From contig OZ024932.1 in NCBI GenBank assembly GCA_964017235.1, positions 80,665,451 through 80,729,450 on the forward strand: a stretch of DNA of 64,000 bases. The letters run 5' to 3'. A model generated the notes under the pieces. That model was given only the letters and a program-made list of their open reading frames with translations. It ran no database searches and was not told the DNA's origin. The position numbers were made by a program, and so were the translations under genes. Positions 1 to 64,000 of the stretch are shown here, piece by piece. The stretch's first letter is position 1; every line of letters starts with the position of its first letter. Origin of the DNA: Sabellastarte sp. h YS-2021. Taxonomy: Eukaryota > Annelida > Polychaeta > Sabellida > Sabellidae.

Positions 1-345
1 TGGTCTGACCTTGATTTGACCTTTGACCTTGCCATAGTGACCTTGACCTATAAAATCTTGTCCAGGCTATATCTCGGAAACCATGAGGTGTAGGAAGTTG
101 ATACGTGGTAGGGACATTGGTTAGGGGGTGTAGGTGTGCAACGTCATGGTCTGACCTTGATTTGACCTTGCCGTAGTGACCTTGACCTATAAATCTTTTC
201 TGGGCTATATCTCGGAAACTGTAAGGTGTAGGAAGTTGATACTTGGTAGGGACATTGGTTAGGGGTTATAGGTGTGCATTATCATGGTGTGACCTTAATT
301 GGACCTTTGACCTTGCCGTAGTGACCTTGACCTTTAAAATCTTGT
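1..345. repeat. Tandem satellite-like repeat, unit 138-146 bp, cut by window edge
   Basis: Three head-to-tail units start at 1, 147 and 285; the third is partial. Each unit opens with TGGT-x-TGACCTT, contains TGACCTTGACCT, a TATATCTCGGAAAC stretch and GGTAGGGACATTGGTTAGG. The first and third units also contain the close spacing TGACCTTTGACC or a near match. The repeat probably continues to the left of the window. No coding capacity is seen. Confidence 0.85.
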
Positions 346-2847
346 TGCACCTTTGGGTCTGTCTTTTGATGCATTTTAAGCACTGTTAAAGTCATATTAG
401 AATTTATTAAGAATTTTACTTTTATAACTTCCAATTGTAAGAGATGGAATTTCATCAAGTGAGCCACAGATTTTACTCCCAACACCACACATAAGCATTC
501 ATTGAATGTATTACCACTTCTGTATTCATGGTAATATTCAAAACATCTAAACCATAATTCGGCCATGCAGATGTAGATAAAGAGTGTTGTAATTTTAGTG
601 TACTGATTAATGCTGTCATCTTGTTATTGAATTATCTTGTTTTAATACTTCATCTTTACATGCATTATCTTTCTTTTAGACATTATTTTCTCCATTTAAA
701 CATTGTTTGGACCTTTATATAACTGACAGTGCTCTGAAAGTATCCTGAACTTTGTACTGATACAGTACTTCCATATCTCATGGTGTTAAAATATTTCCCT
801 AGGGTGTGGGGTACGGGCATCTCTGATGCTATTTTCTACTAAGTATTACTTAGATTTCATATTCATCAACCTCCAATTTGTATTGTTTAAGTATTACTTA
901 GATTCTAAGTTAGGAAAACTCCCTATACTTTCTACTGTAACTGTAAACTTGGAAACTAGTATATCTAAGTTAGGAAGAGTCTTATTCCACAACAATTCTT
1001 ATGTAAGGTTCCCTTTGTTTTTTACTGAATCATCTGCTTTGTTAAAAAATGGTGAAAAAACTCTTGAGGGCAAATGCTGTATTTAATATTGTGTCACAGC
1101 TTAATATCAATAAAACACAAGATTCACTGCAATAATTGCATATTTTGAAAATATTCTATCATCTAAGGTACCTCTGCAGATAACTTGAAATCTAAGTCTG
1201 AGGTCTAAGGTGAGGTCTAAGGTGACCATACAGTTAGCAATGTTGATGAATACTATTTTGATCTAAGTTAGTAAAAGCTTGAGAAAAACTTAGAATCCAA
1301 GTTAGGAACAGTCTAAGTATTGTTGAAGAATACGACCCCAGAATTTTGACAGGGATTTCTCGGTAATATCTGGATCTGATTCCCTGGGCAAGGGTTTGAC
1401 CTCCTGAAACTGCTTGTTAGATAGGAATTTACATAGAATAAGTCTGCATTAAGGCTTAAATGTGGTTTGTAATGGATATCAATGATATCTACATGTTGTA
1501 AAAGTGAAACGTGATATTTTTCAAATGTAATTGTAATTTCAGAATTTCCAACCAATTTATGGATTAAAAATAATAAGTGGGTATTTTTTTTTTTCTTTTA
1601 CCTGCGGAAGGGTGTTGCGTATTTGTATATTACCCATTACTGTTATACCATTGAAATAAAATGTAGTTAAGTCTTAATGCTTGTAATTCCTTATGTCTCT
1701 GTCTTTTCCATTTGTGGGAAAAAAAACTGAAAAAAGGAAATTAATATTGCATTAGTTGAGAATAAAGAAATCTGTTTAATGCAGTAACTTGTCATAATGT
1801 ACACAGTTAGTACACTTATGTGGGAGTCGAAGTTACAATTGGTGTACAGTGGGGATTATCCCCTTACTTCACAATGTAACAAGAACCCACCCCCATTTAT
1901 GTACAAATGTATAGCACTGACACCCACATACTATTAAGGATATTCTCTTGAGTTTCAGCCTAATTTGACAAGAGGTACTCATGCTTTCAAATGAGGAAGT
2001 TAATCTGTATTGGATAGACTGAGTTGCATGCATGTGGATGTACAGTAAATGAAAAAAAAATACAGAATAACAGCTATAATGTAAATGACTTGGAGTATAA
2101 ACACTGAAACCAATGTGAAATAATCACACTGATCTCATTTACTTTCATTTTATTGCTTTTTTGTTTTTCATTAATTTTGAAAGTGATTATTTATTGTGGC
2201 TACAAGGTTAATATGACGGTGCAGTGGCAAAGGGTTTGTTTGTTGTTTTTGTTTTTTTTTACAAACAGTTCTTATCAAAGTGCAAAAGTAGAAAGAGACC
2301 AATATTTGAGACGGATACAGTTTCGTGTACTGGACCAGAAAAAGGACATAAATTTGCAGCCTTTCTTTGATGGGATATTTCTCATGAGTCAGTCATATTT
2401 TTAGACTTCAGTACAAGTGTATGAAGTTATATAACTTATCCTAAAGTCAAAAAAGTGTACTCATCTTCTGTGTCTTCTTAAGAAACCTTCACTTTTATGT
2501 GCAACTAATCGTCAAAACTTTACTTTAATATGCCTACTCATGGGTAATCAAGAACTATTCATTCTGCTCACTAAACCATAGCTGTTTGTCAAACATGAGG
2601 TTAACCTACTACAAAGCTGTATGAACCAAAAAGCTTGTTACAAGTTTTTGTATATCATTTATTTAACTTTTATATCTGATTCTTTAAGTGGTGTGTAATT
2701 GACCTATGATCAAGAGAAATCAAGAGTTTTGCACTCGGCAAATAGCCAGAAATAATACTTTTGAAAAAGTCAAGTTTATGTTAAGATAAATTTTAACCCT
2801 TACACCTGTAATTCTTTTTCCTGTGTATTTATACTCAGTGTAATACT
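346..2847. other. Non-coding stretch, possible 3'UTR of a gene to the left
   Basis: No convincing coding exon is visible. An AATAAA lies at 1109-1114, so part of this DNA could be the 3' end of a plus-strand transcript entering from the left. Between about 825 and 1330 the words CTAAGTTAGGAA and TATTCATCAAC recur in both orientations, which suggests a degraded inverted-repeat element without clear ends. A possible splice acceptor follows a T-rich tract at about 2,260-2,270, with a short open stretch behind it, but nothing supports it as a real exon. Confidence 0.4.
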
Positions 2848-2951
2848 ACCTTTACTACAGGACTAAATGCACTATTTGACCCATCTCCACTGTTATATTA
2901 CCTTTACTACAAGAATAAATGCACTGTTTGACCCATCCCCACTGTTATAAA
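2848..2951. repeat. 52-bp tandem duplication
   Basis: Two adjacent copies of a 52-bp unit beginning ACCTTTACTACA and ending CCACTGTTATA differ at a few positions. Simple local duplication. Confidence 0.8.
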
Positions 2952-2954
2952 ATA

Positions 2955-3165
2955 CAGCCCAAGCTCTCAAGTGATGGACAGTCCCCTAACTGAAAGACAA
3001 AGTTTCAAGGGTGACTATTATTTAGTGTCCTTGGGAGGTGTCACTGAGGACAACTGTTTTAAGTGGTCATCTGAGCCACAAAGTATCTGCCTGTACTTGG
3101 GATTGAACCTACGTCCTCTGTATTCCTAGGTAAGTGTGTTACCCGTAAGGCCACACTCTGTAAAA
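2955..3165 (-). mobile_element. tRNA-derived SINE, degraded
   Basis: On the minus strand there is an A-box-like TGGCCTTACGGGT followed about 35 bp later by a B-box-like GGTTCAATCCC, as in a tRNA-type pol III promoter. The sequence after the B box runs on for about 130 bp, too long for a tRNA, so a SINE is the better call. Ends and target duplication are not clear. Confidence 0.55.
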
Positions 3166-3179
3166 GATTGGGACAACAA

Positions 3180-3320
3180 TATTACTTGTTTGGTGGTTAG
3201 TACTACTTCCGCGTAGGACATAGGTTCAAATATTGGCACTGGCTTTAAATGAATAAGTCGGCATTTGCTTTGCAGCATTCAATGGTTAATACTACAGAAT
3301 CTTGATCCACTGAAAACAGC
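3180..3320 (+). mobile_element. tRNA-derived SINE fragment
   Basis: An A-box-like TTTGGTGGTTAGTACTAC and a B-box-like AGGTTCAAATATTGGC lie in tRNA spacing. The following part (GTCGGCATTT, then ACAGAATCTTGATCCACTG) resembles the 3' body of the better preserved SINE at 46,961-47,200, so the two are probably one family. Shorter related snippets occur at about 3,390 and 3,490. Confidence 0.5.
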
Positions 3321-3519
3321 TTTATAAATGGGACAACAAGATTTAAAATTTATAAACTGAACAAGTATATTGTACAAAACGTTACAAAATCTTGACCAAG
3401 TAGAGTAGTATGCCAAGGAAGTAGACAATAACAAATACAGTTTATACACTGAGCTAATGTAATATTGCTGTGCTCAGTGGTTTTATAGTGCAAACATCTT
3501 GACCAAGTTTTTCATGAAT

Positions 3520-4131
3520 TCACCTTAATGTCTTGTCTTGTACTTGCAGTAACACTCCCCGGCCATTTTATTTGGTACCTATACCAGTATCTGATATTAA
3601 ATTTGAACTTAATAACATGTTAGAGAAAATGTTCGCTTTTCAATGGTGTTTATCAGTTGATTGACAACAAGGAGATTTAAGGCTGTCATCAGGTTCAAGA
3701 TCATCAGGAAATTATTTAGAGAAGGGTGCATTTTTCGACATTCACAGCAAAATTGAACTTTTAAGTTTGAGTAACTAAACAAATTTTCCCCCCAATGATG
3801 TCACTTGTGGATATTTTCAGTGCCAATCCCTTTTGTTCACTAGCCATTGATGTCATATCAGGAAAAAATCTCCATATGAAGTTTAGTTAAGTTCGTAAGA
3901 GATGAATTTTAGATATGTATTTTTTCTTCTTTTCAAATCTGTCCATTACATTAAGCAGTGTGTAATAAGTAGACTATGAAGGGTGTTACTCTGGTTAGTA
4001 TACAACATTTTTCCTTGTTAAAGATATTTTCTTCAATTACACTATGTAGTTGCCACATTTCGGAAGACATTTTTAGCGAAACCCTTTTTTTTTTCTTTTA
4101 ATGTAAAAAAAAATTTTTTTTTGAAGCCACA
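3520..4131. other. Non-coding, nothing recognised
   Basis: AT-rich sequence with short T and A runs near 4,085-4,120. No exon, repeat unit or RNA gene is seen. Confidence 0.5.
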
Positions 4132-4690
4132 CCCAGTAAACATAGCAAACGATTCTAAACGTTTAGTAAACATATAAACGTTTTTAAAACCAAATATAAA
4201 CCTAAATATTGACAATTATTCAATATTATGAGTTTATAAACATTTCGGCAACATTAGTTTGGTTTATAAACGTTTAATAAACGTTTTTAAACATTTACTA
4301 AGAGTGAAAAATATCTTAACCTTGCTTTCATTTTGGATGATGATATCAACACAGCCATTTTGAGAGAAACTGGAGAAATATTTCTGTTACTATATCTTGC
4401 TGTATCACTGTTGTTTGAAGCCATCATTAAATTATAAGTGGAGATATAAAAGTACCTTATATCATAGAATGCACTGTACAAGGTTAAATTAATGTAAACA
4501 GGGAAATTATTCATAAAATGAAGTTTGTTTACATTCTCCCTTGGATCATGCTGGATACTTGAACATTTATGTATAAACGTTTATGCTTAAACGTTGATAA
4601 ACGTTTATAGGCGAACGTTTAGGAGCCCATCATTTTTAAACCTTAAATAAACTGTTCATAGGTTTATAAACGTTTGTAATGTTTACTGGG
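4132..4690. mobile_element. Non-autonomous TIR element (MITE-like), 559 bp
   Basis: The left end CCCAGTAAACATAGCAAACG (4132-4151) is matched at 18 of 20 positions by the inverted right end at 4671-4690. The interior is crowded near both ends with the palindrome AAACGTTT and one-base variants, roughly eight copies, which may be subterminal protein-binding sites. No transposase is encoded. A CA flanks both sides but the target duplication is uncertain, so I do not assign a superfamily. Confidence 0.75.
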
Positions 4691-4931
4691 CAGTGCTGCA
4701 GACTGTTAAATATGTTCAAGGGATCTGGTATAAAACTTCTAGAAGGAAAATTGAGAATGTTGCAAGCTACTACTGTAGCTTTATTGATGTTGTTCAGGAA
4801 TAGATTAATGCTATAAAACTACAATTTTTATGAGATTGCCTGGTGGTTGACAATGTAGAAATCTTAGCCAAGTTCAAGGTTATGATTTTTAACACTTTCT
4901 GATATGACCAGAAAAACGTGACAAAAATGTA

Positions 4932-6499
4932 TTTTATTGCGTTAATACATCCTATCCAATGGACAATTGCTAATCCGGTCGGCGCAGACCGGCCCGCCAA
5001 ATGCCAGAAAAAGACATCCTGTGTTTCCACCGGCTGGCCGGTCCCAGTACTGTGCACTCCCCAGATGGCGCCTCTTATTTCCTTCCTGTCTAGACAACCT
5101 GACGTCATAGCATCTCCAGAGTTTTTAAAGGAAAAAGTGTGCATTATGACGGATTTTCAACCTTAATTGCAGATAATTTAGAGTAGAAGGGTTATCTATA
5201 TATCAAGCACGGATATACATTAAGAAATCTGCTGGAAACGCTCCCTAGCTGACTCAAATTAGTGTTGATGAGAAATATGAAGGCCGCCATTTTGCTAGTT
5301 TCCTCCCATTCAACAATTGTGTTGTTAGGGGCAGATCGACATGAAGGAAAATACTGGATATTCTACTTACAAGGTATTGTTATACGTGTCTTTGTTGTGA
5401 TTGTCCCTTCTGTAACCTTCCAGCGACAAATCATGAAGGAAACATCAGTACTTTCTAGTATTTGCAACTAGCAATCACAGAATACTTCATTCTATGTAGT
5501 ATTTAACACTGTAAATAGAAGGAATTCCCATCAGAAGAGGTGCATTTTTCAGATTTCTTCAGAGCGCACTGGTACCGACTTCTCTGCTGTATAGCATCAG
5601 TCACACCAGCCTAGCTCGAGTATTAGTGTTTTTCCATCAGAAGCAAGAGATGCCCTCTTCAGATTTCTTCAAAGCGCACTGGTCCAGACATCTTTGCTGT
5701 AAAGCATTAGTCGACCGGCAAGCTCCAGTTCAGCCAACCTTACAATAGAAGTGATATCAGTCCCTCCCTTGCAGACCTGGCTTTGTTGTCGGTAGTGGGG
5801 GTTGTGGATGGCCAGTTCACTGGTTTTATCACGGAAGGAAGAAAGAACTTCATCTACAGAGCGCACTGGTCCAGGCTTCTCTGCTTTTAAAGCATCAGCC
5901 GACCGGCCAGCTTAAAAAATGCGACCTCTGACGTCATCTCCACGAAGCTGGTCACATGTTTTCACCGACCAAGCACGAAGCTTATCACGTGACTCACTGA
6001 CCAGGAAGGTCGGAAGTGCGTTCTTCAGAACTCAGGTCTACTGTGATTCCAGTCCCTGCCTTGCAGACCCGGCCTTGTTGTCGGTAGTGGGGTTTTGTGG
6101 ACAGTCAGAATATTGTAAAGTTGCCGGTTAAGTATCACACAAAGAACGCGACCACCGACGTCATCCTCAATCAGCCAATCGCGTGTCCTTCCGAACAACA
6201 AGCTGGTCACGTGACACGCCGACCAGCAATTGTTTCTAAAAATAGATCACAGGGGCTTTCCCAGCAACTGTCAAATCTACAAATAAGACGTGCGTTTTAA
6301 AGAAATCCTTTAATTAAGGAAACGCGCAGTAAGCTGAATTTCAACACAAGATAGTTGTGAACTTGCTTCAGCAACTGGTTACAGAATGTACCGACCGGGT
6401 ACCGGCTACACAGCCTTGTACAGTTGTTTCAACAACTGGTTTGGTTACAGAGTGTACCGACCAGGTACCAGCTACACAGCCTTTGTACAGCTTACCCGA

Positions 6500-6530
<31 letters not shown>

Positions 6531-9316
6531 ACTGGTTACAGAGTCATCCGACCCAGTCTATTCAACTCTGTTGTGATTCTGGGGGAGGTAGACAGCTAGT
6601 ATCTACAAGATATGGCTTCAACCAACTGGTTATAGAGTCTGGCCACACAGCCTGCACTGACCAGCTTACTTCACATTAACCGTTACAGAGCCTGCCTATT
6701 ACCAACCAGCACCAAGAATCACCAACCCAAAGGTCTTCTACCAGCTGGCCACTCCTCATCAGCAGCCTATTCACCGGCATAAGACTGATGACAGGCCTAA
6801 TAATGTATAGTCCCTGATAGGAAGTTTTTTCCTACACAGAAACTGCTTCAACCGGTTATAGAGCACACCAACCAGTTACCGGCTATACAGTCTTCACTGA
6901 GCAGTTTTGCTTCACACCAGCTGGTTACAGAGTCTACCGACCTGCTATGAGGTGCAATTACTGTCTTGCCCCTTGCTTCAATACCGGTGTCAGAGGACCG
7001 ACCAGCAGACCCACCTGGGGATCACCTAGTTAGTAGACCAATAACCAAATTCAGTGGTCAGCCTAGCCTACCAGCTTTACTGGTTACAGAGTATCACAGG
7101 CTACAGGGAATTGCAGTGGCCGAAATTGCTGGTTATAGAGAAAACAAATGGGTCTTGTACAGCAAGAGAAAAGGTGGCCCACACTCAAACAAGTTTCATT
7201 GTCTCTGGTCAGGGGTCAGCCATCATACAAATGACAATGTGTACATGTTCCACCTTACAGGCGTCTGGCCTGGGACCAAGAGTTGGTAAAATGTGAAGGG
7301 TTGTTTCAGCCCCACCGGACTGGACCACAGCAAGAACAGATGGACTGTTAACTGTTCATTGTCACCAGGCCGGACCAGTGTCTGGAGAGACAGTAAATGT
7401 TTTTTTCAGCCTACTAAATGTCCCAAATGTTGCACTAAAGTTTACCTGAAGGGGCCAGACTATATCACCTTTTGGAACTTAGGAAACCTTGGGAGCTGGA
7501 CCCTAGGTAGTGCAATTTTGAAGGAGGGCTACACCCTCCCTTTCAAGTTCAGAGGAGTACAAGGAACCAGAACATCATAAGCTGCTCTGTCAATCCCCAC
7601 AGGAACCTCTACTGGTTGCAGACATTGCATCAGCTTATGGACAAAAAAAAATGGAGACACCGGAAACCATCAGAACCTCCCTCCAACAAGCGAGTGGGTT
7701 ACCTCTATAGTTTTCAAGGATGCCTACTTCCATATACCAGGACAGGAACAGTCCAGGAAATATCTGAGATTTCATGTCCAGGGTCGGACATACCAATTCA
7801 AAGCTCTGCTTTTCGGTCTGTCCGCAGCACCCTTGGAGTTCACTGTAATAACAAGGAGGTAAAACTGATGGCCATACACAAGGGTATAAGAATCCACCAG
7901 TACCTAGTCGACTGGTTGGTGAGAGATGCATCCCACCAGGTTTGTCTCCAGCATACTCAATATGCCAAGAACTAGGTTGGCTGGTGAATTTGGAAAAGTT
8001 GGAACTGGAACCAAAGCAGATCTTCGATTTTGTAGGCTACCAGTTCGACCTCAGGGCCGGTCGGGTCTGACCGACACCGGACCGTTGGCAGAACCTTCAG
8101 GACAAGATACTAGAAATACTGTCACTACCAGCTTGTCCGGTCCAGCAGTTCATGTCTCTGATAGGTTTACTAACAGCCGCAGAAAAGCAGATTCACCTAG
8201 ACCAACTTCATATGAGACCCATACAGTGGCATCTCAAAAACAACTGGAGGGTACCAGAGTCACTAGAAAAGGGTGATTCCAATACCAAGTCCTTGCACCC
8301 ACATTTACAATGGTGGCTGCAAGAGGACAATGGCCTTACAGGCCAACCGTTACACCCAATAAAACATGCTCTGCAAATCTTTACAGACACATCAAAAGAA
8401 GGGTGGGGCGCTCACCTAAACGAAAGCACTGCAAGAGGCACCTGGTCCCTTCCGGAAAGCAAGTTGCATATCAATTACCTAGAACTCAAGGCAGTCTTTC
8501 TAGCCTTAAAAGAGTTCCAAGACCTCTGCATACACAAGATAGTACTTGTAGCGACGGACAACACCACAGTGGTGTCATACATAAACAAGGAAGGAGCCAT
8601 GAGGTCGGGCACACTTTGTGCTCTACTATGGAGAATCTTGACCTGGTGCACCAGAAATCAAGTAACTCTCAAAGCCCGACACATTCCAAGCCGGCTGATG
8701 TGGTAGCAGACAAGCTATCCAGGCTAGGCCAGGCCATCCAAACAGAGTGGTCTCTCCTTCAGGAGGTCTTCCAAACAATATGCAGCAGGTGGCACCGGCC
8801 TCAAATAGACCTATTTGCCACGAGGTTCAACAATAAGTTGCCCTTGTTTGTGTCGCCAGTACCACATTCCTTGGCCACAGCAGTGGATGCAGTAAGTCTG
8901 CCATGGGTCTTCACATAAGTCCCTAGTAACTTACCCGCCGACCAAGCGGTAGTTATTCAGCAATTGTCCATTGGATAGGATGTATTAACGCAATAAAATT
9001 GCAAATTTAATAAGTAATACCCTATCCAATGGACACACAAGACCCTCCCACCGACCCCGCTATCAGCTTACTAGGGGACTAATAGGTTTAGACAACGAAA
9101 AAGATGCTATGACGTCAGGTTGTCTAGACAAGAAGGAAGTACGAGGCACCATCTGGGGAGTGCACAGTACTGGGACCAGCCAGCCGGTGGAAACACAGGA
9201 CATCTTTTTCTGGCGTTTGGCGGGCCGGTCTGCGCCGAACGGATTAGCAATTGTCCATTGGATAGGGTATTAATTAACTTATAAAAATTTAATTTACTTA
9301 TTAAATTTGCAATTTT
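4932..9316 (+). mobile_element. DIRS-like tyrosine-recombinase retroelement, decayed fossil
   Basis: The left end (TTTTATTGCGTTAATAC, then TGGACAATTGCTAATCC) reappears inverted at about 9,060-9,316, with the same internal words (for example the segment around ACAGTACTGGGACC). A short block at about 8,951-9,032 combines inverted copies of both termini, the internal complementary region typical of DIRS elements. Recognisable parts are reverse transcriptase (about 7.4-8.15 kb, with a YLVDWL catalytic-box relative) and RNase H (about 8.15-8.8 kb). Gag and recombinase are not recognisable. The copy is old, with many breaks. It is 2.5 kb from, and in the same orientation as, the younger relative at 11,800. 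Confidence 0.85.
5515..6110. repeat. Degenerate internal repeats in the 5' part of the DIRS fossil
   Basis: A block around TTGTTGTCGGTAGTGG occurs at about 5,758-5,812 and again at 6,049-6,100, about 291 bp apart. A second block containing CTTCA...GCGCACTGGT and TCTCTGCT recurs near 5,555, 5,660 and 5,855. From 6,360 to 7,130 the words ACTGGTTACAGAG and CAGCTACACAGCC recur many times. A run of about 30 C lies at 6,500-6,529. Confidence 0.7.
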
Positions 9317-10256
9317 ATCCCATTCACTTTAGAGAGACAACAAAAAGCTGATGCCTCGTGACAATGACATAAAAAAATTTGTGCAATAATATTCTGGGTT
9401 AACTTTTCAAACCAATTCTTTTACCAGTTATCTGATGATATTGATGTTGGACTTGTGCAATTTGTAGAATAATCTGCGTAAATTTCCTCTAACCGATCAC
9501 AAAGCTTAATAGTTTGACCGTTTCCAATGACACAGTGAAAATAATGTGCACTGTCATCAGGTGCAAGAATATCGGGAAGAGCTCCAAGCCAGAGAAACTG
9601 GACATTTCTCACACTTTCATTCAAAAGGGAACTTTATGCCTAAGTAAATGCACAGACATTGCACCAGTAAACATCTTCATGGATAAACGTTCATTTTGTC
9701 CACCAAACCATTGAAGTCATTCTAGCTATTGTTGCCATTGTTGCAAATACAAAAAAACTACAAATGCTCTAGATAACCTCGCATACATCCCATTCATTCT
9801 AATCCACAGGTGACATACTCTGGGATATTTCACCTTTCAATTTTAGCCTTTATGTTAGTGATTTGTTCTGATGAAATATTTTACAAGAAATCAAACGTGC
9901 GACTTTTCGATTTTCTTTATTTTGTTTTTCCATAAAAAGTCACCGTTTTGACGAATAAACTGGTTTGAGTAAGATTCGATCAAAACTCTGAAGTCATTTT
10001 TCAGATCAGGGGTTTCTTAAGAAAGGTTATGAGGGTTCATTTTCTTTGACGGCTAAAATAACAATGGCAAAATACTTTCAATTATGTTTCAATTAGTAGC
10101 TTATTGTAAAACTACACTGTTTTATCAATGTCAAAACAAGAAAAATTACAAATGAACCCAAAACTAGTATTTTTGTCAGGTTTTTTTTCTAAACAAAAAA
10201 GAAATGGTAAATATTAACCGGAAAATCTATACGGTAAAACATACTGGACATTAAAA
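9317..10256. other. Non-coding, with one unidentified open stretch on the minus strand
   Basis: A minus-strand open stretch at 9,421-9,624 has a protein-like composition (for example FLWLGALPDILAPDDSAHYF), with related-looking coding sense continuing upstream in another frame to about 9,720. I do not recognise the family; it could be a decayed transposon or host pseudogene. The rest is AT-rich and featureless. Confidence 0.35.
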
Positions 10257-10420
10257 CACAGTAGACATTTCTCAGCTGTGGAGGTTTCCCCTACCCAGGT
10301 AGTTAGTTTTGCCTCATTTGCATACACTGTTTATGATATATAAGTGGAGCTTCTCCTCGTCACTTTTGTGAAATACCCAGAGACAATGTATGTTAATTTG
10401 GTGTCGGCTGACTATGCTAA
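10257..10420 (+). repeat. Dispersed repeat, copy 1 (inverted partner at 18,560-18,715)
   Basis: About 160 bp beginning AGACATTTCTCAGCT and containing CATTTGCATACACTGTTTAT and TCACTTTTGTGAAA is repeated in reverse orientation at 18,560-18,715 with moderate divergence. The two copies flank the DIRS element at 11,800-18,272. Confidence 0.8.
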
Positions 10421-11799
10421 TTCAGTGCACCATATAAACATTAGGAATACCCCCGTTCCACGTTTGTGATAGACTTAAGACACAACCAATGTTAAAATCT
10501 GGTAAAACTGAAATAATCTATTTAATTTTCCTAAAATGAAAAGATTGACTTCAGCCAAATATTGAACTTATGACCTGATCTATGACTACCACAATAGATA
10601 AAAATAGCTCTGATAACACTGAGTTGCAGTCACTCTTGGGAAAGATTTGTTGCATGGGAAATGTGGACAACTTAGTCTCTTTCACAGAACAGATTGGTCC
10701 TAATGAATCATACACAAATTGGCGTTTTTACCAAATTGGCACCCACCAGATTGATCCCATGATAAAATACTCTAATCCAATAGGCTCTCAGAAAAAAAAA
10801 CTGGTTAAATTGGCCCGCAGGATAAAATACCTTTGTCAAATTGGCCCCAGAAAATTATTGTGCTTTCAAAGAAATTATGTTAAAGGATAAAGATCATAAA
10901 AGTTTTATGTTGGTAAACAGAAGGTATTGGTTTAACTTATATGTGATTCAATAAAACTTTTATAGCACTTAATCTCCATCAAACCAATTGCACTTTTCAT
11001 AACTATAACTAAACAAGTGAGCAAATGACAGACCATAAATGGCATTGATTAAAACATCAAAAAACATCATAAAAATGATATGAAAGATATTAAGCACCCA
11101 AAAAGTACTCTTTTATTATATTTATTAATTATTTCCATCTTGGGGCCAAGTTTACATGGTCAAGATTTCAGGGGGTTGATTTGCTGATTTGGCAGAGTTC
11201 TGTTGTCCAGTTCCCAGCCCTAACACAAAAAATATCGGTTACAACAACTTGGGAAATAAATGCTTACTGACACATCCTTAATGCATTTGATTGTCCCAAT
11301 TGATCATAGCCAACATGATCAGTGCAGTCAGGACAAAAACTTGTTACAGTGGAACAAGGGTATTGTTTTTACAACAAGAGGATAATCTTAGTGAAGACCA
11401 ATACGTTTCTGTAATTTGATTTTATATTATTTTACAATAATCTCTTCAGCATTCAAATACTTGTATCTATGGGTGAACTCCATGACATGTATTAACCTAA
11501 CATTGATCTAATTAACACACAGTCATGTTTGACTCTCTTTTATGGGGATATATTTTGTTTTCCATACATTATCTACACCATATAGTACAATATTTTAAAA
11601 AGTATCCGTGCTCCATGAATGTAAATTTTATGTTATTTAAAGCCTGAGTATTGTTTTAACTTTCTTTGTCTAAATGAAAAGTTAAATTTCTGTTTGATTT
11701 GTTTATTTGCAAATAATCCTAGCAAAACTATCAATATTAGATTTTATGGGTTTTGTACTCGATGACTTGGTGGGTAAAACAAATGTGTCGAAGAGAGTG
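10421..11799. other. Non-coding, weak short repeats only
   Basis: No gene is recognised. Between about 10,690 and 10,860 the words AAATTGGCCC and GATAAAATAC recur at roughly 45-70 bp intervals, a degenerate tandem pattern. Otherwise AT-rich DNA without ends or motifs I can name. Confidence 0.5.
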
Positions 11800-12112
11800 T
11801 TTTATTGCGTTAATATATCTTACCTAGTGGACAGATGCATTTGTCCGGCGCACAGCCGGTCCCGCCAAACGTTAGAGAAAAACGCCTCGAGCTGGGCTCT
11901 GGCCCGGACCGGTAGTGTCCTGTTTACTCGCCAGGTGGCTGTATAGCCTCCCTGCCGGTGCACTGCGCGTGCGCGCGCATGCGTACTTCCTCCTTTTGTT
12001 TGGCGCGAAGACGAGAGGTCGTCTGTTTTTTGGAGAAACTTTTATTTTATTTTATATCTGTTACAGGATATATTTTGATAAATTCTTTGTGTAGAAGTGT
12101 TGTTTAATAACT

Positions 12113-14296
12113 ATGGATTCACCAGGACAAAGGCGGGGATCGTGCGGCCATAAGATGGCTGGATTTGATATGCATGAGAAGTGTGCTCGTTGTCGAGACA
12201 AAGGTCTGGGTAAAGATCCCTGCATTGTGGGAGGTGCGATATGCAAGATTTGTGACAATTTTACAGCAATTCAACGTGATATGCTGGCCACTCCACAGTA
12301 TCAAATTCGCAAGGACAAGAAAGCGGGTTTGCTAGTGTCACCACGAGATGTAACTGTGCTGTCTCCAGTTAATTCTTCTCAACAGCCAGCTAGTACTGCG
12401 CATGCTCAGCAGACGATTTCTGAAGATGACAGTGCGCATGCGCAGGACCTCCCTGGGGGTAGCGATAATGTGAGTTCTTCAGATTTTGTTTCCAAAAAAG
12501 ATTTTGACAAATTAAGTGACCAGCTAGATGAGAAATTCTCTCGTTTTGAAGCACTCTTATCAAGAGGCAATATATTTGCTACCCCCAAAGTACCGGTTCA
12601 GGTTTCAAACCCACCGGTTTCTGATCAGCCATTCATAGATCCTGCCTCTGCCCGAACCACCGGTCCGGTGCGGTTTCCGGCAGTACAGGCTAGTACAGGA
12701 TCAGATGGCAAGAAAGATTCAAAGAAGAAGCACAAGTCTTCTCATCATAAATCTTCCAAAGCAAAACCGGTTCCGGTTGAGGAAAATACCGGTCCGGTAC
12801 AGAAAAAGCCCTCTGACACTGCACTTCAACAATCTAAACCGGTACCGGTCGGGGAGATGACCGGTCCGGTCAGGGCATACCAAACTGACACCTTTGTACC
12901 CAAGGAACCGGTTCCGGTTGTGGATGGATCTTTTACCGGTCCGGAACCGGCTGCACCGGCTGGGGAGCCGTTTATTAGAAACCTTGCTTCTGCTGGTGGC
13001 TCAGATGATATGTCCAATGTTGAACACCCCTTAACAGATGTCTTGCCTGTGGCTTCAGACGAACCACTCTTTGGGGATCATACATCAACAGATGTTGTGG
13101 ATAGGGATCATACATCACCAGATGTTTTGGATAGCGAGGATGGTGAACTTTCTGAATCAGACACTGATAAACCAGAAAAGAATGAAGAAATGAGTTACAG
13201 GGAAACAGTTCGTTCCATCAGGGCCTTTATGGGCTGGAACTTTATCCCAGACTTTGAGTTTGAGTACAGTGACCCGGATAAGTCCAACAATCCGTGGCGT
13301 GGAAAAAATCCGAAGACAAGTTCAAAGGTGTCAGTAGCCATGCCAGCAGACGATTGGCTCTGTCAGAAGCTGGAGAGGATTAATCTGACTGTAGCTGAGG
13401 GTTACCCTTCCCGAAGTCAAGAAGCTGGTGGTTTGCGTACTGACCAATTCATACGCACCCCTAAACCACAGGATAAATGGTATCCCATGCATAAGTTAAA
13501 GACAGATGGTCCCCAGCGACCAGGTAGAAAGCTGTTCAACTGGCATGGTTCTGAGGCGAAACTAAATGCTCAATTCTCAAGAATTGTCAAACCAGCTGCA
13601 TATCTCGCAACAGGTCCCGTGTCTCGTCCCATATCGCAAGAAGTACTACGCAGATGGGAAAGGTGCGCCCGAGAGGGTACTTACACAGTGAACCATGCAG
13701 CTGGTTTCAGCAGATGCACTAGCGAGATTCAAGATCAGATGGCACATCACATAACTTTCCTACAGACTCATCTCAGTAAGGGCAAGTCAGCCAAGGAGGT
13801 GTCTGAAGCACTTAAGGAGTTAAGGGATTTATGTGCTTTCCACCAGAATGTATCTGTCTCTCTTGGGACAGCTCTACAGCACCTGGCTGATAGCCTTTTT
13901 GTGCAGCTGGGGAACTTCATTCTGATGCGTCGGGACTCTTATTTAGATCATGTTCGTCCCGGTATGAAGATGGACACTTGGAATGAACTGAGGAATGCTG
14001 CTCTTTTTGGATATGGGTTATTTCCCGACGCGGCCTTGAATGTCGCGGAACAAGATATCAACAAGTTTGAGACACAACATGTGTCGGTCCAGTCTCGAGT
14101 TGGTCCCCAGCACCAACAGAAGACCAAGTATCGCTATAAACCGTATGAGAAGAAGGAGGCTAAGACCATGGTTCAGCCGTCATCTGCTCCTCAACAACCT
14201 TGGCGACAGTTTGGGTCACGAGGTCGTGGCCGTGGGCGTGGTTCTACTAACCACCGTTTTTCCAAGTATGCCCGGGGTGGCAAAAATTATAAATGA
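12113..14296 (+). CDS. DIRS-type gag-like ORF (fossil element)
   Basis: 727 codons. The N-terminus has a cluster of Cys/His residues (C-x-H, then H-x2-C-x2-C, then two further cysteines in C-x2-C) that looks like a zinc-binding fold and is common in DIRS first ORFs. The middle is low-complexity, with repeated KPVPV and TGPV words, a lysine/serine patch around residues 195-215 and a long acidic stretch. The C-terminus is a glycine-arginine tract (GSRGRGRGRGS), suited to nucleic-acid binding. Family knowledge suggests a structural nucleoprotein; the exact role is inference. Confidence 0.85.
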   Translation: MDSPGQRRGSCGHKMAGFDMHEKCARCRDKGLGKDPCIVGGAICKICDNFTAIQRDMLATPQYQIRKDKKAGLLVSPRDVTVLSPVNSSQQPASTAHAQQTISEDDSAHAQDLPGGSDNVSSSDFVSKKDFDKLSDQLDEKFSRFEALLSRGNIFATPKVPVQVSNPPVSDQPFIDPASARTTGPVRFPAVQASTGSDGKKDSKKKHKSSHHKSSKAKPVPVEENTGPVQKKPSDTALQQSKPVPVGEMTGPVRAYQTDTFVPKEPVPVVDGSFTGPEPAAPAGEPFIRNLASAGGSDDMSNVEHPLTDVLPVASDEPLFGDHTSTDVVDRDHTSPDVLDSEDGELSESDTDKPEKNEEMSYRETVRSIRAFMGWNFIPDFEFEYSDPDKSNNPWRGKNPKTSSKVSVAMPADDWLCQKLERINLTVAEGYPSRSQEAGGLRTDQFIRTPKPQDKWYPMHKLKTDGPQRPGRKLFNWHGSEAKLNAQFSRIVKPAAYLATGPVSRPISQEVLRRWERCAREGTYTVNHAAGFSRCTSEIQDQMAHHITFLQTHLSKGKSAKEVSEALKELRDLCAFHQNVSVSLGTALQHLADSLFVQLGNFILMRRDSYLDHVRPGMKMDTWNELRNAALFGYGLFPDAALNVAEQDINKFETQHVSVQSRVGPQHQQKTKYRYKPYEKKEAKTMVQPSSAPQQPWRQFGSRGRGRGRGSTNHRFSKYARGGKNYK

Positions 14297-14599
14297 CAAT
14301 CATTGTACAAACCCACACAACCAAATAATTCCAAAGATAGTGGGTCAAAACATCAGCCCTCAAAACTTTTCAAAGACTGTATACTCAAGAACTGCTGTAA
14401 TTCCTGTTCCTATTGTTGTCGGTCCCGGGCAGCCGCAAAAGAAAGGCCTAAGTCCCGATCTTTGTCAGACAGAAATAAAACATGTCAAAAGTGCTTCTTT
14501 TGTCTCTCCTTGTCGTTCTGTCCCTCATGTACCAAATGTCCACAGTGTTGCAGAAAATCCTCCTGTAGGATGCAGGTTGCACAGGTTCTGGGAAACGTG

Positions 14600-16350
14600 G
14601 CTCAGCCTGGGTTCAAATCCTCGGGTAGTCTCCATCTTGAAGGACGGTTACAACCTCCCTTTCAAGATGAGGCCCCCATTGACCAGGTGTCCTCTGATAA
14701 TCAGCGGATACGCCAACCCTCGCAGAAACAATTTTTTGAAGGAGGCGTTGCAGTCCCTGATTACAAAACAGGCCGTAGAAAAAGTAGTGGTTCGGGCTTC
14801 TCTGGCCTTTTACAACCGGCTGTTCATAGTTCCCAAACCAAACAACAAATGGCGTCCAATCTTGGATTTGAGCAAACTCAATCTTTTCCTCCACTCGGAA
14901 ACCTTCAAAATGGAAACTCCGGAGACCATCCGGCTATCCCTTCAAAAAGGCGAATGGGTCACATCGCTGGATTTCAGCGATGCCTATTTCCACATTCCCA
15001 TCAACCCAAGGTCGAGAAAGTATCTCCGGTTTCACCTGCACGGTCAAACCTTCCAGTTCAGGGCTCTGCCGTTCGGCCTAGCGACGGCTCCTTTGGAATT
15101 CACAAAGGTGGTGAAGGAGGTGAAATTGATGGCCCAGTCCAGGGGTATAAGGATCCACCAGTACCTAGACGACTGGTTGCTTCGAGCGCCCTTTCGGGAG
15201 GCTTGTGTGAACCAAACGCGGACCCTGATGGCTCTGTGTCAGCAGTTGGGATGGTTAGTCAATTTGCAAAAGTCGGAACTTGTTCCCCAACAGGAGTTCA
15301 ACTTTGTCGGTTATCATTTCGACCTCTCCAAGGGTCTAGTGAAGCCGACTCAGGAGAGGTGGCAAACCCTAACTCAAAAAATAAAGATGCTAATGAACAG
15401 AGACCATTGTTCGGTCCGAGAGTTCATGTCTCTCATGTCTCTCAGGTTTGTTGACAGCCACAGAGAAACAGGTGGTTTCGGGGCGCCTTCACATGAGACC
15501 GATTCAGTGGCACTTGAAGAATCACTGGCACGTGCCAGAGGTACTAGAGAAGGAGATTCCTCTTCCCAGATCTCTGTACCCTCATCTGCAGTGGTGGCTG
15601 GACGAAAACAATGTACTCAGCGGCCAACCTCTTCATCCTCTACAACATGCTCTGCAGTTGTTTACCGACGCCTCAAACGAAGGTTGGGGCGCGCACTTAG
15701 GAGACCACACGGCAAAAGGAGTTTGGTCGGACTCAGAAAGCCAGTTGCACATAAACTTTCTCGAGCTAAAGGCGGTCCTTCTGGCCCTCAAGAAGTTCGA
15801 GCAACAGTGTTGGGGCCAGATCATTTTGATAGCCACGGACAACACAACGGTTGTCTCATACATCAACAAGGAGGGGGGTATGAGATCAGGCTCACTTTGT
15901 GCCCTCCTCTGGAGACTGCTTTCCTGGTGCAATCGCAGACAGATAGTTCTAAGGGCCAGGCACATTCCGGGAAGGCTGAATGTGATAGCAGACAAATTGT
16001 CCAGGAGCACTCAGGTTATTCAGACAGAATGGTCCCTCCTGCAGGAAGTCTTCGACCACTTATGTGCCAGGTGGCACACTCCCCGAGTGGATCTCTTTGC
16101 AACAAGGTACAATCACAAACTACCCAAGTTTGTGTCCCCAGTACCAGATCCACAGGCATGGAGAGTAGATGCTCTCAGCCTGAATTGGGAGAATATGGAT
16201 GCCTACGCATTCCCTCCTGTGTCTCTTTTGGGCAAGGTGGTGTCCAAGATCCTAGATCAGGGAGTTCACAGGTTGGTTCTGATTGCTCCAGGGTGGCCCA
16301 ACATGCCTTGGTTCTGGGATCTAGTCAGCATGTCTGTTCAGATTCCTCTC
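14600..16350 (+). CDS. DIRS reverse transcriptase, RNase H and methyltransferase-like region (fossil element)
   Basis: Positions are rounded. The reverse transcriptase shows KPNNKWRPILDLSKLN, LDFSDAYFHIPI, ALPFGLATAP and the catalytic YLDDWL box. RNase H follows, with FTDASNEGWGAHL, LELKAVLLAL, ATDNTTVVSYINK and NVIADKLSR carrying the expected acidic residues. After that comes the segment DLFATRYNHKLPKFVSPVPD, which in DIRS elements is assigned to a Dam-like methyltransferase module. Together they copy element RNA to DNA in the host cell. Confidence 0.88.
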
Positions 16351-16499
16351 TCCCTTCCAAACGTGGAGAACCTGCTGACCCAACCGTTCAATCAGTGTCC
16401 CCACAGAGATCTCCTAGGGCTCAACCTCCACGCCTGGCTCCTAGAGCCTCTAGCATACAGGCACAAGGATTCTCTAATGAAGTGGCAACGCGAATTGAG

Positions 16500-17504
16500 G
16501 CTCCTCAAAGACAATCAACCAGAGCCATCTATGAATCGAAGTGGTCCATATTTGTCAAATGGTGCGAGTCACACAAGGTGGACTTCGGGTCACCTTCTTT
16601 AACTCAGGTAGCGGAATTTCTCCTATTCCTTTTCAAGGAGAAAAATCTTCAACCTAGCACCATAGATGGCTATAGAACTGCTATAGCCGACAAAATTGGT
16701 TGTGACAAGGTTAATTTTGGTAAAGACAAAAACCTTACCCGCTTGCTAGACAGTTTCCATAGAGATAAACCCAAGGGTCTTCGAGGAGTCCCTAGCTGGA
16801 ATCTGTCTCTGGTCTTGCATCAATTAACCCAGTTCCCCTTTGAACCCCTTCGAAAGGCGTCTCTGAAACATCTTACCTTCAAAACGGTGTTTCTCCTGGC
16901 TTTGGGCTCGGGCAAAAGAAGGAGTGAGATTCATGCCTGGGTACACAGGAACATTAGACATCAGGAAGATTGGGCTAATGTTTCTTTATTCCCTTCTCCT
17001 TGTTTCTTGTCCAAGAATCAGTTGGCTAAAGAAGGGCCTTCTTCAGTAGCTCCGGTAATTATTCCGGCCTTGGCCCCTACGTTGGATAAGTCTCTCAAGG
17101 AGGATAGAACCTTATGTCCAGTTCGGGCTTTGCGTTATTACCTGGACAAGACCAAAGACCTCCGTTCCGGCAAACAGTTGGTCTTTGTGTCTTTCAAGAA
17201 GAACTTCAATAAGGACATCGCTCCTGCTACGATTTCTTCTTGGATTAAACAAACCATCTTGTTGTGCTATCAATTGTCCAATGAGGATGCACAACAATTA
17301 CATCAGGTCAGAGCCCATGATGTGCGGGCCTTTGCAGCTTCTAAGGCTTTTCAAGGAGGTGTGTCCTTGGACCAGATCCTCTCAGCCTGCCACTGGAAGT
17401 CGCACAATACCTTCACCCAATTTTATTTGAAGGATGTAGCATGGGCTGATACTGACCTGTACCATTTAGGACCAGTGGTCGCAGCCCAGCACATACGCGA
17501 GTAA
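16500..17504 (+). CDS. DIRS tyrosine recombinase region (fossil element)
   Basis: A tyrosine recombinase with an N-terminal SAM-like core-binding part (KWSIFVKWCESH) and a catalytic part showing the family signature: Arg in SGKRRSEIHAW, His-x-x-Arg in AHDVRAFAASKAF, His/Trp in SACHWKSHNTF and a candidate nucleophile Tyr in FTQFYLKDV. DIRS elements integrate circular DNA with this enzyme instead of a DDE integrase, which fits the absence of a target-site duplication. Confidence 0.88.
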   Translation, partial: APQRQSTRAIYESKWSIFVKWCESHKVDFGSPSLTQVAEFLLFLFKEKNLQPSTIDGYRTAIADKIGCDKVNFGKDKNLTRLLDSFHRDKPKGLRGVPSWNLSLVLHQLTQFPFEPLRKASLKHLTFKTVFLLALGSGKRRSEIHAWVHRNIRHQEDWANVSLFPSPCFLSKNQLAKEGPSSVAPVIIPALAPTLDKSLKEDRTLCPVRALRYYLDKTKDLRSGKQLVFVSFKKNFNKDIAPATISSWIKQTILLCYQLSNEDAQQLHQVRAHDVRAFAASKAFQGGVSLDQILSACHWKSHNTFTQFYLKDVAWADTDLYHLGPVVAAQHIRE

Positions 17505-18272
17505 CTGGTATCCTTGAAAGGATAACTTGTATATAGTGTAAAGCGTTTAGAAGGAGTAGTGGGTTGTTTTAGTTGGCTCCTTCTTTTTTAGTTATCTTGT
17601 TTTGTAACCCCAGCGCGCAGTTCTCAACCGGAAGGGCTGGTGTGGGGTATGAGTTATTTCTAGTTTATCCTGTTCTGCTTCCTTCGGAATCCTTGGGACT
17701 GAACTCTTACCTCCTCTCTCCTATAGTCCTAGCCCAGGTGGCTCGGTAGACGGCAAAAAAAGAGGGGGGGGAACCAACTATGGTGTAGGGTATGGGAAGG
17801 ATCCCTAACCCTTGGGCCGGAGGCCCAGAGTTCTGACAAGAGTCCCTGTTGAGTTTAGCTGCCCTCCATCCAATGGGTAGTTATTCTGCATCTGTCCACT
17901 AGGTAAGATATATTAACGCAATAAAATGGAAAATTTAATAAGTAAATTAAATTTTTATAAGTTAATATCTTACCTAGTGGACAGAGGGATTCCCACCCTG
18001 CCTTCCCCGCAACAAACATTCCCAGGGGACTCAAACAGGGTGCAAACAAAAGGAGGAAGTACGCATGCGCGCGCACGCGCAGTGCACCGGCAGGGAGGCT
18101 ATACAGCCACCTGGCGAGTAAACAGGACACTACCGGTCCGGGCCAGAGCCCAGCTCGAGGCGTTTTTCTCTAACGTTTGGCGGGACCGGCTGTGCGCCGG
18201 ACAAATGCATCTGTCCACTAGGTAAGATATTAACTTATAAAAATTTAATTTACTTATTAAATTTTCCATTTT

Positions 18273-18960
18273 CACCAGCAACTTCATTCAGCAACTTTCG
18301 TCCAAACTATTGATGTTAAAAAAGTAATTATATTAATAATAATAACAATGCATAGACAATAAGGCAATACCTTTACTTTATCATAAAACAAGAAATCACA
18401 TAAAAATTTTTGATGATGGGGGTTGCCCTTTGGCTTATTTATTTATATATATATAAGTTTGTAACAGGTAAAGTCAAGCAATATAATTTGGATGCAGACA
18501 CATCTTGCATGCCCCTTCAATATAAACAGAAAATGTCACTTTAATGTTACTTGCACATGGTCTGGTCAATTAGCATAATTTGTCCCTGGGGTTTCACAAA
18601 AGTGACCAGGAGAATCTCTACTTTATATCATAAACAGTGTATGCAAATGAGGCGAAACTAACTACCACGGTGGGGGAAACTTCCAAAGCTGAGAAATGTC
18701 TAGTGGGAGGTTTTTTTCATGTCAAAGATGTATCAAAACACAAACTGACTGCGTGTAACATGTGGTAAAAGAATCAGGGTTAGTCTTCTGTGTACAGGAA
18801 GTCCCCTTCATTGACAAGTACTGGATTATTCAACTTCTGCCGCCTCCCTCTAACCACTTGATGGTCATGTTTAAAAAGGTCATTCCACGACCAGGCCTCT
18901 CTGAATCCCAGTTGTTGCAATAAGCTAGATTTGCTCCTACGACCACAATGGTGGTAACCA
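18273..18960. other. Spacer holding the inverted copy of the 10,257 repeat
   Basis: At about 18,560-18,715 the minus strand repeats the element seen at 10,257-10,420. The rest is AT-rich and holds a short TA run near 18,446. No gene is seen. Confidence 0.6.
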
Positions 18961-19679
18961 GGGGCCGGTCTCATGAACAGACTTAAGCCTTGAGTCAGAC
19001 TCAAAAGTTGAGACTTTGTCTCAAATTTTGGAAATATTTTGCGGAGTCTGTGAACTCAGACTCAATGCATTTCACAAACAAGCTCAACTTGAGACCTGGC
19101 TCAGTCACAGGCTCAAATTTAAGCCCATGAAGGAGGTGTCTCAAATTTGAGTCCAAGCTTTGATGGTAAAAAACACATACATAAAGCGATACAATTTGTT
19201 CCAAAATGAAATTGATAAATCTTGAAATCTTCTATTTTCATTTTATTTTGTAATTACAGCCACATATTCAATATTTACTAATAACAAAAGTCAATAGAAT
19301 TGACATGCTTTATAGGCTATTATCAAGTGACAGGCCTCAAGGGTGGACTCAAAGCCAGACTCAACCTCAGTTGAGTCTCAATCTTATGGATCACTTAGAA
19401 TAATATATTATCATATAATTTCTTTGTATTATGAGTATTAAAGATTTTAAAATGATAATAATCATATGAAATATAACTTTTTAAACTAAAAATAAGCCCA
19501 CTAAATATATGAAATGAGATTAAAAAGTTGAGACCATAACTTGAGACTGGTCTCAGCTGATCCACCCTTTGTGAAATCCATTTGAGCCAAAAACTCAGCC
19601 GAGACAAAAATTTCAGATTTGAGACCCTGACTCAGCCTTGAGTCTGGTTCAGTTTGAGACTTTTCATGAAACCGGCCCC
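18961..19679. mobile_element. Non-autonomous TIR element, 719 bp
   Basis: Ends are GGGGCCGGTCTCATGAA (18,961) and its inverted partner TTCATGAAACCGGCCCC (ending 19,679), matching at 16 of 17 positions. Inside, the words GAGTCTGA, TTGAGACT, CTCAAATTTGAG and GACTCA recur in both orientations near both ends, so most of the sequence is inverted-repeat-like. No protein is encoded. Target duplication is not clear, so no superfamily is assigned. Confidence 0.8.
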
Positions 19680-20679
19680 AGGTCACTAAGTTACTATACT
19701 TTTAACCATCTGTGCCACCAAAATTAGCATTACGTAAAATAAACAACTGATCCCAATTTACGTAACTTGTGATCTCCATACGTGGGTAAATATTTGGTTT
19801 AATAATAATGATTAATACGACAGAAATGGTAAGAAATCTTTACAACAAGAAAAACATTGAAGATCGCCTCCTTAGCATAATCAAGAAACGGAAGGTCATG
19901 TTTGCATATGACCGATAGTAAGTCGTCCGCCTTTTGAACTGCGGGAAAGGGAAACAGAAAACTAAATCACCTTTGATCCGCTACATTTATTGGTATGAAC
20001 AAGTTCCTCCCACTGATCAAATGTACCCCATTTCGGTGACTTCCTTGATCCATTTTCTACACCAATAAATCTGATGAAAGCTGACTGAGGATGTTACAAA
20101 GCTCTTCGTACGACATGGTTACAAACACCTCTCCACAAACATACGTCAGCCATTCACCTGACTGGATTACACTGGCTTCCTGTCCAAGATCCTGTTAAAT
20201 CCACCATCCAAACCTTCAAAACTATCAGAACCGGGAAAATCCCCACATCACAAGGAAATCATATGTCTTGATTTACGCACTCGAGGTGCCAAAACAGGTT
20301 CCGAGTCTAAGTCGGAGTTTTACGTCCCCGTTGACAGTTCACGTCATATGTTCTGTTTATGCTGCACGTTTCATGAGCTAGATTTGGGCCCAAAATCACA
20401 GATCTGAGAACCAAGTGATTAAATGCCTACTTTGTTCACTATTAGGGCGTCCCTAATATATGTCCAGCCACACTGCACTTCCATTTCTGTTAATCATTCT
20501 TCCATGTTTTAGAATATGCTCCACAATATGCTCGATAAAAAATAATAAATATAATATTACAATAATATCATCCGTTTAATGAAAACAATACAAACATGGA
20601 TTGGTCGGATCGCAAACTGGAGAGAAATATGCTATGTGTGTTCTAGCTTTAGCCCCTAGAATTTCAACTCTATAGTTGA
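19680..20679. other. Non-coding with LINE and SINE scraps
   Basis: Besides the LINE scrap listed separately, a short block near 20,311-20,335 (GGAGTTTTACGTCCCCGTT) matches the 3' body of the SINE at 49,206-49,359. No host exon is recognised. Confidence 0.5.
20105..20240 (+). mobile_element. LINE fragment, reverse-transcriptase C-terminal part (CR1/L2 type)
   Basis: One frame reads HLTGLHWLPVQDPVKSTIQ, matching the conserved LHWLPV-x(5)-F/K block that follows the RT domain in CR1/L2-type LINEs; the L2 copy at 35.5-40.5 kb carries KQLHWLPVKYR at the same point. Only about 130 bp remains. Confidence 0.6.
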
Positions 20680-21329
20680 TGCAGTGTTTCCACTGGAATC
20701 GACCCTGTAACCGACCCTACGACCCTAGGGTCGGTTGCAAAAGTCGTAGAGTCGGGAGAAAAAGCGCGGGAAAATGGTGGGTCGGTTATGAAATCCCCGA
20801 CAGGACGGTAAAGTTACAGACAGGTTGTAATGGCCATCCCGACAAGCCGTAGGGTCGGGAACCTTTTTTGCACGGCCAGTCATAGAACTTCTACGACAAG
20901 CCCTAAACCCCTAACAGACAAGCCGGATCGCAAACAGACAAGCTGTAAAGACAAACAGACAGGCCTGGAGCATGTTCCCGACCCTTCCCAACAGGACTGA
21001 TTGTTTTGTGGGTCGGGATCCAGAATCAGGATCCATATCACACTATATAAACCCCCTCTCCTGTGATATGCCATTCATTTCACACTTCAAAGATGACAGG
21101 AACATATCAAGAGCCACTGATAGATCATTTGAGGGGTTTTTGGTTTTTATTGAGTTAAATTTTTTATTGTACTTGATATTTTCAAGACACAGAAGACAGC
21201 AGAACCCAGCACCTGCCCAGCCCGGCATCACCCCCAAGCCCACCACCCAGAAGGAGAAGGAAGCCACAGAATCCATGGGTCCTGCACTGGATACTGCAGA
21301 GAGAGGAGAGAGGTTGCTACAGAACACTC

Positions 21330-22230
21330 TTGGACGAACTGATCACTACTGACATACCAGGCTACAGAAATTTCACCAGGATGGAGCCAGCATTTTTTTC
21401 TTTGATTGAAGAAAGAATCACCCCCCCCCCCCCCCCCCCCCCCCCACCACCACCACCACCTCAGGAAGTCATTCACCAACTTCAGGAAGCCACTGGAAGT
21501 CAGCTTGAAACTGGCAGTTACTTTGAGACACTTATCCACAGGGGAAAGCTACACTTCACTGCAATACCACTGGAGGGTTGGAAGATCGACCATCTGCAAG
21601 TTTATCCCCCAGGTCTGCAAAGCCATTTTGAAGGAATTTCAACAAGAATATCTGGTGTGCCCCACTGATCCTGAAGACTGAAAGAAAATTGAACAAAGAT
21701 TTAGAAACAGATGGAATGTCCCCCATGTAGTCGGTGCATTAGATGGAAAACACATTGCTATCAAGAAACCCAAGAAGTCGGGCAGTGAATATTTCAACTA
21801 CAAGGGCTACTTCTCCCTGGTACTTTTGGCTTTAGTCGATGCAGATTACAAGTTCCTGTGGGTCAATGTGGGGGCCAGTGAGTCATCATCTGATGCACAG
21901 ATTTTCAACCGCTGCAAACTGAAAAGAAAAATTGAAAACTTAACCTTGGGACTACCACCACCTGAACCACTTGGACCTGGTGGGCCAGATCTACACTACT
22001 TCCTGCTGGGGGACGATGCCTTTGTCCTGATGCCTTGGCTGGTCAAGCCTTACAGCAGATGCCAACTGACCAGAGAAGAGAGAATAGCCAACTACAGGAT
22101 ATCCAGGGGGAGAAGGGTGGTCGAGAACTCATTTGGTATCCTTGTCAAGAAATTCAGGGTGCTGTTGACCACCATGGAGCAGAGGCCAAAAGTTGTGAGA
22201 CATTGTGTTAACATGTGTGGTACTACATAA
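21330..22230 (+). pseudogene. PIF/Harbinger transposase (DDE_Tnp_4 type), broken
   Basis: The N-terminal part has the family block RGERLLQNTLGRTD / YRNFTRMEPAFFSLIEERI, followed by LRHLSTGESYTSLQYHWRVG and ICKFIPQVCKAIL. The catalytic region reads [12 protein letters not shown] (first Asp), then [13 protein letters not shown] (second Asp), [15 protein letters not shown] and [11 protein letters not shown] (Glu). So all three acidic residues are visible. Reading changes frame across a C run plus CCA repeat at about 21,420-21,460, and a TGA at about 21,679-21,681 replaces the usual Trp after the PEDW-type motif. The open reading frame resumes to 22,230. The enzyme would cut and paste the element together with the MADF partner. 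Confidence 0.85.
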
Positions 22231-22764
22231 CATGTTGAGAAGCCATCAGGGGGAGCAGACAGACCACCCACTCCAGCTGACGACATACAACCACCACAGG
22301 GGGACCAGGCGGAACAGGGACAGAATCGTAACTTTTATTAACAAAGTGTTGCCTCCCCAAAAATGACCCCAACTTTCCAACTATTTAATTCAAATTCAAT
22401 TTCACTAAAAATATTCCCCATCACAAATACCAATCCATCCCACACTCACTTGAAAAATGTAAATTATATCACTTACAGTTTCAAACCCAGGTCCTCACAC
22501 TCAACAAAGTTGCAATCCCACCCCAACAAGACCTGGCTTTATTCTCTGAAAAAATTATTTACAAAGCGGTATTAAAAAAAAGTTTCCAAAAAAATAACTG
22601 GAAATATTTCCAGCAGAGAATTCACAAGAATTTTTAAAAAATGCTAGGAAATGTGCAAAACAAAATTATACAAGCTTTTCAGTCTCGCTAAAATAATTTT
22701 TTTTTTTCAGTTTATCAATCCATTGCCACTCACATCTTTGTAAATTTTGTTAGGCCTCACGTTT

Positions 22765-22990
22765 TTGAGGGACATGGGTTTGAGTCCACATCTTGGTTTA
22801 TGAGGGACGTGAGTTTGAGTCCACATCTTCGCTTAGGAGGGACATATGTTTGAGTCCACGTCCTGGTTTTTTGTGGGACGTGGGTTTGAGTCTACAACTT
22901 TGTTTTTGGGGGGTTGTGGGTTTGAGTCCACATCTTTTTTGGGGTGGTTGTGGGTTTGAGTCCACATCTTTGTTTTTGGAGATAGGGGGA
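22765..22990. repeat. Minisatellite, about 38-bp unit, inside the Harbinger element
   Basis: Six copies of a unit like GGGACGTGGGTTTGAGTCCA followed by CATCTT and a T/G-rich spacer lie head to tail between the two transposon genes. The sequence on to 23,270 is T/G-rich with homopolymer runs. The repeated GTTTGAGTCC resembles a pol III B box, but no A box is present. Confidence 0.75.
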
Positions 22991-23311
22991 GTTTTTTAAA
23001 ATTTTGTTTTGTTTGGGTGGTGGTGGTGGTTTTACTTTGATTTCTTAGGGGATTATTTTTTAAGGGGATTTTTTTTTTTTTTTTTTTTGAGTGTTTTGTG
23101 TTGGAAGTTTATTTATTTTTGTGGGGGAAGTTTATTTATATCTGTTTAACATTCACACGTTCATTCACACAATTTTTTTTGGTACTGTGGGGAGGTGTAA
23201 GTGTTGGACGGTGTGTTTTTTTTTGTTTTTGGGCACAAACATGTAGCTTAATTGTTTTTGGACGATTCAGGTGGCCCTTAAAAGGGCCGGGTTTGGTGTG
23301 ACTTGTGCGGG

Positions 23312-24501
23312 CTAATCCGCTGATTTGGGCTGACTCTGCTGGCTGGACTGGCTGGGAGGTGTTGACTGTTCATGATGAGTGGAAGATGGCACTGGTGACG
23401 GTGCTGGTTGAAGTTGAGAGGGTGAAAATGGCTGTGGTGTGTCCATCTGTTGATAGGTGAGCACACTGGGAATAGCTGCGAAGAGACTGGATAATCCAGA
23501 AGTGTTGTGTTGACTCTCCTCCTGTTGTGAAGGTGCAACTGAAGGTGGGTTGAGAATCATCCGTCTGGAAGTCCCAGGCTGTTGGTCATCCACAACTACA
23601 TAAGAAGTTGGCTGTGCTGATGATGATGAAGGCCCCGATGGTTGCTGTACTTTTGCAATCACTGTAACAGGCTGTCCTGTGGTAGTCTGTTGAGGCTGCA
23701 CAACTGGAATGGAGACTGGTTGAGTTTCCGGGATGGTGAGTATGTATTCCCCTCCTGCTGTGGACTGTGATGCTTGTGGAAGTTGATAGGTGACCTGTCT
23801 CTTGCGTTCTTCAGCCTTGTACTGTATTTCACTGAGAAGCTTCAATGTCTCGTTCCTGAAGGTTAAAAAGTCCCTTTCTTCAAGATGTTCAATCTCAGAG
23901 TGGAGATAGTTGCAGAACGACTGTCGAGGACTTAGAGTGGGGTCCTGACATGCACCCAGAAATGTGGAAATCATTGACCTCATCTGCTGGAACTGATCTA
24001 AGACTGGATTTGCAGACGTGGTGGTAGTCGCGACTGGAGGCTGTCGTCACTGGGGACTGGTGCTCGAAGGCTGATGGGTAACATCTGATGCAATGCTGAT
24101 TTCCATCTCAGATTCTGTGTCCCTGGATGTATCTGGAACTGAAGCTGTGGCTGCAGAGGGCCTCTGGAGTGACTTGAATGCAGTAGATTTGGAAACTCCC
24201 TTCCTTCTGATGTGACCTCGTAGAAAACTGAAACTGTCCTTCAGCCATATCTGACATTCTGTGCTCTTCTCAGCTGCTTATCCTGACTTCGTCTGAGTGA
24301 GCTTGCCATATCTGGTACGTTGAATGTCGAACCACTTCTTCACAGTCTTAACGGGCAAGTTTCTGCTAGCTGCTCCCCAAGTCCTTCCTTCTTCTGCTTG
24401 TCTTTGAAACTATCGGTGGTCTTGTTATAAAGTTCCTCATGCTGTTTAACGAACTCCACGATGGCTTCTTCGTCTGAGTCACTCAGGAAAATGGACTTCA
24501 T
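23312..24501 (-). pseudogene. Harbinger-associated MADF-BESS (Myb-like) DNA-binding protein, broken
   Basis: On the minus strand a start at 24,499-24,501 gives MKSIFLSDSDEEAIVEFVKQ, the beginning of a MADF/SANT-like domain. Its later part includes VKTVKKWFDIQRTRYGKL and ECQIWLKDSFSFLRGHI, with the conserved aromatic residues. The C-terminal open frame (23,312-23,983) starts with a BESS-like block (DPTLSPRQSFCNYLHSEIEH) and ends in a Gln/Pro/Ser-rich tail. Reading requires a frame change near 24,380, and in-frame stops lie near 24,280 and 24,047. In this family the MADF protein binds the element ends and brings the transposase into the nucleus. Confidence 0.75.
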
Positions 24502-24930
24502 CTGGCCTTTCTTCTGTCTGGATTGACTGATAAACTTTACAGGCCTGTCGGGAACACTGACAGACAGGCCGGCTAAAGTTACTGACTGTACTGTAACACT
24601 TCCAGTATGGTCGGTGAGTTATCACGTACAGTCTGGAAGTCCATATTTGGGACAAGCTGGATACTTGTTACAGACAGGCCTATTTGATTACCCAACAAGC
24701 CGGGAAGTGTAACCGACAGGCCATTAAGTTAACCGACAGGCCTGTTGCTAGGGGATGAAATTAGGGTCGGATACAAGGGACGGTCGTAGAAATATTAAAC
24801 ATGTTTGAAATTTCACCGACTCTCCCCGATAGGCCCGGAACTTGTAACCGACCCTAACCGACCATGTAAACATTGGTCCTGACTCTGAAAAAATAGTTAC
24901 CGGCCTGTCGGTTTCAGTGGAAACACTGCA

Positions 24931-26367
24931 TTACGTATACATTGTTTAGCTTTGACAGAGTATTTTAACAATTACATTTTTTCTGAAAATCAATATTTTA
25001 GAAATTATGTGTGAAGGGAAATATATACATAATGACAAGGCACCACTCGATGTATCTGAGCTAAATATCATGAAACAAAGTGTATTTTACCAAATATATC
25101 AATAGAAATGTACTTTTTTGATAATTACTTTATTAAAATCGAGGAGACAGGGCACAGTTCTTGTCCAACATTGTCACATTGTCGATATTTGTATTCACTC
25201 GCACTATAATTGTAAAATATATCTTATTCGGGTAATTTTCTCATTATACTGCCTAAGCCAAGGTGTTTTTTTTTAATTTGTCAGTCGTTTAAAACCACAT
25301 AAAAATCTTGGTTTCAGAAGGGCACTAAACAGTATAATGTTATACCTTCATTGAAAAATTATCAGACATTTCACATTCATTTCAAATCACTTTAAATATG
25401 ACGTATGTGTCATGTGTTTGTGTGAGATTTCTTTATTATAATAAGCAAAATTAAGACCATATATGGTAGGGAATCCCCCAGCCTCCACCACCACCCCCTA
25501 AATTTATCCTCACAACAAAGTCCCCCAAAGTTTGAAAGTGTAATGAGCAGGAAATTGCAATGGAGATTCATTTTAACCCGGACAGGGTTACACAGAAGTT
25601 AACTATATCAAGCTCAAGTTTTAACAGTTTAAAGGAAGTGAACTTTTTTTCCAAAGAGGACTCCTGTACTGTGTTAAATTTAGTGGACGTACAGTTATTT
25701 AAATAAGCAAGTGTTCATGCTTAGAAAAAAAAAACAATCTTGCCCCTACAAAAGGCTATTCAATGTAATATTTGGTGCATAAAGTAATTTTCACTAATGA
25801 ACCTTTCTTTAAGACTCCCAAAAATAGAGTTGAAGGCAACTTGAGTCGTCCAGGATTCAAATTGCAGCTCATTAAGTCTTGAAAGATATCACTTATGTGT
25901 GCCAATTTTACTTCCTGCTCTTCACTTTTATTAGTTCCCCTTAATTATAATTGGGGTTTGTCTATCTTCCTTGTTTCTTCCCAGAACTTTCAGACAGAAT
26001 CTGTTATTTCTTAACGAGTCTGTACCTTTTTAAGCTAATGTAGTTTGTGCATTAAAATATATAAGAACTAAATATTATAATTCTGTACTAAAAATCCTCT
26101 GATGTCACATTCATTTGTAATTGTCACTTACTTTAGCTACCGAGAGACACCTAAGTGAACTCTGAAAACTGATGTTAAGGCACTGAACCAAATAAAACTC
26201 AGTACAATGTCACAAATCAAGAGGTTTGTTTCTTTAAACGTGGGAAAAACTGTCACAAAATCTTTGATAGTGAAAGAGCTTCAAAGAGTCCCTATAACCT
26301 GATCCTTGGAATTTTATTTACATTGAAATTCTATATATAATTTGTGAAATGACCCAATGAATTAAGC
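24931..26367. other. Upstream region of gene A, non-coding
   Basis: AT-rich DNA between the Harbinger element and the gene A promoter. No exon, TIR or SINE is recognised. I looked for a consensus NF-kappaB site (GGGRNWYYCC) near the promoter and saw none that fits. Confidence 0.45.
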
Positions 26368-26374
26368 TATAAAA
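26368..26374 (+). promoter_or_regulatory. TATA box of gene A
   Basis: TATAAAA lies 108 bp before the gene A start codon. A transcription start about 25-30 bp downstream would give a 5'UTR of about 78 nt with no earlier ATG. The start codon context is GAAGATGG, with A at -3 and G at +4, a strong Kozak match. Confidence 0.75.
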
Positions 26375-26475
26375 GGTTGAGTAGATATAGACTGAAACAT
26401 TATTCAACCACTGAAGCTCCCACCTTATCAAGAGTTCATACTTAAAATATCTACAACTGCACTGGATTTGTGAAG

Positions 26476-29400
26476 ATGGCTATTTGTAAGTTGACTGTTT
26501 TACAGTTTCCTTAATTGGTAATTCTCATGAGTGCACATTAAAAGCTCTGACTTAAAAAATGGACTTACATGATTAGCAATAACTGAAGTAAAATATTTGT
26601 ACAACAAAAGTGATTGCTTGATTTATCAATACAATACTAAATAATTGATCCTATAAACAGAATGGGGATAATATTTTTCAAATTTACCTTACACCACAAT
26701 AAAAGTAAGCTTTTACTGAAAGTAAAAGAAAACAACTCAATTAATACCAAGTTTACTCTTTTCTTATTTCAAAGACACATGAACTGATTAAAAGACATAC
26801 CCGATGGCTTACAGAGGTTGTACACTTGCATGTCCATTTTTCAGGTGTTCTTCTTCTCTTGGCTGTCTCTTTGCCAAGTCTACTTTTGGCAAAACCTTTA
26901 GATCCAGAATTGGCATTACAAACACCAAAGACTCTGACTACAGCAGAACCCAGTCTGCAGGATGAGCAGTCCTCTGGACAGAGTCAGGAAATCACTCCTG
27001 TTGTGGTCTCAACAAATGACAGGCCTAAAAGAGACTTGGAGTCCAGCATTATGGTGCGAGAAATCCAAAGGAAGCTCAACTACTCGTACACCAATTATGT
27101 AAGTAAAATTATTTTATCTAAATAGGTGAATTTAATTGGCTGGAATCTGATCACATGACAAATCACCAGCAACGTTAATCCCACAACACAGAACCGATTT
27201 ATTTAATTATTTTGTGTAATAGGTATCGCGTATAGCATATTCATAACAGCTATGAACTCAGGATAAAATTTAGAGATAAGCACACAAAATAATGGTCAAT
27301 TCCACACCAACCACAAAAACCGTGCTCTAATCATTAGAACAAATGATACAAAGTAAAAGGTAGATTATGTTCCAGTTAGAATTATGTTTCCAGTGCTTCA
27401 AAAACATACTAGGGAATGGTTGATTCAGATAGTACTCCCAAAATACACTAACTACCAACAAGGTTTAAGTACGTTTGTTTCAAGTCAAAAGGAACAAAAT
27501 ATGGTTGTGAAAAACCTACCAAAAGCAAGAGTTGATTTTGTGTTACTTATGACAGCCAGGTTGATATTTTAAAAGTGCATGATTCTACTGTTCAACGTTT
27601 CTTACTTATCCCCCAGCCAGTTGTAAATTTGAGACAACTGATCCTTTCAGAAAAAAAAGTCGAGTAAACTAACAAACTACATTATCTGTTATTGGATAAT
27701 TCCTAAGACTTATCTCTCGGGAAAAGATTACTTGGTTCTATTTTTGAAGAAGAGCGAGTAAGATAGGTCATTGCAGAAATAAATTAAGTCCCAACACCAC
27801 TGTGATACCCGGACGATTTTTTATAACTGTCTTATGGCTGAAAAGACTGCAGATAAGTACTTCAGAATGTATTTTGAAAGTATATTTTGGAAAAATAAAT
27901 ATTAATTTGGAAAAAAAATGTCTACCGTGTCTCTAAATGGGCTTTCACTTTACAACTGGAAGAAGGGATCTGATCATAGCACATTTCTATCTGAATGTGA
28001 CACTTAAATGTAGAATAATAATCTATTTTCCACATGCCAAAAAAGATGTCTCAATATATACAAGGTAGCAGTGATGTAGAGTTAACACACGCTAAGTAAT
28101 GGACCACAAAGATTTAGGCTTTGCAAAACATTGCACAGTTTGGGTTTGAGGCCTGTTGGTTTGATAAAAATAACCATAACAGCCTCAGAAGGAGATCTGA
28201 ATGAACTATGCTAGTATATATTAGTCAACGCATAGTGATTATTCATACCTTCATGTTTTATTTTGTATTTTGTTTTCTCAAAAAGTAAGACGGGTTTTAA
28301 TTTAGTCTTTGTATTTCAGTGTGATAAAGTTCACTCCACATTGCCCCATGTACAACATCACAGGCATGCCAGGACCAAGTGCAAAGTGTTTGCTGTCAAA
28401 CATTGGACAGGGCCAGATATTCTGTGTGAGGTGAGTAAGTACTCACATAAGTATTTCACTACGTTGATCAATAAATAATGTATTCAATTAGAGCAAGAGT
28501 GAGTGAGTGAGTGAGTGAGTGAGTGAGAATTTGTGACTGACCATTCCCAATATTAAATCATGTCTATGTTAGACACACACCGCCCTGCTGTAAAAAGGTA
28601 ATGTAAATCTGCTGTCATTTTGCATACTCTTACTGACCAACAAACAGAATCAAAAAAATTCCATGAACTCCTTCGATCAAGGATCATCCAGATTATAATA
28701 AGAAATATACTATTTCACAACTTTCTATTATAATTTAATGTTGCTGATGTCAAATCAGGCTTACAAACCTGCTAAATTTTTCTAGAAACAAAACTTAAAA
28801 TGTTAACTTTACAGTAAGACCACTAAATGTAACACTGCAAACAAAATATGGAAAGGTGCTGGGAGGGGGGGGGGCTTTCCTGGACACATGAATCCCCTCC
28901 TCATGGGTCCACCTCTGAGATTCACCCCTGAGAGCAAATATCTCATATTTTCTGAAGATATGTTGATTTAATTCCATCACAGGCCTCTCTGAAACAAATG
29001 TACCTTCACATGAAGCTCTACCACAGAATGCTAGTAGAAATGGAAAACAAACTACATGATGTGACCCAGGTTGAAGAGTGCACAGCAGACTATGTGTCCG
29101 TTTTGGAAGTCTGTGAATCCTCTGATGCCAGCATTAATTGCTCTAGTACTTGGAGACCAGAAAAATTACTGTATTGCTACCTCACCACTCCACGCGTTGT
29201 AAACATGCTGGATAATGTTGTGAACAAGCTGGAAACAAAGGTAAGTGTGAGGACTTGTCATATTCGTACTTGTATACACTCATGACACCAGTTTCCTACA
29301 ATTTTCTTTCTAATTATATTGGTTCAAAATTGTGAAAGGGTGTGGCTTCAAAATATAATTTTAAAATTATATTATATTAGAAATTTTAAACTGTTCGACA

Positions 29401-29862
29401 TTTCCATCCCTCAAAATTTCCACCCACAAAAGATGGTATCAAGTTCTGCATGGAAACTGCAAGGTGGCTGGAGGTGTGTATCAGGGTTCCACAGGAGGTA
29501 CTACATTTCTCCTCTGTTTTTCCTGCCATCTGTAACTGCGGGAAATACCGCCTGTAGTGTCACTGGGGCATTATTCTCTTGCAATCAATTTTATTTTAGA
29601 ATCTTGTAATTTCACACTGCTTTTGCTGTCATTTTATAATAATATGACTACAAATTACAACTGTATGCCTTGTCTCTATTGTTATTTGTATTTGTTACTT
29701 TCACAGTTGACCTTTGTACCACAGTTGTGTGACCAGCACTTCTTTGGGAATCATCTGGCTGGTAGGAACATGTTCCGGCATAAATTCCTGACGGCGCTTT
29801 ACTTCGCAGTACAACAGTTACAGAGTATGGAATCCACTATAGTGGACATTCTCAGTGCCTAA
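26476..29862 (+). CDS. Gene A: secreted helical-cytokine-like protein, 5 exons, 262 aa
   Basis: Exons: 26,476-26,485; 26,845-27,098; 28,320-28,430; 28,983-29,240; 29,707-29,862. Introns have GT-AG ends and phases 1, 0, 0, 0. The first exon codes MAI plus one base; splicing completes MAICVLLLLAVSLPSLLLA, a textbook signal peptide. A propeptide of about 45 residues ends at RPKR-D, a furin-type site, followed by a predicted helix ending NYSYTNY (one N-glycosylation sequon; a second is NCSS in exon 4). Exon 3 holds three cysteines around KCKVFAVKHWTGPDILCE. Exon 4 has helix ASLKQMYLHMKLYHRML and the motif TWRPEKLLYC. Exon 5 ends in an amphipathic helix, FRHKFLTALYFAVQQLQSM. Exon count, phases and helix placement match vertebrate IL-6/G-CSF genes. 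No sequence family is recognised directly, so the cytokine role is inference. Gene B is its paralogue. Confidence 0.82.
28497..28528. repeat. (GTGA)n microsatellite in gene A intron 3
   Basis: About eight tetranucleotide units lie about 65 bp after the exon 3 splice donor. Confidence 0.9.
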
Positions 29863-31030
29863 AAAGTGGTAGCCAAATAACACTGATACACTTATAATTT
29901 TATGGTACTATGTATAATTTGGTGAATTTAGAGGCTTTGGGTGAAGCCAACGTTTAACATGTAATCACTAAAACTCTTCACAAAATTTTGCACCATATAA
30001 CACATGTGAACATAAGTTTTATACACTGTCTTAGTTCTCTGAAGTATTTCAATGTATATGCATACCGTTTTAGGGATTTAGCACATATTTTACATCTAGA
30101 TAGGCATGTATAAGAAGTGTTGATTTATCAAGAATAAGGAGAGAGTCAGAAGCCATTTAGGACATGTCTATGCACCCTGATGCAAAGTGACATGTGTTAA
30201 AAATAGTTAACTTGGGTGTTTAAAAAGGATGTATAATCCCAGGTTTAAATATTTAATATTTCCAGCCTGTGATATCAATCCTCAAACCATCAAGTATCTG
30301 TTTGTTTTGTTATTTTTTTTAATGTACAGTGTCTATAAATGTTATTTTTTGTGCTGTCAAGTTTATGTATGTAGCATAACATGCAGTATTTCACTTTCTC
30401 TGGCATTTAAATATAAATTGCTCAAGTATGTGGTAACTATATATTTATTCAGACGTTGTTATGATATGTATTATACTCAGCTCTCACTTAATTTATTGCT
30501 CAGACATGTTACAGTTTTTTGTTTATTTATTCAGTGATTTAGATGTTTTAAAACCACAGTATTATTTTACACACAATAACCAGCACCATACTTCCTTAAA
30601 TGTATATTGCTCATAATGTCCCCCGTTGTAACTTGGTACAATTTCAATAGAAAATCTTTCTGTGTGTTTACTGCAAATGTTTTAACATTGATTTCTTTGG
30701 GTTAAAACAGGCTTTAACACGACCACAAGTCACAAACCAACTTTACCCACAAAAATCACACACATTAAACTCTAGCAATGCTCTGTAAGTTGCGATAATC
30801 TTATTTCTACATGTAACTGGCTCTCTTAATTAACATACAATCAACACGTTACAGTGCTCTGTTCTTGTATTGACAATCCAGATTGACCAAATATAATTTT
30901 ACCTTGCTGTATTGGGATGTTCATCAAATCTTGGCTGGCTGGAAATCTAATGCCCATGGACACGTATGAGTGTGGACTACTTTTCTGCCTCCTCTTTGTG
31001 CCAAGTTACGACTCCAAGCAGTATGCTGCT

Positions 31031-31482
31031 AATACCCCTTTCACACTGCAGGCAGTACGCCCCATGGTTACAGGTGATCCAAGTCGCCCCATTTTATCTG
31101 AGTTGTTCCCATAACAGGCGGTGTAATTCACAGTTATACACTTTTGGCAAAATGCCCCTGTCCTCAACTACCATTCGAGATTTGTATGCGACCTTTTGTC
31201 ACATTGGCGAAACGTCCATGTACCTCCACTCACCTTATGTCGCTGTATTACACCAAAAGATGACCGAATCACAACCTTATGTACACTGTGGACCACACCT
31301 TTGGTTACCGTAGTCAGAAATACGCTCAAAGCGCAAAATCGTCTGTGCATTCTTATGGTACCGAAATCAGAGACAGAAACTTTAAATAGTTTAACACTTC
31401 TGTACAGTGGTACAAGGATAGGGACGTTTCACCAAATGCAGCCTACCGTGGGTGATACCACCCGAAGTGTGAAAGGGGTATT
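31031..31482. mobile_element. MITE-like TIR element, about 450 bp, in the gene A 3' region
   Basis: The left end AATACCCCTTTCACACT (31,031) is matched exactly in inverted form at 31,466-31,482. TA or a TA-containing triplet flanks each side. The interior has no transposase. If transcribed, the two ends could pair in the gene A 3'UTR. Confidence 0.75.
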
Positions 31483-31938
31483 ATAATTTACACATTATTT
31501 TGTAAATATCAATATTACCTTTTGTTTAAGTATTAATATAAGATAATATAAAGTGTTGATTGTACTAATGAATTAATGGACTATATAAACGAAGATTAGA
31601 ATACTCAATGGTTACGTACATATATATTTCAAAGCTTCGCATTTGACTTTGTTGTGTATCTGGTGTTTTTTACACCTATGTTCCAGCACATGCCCTTGTA
31701 TTGTTGTTAATTGAATTTACTCTATCACCTTTACTGTGTCTATATCTACCTTAAACCATTAAAGTGTATGAATACTTTGTGTAACCTAGATATATAAGAA
31801 ATGTTAATGTACCTAAATCCTGCAATATTCCTTTAGATGTTTATGGGAAGTCATTTGTTGATTTTTATTGGACTGTCTGTGTCGGACTTATGTTATTTAC
31901 AGTATGTATTATTTTAACCAGTATTACTTTCAACGTGA

Positions 31939-31944
31939 AATAAA
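31939..31944 (+). terminator. Candidate poly(A) signal of gene A
   Basis: AATAAA, followed within 30 bp by a T/G-rich stretch (GTATTGTTTCTTTTTG) suitable as a downstream element. It is the first canonical hexamer after the gene A stop. Confidence 0.5.
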
Positions 31945-32209
31945 TGAATCTGCAAATTAAGTATTGTTTCTTTTTGTATTTATTTATTTAGCGTTTTATG
32001 TCACACTTAGTATCAGTTATATTGTCACAGTACACATACAGTTGTCTAGGTCCTGCACTGCAAACTGCTGACCAACGGCAAGGAGCTCCCCCAATGATTA
32101 CTTCACATATAAATGTGAAACACACCACTCATATTTCATATAACTTTTAAATCAAAATGTCTTTCAAGACACATCATATAAAACTACGCCAGCTAATACA
32201 ATTGGGTTG

Positions 32210-32420
32210 AAATTATGAGGGCTGCATGGTCTTGTAGTTTTTAATTACTTAGGTTTTACACCTCTCTGGTCGTGGGTTCCAATACAGCTTGGTGAAACAT
32301 GCAGGCTTCACTGAAAGCCTGTCCCAATATCCCCTCAGTGCCTGGAGTGTAAACACTCCAACCCAGAATTCTGTTGTGATTACAAACCCTGCCTAAGCAT
32401 ATTTCTTTTCTGTTAAAACT
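32210..32420 (+). mobile_element. Possible tRNA-derived SINE, degraded
   Basis: A-box-like GCTGCATGGTCTTGTAG and B-box-like GTGGGTTCCAATAC are separated by roughly tRNA spacing and followed by about 140 bp that ends before an AT-rich stretch. No target duplication identified. Confidence 0.4.
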
Positions 32421-33580
32421 ACAAAATACAAAGACTACATTAAGCATATTATTATGTAAAGTGATCTAACTGCAGATCTTTCAAGAAGGTGTTTATTTAG
32501 TGTATCAAATATCTGCTTAATATAATGCCTGCATCACATCAGAGATCCGTCAGGTTACACCATGAAAATGATCAAAAATTGGGGGAAACAGGAGAAATGG
32601 CGGGGGAGACAGTAACTTAGGCCAAATTTGGCAACAGTTTAAGAAATAGGTGAACATAGCACTGAAAGTGAAATTTTTGATATCTTCAAAATTTTTAATT
32701 GTTCTTCCCGTTGCTCCTCCACCATTCCCATCAAAAAGACCAATGACATAAGGAAATGGGAGCAAAGATCGGATCTAACACGACACAAAGTGAGAGGACA
32801 TTATGGAATGGATTGCTATATATAGAGACGGGGAACCCATGAAATCCAAGTTGATATAAGTGGTTTCCCTTCTCACTATGTCACAAAACATTCCCCAAAG
32901 TTTGTCACATTGCAAAACATGGCCCATCCTATCTCACTGTGTTACTGTCCCTCTACTTTCCCGTTTTATTACTTTGGACACCGTTTGTAAAACTCAGATC
33001 CGGTCAAAATACTGAGATGTGCATAAACATTGCAGTACGGCATCACCCAGTGGATAGCTATCAACTTTGGGAGACAGGTAGCCATTTGGAACTCATTAAA
33101 GAGAAGGGGAGCTAAATGAACAGACGGAGAAATAGACAAGAGTGAACAGGAGCATTTTTTTTTGTTGAAAATTTTAGGCTGGAGATGGGATGTGACTTGG
33201 AAATTTCAAGTTTGGGGACAATTTTCCCATTTGTGTGAGACGTTTGCATAGCATGGTGGAGCTTTGATGCGATGCAGACATTAAGGTTCAACCAAAGGGA
33301 AATACCGTGAAGTACAAGTTTTTTTTCTGTAGGGAACCAACTAGCTGTAATGTATGTTCAATAAATATAGAGTAAAATGGTTGATAAATGGTAAATTGAA
33401 ACCCTGACAAAGAAACCCAACATGAGGCCTTTCAAATAAAAATGAGTACTGTTCCACCAAAATGCTGTCTATAACTCTTTGGGATTGAAATTGCTACCTT
33501 TAAGAATTAGTAAAAAATAAAAAAAGTTTACCAAAGGCTTAAAGAAAAGACTTTGTTTACACTCTCAAACCTCTTTTTGG

Positions 33581-33640
33581 TGTACGTTGATTTCGTTTAT
33601 TGCGGAAATGTGTACGTTGATTTCGTTTATTGCGGAAATG
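33581..33640. repeat. Exact 30-bp tandem duplication
   Basis: Two identical adjacent copies of a 30-bp unit beginning TGTACGTTGATTTCG. Identity suggests a recent slip or an assembly effect. Confidence 0.9.
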
Positions 33641-34044
33641 TGTTGTTTTTTTCACACAATTATTTATGTCAGATACAAAGAAGTGTTACTACCAAGGACA
33701 AATAATTCAAAATAAAGAGTAAAAGTTTAACCGTAATTAAGTACCATACAAGAAATTAAGTGCTGAACGTCCTGTATCAGAGGGCATCTACATTAGAAGT
33801 TTCACTAGTAGCAGTAGCTGTCTGTCAAATCGTAAAGTTAAATGTAATATGTGAGCATTCGTTTTAATGTCCATTTTGAAATTTAGGTTCATTTTAAGAA
33901 TCTTTAGTATTACCCACATGAGCTAGATTTGAACTACAGAGAACAAAGGTCAAGTGCAAATATTTGTTTACCTAATTTGATTATCCCTAAGCAACAAGGG
34001 TTTCTGAGTGCTGTAAGGCCTGAAAATCCTAAACCTGTACACAT

Positions 34045-34400
34045 CCTGCTACCATTATCCTACACAAATAAAATCCACATTAACCTTTACTAACATAATT
34101 CCATTGACACATATCAATATAACTTCCATTAACCTTTGCCATGATAATTCCCATAAAACTATATCAATATAACTTCCATTACCTTATGCCAATATAACTC
34201 CCATTAACCTACATAAATATAACTTCTAATAGTGGATATTACTGGAAGTCACATGAACCTATACCAACGTAACTTACACTGACCTATATCCAAATAAATC
34301 CCATTAACGTATACCAATATAAATCCCATTAACCTATACTACTACAACTTCCAATAACCTAATAACCGTAAGTTCTATGGGACTTGTACAAATATAACTC
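34045..34400. repeat. Degenerate tandem repeat, 30-36 bp unit
   Basis: About ten units around the wording AACCTATACCAATATAAC followed by TTCCATT run head to tail with frequent substitutions. No coding sense. Confidence 0.75.
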
Positions 34401-35555
34401 TACCAATCAATACCAAAGGAGTATTCTTTAGATTTCAGGGAGTATTTAATTTTGTTATTCTGTTTCAAATTCAATAATGAAGCTGCCTCTCAGACAACGA
34501 CGTAAAATACTCCATATAAATCCGTGTCCTGGTATGACCTTGACTGTTAAGGTGACGCAAATCCCATGTTTGACCTTTTGTCCCTCACATAATATCCATG
34601 GTGTCAAGATATTAGAAGGTTATTTGAATGAAATTTGAAATGACAGTAACCTGGTGGTAAAAAAATATGCTTCCAAGATAACTCATTATGTTGCACTTAT
34701 CTTGTAATGAGCCCCTTTCCTGACATGTAAACTTAGCTGTGGAAAAGAACATAAAACCCAAACTTTGGTCAGATGATTCCAAATTAGCACATGCTGCTAT
34801 GATATCAAATATGAAAACTTCCCAAATGACATACAAAAATACATCACAAATTAAGATGACGACATTATACGTACATATCTGTGAAACTTATTATACACAG
34901 CAATGAGTAATATACGAAATATGTCTCTGTCTGAGTGAGTTATAGTGAACATATCTAATTTGGGGACACTTGTACAACAGTCCCAACCCCCAATTAAATC
35001 AGGGAATTTATTATTTTTCTGGTTTAAAACGTCTGGAAATGTGTTAATTCCTAGAATTGTGGCATGAAAACAAGAAACTTTAAGGGTGTCATTAATTTAC
35101 AGTTTAACCCTTACAGACTTCAGCTTTTCTACACTAATTGTTGAAACTGGTCAAAGGTAGTTAAAATATCAAATAAGAACAATTCTCTTTATAATGAGCT
35201 ATAGAAAAATACTATTAAATACACCAACTTGTACTGCTATCTTGCACTGCTACCTGCCTTCAGCTTTTCTTACAATCTTTCCAATAAGATATCTTTGGGT
35301 CACTTCAACCACACTCAATTAATGGTATTAGTGCATAGATAGGGATAACAATTTTACTGCTTTCTGCATGAACCAAAGCTAAAGAGCTATTTCTTTTCGG
35401 AATTCTTCCAGTCTGACTACCAATCTAGTCTAATCTAATGTGGACTTTTATAGGCGCAACTCTAAGGTGCAACTGAACATAAAGCAAAAGGCGGTTGACA
35501 TTAATCCGAGGACATAGCCAGGTCATACCAAGGAGACACAGGGTGACAGGAGAGG

Positions 35556-38500
35556 TTATGGGGGATATGCTTTTGCAAACAGGTATGTTTTAAGCTTTTT
35601 TCTGAAGGAGGCAACTGATGCTGCACTGCGCACATCATGAGGGAGTTCATTCCAGATCTTAGGAGCATCAAAGGCAAAGCTGTGATCAAAATGTTTGACT
35701 GACTTGAAGACTGATGAGCGGAAAGGAGGAACAGTAAGGTATTGATGATCTGGGTGACTACTCCTGGTACTATAGGAACAACTGCTGAGTGACAAGAATG
35801 GTTGAAAATAGGAAGAAGAACCACTATGTAAAAATTTATAAACTAGTGTTGCAGTTTTGAACATCCATCTATACTTAACGGGGAGCCAGTGGAGTTGCTT
35901 CAGAATGGGTGTCACATGAGCATACTTTCTATGATTTGTAACAATCTGAGCGAGGGTATTTTGAATACTTTGCAATTTGTGCTGATTGAAACATGACAAA
36001 CCCCTAAACAGAGGGTTGCAGTAGTCTAGTCGACTACTAACCAAGGCATTTGCAGCAAGGACTGCCACTTCTGGAGTAAGATACTGTCTTATTCTACGAA
36101 GGTCGCGCATCTGAAGAAAGCACGCTTTGCAAGTCCTCTTGATATGTTCAGAGAAGGAGAATTCCGCATCAAACCACACACCTAGATTTCTGACCGAGTC
36201 AGCTGGATGAAGAAGGCTACCAAGAATACTAACAGGAAAATGGGAGGAAATCTTCCGATGCTGAGCCTTAGAGCCAAAGACAATAAATTCAGTTTTTTCT
36301 GGGTTGAGTTTCAGTTTACTACGAGACATCCATCATTGCACATCATGAAGGCAGGCATTTAGCTTGGCAAAAGCAGCAGAGGCATTCTTATGGGAGAGAT
36401 GGATGTATAGTTGTGTGTCATCCGCATAGAAGTGGAATTTAATATGTGGATGAAGGCGGATGATTTTGCTAAGTGGTGTAGTATAAAGTGAAAACAGCAA
36501 TGGACCCAGAACAGAACCTTGGGGAACTCCATAGATGAGCTTGCTTAATTCAGATAGTGTGGAGCCTATCTTGATGGTCTGGCATCGATCACTCAAGTAG
36601 GAAGCAAACCACTTTAGAACAGTTCCACCAAGACCAAACCAGGATTTCAGGTAACCAAGGAGAATATTATGATCTATGGTGTCAAATGCGGCTGATAAAT
36701 CAAAAAGAACTAGAGCCGTAGGTTCACCGCATGCCAGAGAGAGATGGACATCATTTTTATTGGCAATAAAGCTGTTTCAGTGGAGTGTCCTGGCTTATAA
36801 GCTGACTGATGTTGATTGTCCAGTTTGTTATCATTGATGTGTGACGTAAGTTGCTTAGCAACAACTCGCTCCACCAACTTCGACAGGAAACAAAGACCAG
36901 ACACTAGGCGATAGTTCTTAAGGTCGTTTCTGGGCAGAGAAGCCTTTTTAATGAGGGGGGTGACAACCGCCCTTTTGAAAGCACTTGGGAAAGAGCCATC
37001 AATGAGAGCGTAATTTACCAACTTGGTAATAGACAGGAGGAGTATATCAAGACAATCCTTAAGGAGGAATGTTGGTATGGGGTCCAATTGGCAAGATTGA
37101 GTAGGAGACTCTTTGATGCACTTACTGACTTCGTCTTCAGTTACAGGCTTAAAGGTATTGAAAGCAGGGGGCACCGATTCAGGTGCATCATTGAACGAAC
37201 CAGAAGTAGGGAAAGTGTCCCCAATTTTGCTGATTTTATTGGTGAAGTAAGAAGCAAACATGTCGGCAAGGCTTTTTTCTGAGGAATGAGCTGGCAGCAG
37301 CAGAGGCATTCTTATGGGAGAGATGGATGTATAGTTGTGTGTCATCCGCATAGAAGTGGAATTTAATATGTGGATGAAGGCGGATGATTTTGCTAAGTGG
37401 TGTAGTATAAAGTGAAAACAGCAATGGACCCAGAACAGAACCTTGGGGAACTCCATAGATGAGCTTGCTTAATTCAGATAGTGTGGAGCCTATCTTGATG
37501 GTCTGGCATCGATCACTCAAGTAGGAAGCAAACCACTTTAGAACAGTTCCACCAAGACCAAACCAGGATTTCAGGTAACCAAGGAGAATATTATGATCTA
37601 TGGTGTCAAATGCGGCTGATAAATCAAAAAGAACTAGAGCCGTAGGTTCACCGCATGCCAGAGAGAGATGGACATCATTTTTATTGGCAATAAAGCTGTT
37701 TCAGTGGAGTGTCCTGGCTTATAAGCTGACTGATGTTGATTGTCCAGTTTGTTATCATTGATGTGTGACGTAAGTTGCTTAGCAACAACTCGCTCCACCA
37801 ACTTCGACAGGAAACAAAGACCAGACACTAGGCGATAGTTCTTAAGGTCGTTTCTGGGCAGAGAAGCCTTTTTAATGAGGGGGGTGACAACCGCCCTTTT
37901 GAAAGCACTTGGGAAAGAGCCATCAATGAGAGCGTAATTTACCAACTTGGTAATAGACAGGAGGAGTATATCAAGACAATCCTTAAGGAGGAATGTTGGT
38001 ATGGGGTCCAATTGGCAAGATTGAGTAGGAGACTCTTTGATGCACTTACTGACTTCGTCTTCAGTTACAGGCTTAAAGGTATTGAAAGCAGGGGGCACCG
38101 ATTCAGGTGCATCATTGAACGAACCAGAAGTAGGGAAAGTGTCCCCAATTTTGCTGATTTTATTGGTGAAGTAAGAAGCAAACATGTCGGCAAGGCTTTT
38201 TTCTGAGGAATGAGCTGGCAGCAGCAGAGGCATTCTTATGGGAGAGATGGATGTATAGTTGTGTGTCATCCGCATAGAAGTGGAATTTAATATGTGGATG
38301 AAGGCGGATGATTTTGCTAAGTGGTGTAGTATAAAGTGAAAACAGCAATGGACCCAGAACAGAACCTTGGGGAACTCCATAGATGAGCTTGCTTAATTCA
38401 GATAGTGTGGAGCCTATCTTGATGGTCTGGCATCGATCACTCAAGTAGGAAGCAAACCACTTTAGAACAGTTCCACCAAGACCAAACCAGGATTTCAGGT

Positions 38501-40163
38501 AACCAAGGAGAATATTATGATCTATGGTGTCAAATGCGGCTGATAAATCAAAAAGAACTAGAGCCGTAGGTTCACCGCATGCCAGAGAGAGATGGACATC
38601 ATTTTTATTGGCAATAAAGCTGTTTCAGTGGAGTGTCCTGGCTTATAAGCTGACTGATGTTGATTGTCCAGTTTGTTATCATTGATGTGTGACGTAAGTT
38701 GCTTAGCAACAACTCGCTCCACCAACTTCGACAGGAAACAAAGACCAGACACTAGGCGATAGTTCTTAAGGTCGTTTCTGGGCAGAGAAGTCTTTTTAAT
38801 GAGGGGGGTGACAACCGCCCTTTTGAAAGCACTTGGGAAAGAGCCATCAATGAGAGCGTAATTTACCAACTTGGTAATAGACAGGAGGAGTATATCAAGA
38901 CAATCCTTAAGGAGGAATGTTGGTATGGGGTCCAATTGGCAAGATTGAGTAGGAGACTCTTTGATGCACTTACTGACTTCGTCTTCAGTTACAGGCTTAA
39001 AGGTATTGAAAGCAGGGGGCACCGATTCAGGTGCATCATTGAACGAACCAGAAGTAGGGAAAGTGTCCCCAATTTTGCTGAATTTATTGGTGAAGTAAGA
39101 AGCAAACATGTCGGCAAGGCTTTTTTCTGAGGAATGAGCTGGCAGAACAGTTTTAGAGGTGCGATGCAATACCTTCCTCAATGAGTGCCAGAGCTTCTTG
39201 GGGTCATCACTATTCGCAGTTATAAGATTGGTATAGTAGGAACCCTTGTCTTTATTGGCCAGTCGATTGCACCAGGCAATTTGCTTGCGGAGCCTTGACC
39301 TGTTCAACTGTGTCTTGTGTTTCCACCACATTCGTTCAACTTGCCGCCTTAGACAGCTAGCCATGTAATATGAATCAGACAGCCACTCATCTGACTGCCA
39401 TTTTGTCATGTGTGAGATGATAGGAGCATGCTTGTCAAGTAACACCAACCAAATACTGGTCATACAGTTCTGCCACAGTTCCTCCTGGGGACAGTACAAA
39501 TGGTATATTACTCAGGTCATTGCGGAACTGGTCAATATCAATTCTATGATACCTACGATAAGAGACCATTTTTTCAATGCAGGTTGTTTGGTGGGAAAAG
39601 TTGAGTTGGCATCGTATAGCAGCATGGTCAGAGATAAAGTCTCCAACATGAACATTATGGACAAAATCAGAGTCACAAGGAGATATCAAAATGTCCAGAG
39701 TGTGACCCAGTATGTGAGTCGGGCCACTGACACATTGACTCAAACTGCAGCACTGAAGGATGTCATTAAACCTAGACCTATCGCCATATTCAACATCCAG
39801 ATGAACATTTATGTCACCACAAATGATGAAATTGGAATCAATTGAAGACAGAAAGCCAGAAAGAGCCAGAAAATCTTCCAGAAATTGAGTAGTACAAGAA
39901 CCGGGAGGATGATACACACAAGCAGCAACAAAGCTATTGTAGTCGGACCTGAAAGTTAGTATAATGATTTCAAATGATCTAAAAACCGGTGAAGAGACAA
40001 TACTGGGAGAGAAGGATTTTCTACACAGAAAGCCAACACCACCACCCAATCCAGTACACCTAGGTTTTTGGATTAAGTTATAATTTAATGGTGTGAGGGA
40101 GTTTAGGAGACCATCAGTGTCAGTTGGTCTGATATGAGTCTCAGTCAGGCCCAGGATATCCAA
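35556..40163 (-). pseudogene. L2 endonuclease-reverse transcriptase, broken ORF2
   Basis: The endonuclease (40,163-39,435) begins MDILGLTETHIRPTDTDG and shows the AP-endonuclease residues TETH, YHPPG, CGDINVHLD and SDHAAI. The RT part (from about 39,450) has LDPIPTFLLKD, then FDLSAAFDTIDHN, then YGVPQGSVLGPLLFSLY and the catalytic FYADDTQLYI. The final part (36,329-35,556) reads SRLDYCNPLF, KQLHWLPVKYR and IWNELPHDVRSA. Visible damage: a frame change near 40,195, another near 39,455, another near 38,600 that is repeated in all three tandem copies, and a stop near 36,333. Confidence 0.88.
36373..39144. repeat. 924-bp tandem triplication within the L2 element
   Basis: Copies lie at about 36,373-37,296, 37,297-38,220 and 38,221-39,144, with an exact period of 924 bp. 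I see no difference between copies 1 and 2. Copy 3 differs at two spots I noticed: near 38,791 (GAAGTCTTT against GAAGCCTTT) and near 39,081 (GCTGAATTT against GCTGATTTT). The junctions read GCTGGCAGCAGCAGAGG, where GCA is shared by both parents, a microhomology join. Confidence 0.93.
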
Positions 40164-40468
40164 GTCACTGCATTGTATAAGGTCATGCAGGGAGGGCCTT
40201 TATTGCAAATGGATCTACAGTTGGCGAATCCAAAATTGGTTGGGCCAGGGTTTACAGCAACATCGCCACACAACAAGAGGAGTAGGAGTAGGTTTTTTAG
40301 TTTCAATTGAGGAGGAACCTGTTTTGAGTTGCCGAGGTAGCAATATTTACGGAACACAACAGGGAGCCGAAAAATAGATGGAATGCTTCTGTCAACTTTT
40401 TCACAATTCTGACCCTTGTCAGCATTAAGCCAGTTCCAGGAGAAACCAACACATAGGAAACATATCAA
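40145..40468 (-). CDS. L2 ORF N-terminus: hydrophobic leader plus 2A-like motif
   Basis: The peptide begins MICFLCVGFSWNW and at about residues 69-78 reads LLLLLLLCGDVAVNPGP, which ends near 40,240 on the plus strand. NPGP preceded by GDV is the core of 2A ribosome-skipping sequences (consensus D-V/I-E-x-N-P-G-P); here Ala stands where Glu is usual. 2A-like sequences after a leucine run are known at the N-termini of some invertebrate CR1/L2-type LINE proteins. After it the normal start of the endonuclease region is seen (FANCRSICNKG). Skipping activity is inference. Confidence 0.75.
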   Translation of the reverse strand: MICFLCVGFSWNWLNADKGQNCEKVDRSIPSIFRLPVVFRKYCYLGNSKQVPPQLKLKNLLLLLLLCGDVAVNPGPTNFGFANCRSICNKGPPCMTLYNAVTWISWA

Positions 40469-41149
40469 TCAATGGAGTTGCTTTTACAACTAACATGGCC
40501 AAGAACACACTACTGGATCCAAAAAAAACATAAAAGAAACAAGGACTGTGCAAAAATAAACTATGACAAGAAACAGAAATGGGAAAAGATCACAAAAGCC
40601 TAAGGGTTAACAAACCATACAAGCAGAGAGACCCATAAATTACTATCAATCAAAGCAAGAGTTGGAAACACCATGTACAAGTATAAAGTTAACATAAAAA
40701 AGCATTAAAAACCATAAAATAGACACTGGGACAAGAAAAACTATAGAGTAATCACTGGGACACATCAGGTGATAACGGGGAATGTGAAACACATCAACAA
40801 AGGGTTGAATAAATACTACACGATAATGGGGAATGTTAGTGCAATCACCCCTTGGTGATTGCGTGTCAGTCGGTTTGTACTAGTCCGTGTAATAAACTCG
40901 TCCGTCTGCCTGTGGGCCAATCATCTTTGCTGTTTCTGCTTCAACCAATCAGAAGCTTTTACTGTTTTACCTAGTGCAGGGACCTCATTCAGTGTCATTG
41001 TATATCTAGAGTTTGATGAATGAACATTGGGAAAAATAAAATCTTTAATTTCTTTTACTGTTTTAGTTATGGCTTTGCGTACATGTTGTTATTGAACTTT
41101 CTTTTATCCGTTGTTTGTGTGGTCACGTTAGTGACGAAATCTCACGTGG

Positions 41150-42667
41150 ATATGCTGGCATGCAAAAAGTGCGGGACTGAACACGAAAAACCTACTGGTA
41201 ATAAATGTGAACGGTTTAAGATGGAGAAGGAAGAAAAGAAAGACAATACTAAGGAACAATCTGTTAAGAAGACACCAAAGAGCAAGCCGTCTACGTCTGG
41301 GTCATCACAGGACAAAATGATGGAGCTCATGCTCGCGTCTATGTCATCTGTCACGGAAAAGTTAGCCGCGATGGAGGAACGTATTACGGGTTTGACAGAA
41401 ATCTCATGACATTATACAAGAATCCACCAGTAGTCGCAAATCTCGTTCACGTGAGAAGTCGAAGAAATGTGAATCTTCAGACGAGAGGCAGAACATTCTC
41501 ACTACACACTCCGTCATACAATCTGACACAGGTGTAGCCTATTCAAAAGTGTTCCCGGACACGGCTGTAGCATTAAAACACACAGCCACACCTGCCAGAG
41601 TGAAGAAACTCAAGAATGACGCTGATTTGGGAGTAGCTCCACTCTCGCGAGAACTCATTCCAACTACACCTTATTCGTTTGCAAGCTTAGCCACTCCGGC
41701 GAGAGTCACATCCACCATTCCTGCTGCAACAGCTTCTCAACACTGGGAGACAACAGGTGACCTACAAAATAAAATAGAGTTTCGGTTACAAGACAAACAG
41801 CCACAACGTGATTTTAATCAGAACGTTTTATTACATACCGACCAGTACGGGAATCCCGTTCAGGTCCAAGCTATGGTTGAACCCACAGGAGTTCCCGTGC
41901 AGCCGGAGCCAGCTTTCTTTGAGAAACCTACAGACAGTGTTAGTAATTCGCAGTCTATTGATGCGTTGAGAGCCAACCCCATGATACAGAAGCTAGTGGA
42001 GGAGAGAGTTGCAGTCCTTGAGAGCAGGATGAGATCTGAACTTCAACAGGGTACAAGTCACAGACGCAAGAGTGGACGTTACAACATTGCAGAAACACCA
42101 CATAATGCCCCCCCATCTAAGATGGCCGAGGAGTCCTGTTTCACTGGGACACAGAGAAAACGTACTCCATACGATGACCTCTCATTGGGTCAATTTGTAG
42201 TGGGATATATCAATAACGTTCTTGATATACAACATGTAGAGACAATGAAGCACATGCTAACGGAGTTAGGGGAAGTTGTGAAATTAGCAGAAAATCTTTC
42301 ATGGCCAATCGCAAGAGGCGCGTTCGCAGTATCCATGCACAAAATAGAGGAAGAGGCTATCACATGGGCAGACCGTCGCGTCTTGGCAGACAATAGATTG
42401 ACATACTCTCAGTCGGCTGTCTTTAGTGGGAGTGTTACTATGTCCCCTAGACCACCAAACTCACCTCAGATTGCCGGGGGGACGAAAAAGATCGTTTGCA
42501 AGTGGTACAATGAGAATTCGTGCCCTCACAACCAGGATCATCTTGATACCACAGGGACGACTCTGTTCAAGCATGTATGCATGCATTGTTTTAAGAACCT
42601 GAAGCAAAATAACGCACACAGAGAATCTGATTGCCTCAACAAGAACCGAGTGTTTACCAGTGAATAG
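41150..42667 (+). CDS. Ngaro-type gag-like region (fossil element)
   Basis: The N-terminal part has CKKCGTEHEKPTGNKCERF, a small Cys/His cluster, followed by a lysine-rich linker and a likely coiled coil (MELMLASMSSVTEKLAAMEE). The C-terminal part ends with a second cluster of pattern C-x6-C-x-H-x3-H, then HVC-x2-CF, then H-x4-DC (CKWYNENSCPHNQDH ... FKHVCMHCF). The fossil at 56.4 kb carries the same cluster, so it is a family trait. Likely role: binding of element RNA; inference. Confidence 0.7.
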
Positions 42668-42899
42668 GGACGCACCGGCCGTACTCTGCATTCTAATGAC
42701 TATGACTGTAAATTTGGTGATGGGTGTTTTGCTGGGGTCCACCCCAATATTATTACTTATGAAAAGTGTTCTGCTCTTATTTGTAACGTCTACTCTTGTG
42801 TTTTAAAAATTCATGGCCATGGGCCGTACAATAATCTTTATGATAGAAAAGTCTCACAGTTTATTGGTGCACCATTATTATCATGTAATCTCAGTCACG

Positions 42900-44695
42900 T
42901 ACTTTGTGGTGTGCCCATTATGTCTGACAAATCACAAGTTGTGCCTATGGCGGGCCACCAGGAGAGCTGGTCTCCCGAGTGTAATGAGAATAACATTAAA
43001 ACTTTGTTTGATGAGAACTTGGGTTTTGTTACTGAAAACACCGACTTGTCTAACTTACCTTGTGACTCACCTGTTAACATGAATGATCCTATTGAATATC
43101 TTAGGGTCGTTGATCTCATTCTTGCCTCAGGTCTTCCCAATTACAAATCTGTTAGGATTCCTCTGCCTTCAGGTTTTAATTGGGATTACATAGAACAGCA
43201 AATACAAGACTATCATGATAAAATTATTTTAGACTACATTAAGTTTGGCTTTCCACTGAGTATAAACCGTGACTGTTCTATTAGATCTAATGCAACTGAC
43301 AACCATTCTTCAGCTAAGGCATATAGGGATGAAGTCACGCAGTTCATACAAGAAGAATTAGATCACGATGCGTTACTTGGTCCTTTTGAACAAATACCGC
43401 ATCCAGCCTTCACCTGGTCTCCCTTGATGACACGACCTAAGGGTATGGGTCGTCGCATCATTTTGGACCTATCTTATGGTGATTACTCTCTCAATAAATC
43501 CACAAATAGAGAGTGCTTTGATGGTAAACCCTTCACTTTAAAACTACCGTCACTGGACCACTTAACATCAGACCTTGAAAAATATGGCCCGGATGCCAGG
43601 TTATTTAAGCTTGACATTTCTCGCGCTTTTAGGAACGTGAGAGTTGACCCAGCAGACGCCATACATCTAGGCGTCATGTGGCAGAACAAATATTACATTG
43701 ACAAGAACCTGGCTTTTGGAGCTGTCCATGGAACAGCTATTTTCGAAAGAATTTCTAATCTCATCCGCTTTATCTTGGCCAAGCAGGGTTTCAAAGTACT
43801 GAACTATATAGACGACATTTATGCAGTTTGTCATAAGGATACAGCTCAAGCAGCATATGAGACCTTGATTAGTGTCGTTAAAAATATTGGCCTTCCTATT
43901 AATATTTCAAAATTGTTCCCCCCTTCTACGGAATTATCTATATTAGGTATTGTAGTTAACGTCAACACCAGAACATTTAGTATACCAAACGAGAAGTTTT
44001 AGGAAATCTCGTCACTATGTCACGAGATGTTATTGAGAGATCAAATGTCTAAGCGTGAGCTGCAGTCACTATTGGGGAAGCTGTTGTACGTCTCCAGGTG
44101 CGTTCGAGGATCTCGTATCTTTTTAAATCGCATATTGCAGCTACTGCGAGATCACCATGATAGGAACCGTATTACCTTAACGCGAGAATTTCATTATGAC
44201 CTGCTGTGGTTTCTCAAGTTTCTACGGTCCTTTAACGGAGTAGTGGTCTTTAGGCGTGCCAGGGCTTCACAAACAGTTTTCGTAGACGCAACTCTCACGA
44301 GAATTGGGGGAATTTGGGGCTCGCGGGCATACACAGCTGAAATCCCGTCTAACATCTCGTCCGAGACCTCTATTACGCAGCTTGAGATGTACAACATTGT
44401 CGTGGCTTTGAGACTGTGGGTACACGATTGGAGTAATAACATAATTTGTATAAGGTGTGATAATGAGAGTGCGGTGTCAGTTTGCAATTCTGGTAAAACA
44501 CGTGATAGTTTTCTCAATTTATGTCTGTATGAATTGTGGTTACTGGTCTGTAAATATAATGTGGATTTACGTGTGTATCATATTAGGGGCACAGACAATG
44601 TGATCGCGGATGCATTATCCCGCAATAAGTGTGAAAAGGTGGGTCCAGTTACTTGGGAGACAATAACAGACAGTATGTTATCCATGTCTTTGTAG
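42900..44695 (+). CDS. Ngaro-type reverse transcriptase and RNase H region (fossil element)
   Basis: Positions rounded. RT motifs: MTRPKGMGRRIILDLSYGDY, LFKLDISRAFRNVRVDP, AFGAVHGTAIFERISN and YIDDIYAVCHKD (catalytic Asp pair). RNase H motifs: TVFVDATLTRIGGIWG, QLEMYNIVVAL, RCDNESAVSVCNSG and NVIADALSRNK. The wording of these boxes fits the Ngaro/PAT side of tyrosine-recombinase retroelements better than DIRS. Confidence 0.83.
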
Positions 44696-45669
44696 GAATA
44701 CCTGTGCAGTCATACCCCTTGTTGAGGGAGGCACTTGCCAGAAGAGAACAGGGAGTTAGGAAACACACTGCTAATCAATATGACAGACAGTTTAAATTAT
44801 TTTTAGCTTTTACCTTGTCAAGAAAAATCACACACATGGATTCTGTGTCTACCCTGTTACTGTTCTTAGAATTCTTGGCATCTAATGCCCTTACATACAG
44901 AGTGGTCATGAACTATATGTCAGCCCTAAAATCCATGTTTGGGAAATATAATTGGTCTCTCCTGGCCTTTGAATCCCCTTTGGTCAAGAGAATGCTGAAA
45001 GGAATCAACTATACAGTCCACAACCATCCTACCCCTAGAGGCCTCTTTACTCTACAACAAATTTGTGAGATATCACGTCTCTGCGAGATCTACGAGTCTT
45101 CTTTGACATATCGAGCTACCTTCTTACTGGCCTTCTATGGCCTCCTCCGCATTTCAAATATTGCCCCCCCATTTGCTAGAGCCTTTGATCCAGCAAGGCA
45201 TTTGCTGAGACGGGATGTGACTTTCTTGTACCCAGGCACTCACATTGCTTTAAAATGGGCTAAGAACTTGCAAGCACCTGAGAGAACACACACAGTTAAG
45301 CTCCCACAGGTTCGGGACCCCATGTTGTGTCCAACACAGACCTTGCAAGATCTTTTAACCAAACGTGAGTTGAAACCATCTGATCCGTTGTTAATACTGG
45401 ATGATTATTCGCTGTTGTCACAATCTCACCTCAGGAGGCGTTTAGCTACTCTCGTTCGTAGTCTCGGCCTTCCCATTACGGGATTTGGCTTTCATACATT
45501 TAGACGTTCGGGTGCTACCTTGGCTTACGACTCCAACATCTCGCTCACGGCTATTAAAATGCATGGAGTGTGGAATAGTGACGCGGTCTGGTCATACATA
45601 TCTGATAATACATCACAATCATTACAGGTTCCCCTCGCTTTTCAAACGTTAGCAAATGCACTACCATAA
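44653..45669 (+). CDS. Ngaro-type tyrosine recombinase (fossil element)
   Basis: 338 codons; the beginning overlaps the RNase H region. Core-binding part: KHTANQYDRQFKLFLAF and YMSALKSMFGKYNW. Catalytic part: FYGLLRISNIAPP (Arg), GFHTFRRSGATLAYD (His-x-x-Arg), KMHGVWNSDAVWSYIS (Trp and candidate Tyr). The open frame is long and intact to its stop, consistent with a young copy. Confidence 0.85.
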   Translation: MGDNNRQYVIHVFVGIPVQSYPLLREALARREQGVRKHTANQYDRQFKLFLAFTLSRKITHMDSVSTLLLFLEFLASNALTYRVVMNYMSALKSMFGKYNWSLLAFESPLVKRMLKGINYTVHNHPTPRGLFTLQQICEISRLCEIYESSLTYRATFLLAFYGLLRISNIAPPFARAFDPARHLLRRDVTFLYPGTHIALKWAKNLQAPERTHTVKLPQVRDPMLCPTQTLQDLLTKRELKPSDPLLILDDYSLLSQSHLRRRLATLVRSLGLPITGFGFHTFRRSGATLAYDSNISLTAIKMHGVWNSDAVWSYISDNTSQSLQVPLAFQTLANALP

Positions 45670-45900
45670 ATGCTGGTTGGGCTTGGGCTTTTATGTATAT
45701 GCGTTATGTACATCTCACTCTCCAGTCTAGGTCTCGTTTGAGATCTCGTACACATATACTTGCTAATGTGATAGAAATTAATAAACGTAGTTTGCCCAAC
45801 TCTCGTTTATCTTCCTTCATTGTTCTCGTCCTATCAGCACCGCTTACAATACTGACTGTGGTCGATAATGGGGTATTTCAATAATTGTGGAGAAATGAAG

Positions 45901-46134
45901 CAGATTTAACCAATATTGTAAATAGATTAATGGTAAGGGTGATATGTATAAGATAAAAACAGCAATAAGGAACATGTCAGACCAGCAAGAGGCATGATTC
46001 GTAAGTTTAATTCTCGGATCGTTTAAAAGCAATACCCGCCACGGCCTCACGCCACAGATACCAAAATACTGATTGTTCAAAAAGTGCACTACATAGAGTA
46101 ACGAGATAAATATTTCCATAAATAAATAAAATGC
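45901..46134. other. Spacer after the Ngaro-like element
   Basis: About 230 bp of AT-rich DNA with no recognised exon or repeat; the right end of the Ngaro-like element may lie here. Confidence 0.4.
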
Positions 46135-46285
46135 TGTTATATTTACAGTACATATCATTATTACGACTTCATTATAATGACATAGTATATCTGGTTATTA
46201 TTACTTAAAGCCTGTTATAATGAAATAGCACATCTCGTTATTGCAACAAAGATCTTGTTATAATGACATAGCGCATATTGTTATT

Positions 46286-46829
46286 GGAATAGAATAGAAT
46301 AGAAACATTTATATAGAGCAAAATTGACACAACATCCTCTAATGCACTTGAGGCCAAAAAGGGAAAGTCAAGGGACATGTCTCGTCAAAATCCAAAATTA
46401 GAGCCTGCTAGCTGAGATGTACTAAAGCAGAGGTTATGCAAGTCTAAACAAGTAGGTTTTTTTTTCGAAACCTCTTTATTGTGTTCTGTGATTAGACCGA
46501 TTATGGGAGTCTGTTCCATTCAGTGGGAGAAGCCATTGCAAAGCCTCGCCTACTTAATAGCCTTGAATGTAATAAGATTATATTTAAACAAGATATTTTA
46601 TGAAATGGGGAGCCAATGTAGTTTTTGAGAAAAGGAAGTAACATGGCTTGTTTTATCAAGTCTGAAGACAATTCCACAAAGGACATTTTGAATCTTTTGG
46701 AGTTTAGCCACGTTATATTGAATCACGACAAAGAGTAGGGAATTGTAGTAATCAATTTGACTACTGATCATTGAGTTTTTCAGCAGAGCTGCAGTCTCCA
46801 CACTGAGGAATTTACGGGTGCGTCTGAAA
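46286..46829 (-). mobile_element. L2-like LINE 3' fragment inserted in minisatellite
   Basis: The minus strand reads SSQIDYYNSLLFVVIQYNVA, LQKIQNVLCGIVFRL, KLHWLPIS and, in another frame, ASPTEWNRLP, the C-terminal half of an L2/CR1-type ORF2. The 3' end is GTTTCTATTCTATTCTATTCC, an L2-like short tandem tail. TTATT at 46,281-46,285 and 46,830-46,834 is a plausible target duplication. It is 5'-truncated and broken, and not the same subfamily as the copy at 35.4 kb. Confidence 0.78.
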
Positions 46830-46960
46830 TTATTACATTAAAACCTCGTTATAATGACATAGTACATCTTGTTATTACAACAAAAACCTCGTTATAATGA
46901 CATAGCACATCTTGTTATTAAAACTTAATCTTATTATAATAACATTGAATATCTCATTTA

Positions 46961-47200
46961 GGGACCATGGTGACGCAATGGTAACACACTCGCCTCCCAC
47001 CTCTGAGGTCAGTTGTTCAAACCCAGGACCTTAATTGGAAAGATGGTAACTGCTTACTCATGGTCGGCAGTTTACAGTACAGAACCTTGACCAGCTGTAT
47101 GTGCTGGATTCCTCTGCCCTATACAGTGTTGAAGTAATGTTAAAACCCAAATAAATAAATAGGTAAGTAAATAAATAATAAATAAAAATAAATAAAAATT
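46961..47200 (+). mobile_element. tRNA-derived SINE with AAATAAATA-type tail
   Basis: A-box-like CATGGTGACGCAATGGTAAC and B-box-like GTTGTTCAAACCCAGG are followed by a body containing GTCGGCAGTTTACAGTACAG and a tail of AAATA repeats. ATATCTCAT occurs just before (46,949-46,957) and just after (47,203-47,211), a plausible target duplication. Same family as the fragment at 3,180. Confidence 0.8.
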
Positions 47201-47211
47201 GCATATCTCAT

Positions 47212-48456
47212 AATTATGATTTATATCACTTTCTAATAACATGGCATTATTATGACTTATTTTTTCATTATAATGATAAATAGTTTTTTCTGTTTCATTG
47301 CACTGTCTGGGCCGGATACCTGTGAAATTGTATAGCGAATCATACACACTACGTCAAATAATGTTTTCAAAAGCAAGGATTTTTATTTTAAAATGTTTCA
47401 CGGATAAATTGTTTGAAACTGTACAGTGATACTTTTACCTCAAGTGTTTATGTATATTTGCTATTTTGGTGCAATGTAAGTATGAATTTGACCTTTTTGA
47501 CACATTAATTTAGTTTAGTTCACTAGACTATATGTGATAACTGCGTGAAATATTCAAGGAATACATGAATTTTCAGGGAATGGTTTGTTACGCATGGTGA
47601 CTGTAACATACCATATACAAACTAGCATTTCCCAACAATAAGGCTTATCATATTTTTCAAGTGTGACATTTTTCATCAAAAAAGCTGAAATTGCATAGTA
47701 GTGAACTTATCACTCTGTGTAAACCCAGCTCTATAAGTGATAATCAAGACTTCCATGAATACATTTCACATGTCACAGATTATTCCTATAATAAACTTTG
47801 ATTTTGTAGAGTTGCAAATTTGTATGTACCTTGATCTTACCCAAGTTCTGATGAAAAATTATCAAACTCTTTCTCTCTAATTTCCTCGTTTCTGTCACAC
47901 TATTGTGGCTTTATATTGCATTACTTTACTTTTATTAAAAGAATTCTAAGTGTTCGTCCATACATTTTAGTAAAAAAATGGTTACGTGACAATATTTTCA
48001 CAAAACTTGTGAAAATTTTTTAATCCAGTTCTTTGTAATCAAATAGCTTAACTAGCTTAAATATTCCAAGCCATAAGCACATTCATTTGTTGCATTGAAC
48101 TGGTTTTGAAGTATCCGACTTTCCTGTGTCCAGTTTTGTTGGTTGTAATTACATGGATCATTTTGTACTGAGTTGACCTCGGACGGTAGAAGTCACTAAG
48201 GGGTGAAACTGATTCTATTAATTGTTCTTTATTATTCACCAAATAATATTAATGAGCTCAGTAGGGTGATTTTGATCAATTTACCTGATAAAGTATATAC
48301 GTCTTTTGTTTTCAGTTAACTCCTTTTTTTGTGGTAAGTGCTGTTTGATGTCATGAGTAAACCTGAGAACAAAGGTAAGCTTCCCGTAAAATTTTCCTAC
48401 ATATATTCTGTCTTTCACTTATGTCAGAGTATATTAATAGAAAAACATTGCTAAGG
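47212..48456. other. Upstream region of gene B, non-coding
   Basis: AT-rich DNA. The only notable item is a short exon-like block at about 48,316-48,374 described as a possible alternative first exon of gene B. Confidence 0.45.
48316..48374 (+). other. Possible alternative first exon of gene B
   Basis: An acceptor-like TTTTGTTTTCAG ends at 48,315. An ATG at 48,353 opens MSKPENK plus one base, followed by the donor GTAAGC at 48,375. It leaves phase 1, so it could splice to gene B exon 2 in frame and give a more hydrophilic leader. Chance is possible; transcript data are needed. Confidence 0.3.
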
Positions 48457-48464
48457 TATATAAA
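48457..48464 (+). promoter_or_regulatory. TATA box of gene B
   Basis: TATATAAA lies 55 bp before the gene B start codon, giving a predicted 5'UTR of about 25 nt. The start context is AATATGG with A at -3 and G at +4. Confidence 0.75.
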
Positions 48465-48511
48465 CCCTGTGGGTTCAGTTGGACACAGTATTCACACACA
48501 AAGTGTCAAAT

Positions 48512-50993
48512 ATGGAGGGAATCCGTAAGTTATCAGAGCTTCCTCTTATATTTTTACTGTTTACCCAGTGAAGTTTGATAAACCTTGAAGTTAGCGACCT
48601 GTCTTAAAACTATCAAGTACAAGTTATATCTTTATTTGGAAGAAATTAAACAAGTGCATACAACAGTAATGTATCATTGTAAAGAAGTCTTAATGTTGTC
48701 AAAAAAACATGTATCTTACCAAACTTCAAAGGTGGGTGACAAACTTTACTGAGCAGTATTATTTACATCGTATCTCTAAGTATAGTTCATGTTCATAATT
48801 ATTTATGAACCTGTTTAGATATGTTATTATCAATGGTGGCAACAAAGTAAACAGTCTCTTGAATATCCAAGGAGTTTAAATTAATTTTGGTTTTTATTCC
48901 CATTCCTGGGATTATTTAATTCCAACTTCAGGTGTAATGATATGCATGACTTGGCTCCTGGGAACATTTGGAGACTGCAAGCCGTCGCCACATGACGATA
49001 ACCTGATTAGCTTTGATTACAAAGAGCCAGTTATTGGTGAGAGATTGAAGAGAGACCTTTCTCCTGAATCAGCGACCATGATTGATCAGGTTTTGATTCC
49101 AATAGAGAATATATATACAGAATACGTAAGTACAGTTCAAACTGAATGGTTGATTATTTCTTATTTTCTCAAGAGTACCAGTTCTGTCATTTCATGTATT
49201 GTATGTCAAAGTCAAAGTTGGGGTTTTACGTCCCGTTCAACAGCCAGGGTGATATTGGGACAGGTCCTCAGAATTGACACTTGTGGGACTCGAACCCACA
49301 GAGGTGACAGCCTATGATTAGATGCCAAACTTGCTAACCACTAGGCCACTGAGGACCTCTCATGTATTGTATGATTTAATGCAATACATCAACGCTAACT
49401 AATGAAATGTAAACAGAAAAAAAGTAACAATAACTGAGAAACTAATAATAAAAAACCCTCCTGAAATAGAATCCTCACTGGAAATTTTATCTTTTAAACT
49501 GATCAATTATTTATGTTCAACAATCACAAATAAAATTTGTTTTCCCATAATGCACCCTTAAAGATAATTAAGACTCCTACATAAATATATTAATTTATTT
49601 GAATACAAGACTTTCGAATAAAAAGTTATCTCACTTTTAAAAAAAAATCGTATATATACATATTATCGACCATTCTCTTGAATTTTATTATTGTTTTTGT
49701 AACTATTTTAGATATATATATTTTTTAAATTGTATAATTCAGTGGACACAAAACTGCTTATTCATATTTCTATTTTGAAGATTTTGAATGTGTCGTTCTG
49801 TAAAATACAAAACTTATTATTTTTCATGGTATTTTAGAGAAAGGCAATAATGTCTAATTCTTTAAATTGTACTATTTGTTGTTCATATTGCTATTTTTAC
49901 ACGTGTTTACACGTAATTCCTTTGATTAGGTTTGTTTTGGGGTTGCTATTTATTAGATTTTTTTGTATATATGTGAAAGTTTAACATAAGACCTGCTGTT
50001 CTGATTTCTCTTGTCATTATGTATGACTGTAACATAGAAGGGTAAATACATTTCATACATTTATGTCCAAACTTGAATACCGTAAGATCATATTATTTTT
50101 CTAATTTAAATATAGATGTTGGTGAAAATTATATGGAGCAGTTTATTGAAAATTTGTGTCACTCAGATTTCAAAACAATGGCTTCACTTATTTATGTTGG
50201 AATGCAAGAAATAGTTTGACTTTTTCAAAAACAGTTGATGAAAAGTTATATTTCCAACACTTGTTTAACGTACATAGTGACTAACAGGATTGGGTATAAT
50301 TATACGTTTGCATATTATTATATTGTGCTTATCACTGACATTATATTTGCCACTTAAATAAATATATAATATTTCAGTGTAACAATGTACAGAGTGCACT
50401 GTCTGGTGTGGATGATGTGGACGATGCTCAGAAGAGATGCAAACTATTTGCTCTAAAACACTGGCAAGGACCGGGAGTACTTTGTCAGGTGATAAACCAC
50501 TCAGATATTTTTGTCTTACATTTAAGTTTTTCAATCAAAACAAATTATTTATCAGTAGATCTGCAAATGAGATCACTGTTTTCCACAGTTCTGACCGACT
50601 GGTGAATGAATTTGATATGTTACCAGTAGGCTCTCACTCCTGTGCTTATGGGCTTGAATCCAGATTCTGACAAAATGTAAGATTCTCTAGGTGCCTCTCC
50701 AGGTATAACCTTGACGGGTGAAATTGACGTAAAACCCTAAGTTTGATTAAGTTCTGTGAGCTCTTTCTGCTAACATTTATCATATCAATTTATAACAAAG
50801 TTATCATATAGTAATGAGTGGATTTATCATAACATTCAAATACTTAATAATACAATGATTTTAAGACTGTGCACTTAACAGGATACAAGACATAATACAA
50901 TCACACTGATGTGAGTACTTCGATTCAATTACTTCTGATCAAGCAGAAAACTAGCTGGTATAGATGACATTAGTTGGAAAAGTTTTTTTTTTA

Positions 50994-51034
<41 letters not shown>

Positions 51035-54000
51035 ACCCCATATTATACCTTTACCGACTGATTCAATATTCTTACAGGTCAAAAATTATTATTTGATAAA
51101 TAATAGCATTTTACTAACCTAATGTAAATATTTCAGTATAAGAACCAATTTGTCAAATTTGTAACAGTAATCTGGCTGAAGATGAGTTCCATTCTTTTTC
51201 TGCAGCGTGTATAGCGATCTTCGACATATTGTGTAAAGTTACATTAATGCAATACAGATTACGACAAATTAAGCAAAACTGGGACATTTCAAGTGCTGTG
51301 TACACATACCCAGTGTCTATTGGAACATACATAAAGCATACGGAAAATGTATACTACCGCCAAGACACATCACATAAAACAAATCCCATTTAAAATCTGG
51401 ATACAGGTTTGGTTCCAGATCATTCGTAAAAATAAATCAACTTTATGTTATACCAAGAGCCATCTGCTGTAACAATATGATGTCAATCTGTACGGTAGTA
51501 TTGTCATAATGTTGCTTACAAACAGAATCCAATCATCACATTACCCCAATGATAGAGATTAAAAGGACTTTGGAAGACAACCGGAGTTATTGTACACTCA
51601 AAACTGATCATTTGAGCAAGAGTCACAATTTTAAATTTAAGAATAGCATATATAGAAGAGAAAAGGAAGTCTCTTCACAAACACAGTGTCACAGGACAGA
51701 AATAATGTCATTGCTATCAGTGACCAATAAGCCGTAGAGGTCAGTTGTTAATATCTTTGTATTGTTAAAATGCAGATGAATCTTATGTGACACTTGTTAT
51801 AGTAAAATAAGTATAAATAAACATTTACATCTCGTAATTTGTAAACAATTTAAATTGCTTGCAAATTACACAAGCTATACATTTCATTATTATATTTACT
51901 TTAGATAGAGTAAGAAATCTAAAATTCGCCACATATCTGAAAGTCGCCACATGTGAAAATACTAATAAAATAAATGAATTGTGGTGAGATTTGTTTACTG
52001 TATAGTAAATTAAGGCTTTTGGAACTAAAAAATACCAATTTTTAGACAAAATCATCATTTTCTTCATAAAATTAACTAAGGTTTTAGAGGTGGCGAATTT
52101 TAGATTCCTGGCGAATTTTAGATTTCTTACGCTACGCAACCCCAAACAGAAGTAAAATAAACGGCTTCAAAAATATCTGAAGATCCCTCCCTTGTTAAAA
52201 GGCACTTGGCAGAAATTGAAATAGCTTCTGCTTTTTTATTTTGATACCTTTGAACACATAACTTGTGTAGGATGACCTTATAATAATTTGGGGTTTCGGT
52301 AGATTTGAAAGGTGATCAAATAAATGACTTTACAAATGTTTAAGCAATATGTTGGCAATCAAATGTAAATCCTCCACGTTGAAGATATAAGGTAAACAAA
52401 ATAGTTGTGATAAAATATGTGAAGGTAAAGGGTGGGGCCAAATTAAATTACAACTAAAGGTCTTTGTAATAGGTTTTATTTGTTATATCGATACACGTCA
52501 TAAATCATAAACTACATAGAATTGGAAAGTACACAATAAATGCAAACTTGAATTCATCATATATAAGATTACAAAAAAAAAACAAGATATCCTAAGCTGA
52601 ATGGTTGTGTGATTAGGGCACATATTAAGTCTGAAAAATATTTATTTAAAAAATCTTTAAAAAAATATGGATTTTATGGTTAAGTTATGCTACTTTACTC
52701 AGCCAAGCTTCAACCTGTTTTAACCTAAAGCCAGTCACTGTATTATTGTATTGAAGGCCTCACAGGAGCAGTTGTACCTCCACCTACAACTCTACCACAA
52801 AGTGTTAAGGAAGCTGATAGAGGTTCTGCCTGTGTTGACTGAGGCTGAATCTTGCACTATTCACTACCTGTCTGCCTTAAGGTCTCATCCTAGGGACCAG
52901 TTTGTGACCACATGGAGGCCTGAGAAGATTCTTTACTGCAGCGTTACCTATCCTATACGACGTGTACATATGCTGGAGAACCTCATGAATACAATAAAGG
53001 TAGGTAATTCTTGCCAAATTCAAGTGTCCATGGTCTCCAATGTAATTCCAACATGGTTGAAATGGGAAGATGAGATCAGAGGTACAAACTGTCAAAATAT
53101 ATCACTGTTGTGGATGAACTGGAGCATCTTATCAGGAAATTGCCTTTATGTTTTCTATCATAGTTGAATGAAATCTCCAGGTTTGATTATTGGCCCTAAT
53201 TGGGAAAGTTTGGAGTGGCTCACTAGTGTCTGATGTGTTATCAGGCAGAATTCTGCCTGACTAGTGTACTAATCTGCAATGCTTTCTGATATAACCTATA
53301 TACAACTGGTTGAAAGTAACGTTAACCTAAATCACCCTCCGGGTGGTCCTAGAATTAAGAAATAAAACAACAAGTGGGTTTAAAATTTCTATTTTGAATC
53401 TTTTGACATATTTAAAGTTCACCTTAAAGTTTCAACCGAACAGAAAGCAAAGGTCAAAGTAATTTGAAAACCAATATCAAGCAATTCGCTGTGACCTTGA
53501 AAAAGATGAAGGTCAAAGGGATGTAATAATAAGCGCGGGGCCCTGTGACCTGTGAGCCCAGCCAATGTCAAAAAGAACATGATTCAATTAAATTACTTGA
53601 CGTTATATAAAATGGAGGAAGGTTATGTTATATACAAGTAGACCAAAACTTAAAGGAGTTTAAATTAGGTACAGAAAGTAGTCTGTACATAACGTCTCTA
53701 ATTTGTTTTTAGGAATTAATGTGGTTGAGGTAAGCCTCTATGTGACTAATCAATGCCCAATCAAATTATACGATACAAACCCAATGATGATCAGTACTAA
53801 ATTTCTCTGTAACTGGTACCCAAATACCGGCCTGAAAAATCAAATAAATGTGATAATCACAAAAAACTAAGATTTTGATTATCACATATAGACAGCCTGA
53901 TGTTTCCATAACATTTTATAATTCTATTTTCAGCCCGATGTTGTTTCGGCTGAAGCAGAGCTAGTGATGGACCTCCCGACCACTCGACTCTACAGATCTG

Positions 54001-54101
54001 CAGCAAGGAAATATACATTGAGCTTTTTCTACTTCTTGGTTCAACAACTAAAACAGACTAAAACTCTCCTCATAGAATCTCACAGAGACGGATCCCCATA
54101 A
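48512..54101 (+). CDS. Gene B: secreted helical-cytokine-like protein, 5 exons, 242 aa
   Basis: Exons: 48,512-48,524; 48,932-49,125; 50,378-50,488; 52,757-52,999; 53,934-54,101. All introns are GT-AG, phases 1, 0, 0, 0, as in gene A. Exon 1 codes MEGI plus one base; joined to exon 2 it gives MEGIRVMICMTWLLGTFGDC, a short hydrophobic leader. ERLKR-D is a furin-type site at the place of RPKR-D in gene A. Exon 3 is 37 codons as in A and keeps its three cysteines (CKLFALKHWQGPGVLCQ); 17 of 37 residues are identical. Exon 4 starts ASQEQLYLHLQLYHKVL and has TTWRPEKILYC. Exon 5 ends in a helix with FFYFLVQQLKQTKTLL. The exon 4 acceptor could slip 9 nt, with GEN A homology favouring 52,757. It lacks gene A's extra cysteines in exons 4 and 5. 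A cytokine role is inference from gene plan and fold features. Confidence 0.8.
49206..49359 (-). mobile_element. tRNA-derived SINE, recent, in gene B intron 2
   Basis: On the minus strand GGTCCTCAGTGGCCTAGTGG holds an A box (TGGCCTAGTGG) and TGTGGGTTCGAGTCCCACA holds a near-perfect B box. The body ends in GACGTAAAACCCC. An exact 14-bp target duplication, TCATGTATTGTATG, is at 49,192-49,205 and 49,360-49,373, so the insertion is recent. Confidence 0.92.
50590..50745 (+). mobile_element. SINE fragment in gene B intron 3
   Basis: B-box-like GGGCTTGAATCC is followed by a body with AGGTATAACCTTGACGGG and TTGACGTAAAACCC, the latter shared with the SINE at 49,206. The 5' part is too degraded to place an A box. 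Confidence 0.5.
50994..51034. repeat. (TA)n microsatellite in gene B intron 3
   Basis: About twenty TA units with one G interruption. Confidence 0.92.
51908..52132. mobile_element. Small MITE, 225 bp, TA target site
   Basis: The first about 43 bp (starting GAGTAAGAAATCTAAAATTC) is matched in inverted form by the last 43 bp with about six differences. Each TIR contains the word AAATTCGCCA or AAGTCGCCA twice. TA flanks both ends (51,906-51,907 and 52,133-52,134), which fits the Tc1/mariner group. It lies in gene B intron 3. Confidence 0.82.
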
Positions 54102-54990
54102 GTCAGATGCTGTACTGCAATTTGACTTTGCCGATGACTCCTGCCATGGTTTACGGACTTTTCTTCTTGAAGACATGAAATTAACTTCGAAGAACATATT
54201 TTGGCTATTGAAGAAATCTATCAGTGGTGATAATTATAATTATGATAGACTTGAATTTTAACCGTTCCAATGTCAATCTAGATTATTGCACAAAAAATAA
54301 TCTCCAGCCATTTTATATTTTCAGTATCTTATTAAAGAGTTAACTAATTTTATTAAAGGGTATTTATATATTTATTTTACTATTTTTGTATATAAGTAAA
54401 AGGTACAAGTAGTTTTTGTATATTTCAATTTTCTTCTCAGGTATTAAAACTGAATATCAGTCATGACTTCACTTGTTATTCTGTTAAATTGCTACTTTTG
54501 TAGTCTTTTGTTTGTTGTTGTTAACAAAATGGTTAATTGTTCCTTTGTTATTTATACATGCTTATTCATCTAGTATATATACGTTATTAACTTTTACTTG
54601 ATTTAATTTTGTTAAAAGTACTGTGTTGTGAGTGTGGTTATTACTTGTTAATGTTTAATGTGTTAAAAAGATTCAAGCAAGGTTATTGATTGCCCCCCCC
54701 CCCCTCCCCCCCAAAAAAAAAATAAAAAAATTATGGATGTTAATGTATACAAATGAAAGATTATAATTGTACAATCTACGTTTAAATTATTTTTATCCGT
54801 CTTATTTTTTTTTATTTTTTTATTGCATTATACATTATGTTTTCCTCATGCTCTATATATTAAATTTATTATACAATAATAAACTTACTAACAAAGGTTC
54901 TTTCACTTTTTCTCTTTGTTTCAAATGTAAACTTATGACCTGTCGCTCCTGATAAATGACAATAAAGGAGAGATATGACAAGCTGTATCA
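54102..54990 (+). other. Presumed 3'UTR of gene B with AU-rich elements
   Basis: The stretch is AT-rich with repeated ATTTA words near 54,360-54,385 and the AU-rich nonamer TTATTTATA at 54,548-54,556. A C-run with A-run lies at about 54,694-54,730. AATAAA occurs at 54,961-54,966, giving a 3'UTR of about 880 nt if used. Gene A has the same class of elements. Confidence 0.5.
54961..54966 (+). terminator. Candidate poly(A) signal of gene B
   Basis: AATAAA about 860 bp after the stop codon. An earlier AATAAA-like site (ATAATAAAC near 54,880) could be used instead. Confidence 0.5.
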
Positions 54991-56408
54991 ACATGTATTT
55001 ACTTAAGTTCTGTTAACGTATATATTTCACTCAGACCACAGTGACCTGGTTGTTATCATGGTTGACAAATGATCAACTAGCCTGTGTGTGCTCGTGGGTT
55101 CCACGCCAGTTTGTTACCACAACAAGTGGTAATAAGTGGAAATATCTGTACACATGTGGAAAATACTACAGATCTGTCCGAATTTGACTATAGCTAATGA
55201 AATGACAATATCTAATTCACAGGGACAAAACGTTAGGCAAACATTCACTTGATTCTCTTCTCTTTGGCGGATGGTTCAATTTCATCCCATGGCTACGTTG
55301 GCAATACACTGTGATGAAACAGTGGTATCTAGTCTGGCAAATACTCACTTGCTTCTCAACTCTCTGGTGACTAGTTTTGGAGATAATACCTAGAAACATC
55401 AATGTGGTTTTTTACTGTCACAAAGTACGTAAAATAGGAAAACTTCCTGAATGACATTTTCAGGAAAAATAGATCACGAATGAAAATGACAATATTATAG
55501 GAGTGTGTAGCAAGAGTGTTGTATATTTTAATCTTCACCAATGATTCTGTATATGGCCAATGAGGGATGTATTACTTTGGTTATCTACCACTGTGCAGGA
55601 TTTATGACTTAAATAAATCCACATTTAATGAGATAATATGAAGTCCGTGACATATACACTAGCTCCAATGAATATAAAAACTTCAATCTTTAACTTGCAA
55701 TTTCTCACCCATTTCTGTATGGACGTTTATGCAATAAATACGAAGAGAAAAACTGTAAAAATACTTTTATAATGATGTATATAACACATTTTTAGGTTAC
55801 ATAGTTTCCGAATATTGACTGAAAATCAGTACTTGTTCACACTCACTATCCATGGTAAGGTGGCGCCGCTATAGTGGACATAGACGGCGCCCAGTGGATA
55901 AATAAATGCCTAAATTTAAATTATTATTAACCCAATGTCACATGAAAATGCTGTTTCTCCATCTGCAAATATTGAAAACCATTTATACAATTAACTGTAA
56001 TTTTCAATAAAATTTATAATATATGTGTTTAGACATAGAATTGTAAGTCTCAGATCACTATACATAGATTTCTAAACTAAGACACCACCAATGTACATCA
56101 GTACATAATCAAACAGAAGAAATTTTTATCTTTGGAGGGAACATATTGGTAATTTAGCGATATATTTTGCAGTGAATTTCAAAAGCCTCACATTTTTCCA
56201 AATATAGACTTATATTCAGTCATGGAATTCCTTGAATTACTGTCAATACAATATCTGTTAACATCATATACCTTTTAATTTCTGTCAGTAAATATAAATT
56301 TTCCAAATAAAATATTAAAAGCTTTGGAATATTACATGAGAAGTTGTTTTAAAATGGTTGTGGATTCCTGAGCCGAAGATAAAAAGAGAGGATAGTTTCA
56401 GTGTCTTT
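54991..56408. other. Non-coding DNA right of gene B
   Basis: No host exon is recognised. A roughly 35-bp block (GGCAAACATTCACTTG / GGCAAATACTCACTTG) occurs twice about 104 bp apart near 55,232 and 55,336. A small GC-rich patch with GGCGCC words sits at about 55,860-55,895. Confidence 0.45.
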
Positions 56409-56593
56409 TCGGGCTGGCATCAAGGTGCCAGCAGGTTCAGCCCTGGGGGGGTCCCATTTTCGAACGATTGGGAATTAGTATTGATCATCAATTGGTTTGT
56501 AAGTTTGAATCTCTTTGGTGGTTGATTGGTCACCTTGCAGCAGACCTTGGGTTTCTGCCATTTGAATTTTGGAGGTGAACGGGTTGACATTGA
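56409..56593 (+). repeat. Split direct repeat A1 of the Ngaro-like fossil
   Basis: Begins TCGGGCTGGCATCAAGGTGC and matches 62,270-62,454 with about a dozen differences. Confidence 0.9.
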
Positions 56594-59500
56594 AATTTCA
56601 TAAGCTTTATTTTACAAGATTATTTTAGGGTTTTTAGTTTTTATAGTTTAAACATTTATTGACAATATGGCAGAATCAGCCACTCGTCCTTACAACTTGA
56701 GATCTAGAGAAGAAGTTGTGGAGCTTCCCATGTAATTACAGCTGTCGGATGACATCAAATTCATGTCGGATCTTTTGACCAGCGACAGGACACATACTGG
56801 GCAAGTTTCTGATTCAGAGTCTATACATGAAAGTGACTGTCAAAAATGAAAAATTACCTGATAAAATATTGGATTCGGATCCGAATGTTTCTTATAGTGA
56901 CTCTGTTAGTCAGCAGGTGATAAACATCCAAATATTAAGCCAGTTACAGTCGTTGAGCAAGAGGTTAGATGATATGGAAGCAAAAAATTGCAAAAAAAAA
57001 AGGCTATTGATCAAACCAAAATAAAAAACAAAACTGTCAAGAAAAAGGTCAAAAGTTCTGATACCCCAGTCACAGTGGCTTCTGAAACCAAAAATTCTGT
57101 TCAAATTCCGAATCTCAACACCTTAAGACAAGATGCGTTGTTACAACTTAAGGTTGAGCAAAGGCTTAAAGAATTGCAGGAAAATGACAAACCAGGTAAA
57201 GTCAAGTCTTTGAGATGTGGTTCAGTTGAGGTTATGGTGCAAAACAAAGTCAAGTGGTCTCATGAATATGTGCTCTCAGGTTCAAGTAAAGAATGCATTT
57301 CTTACGACCAGCTATCCGTCATTCAGTGGGTGGCTGGCTTTTGCCGTATTATGAAAGAGGAAAAAAATTCTGATTCCAAAGATTTTATGCTAGATTATTT
57401 GGTATCCCTTTTGGATAATGCCCAAGATTTTTCTTCGGAAGCGACAAAAGCCAGCCACACAGTGCTCCTATGTCAGATGGAGCAAGGGGAGATTGCAAAC
57501 TTCTCCCAGGTCGAGAAAATAGACAGGATCCGAAGGGCCAATGCTCAGAGACACATTCACCCTTCCAGTACCTCACACACTAATAGAAAAGGTTATCAAA
57601 AACACAGAAAGCAATGCCATGCCAGTACTTTAATCAAGGTACTTGTTCCCACAACAAAAGCCATGACACCAGAGGTGTTAGATATAACCATGTTTGCAGT
57701 GCTTGTTTTTCCAATGGTAAAACTTTCCCACATGCTGAGGTTGATTGCAAAAATAAGTTTACAAAAGTATCTGGAACAAAAAAACGAACAAATGTGAGTA
57801 TTATTTGGGCTGGTAATCCACATCATTTTGACAGATTTGTATATGCAAAGAAATTCAAAAATGCCCAGAACGAGACACAGGCCACTAAGCAAGTGGCTCT
57901 GTCATGGTCCCAGGAGGTACAACAGTTTTTCCACAACTGTCCCTCATAAATTGGTACCTAGTGAAAAATCCAGTATTCAGAAAAATCTTACCCTTTCTAA
58001 TGATGCCTGTCAAAGTACTTTGAGTGGTCGTGTTTCTCGTCATTGGGCTGATAAAAAATTTGTATCAGAACCAAGGCATTGCAATGATCTTCCCACTGTG
58101 GCCGGGGTCCCTGTGGAATATGGTAAATGTGTTCCTGCAAAGTATTCTGTGCAGAAACCATCAAGTACTGTGTTGTTACGTAACAAATTTAAATGCTTGC
58201 AAGATCTATCTGATTCACAGGACAATGGTATTAATACAGTTAAACTCCTCAAAAGTGGCCAATACCAGAAAATATTGGAGAGCGATGCCCGAAAGGGCCG
58301 AGATTTTCAATATTTTCTGTTATATGCCACTTTTGAGGAGTTTGGCTGTTGTAAACCCCACTCTATATCCTATTTGATGCCTGGTTCCAAGATATATGAT
58401 ACTCTGTCCCCAACTTCTGTAACTTCTCTTTTTACAGGAATAAATTAATTCCCCAAAAATGGTCACTGAGAGAAAGTGTCCAGTACTGATTAGTATTGGA
58501 CATATCAGTCCATAGTGAAAACCTGCAAGTGGGGTTTACTCAAGATGAAATTCACACGACTAAGTGTTTCAATTCATAGTGATACATCAGTACTTTCCAA
58601 CATCATAGTGAACGTATGACCTTGGACAGTGTAGCTGATGTTAAAAAATCTCAGGAATGTAAACTCAACCCTGATTCCGACATGCATTGGAAGCCCCACT
58701 TGGCTTCACAGAAAAGTACTTTGGAGTGGAGTAAAAACAAAATCGGGTCTTTGGACGCGGTCAATGCAAATGTCTGAAATGAAAATAAGATGAATGACAC
58801 ATTGGATTCTTGCATAACAGCTGAAGTTTGTGAACAAGCTTCCCCAGCAGATTTGTACCCAGTTTTAGACGGAAACTGTGACCATAATATTTTACAACTT
58901 AGTGATTGTGGTGACGATCATGTTACTATGGATTCTCAAAAGGTTCTTATTAATTATATTACCATCAGGTTCATACGTTTGCCATCTGCCCCCTTACTCC
59001 ATTTCACTTATATACTGGGGACCCTGTTCAGTGGAATTCCACCTTAACAAATTTAGAAACACATCAGTTGATAAAGGATAGTGGCAAACCCAATTTTTTG
59101 GGGGGTTGCAGAATTCCAGTTGATTCACATTTGAATATATATAACTGGTGTCCATACTTATCTGGTTATTAGGACGTTCAGTTTGCCAAATCTATGAGAA
59201 TTTGGCTTCCGTTTGGATTTTTCTCGAGTTAGTAATATTACTTCGACCTAAGAAAATCATGCATCTGTAATACAAAATCCCCAACATGTTCAGGCTTTTT
59301 TATGGAAGAGTTGTCCTTCAAAGCAATGTTAGGTCCTTTTCATAGTAAGCCTATTCCTTTGCATGTATCCCCCTGGTTAGAGATAAGCAGGATTTGAATA
59401 AAAAGAGGACCGTGATGGACCTCAGTTGTCCCAAAGGGGCTTCTGTGAATGCTTCTGTCCAGAAAGGCATTTACTTAGGTTCTCAATATGTTCTAAATTA

Positions 59501-61729
59501 CCCTTCTATAGACCTAATAACATCGCTTGTGCAAGTTAGGTCCTGCTGCAAAGATTTATAAAGTCGACATTAGTTGTGCCTTCAGGCAGATTAAAATAGA
59601 TCCCATGGATATTGACCTCCTGGGTTTGAAATTTGAAGATCAGTACTTCATCGATAAATCGGTAAAGTTCAGATATCATAATGAAAGCCAGATTTTTCAG
59701 TGGTGCACAGACGCCATACGATTTACAATGCAACAACATGGCTTTCCTCATCTATTTAACTACATAGATGATTTAATATATACTGGTTTACCCCGTAGTA
59801 TACATAGTAGTTTTTGCTTAAATTACTTTAGAACCTAGGTTTGGACATTTCTCATAAAAACTAGTACCACCAGATACCTTGGTCACTTGTCTAGGTATAC
59901 AAATTGATACTATCAACAGAACTTAATCGATACCAGATCAAAAATTAACTAAAATCGTTCAATTGTGTAAATCCTGGTCATATTGCAGTAAAAATCACTG
60001 CAGTCAATATTAGGTAGTCTCCTTTACATTAGTAAATGTGTTAAACCAGCCCGTTATTTTCTCAACAGAATGCAGGTTTTGCTCAGAAACAACTATGACA
60101 CACAAAAGATAGAATTAGACCAGCCATTTTTTAGGATATAGCTTGGTTTAACACCTTCTCATGTAATTTTAATGAACCTTCTCATGTAATTTTAATGGTG
60201 TCACATATTATGACAAGAAATTCCCGAGTGTCCAGGTATATTTGGATGCATACTTGACAGGTTTAGGTGGCCATTTTGATTCCATGGTTTATGCATTGGA
60301 CATTCCAATTGGCTATAATAATTAATATATCTGTCACCTCGAGATGTTAAACATAGTAGTAGCTTCAAAAGTCTGGGCTTGTCACTGGAGAGACAAGAAA
60401 ATTCAAATACATTGTGATAACATGGCTGTTGTCTAGGTCTTGAATACTGGCAGGGCTCGGGACCCTATACTGGCCAATTGTGCAAGAAATATCTGGTTAA
60501 TTACTGCCACTTATAACATTGAGTTCATTTTTTTCTCACATAGCTGGTCAGGTTAACAATATTGCAGACTTCTTGTCGCGTTGGTCTATAACTACCAACC
60601 CCATGGGAAAATTAAAGCCACCTCTTGCAGATTACATATGGGTTGGGGCACACTTGGATTTGACATTACTTAATTATCAAATATAATTGTATTTCCATTT
60701 CCTGCACAATTTTAGTTTGTATTTGTAGAATTACCTGGGATGGTAGCCCAGCTGGCCACCTCGGCTTCCACAAGACTGCTTCTGGGTTTCAGACCCTCCA
60801 CATTAAGACAGTATAGGCGTATGTGGATGGACTTCCTGGCGTTTCAGGTGGTGGGTGGACTGCCCTGTCAGGAGAATTCAGAAATTTTACTTCCTTTTAT
60901 GGAATTTCTCCATCAAAATCATCTTTCTTCAACTCATATTGCAAATTATATGGCTGCATTGACGGCCTTCCATATTGTACATGGTTGCAAACATCCATTC
61001 AGGGATGAGTGAATCCCTTTATTTTTGAAATCTATAAAAAAAAATTCAAGCTCCACTGCGTCCATCAGTCAAGTCTTATACAGATGCAAAACTTTTTAAT
61101 TCCATAGTTCAGTAGTGTCAGATATTCCCACATTCAGAAATTGTTCAACCTTTATACTTGCTATGCTTCTTTTCCTTCCTGCGACTATCAAACATTCTGC
61201 CCCATACCACTAAATCCTTTGATTCAAGTAGACAGTTGGCTGGGGGGGGGGGGGGGCTTCATCTCTTCGGGACAGACTGCTGTTCTGCTTATCAAATGGA
61301 CCAAGACTATGCAAGATAGGAAGCAATCTGTAACTATTCCTCTACCAAACCTCGGTGCTTCACCTTTGTGTCCTATCAAAGCTATCACTAACATGATTCG
61401 TGTTTTTCTGGCTGAAACCAATGACCATTTATTTGTGATCCCCAGATCATCTGTCGTGGTGCCACTCACGGAATCTGTTGCCAGAAAACATTAAAAGAAA
61501 ATTTCAAAAGAGTCTAGGTTTCCCCATTCCCCTGACTTTCCATGCCCTCAGGAGAGCAGGTGTCATGTGGGCCTTTCAACAAGGTGTTCTTTTGGATCAC
61601 ATTATGAAACATGGTACCTGAAAGTCAGATGCTGTGTGGTCATATCTTCCCTCCACCCCTTTTCCTACCTCTCCTATTTCTCTTTCCTTTCAGGCCTCCC
61701 TACGTCTCTAACCATATTTGGGGTTTGGC

Positions 61730-61893
61730 TGAACTTCTGATCTACGAATAATCAAATCTTATATTTAATACTCCATCTTATAGACTTACCATGCATTATA
61801 GATAATTTATATTCACATTTTATCATTGGTTTCGTGTGTGTAACACACCTTTCCTCCATTAGCTAGTAACAACAGTTAGACTTCTGGCATTGG
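61730..61893 (+). repeat. Split direct repeat B1 of the Ngaro-like fossil
   Basis: Begins TGAACTTCTGATCTACGAA and matches 63,281-63,446 with few differences; it lies just after the recombinase region. Confidence 0.9.
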
Positions 61894-62269
61894 AACGAAC
61901 TTCCAACTATGAACTCACCATTGGGTAACTGATGGTTCCCTTGCTGGGTATTGTTTTTCACCTTCGTCTCTCGTAGAGGTCATTACAAGGTCACTCCAAC
62001 TATTACCTTTGTTTACTTCCTTTAAAGTTGGTTATTATGCTTTATTCTCAAAGGTCAATATTCAAGGTCATCATTAGGCCTTCACCTTTGAGGGTAGTTG
62101 TGACCTTGATTCATGATAAATGAAGTTCTTTCCAGTGTCAGATTCAGTTATGATCAGAAATAAAGAATATTTGTAAATAAAATTGTGCATATGTTAAAAG
62201 AAGTAGAAATAGAATTATTAAAACCCAATTTGTGTGTTATTTCTTGTCTTGGGACTCCCTGGAGGTTAA

Positions 62270-62454
62270 TCGGGCTGGTATCAAGGTGCCAGGAAGTTCA
62301 ACCCTGGGAGGGTCCTATTTTCGAACGATTGGGAATTAGTATTGATCATCAATTGGTTTGTAAGCTTGATTCTCATTGGTGGTTGATTGGTCACCTTCCA
62401 GCAGACCTTGGGGTTCTGCCATTTGAATTTTGGAGGTGAATGGGGTGACATTGA
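62270..62454 (+). repeat. Split direct repeat A2 of the Ngaro-like fossil
   Basis: Second copy of A1, same orientation, located between B1 and B2. Confidence 0.9.
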
Positions 62455-63280
62455 TATATCACCCTCCCTTATCTTGTGCCCTCCCTATTGTATTTTGGTG
62501 TTTGTTCTTAGCATAATCAATTAGTATTGTACAGAACATATTACTGCCATGTACTGTTTTTCAGGTTGCCAGCTGTAATATTGGCTGATGTCAATCATCA
62601 CACTCACATTGCAATTGCTCTGACCAAATGCAACATGCCTTGCAACTTTATGGGGTGGTCAATTTCTGGAGCTTCCTATGGACATAATATGGTGGCTTAC
62701 TTCTTTCTGCTCCAGCTGTTATGTTTTGCAATGTTAATAATCTATTCACGAACTTTAGTAAATTGCAATTGGATGTTGTGTTCTTTCAGTAATTATTGAA
62801 CAGTAATATTATGTGTTGCAAGTTGTAATTAAATCGTCATTTCAACTTATTATGCTTCACCCCTTTGCTTAGAGCGTAACAAATGTTGCAAAATTACATT
62901 ACATGTTGTATCATCAGTAATTTCTTAGTAACAGCTTCTGAATATAAGTTATACATCCCGTTTCTCTCCAATTTTCATTATTTACAGAATGCTTATTATC
63001 TTATTTAGTATTATAGTATTTTACCATTTTAAATATTTCTATTATATACATATGCACTTTGAATTGTTGGTCATCACGTTATTGCAATTCTTGAAATGTT
63101 GATGTTACTGTAAGGGGCCGTATTATTCAGTCATGTAAGGGTCTATTATTATTTAGTTAGATGAATTGCAGGCCTACAATTCACTGGTCATTGCACTGTT
63201 GTTTTCCTGGCTACTGATCTCTTTTCTTCTGGCTTACATCTTATGTTATCCTGGCTGTTACCTTTTACCACTTCGGTGGG

Positions 63281-63446
63281 TGAACTTCTGATCTACGAAC
63301 AATCAAATCTCATATTTAATACTCCATCTTATAGACTTACCATGCATTATAAATAATTTATATTCACATTTTATCATTGGTTTTTGTGTGTGTAACACAC
63401 CTTTCTTCTATTAGCTAGTAACAACAGTTAGCATTCTGGTTATTGG
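63281..63446 (+). repeat. Split direct repeat B2 of the Ngaro-like fossil
   Basis: Second copy of B1, same orientation, marking the right end of the element. The 826 bp between A2 and B2 holds no recognised gene. Confidence 0.9.
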
Positions 63447-64000
63447 ATGTTATGCTTTCTTTTCAAGTAAGTAAGTAAGTTAAAATTAAAGTGCAAAAAC
63501 ACGTGTTATGCTGCACTATTAAAAACTAATAAATACATTAACTAATATTTACAATAATAAGCAAAAGTATATATACAAATAACAAAAAAAAAACAATTAA
63601 CAAGTGGCCAAAAAAGACCAAGAAAAACAACATTATAAGAAATGACTAGAATAAAGACTAGAGTAAAAAAGCAACAAACAACAAAGAAAACAAAATGTAA
63701 ATATAAAACAGAGACAAAGTATGAAAATATCACAGTATAATTCTAACCAAAACTACATTAGAGAAATAAATTAACACAAAGGACAAAACACAAAATAATT
63801 TAATTAAAACTTTTTAAACAGGCCACATTCTTTTAAATAATTTATAATATTACAAACATTTTCATTGAATAACATTTTCATTGTATCTTTATCTCTATAA
63901 TATTTTATTCTAGTGTCATGTAGGTTGATAAGTCAAATAATATATGCAATGACATGGAATGCACCAGGGCATATCGTCACCTTTTAACAGATAACTGTGT
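63447..64000. other. Non-coding right edge
   Basis: A short (AAGT)n run near 63,465-63,480 is followed by A-rich DNA. Nothing else is recognised before the window ends. Confidence 0.5.

What the first reader, a model, noticed from the sequence alone, without database searches (positions are those of the whole stretch)
26476..54101. Tandem pair of IL-6/G-CSF-type helical cytokine-like genes in a protostome
Seen: two plus-strand paralogues (A 26,476-29,862; B 48,512-54,101) share five coding exons, phases 1-0-0-0, a first exon coding only 3-4 residues, an identical 111-nt exon 3, five aligned cysteines, a KHW-x-GP motif, a WRPEK-[IL]-LYC motif and a last exon ending in an amphipathic helix with VQQL. 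Known: vertebrate IL-6 and G-CSF genes have five exons, a short phase-1 first exon, then phase-0 introns, with helix A in exon 2, the A-B loop in a small exon 3, helices B and C in exon 4 and helix D in exon 5. Inference: these are divergent class I helical cytokines. Such ligands are hardly known in protostomes outside the insect Upd proteins, so a conserved gene plan would be important.
Basis: partly seen in the sequence, partly recalled or inferred. Interest (0 to 1): 0.92.

Follow-up and report, generated by a model that had tools for sequence, protein, structure and literature searches.

The report
Possible helical cytokine gene pair
Two neighbouring genes in an unidentified animal genome encode secreted, probably helical proteins whose gene layout copies that of IL-6/G-CSF-type cytokines, but neither sequence nor predicted structure yet proves that they are cytokines.

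Summary
Two plus-strand paralogues, A (262 aa) and B (242 aa), each have five coding exons with GT/AG introns, phases 1-0-0-0, a 10- or 13-nt first exon and a 111-nt third exon that begins with Cys. They are 36.7% identical over 207 residues. New here: an RxKR (furin-type) site before a 196/197-aa mature chain in both, TATA-like boxes, and an AUUUA-rich flank after A.

The IL-6/G-CSF label is not shown. Pfam and PDB sequence searches give nothing significant, nor does hhalign with G-CSF and EPO. Two-sequence AlphaFold models are all-helical but untrustworthy (pLDDT 37 and 39); Foldseek with B's model finds nothing. Exon-anchored alignment gives a weak helix-B match to G-CSF, none to IL-6. Power is low: G-CSF and IL-6 barely find each other.

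Best reading: divergent, furin-processed class I-like cytokines acting through a gp130/Domeless-type receptor (0.5). The host was not identified, so "protostome" is unproven. That matters: divergent type-I cytokines are reported in amphioxus, but no IL-6 in invertebrates.

The parts
26368..26375 (+). TATA-like box (TATAAAAG) of gene A
   Evidence: at -108 from the ATG; TATAAAAG occurs 2 times on the + strand of the window
26476..26485 (+). Gene A coding exon 1, 10 nt, ends phase 1
   Evidence: donor GTAAGT
26845..27098 (+). Gene A exon 2: rest of signal peptide, propeptide ending DRPKR, start of mature chain (putative helix A), phase 0
28320..28430 (+). Gene A exon 3, 111 nt: starts with Cys; putative A-B loop with C-x14-C around KHWTGP
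28983..29240 (+). Gene A exon 4: putative helices B and C with the WRPEKLLYC linker
29707..29862 (+). Gene A exon 5: putative helix D (VQQL), stop codon
29863..30862 (+). Gene A downstream 1 kb, AUUUA-rich (10 ATTTA, nonamer TTATTTATT at 30523)
   Evidence: 1 of 252 background 1-kb stretches has as many, and that one may overlap this flank; transcript end not known
48457..48464 (+). TATA-like box (TATATAAA) of gene B
   Evidence: at -55 from the ATG; TATATAAA occurs 4 times on the + strand of the window
48512..48524 (+). Gene B coding exon 1, 13 nt, ends phase 1
   Evidence: donor GTAAGT
48932..49125 (+). Gene B exon 2: signal peptide, propeptide ending ERLKR, start of mature chain (putative helix A)
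50378..50488 (+). Gene B exon 3, 111 nt: starts with Cys; putative A-B loop with C-x14-C around KHWQGP
52757..52999 (+). Gene B exon 4: putative helices B and C with the WRPEKILYC linker
53934..54101 (+). Gene B exon 5: putative helix D (VQQL), stop codon

Best explanation
A and B are an old tandem pair of secreted ligands of the long-chain class I helical cytokine type. Each is made as a precursor with a signal peptide and a short propeptide, cut at an RxKR site by a furin-like convertase, and released as a chain of about 196 residues. The chain folds around a four-helix bundle: helix A from exon 2 into exon 3, the A-B loop in exon 3, helices B and C in exon 4, helix D in exon 5, with extra short helices in the loops. 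It then brings together the chains of a gp130/Domeless- or CRLF3-like class I receptor and switches on JAK-STAT. Shown: gene models, paralogy, open frames, the RxKR motif, and the intron phases and positions. Inferred: splicing in vivo, convertase cleavage, the fold, receptor, pathway and cytokine role.
For: Five coding exons, phases 1-0-0-0, 10/13-nt first exon, exon 3 of 37 residues starting with Cys. In human G-CSF and IL-6 exon 3 is 36 and 38 residues with Cys at position 1 and 2 (counted; exon borders recalled). The long G-CSF isoform in PDB 1gnc carries VSE exactly before that Cys (alignment), which agrees with a splice border there. Carp, human and mouse G-CSF genes have five exons (PMC6389648, passages). 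Hydrophobic start of both precursors (by eye) and RxKR sites. Both low-confidence models are helix without strand, with helical segments in exons 2/3, 4 and 5. The start of exon 4 matches G-CSF helix B without gaps, one residue off the exon border, in both A and B; column-shuffle p 0.0025, the floor of 400 shuffles, 4 families tried. TATA-like boxes at -108 and -55 and an AUUUA-rich flank after A, as in many cytokine genes (general knowledge).
Against: No Pfam match above a cut-off; only A to Jiv90 at E 0.14. No significant PDB sequence match: 6 listed up to E 10, best E 0.15, VAV. AlphaFold pLDDT 37.1 and 39.2, pTM 0.24 and 0.25; B's model has six helical segments and A's eight, not four. Foldseek with B's model: 11 rows, best E 5.8, no cytokine. 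hhalign probability 0.2% with G-CSF and 0.8% with EPO. Exon-anchored z with G-CSF, IL-6, GH, EPO: A 1.15, -0.52, -0.94, -1.13; B 1.72, 0.43, -0.58, 1.94; G-CSF with IL-6 gives 6.85. Helix-B match absent with IL-6, GH and EPO in the anchored test. No exon 5 stretch passed the amphipathicity test. Exon 4 is 86 and 81 residues against 49 in G-CSF and IL-6 as typed. A furin propeptide is unusual for class I cytokines (general knowledge).
Confidence: 0.5

Rival explanations
1. A and B are a lineage-restricted secreted helical family, hormone-like or effector-like, with no tie to class I cytokines; the exon plan is coincidence or a common layout of secreted genes.
For: No significant match in Pfam, PDB sequences, hhalign (G-CSF, EPO) or Foldseek with B's model; an RxKR propeptide is common in invertebrate prohormones (general knowledge); the cysteine pattern differs from IL-6/G-CSF.
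Against: Phases, exon 3 length and Cys start, and exon 5 length agree with the class I plan at once; one weak but register-exact helix-B match.
Confidence: 0.33
2. They are class II-type helical cytokines (interferon/IL-10-like), akin in kind to the oyster interferon-like protein.
For: IFN-lambda 2/3 have a four-residue first exon ending one nucleotide into a codon, then phase-0 introns (PMC2654155, passages); the low-confidence model of B has six helical segments, and class II cytokines have six helices (recalled); an oyster protein CgIFNLP is described as structurally like class II cytokines (PMC9756803, passage).
Against: In IFN-lambda five conserved exons follow the short one; here four do. 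No Pfam interferon or IL-10 hit, though class I models did not hit either.
Confidence: 0.1
3. True members of the IL-6/G-CSF subfamily itself.
For: Exon 3 of 37 residues against 36 and 38, Cys-first or nearly so; exon 5 of 51 and 55 against 54 and 55; helix-B register match with G-CSF.
Against: No match to Pfam's IL6/G-CSF/MGF model; exon-anchored z 1.15 and 1.72 with G-CSF and -0.52 and 0.43 with IL-6, where G-CSF with IL-6 gives 6.85; different cysteine spacing.
Confidence: 0.07

Closest known systems
G-CSF (CSF3), vertebrate long-chain class I cytokine
   Same: Five coding exons, exon 3 of 36 residues opening with Cys at a phase-0 junction after helix A (border recalled; one search agrees); weak ungapped helix-B match in the same exon register
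   Different: No significant overall similarity; exon 4 far longer; Cys spacing differs; A/B have an RxKR propeptide
IL-6
   Same: Recalled exon plan with exon 3 of 38 and exon 5 of 55 residues; here 37 and 51/55
   Different: No sequence similarity above shuffles
GH and EPO (long-chain class I, non-gp130)
   Same: Recalled: first coding exon of 10 nt (GH) and 13 nt (EPO), then phase-0 introns, as in A and B
   Different: No significant overall similarity (EPO); single values of p 0.02-0.04 for A exon 4 and B whole with EPO do not survive the number of tests
Amphioxus GH-like and other divergent type-I helical cytokines
   Same: Invertebrate chordate genes described as type-I helical cytokines with low identity to vertebrate ones, one of 208 aa (PMC9010856, passages)
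   Different: Their sequences and gene plans were not available here; host of the window unknown
Insect Unpaired (Upd) ligands of Domeless
   Same: Would be the functional counterpart: secreted ligand of a gp130-like receptor
   Different: No Upd sequence was compared here
Oyster interferon-like protein CgIFNLP
   Same: A proposed helical cytokine in a mollusc (PMC9756803, passage)
   Different: Described as class II; not compared here

Membership tests
Long-chain class I helical cytokines | Up-up-down-down four-helix bundle | tested here: inconclusive
   Models helical but pLDDT 37.1/39.2, with eight and six segments; Foldseek on B's model only, nothing
Long-chain class I helical cytokines | Short phase-1 first coding exon, then three phase-0 introns (plan recalled) | tested here: met
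   Phases and sizes
Long-chain class I helical cytokines | Helix A / A-B loop / helices B+C / helix D in exons 2 / 3 / 4 / 5 (recalled) | tested here: inconclusive
   Helix placement only from low-confidence models and a partly failing moment scan
Long-chain class I helical cytokines | Secreted, about 160-200 residues mature | tested here: met
   Hydrophobic N-terminus read by eye; 196 and 197 residues after RxKR; cleavage itself inferred
Long-chain class I helical cytokines | Binds a class I cytokine receptor and signals through JAK-STAT | not testable with these tools
   Own genome not held; no expression data
IL-6/G-CSF/MGF (Pfam) | Match to the family profile | tested here: not met
   No IL6 model among Pfam hits at E up to 10, with HMMER's filters on
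IL-6/G-CSF/MGF (Pfam) | C-x5-C then C-x9-C before helix B, as in human G-CSF and IL-6 | tested here: not met
   Shared cysteines are spaced C-x19-C-x14-C-x33-C-x31/27-C. Weight is low: carp G-CSFs do not conserve the four cysteines either (PMC6389648, passages)
IL-6/G-CSF/MGF (Pfam) | Sequence similarity at the level G-CSF and IL-6 show to each other | tested here: not met
   z -0.52 to 1.72 against 6.85
Class II (IFN-lambda / IL-10) cytokines | Five exons with phase-0 introns, plus in IFNL2/3 one extra short first exon | tested here: not met
   Short exon plus four exons here; family plan from PMC2654155 passages
Unpaired (Upd) | Sequence similarity to insect Upd | not tested
   No Upd sequence fetched; no Pfam hit of any kind above a cut-off

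The most novel reading that the evidence does not exclude
A protostome (lophotrochozoan) genome carries true long-chain class I cytokines that keep the vertebrate five-exon plan. A cytokine gene of this plan would then have existed in the common bilaterian ancestor, and these proteins would be the missing ligands of the molluscan IL6R/Domeless-like or CRLF3 receptors.
Probability: 0.35. Interest if true: 0.92.

Novelty: new variant of a known kind. Interest (0 to 1): 0.66.

Why it matters
A 2026 survey of 18 metazoan phyla or subphyla found IL6 only in vertebrates, while IL6R, JAK and STAT already coexist in Mollusca, and it suggests that alternative ligands may activate that module (PMC13203501: abstract and passages). 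The endogenous ligand of CRLF3 is also described as unknown (PMC6797617, passages). A candidate ligand family with a recognisable gene plan gives both questions a direct test, and it shows a way to look for divergent cytokines by intron phase and exon layout where BLAST fails. If the host proves to be an amphioxus, the finding is smaller, because divergent type-I cytokine genes are already reported there (PMC9010856, passages); if it proves to be a vertebrate, it is smaller still.

Tried and rejected
Structure: AlphaFold on the mature chains, two sequences each, gave unusable confidence. Foldseek against PDB was run on B's model only and gave no meaningful match; A's model was not searched, and VIA-align and the viral library were not used, because the models are too weak.

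More relatives: viral contigs gave 92 pattern stretches and genome contigs 82, with no relative confirmed in either. These collections hold viruses and prokaryotes, so this says nothing about animals. The own genome is not held, so no receptor search was possible.

Host: three motifs from repeats of the window were sought in viral contigs, with 0 matches each. No tRNA gene was found and no Rfam family. GC is 38.8%. My impression that such repeats look molluscan rests on memory only; no call excludes an amphioxus or even a vertebrate.

Sequence: profile search against PDB, hhalign with G-CSF and EPO (IL-6 and GH were not compared by hhalign; the G-CSF/IL-6 alignment was not used further), exon-anchored alignment, exon-4 local alignment and column shuffles. 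The helix-B match to G-CSF is treated as weak: four families were tried, A and B are not independent, and it fails with the sister family IL-6. EPO gave single low p values (B whole 0.04; A exon 4 0.024-0.031) that are off the exon register and are read as chance. Jiv90 and VAV hits are read as chance.

Literature: ten searches were answered. Their lists were capped at 4 to 20 rows and show titles and abstract starts only. In those rows I saw no class I ligand gene reported in a protostome other than Upd; a locust paper in the list (PMC8063046, listing only) reports Epo-like activity in hemolymph acting through CRLF3. The library holds open-licence PMC papers only. PMC3296744 passages and PMC8226699 passages added no candidate.
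Full report
What is there. The two genes were reassembled from the raw sequence. Gene A (26476-29862) and gene B (48512-54101) each have five coding exons, GT/AG introns and phases 1-0-0-0, and translate without internal stops to 262 and 242 residues. They are 36.7% identical over 207 residues, E 2e-40. Within exon 3, 17 of 37 residues are identical, and within exon 4, 36 of 80 aligned residues. Third codon positions differ at 125 of 191 aligned codons, second positions at 63 of 191. At DNA level only the start of exon 4 (E 0.002) and one intronic stretch (E 1e-5) still align below E 0.01. This is an old duplication held under protein constraint. The genes stand 18,649 bases apart. Of 44 ORFs of at least 100 aa I scanned 10 around the genes with Pfam: 6 gave mobile-element matches (reverse transcriptase in 3, one of them below its cut-off; a DDE transposase; an endonuclease; a tyrosine recombinase below its cut-off) and 4 gave none. 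Other spliced host genes could have been missed. A search of the 64 kb with both proteins showed no convincing third copy; the best other hit had E 0.59.

Both precursors carry an RxKR motif (DRPKR, ERLKR) immediately before an aligned mature chain that starts DL, 196 and 197 residues long. This predicts furin-type processing. The mature chains share five cysteines, an odd number; A has eight in all and two possible N-glycosylation sites, B has five and none. TATA-like boxes lie at -108 (A) and -55 (B); TATAAAAG and TATATAAA occur 2 and 4 times on the + strand of the whole window. The kilobase after A holds 10 ATTTA, reached by 1 of 252 background stretches, which may be an overlap with the flank itself; after B there are 6, reached by 22 of 252. 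TATA boxes and AUUUA elements are typical of inducible, short-lived messages (general knowledge), but in AT-rich DNA this is only suggestive.

The gene plan. In the long-chain class I cytokines GH, EPO, G-CSF and IL-6 the first coding exon is short and ends in phase 1, the next three introns are in phase 0, helix A lies in exon 2, the A-B loop in exon 3, helices B and C in exon 4 and helix D in exon 5 (my own knowledge; five exons for carp, human and mouse G-CSF in PMC6389648, passages). A and B have these phases. Exon 3 opens with Cys in A, B and G-CSF, and has Cys at the second residue in IL-6. The long G-CSF isoform in PDB 1gnc inserts VSE exactly before that Cys, which fits a splice border at that place. 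Exon 3 is 37 residues here, 36 in G-CSF, 38 in IL-6; exon 5 is 51 and 55 here, 54 and 55 there. Exon 4 differs: 86 and 81 residues against 49. The plan does not single out IL-6/G-CSF within class I. A four-residue, one-nucleotide-split first exon also occurs in the class II genes IFNL2/3, which then have five further exons (PMC2654155, passages).

Sequence tests. Pfam gives nothing above a cut-off and PDB sequences nothing significant. These searches have little power: G-CSF finds IL-6 only at E 0.33 (list up to E 1), IL-6 finds G-CSF only at E 1.6 (list up to E 10), and apart from G-CSF, IL-6 and a viral IL-6 no class I cytokine appears in either list. In an exon-by-exon alignment against within-exon shuffles, G-CSF with IL-6 scores z 6.85, while the five other pairs of the four vertebrate cytokines score -0.42 to 2.68. 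A scores 1.15, -0.52, -0.94 and -1.13, and B 1.72, 0.43, -0.58 and 1.94, with G-CSF, IL-6, GH and EPO. So A and B relate to the vertebrate cytokines no better and hardly worse than different class I subfamilies relate to each other, which is also how unrelated helical proteins might behave. The one notable signal is exon 4: its start aligns without gaps to G-CSF helix B, one residue off the exon border, in both A and B. The joint column-shuffle p is 0.0025, the floor of the test, for the anchored case and 0.010-0.012 for the free case; IL-6, GH and EPO give nothing. With four families tried this is a hint, no more. hhalign with G-CSF picks the same place but at 0.2% probability; with EPO it gives 0.8%.

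Structure tests. Both AlphaFold models, each from two sequences, are helical without strands: helices at 2-29, 36-49, 62-85, 87-105, 118-126, 129-143, 162-185, 187-195 in A and 4-31, 38-51, 64-84, 89-104, 129-141, 160-193 in B. That is more than four segments; I read those at 36-51 and 87-105 as loop helices, but six segments in B would also suit a class II cytokine. Mean pLDDT is 37.1 and 39.2 and pTM 0.24 and 0.25, so the fold is not determined. Foldseek with B's model found nothing better than E 5.8 among 11 rows. A hydrophobic-moment scan flags stretches at the exon 2/3 border and in exon 4 of both proteins (the helix C part in A only), at about twice the chance number, and none in exon 5.

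Host. No genome is held for the window. Spliceosomal introns and the mobile elements show an animal-like eukaryotic genome, but nothing I could run separates protostome from amphioxus, another invertebrate or even a vertebrate. This matters: PMC9010856 (passages) reports a GH-like hormone and several divergent type-I helical cytokine genes in amphioxus, whereas PMC13203501 (abstract and passages) finds IL6 only in vertebrates although IL6R, JAK and STAT coexist in Mollusca. PMC5385356 (passages) found Upd2 homologues annotated only in Drosophila species. PMC8226699 (passages, 12 of 24 places) mentions reports of IL6-like proteins in a fly and a starfish, and none in a mollusc in what I saw. 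PMC9756803 (passage) lists an oyster interferon-like protein as class II-like.

Verdict. The proteins are most likely secreted, furin-processed helical ligands of the class I cytokine type, at about even odds; IL-6/G-CSF membership is not supported by the tests run; the protostome label is unverified. The case rests mainly on gene architecture, and orthologues with a deep-alignment fold would settle it quickly.

Noticed in passing
window 28539-28654 and 51418-51532: A 119-column stretch, 68.9% identical (E about 5e-6), lies in intron 3 of both A and B; no further copy in the window at E 0.01: a retained noncoding element of the duplication, or an old repeat.
   Followed up: partly
window 36372 to about 39120 (period 924): A LINE-like region is repeated in tandem about three times with a 924-bp period; the self-match is exact over 1495 bp, giving identical 248-aa ORFs at 36710-37456 and 37634-38380 on the minus strand: a very recent duplication or an assembly artefact.
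   Followed up: partly
window 12113-17504 and 41020-45669: Two retroelements with reverse transcriptase; the second is followed by a tyrosine-recombinase (phage integrase) match below its cut-off, suggesting DIRS/Ngaro-type elements (name from memory).
   Followed up: partly
window 21826-22230 and 23312-23983: DDE transposase ORF, Harbinger-like from memory, with a nearby minus-strand ORF without Pfam match that may be its partner.
   Followed up: no
window 49205-49365: A tRNA-like SINE candidate (reverse strand) in intron 2 of gene B, seen by eye; one 43-bp partial copy at 50704-50746. ARAGORN calls no tRNA there.
   Followed up: partly
window 48353-48374, approximate: An alternative short first exon for gene B (ATG, 22 nt, GT donor, phase 1) lies upstream of the TATA-like box; by eye it could also splice to exon 2.
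   Followed up: no
window 21-345: A 138-bp tandem repeat of 2.3 copies rich in GACCTTGACC-like units; two motifs of this kind were sought in viral contigs without a match.
   Followed up: partly
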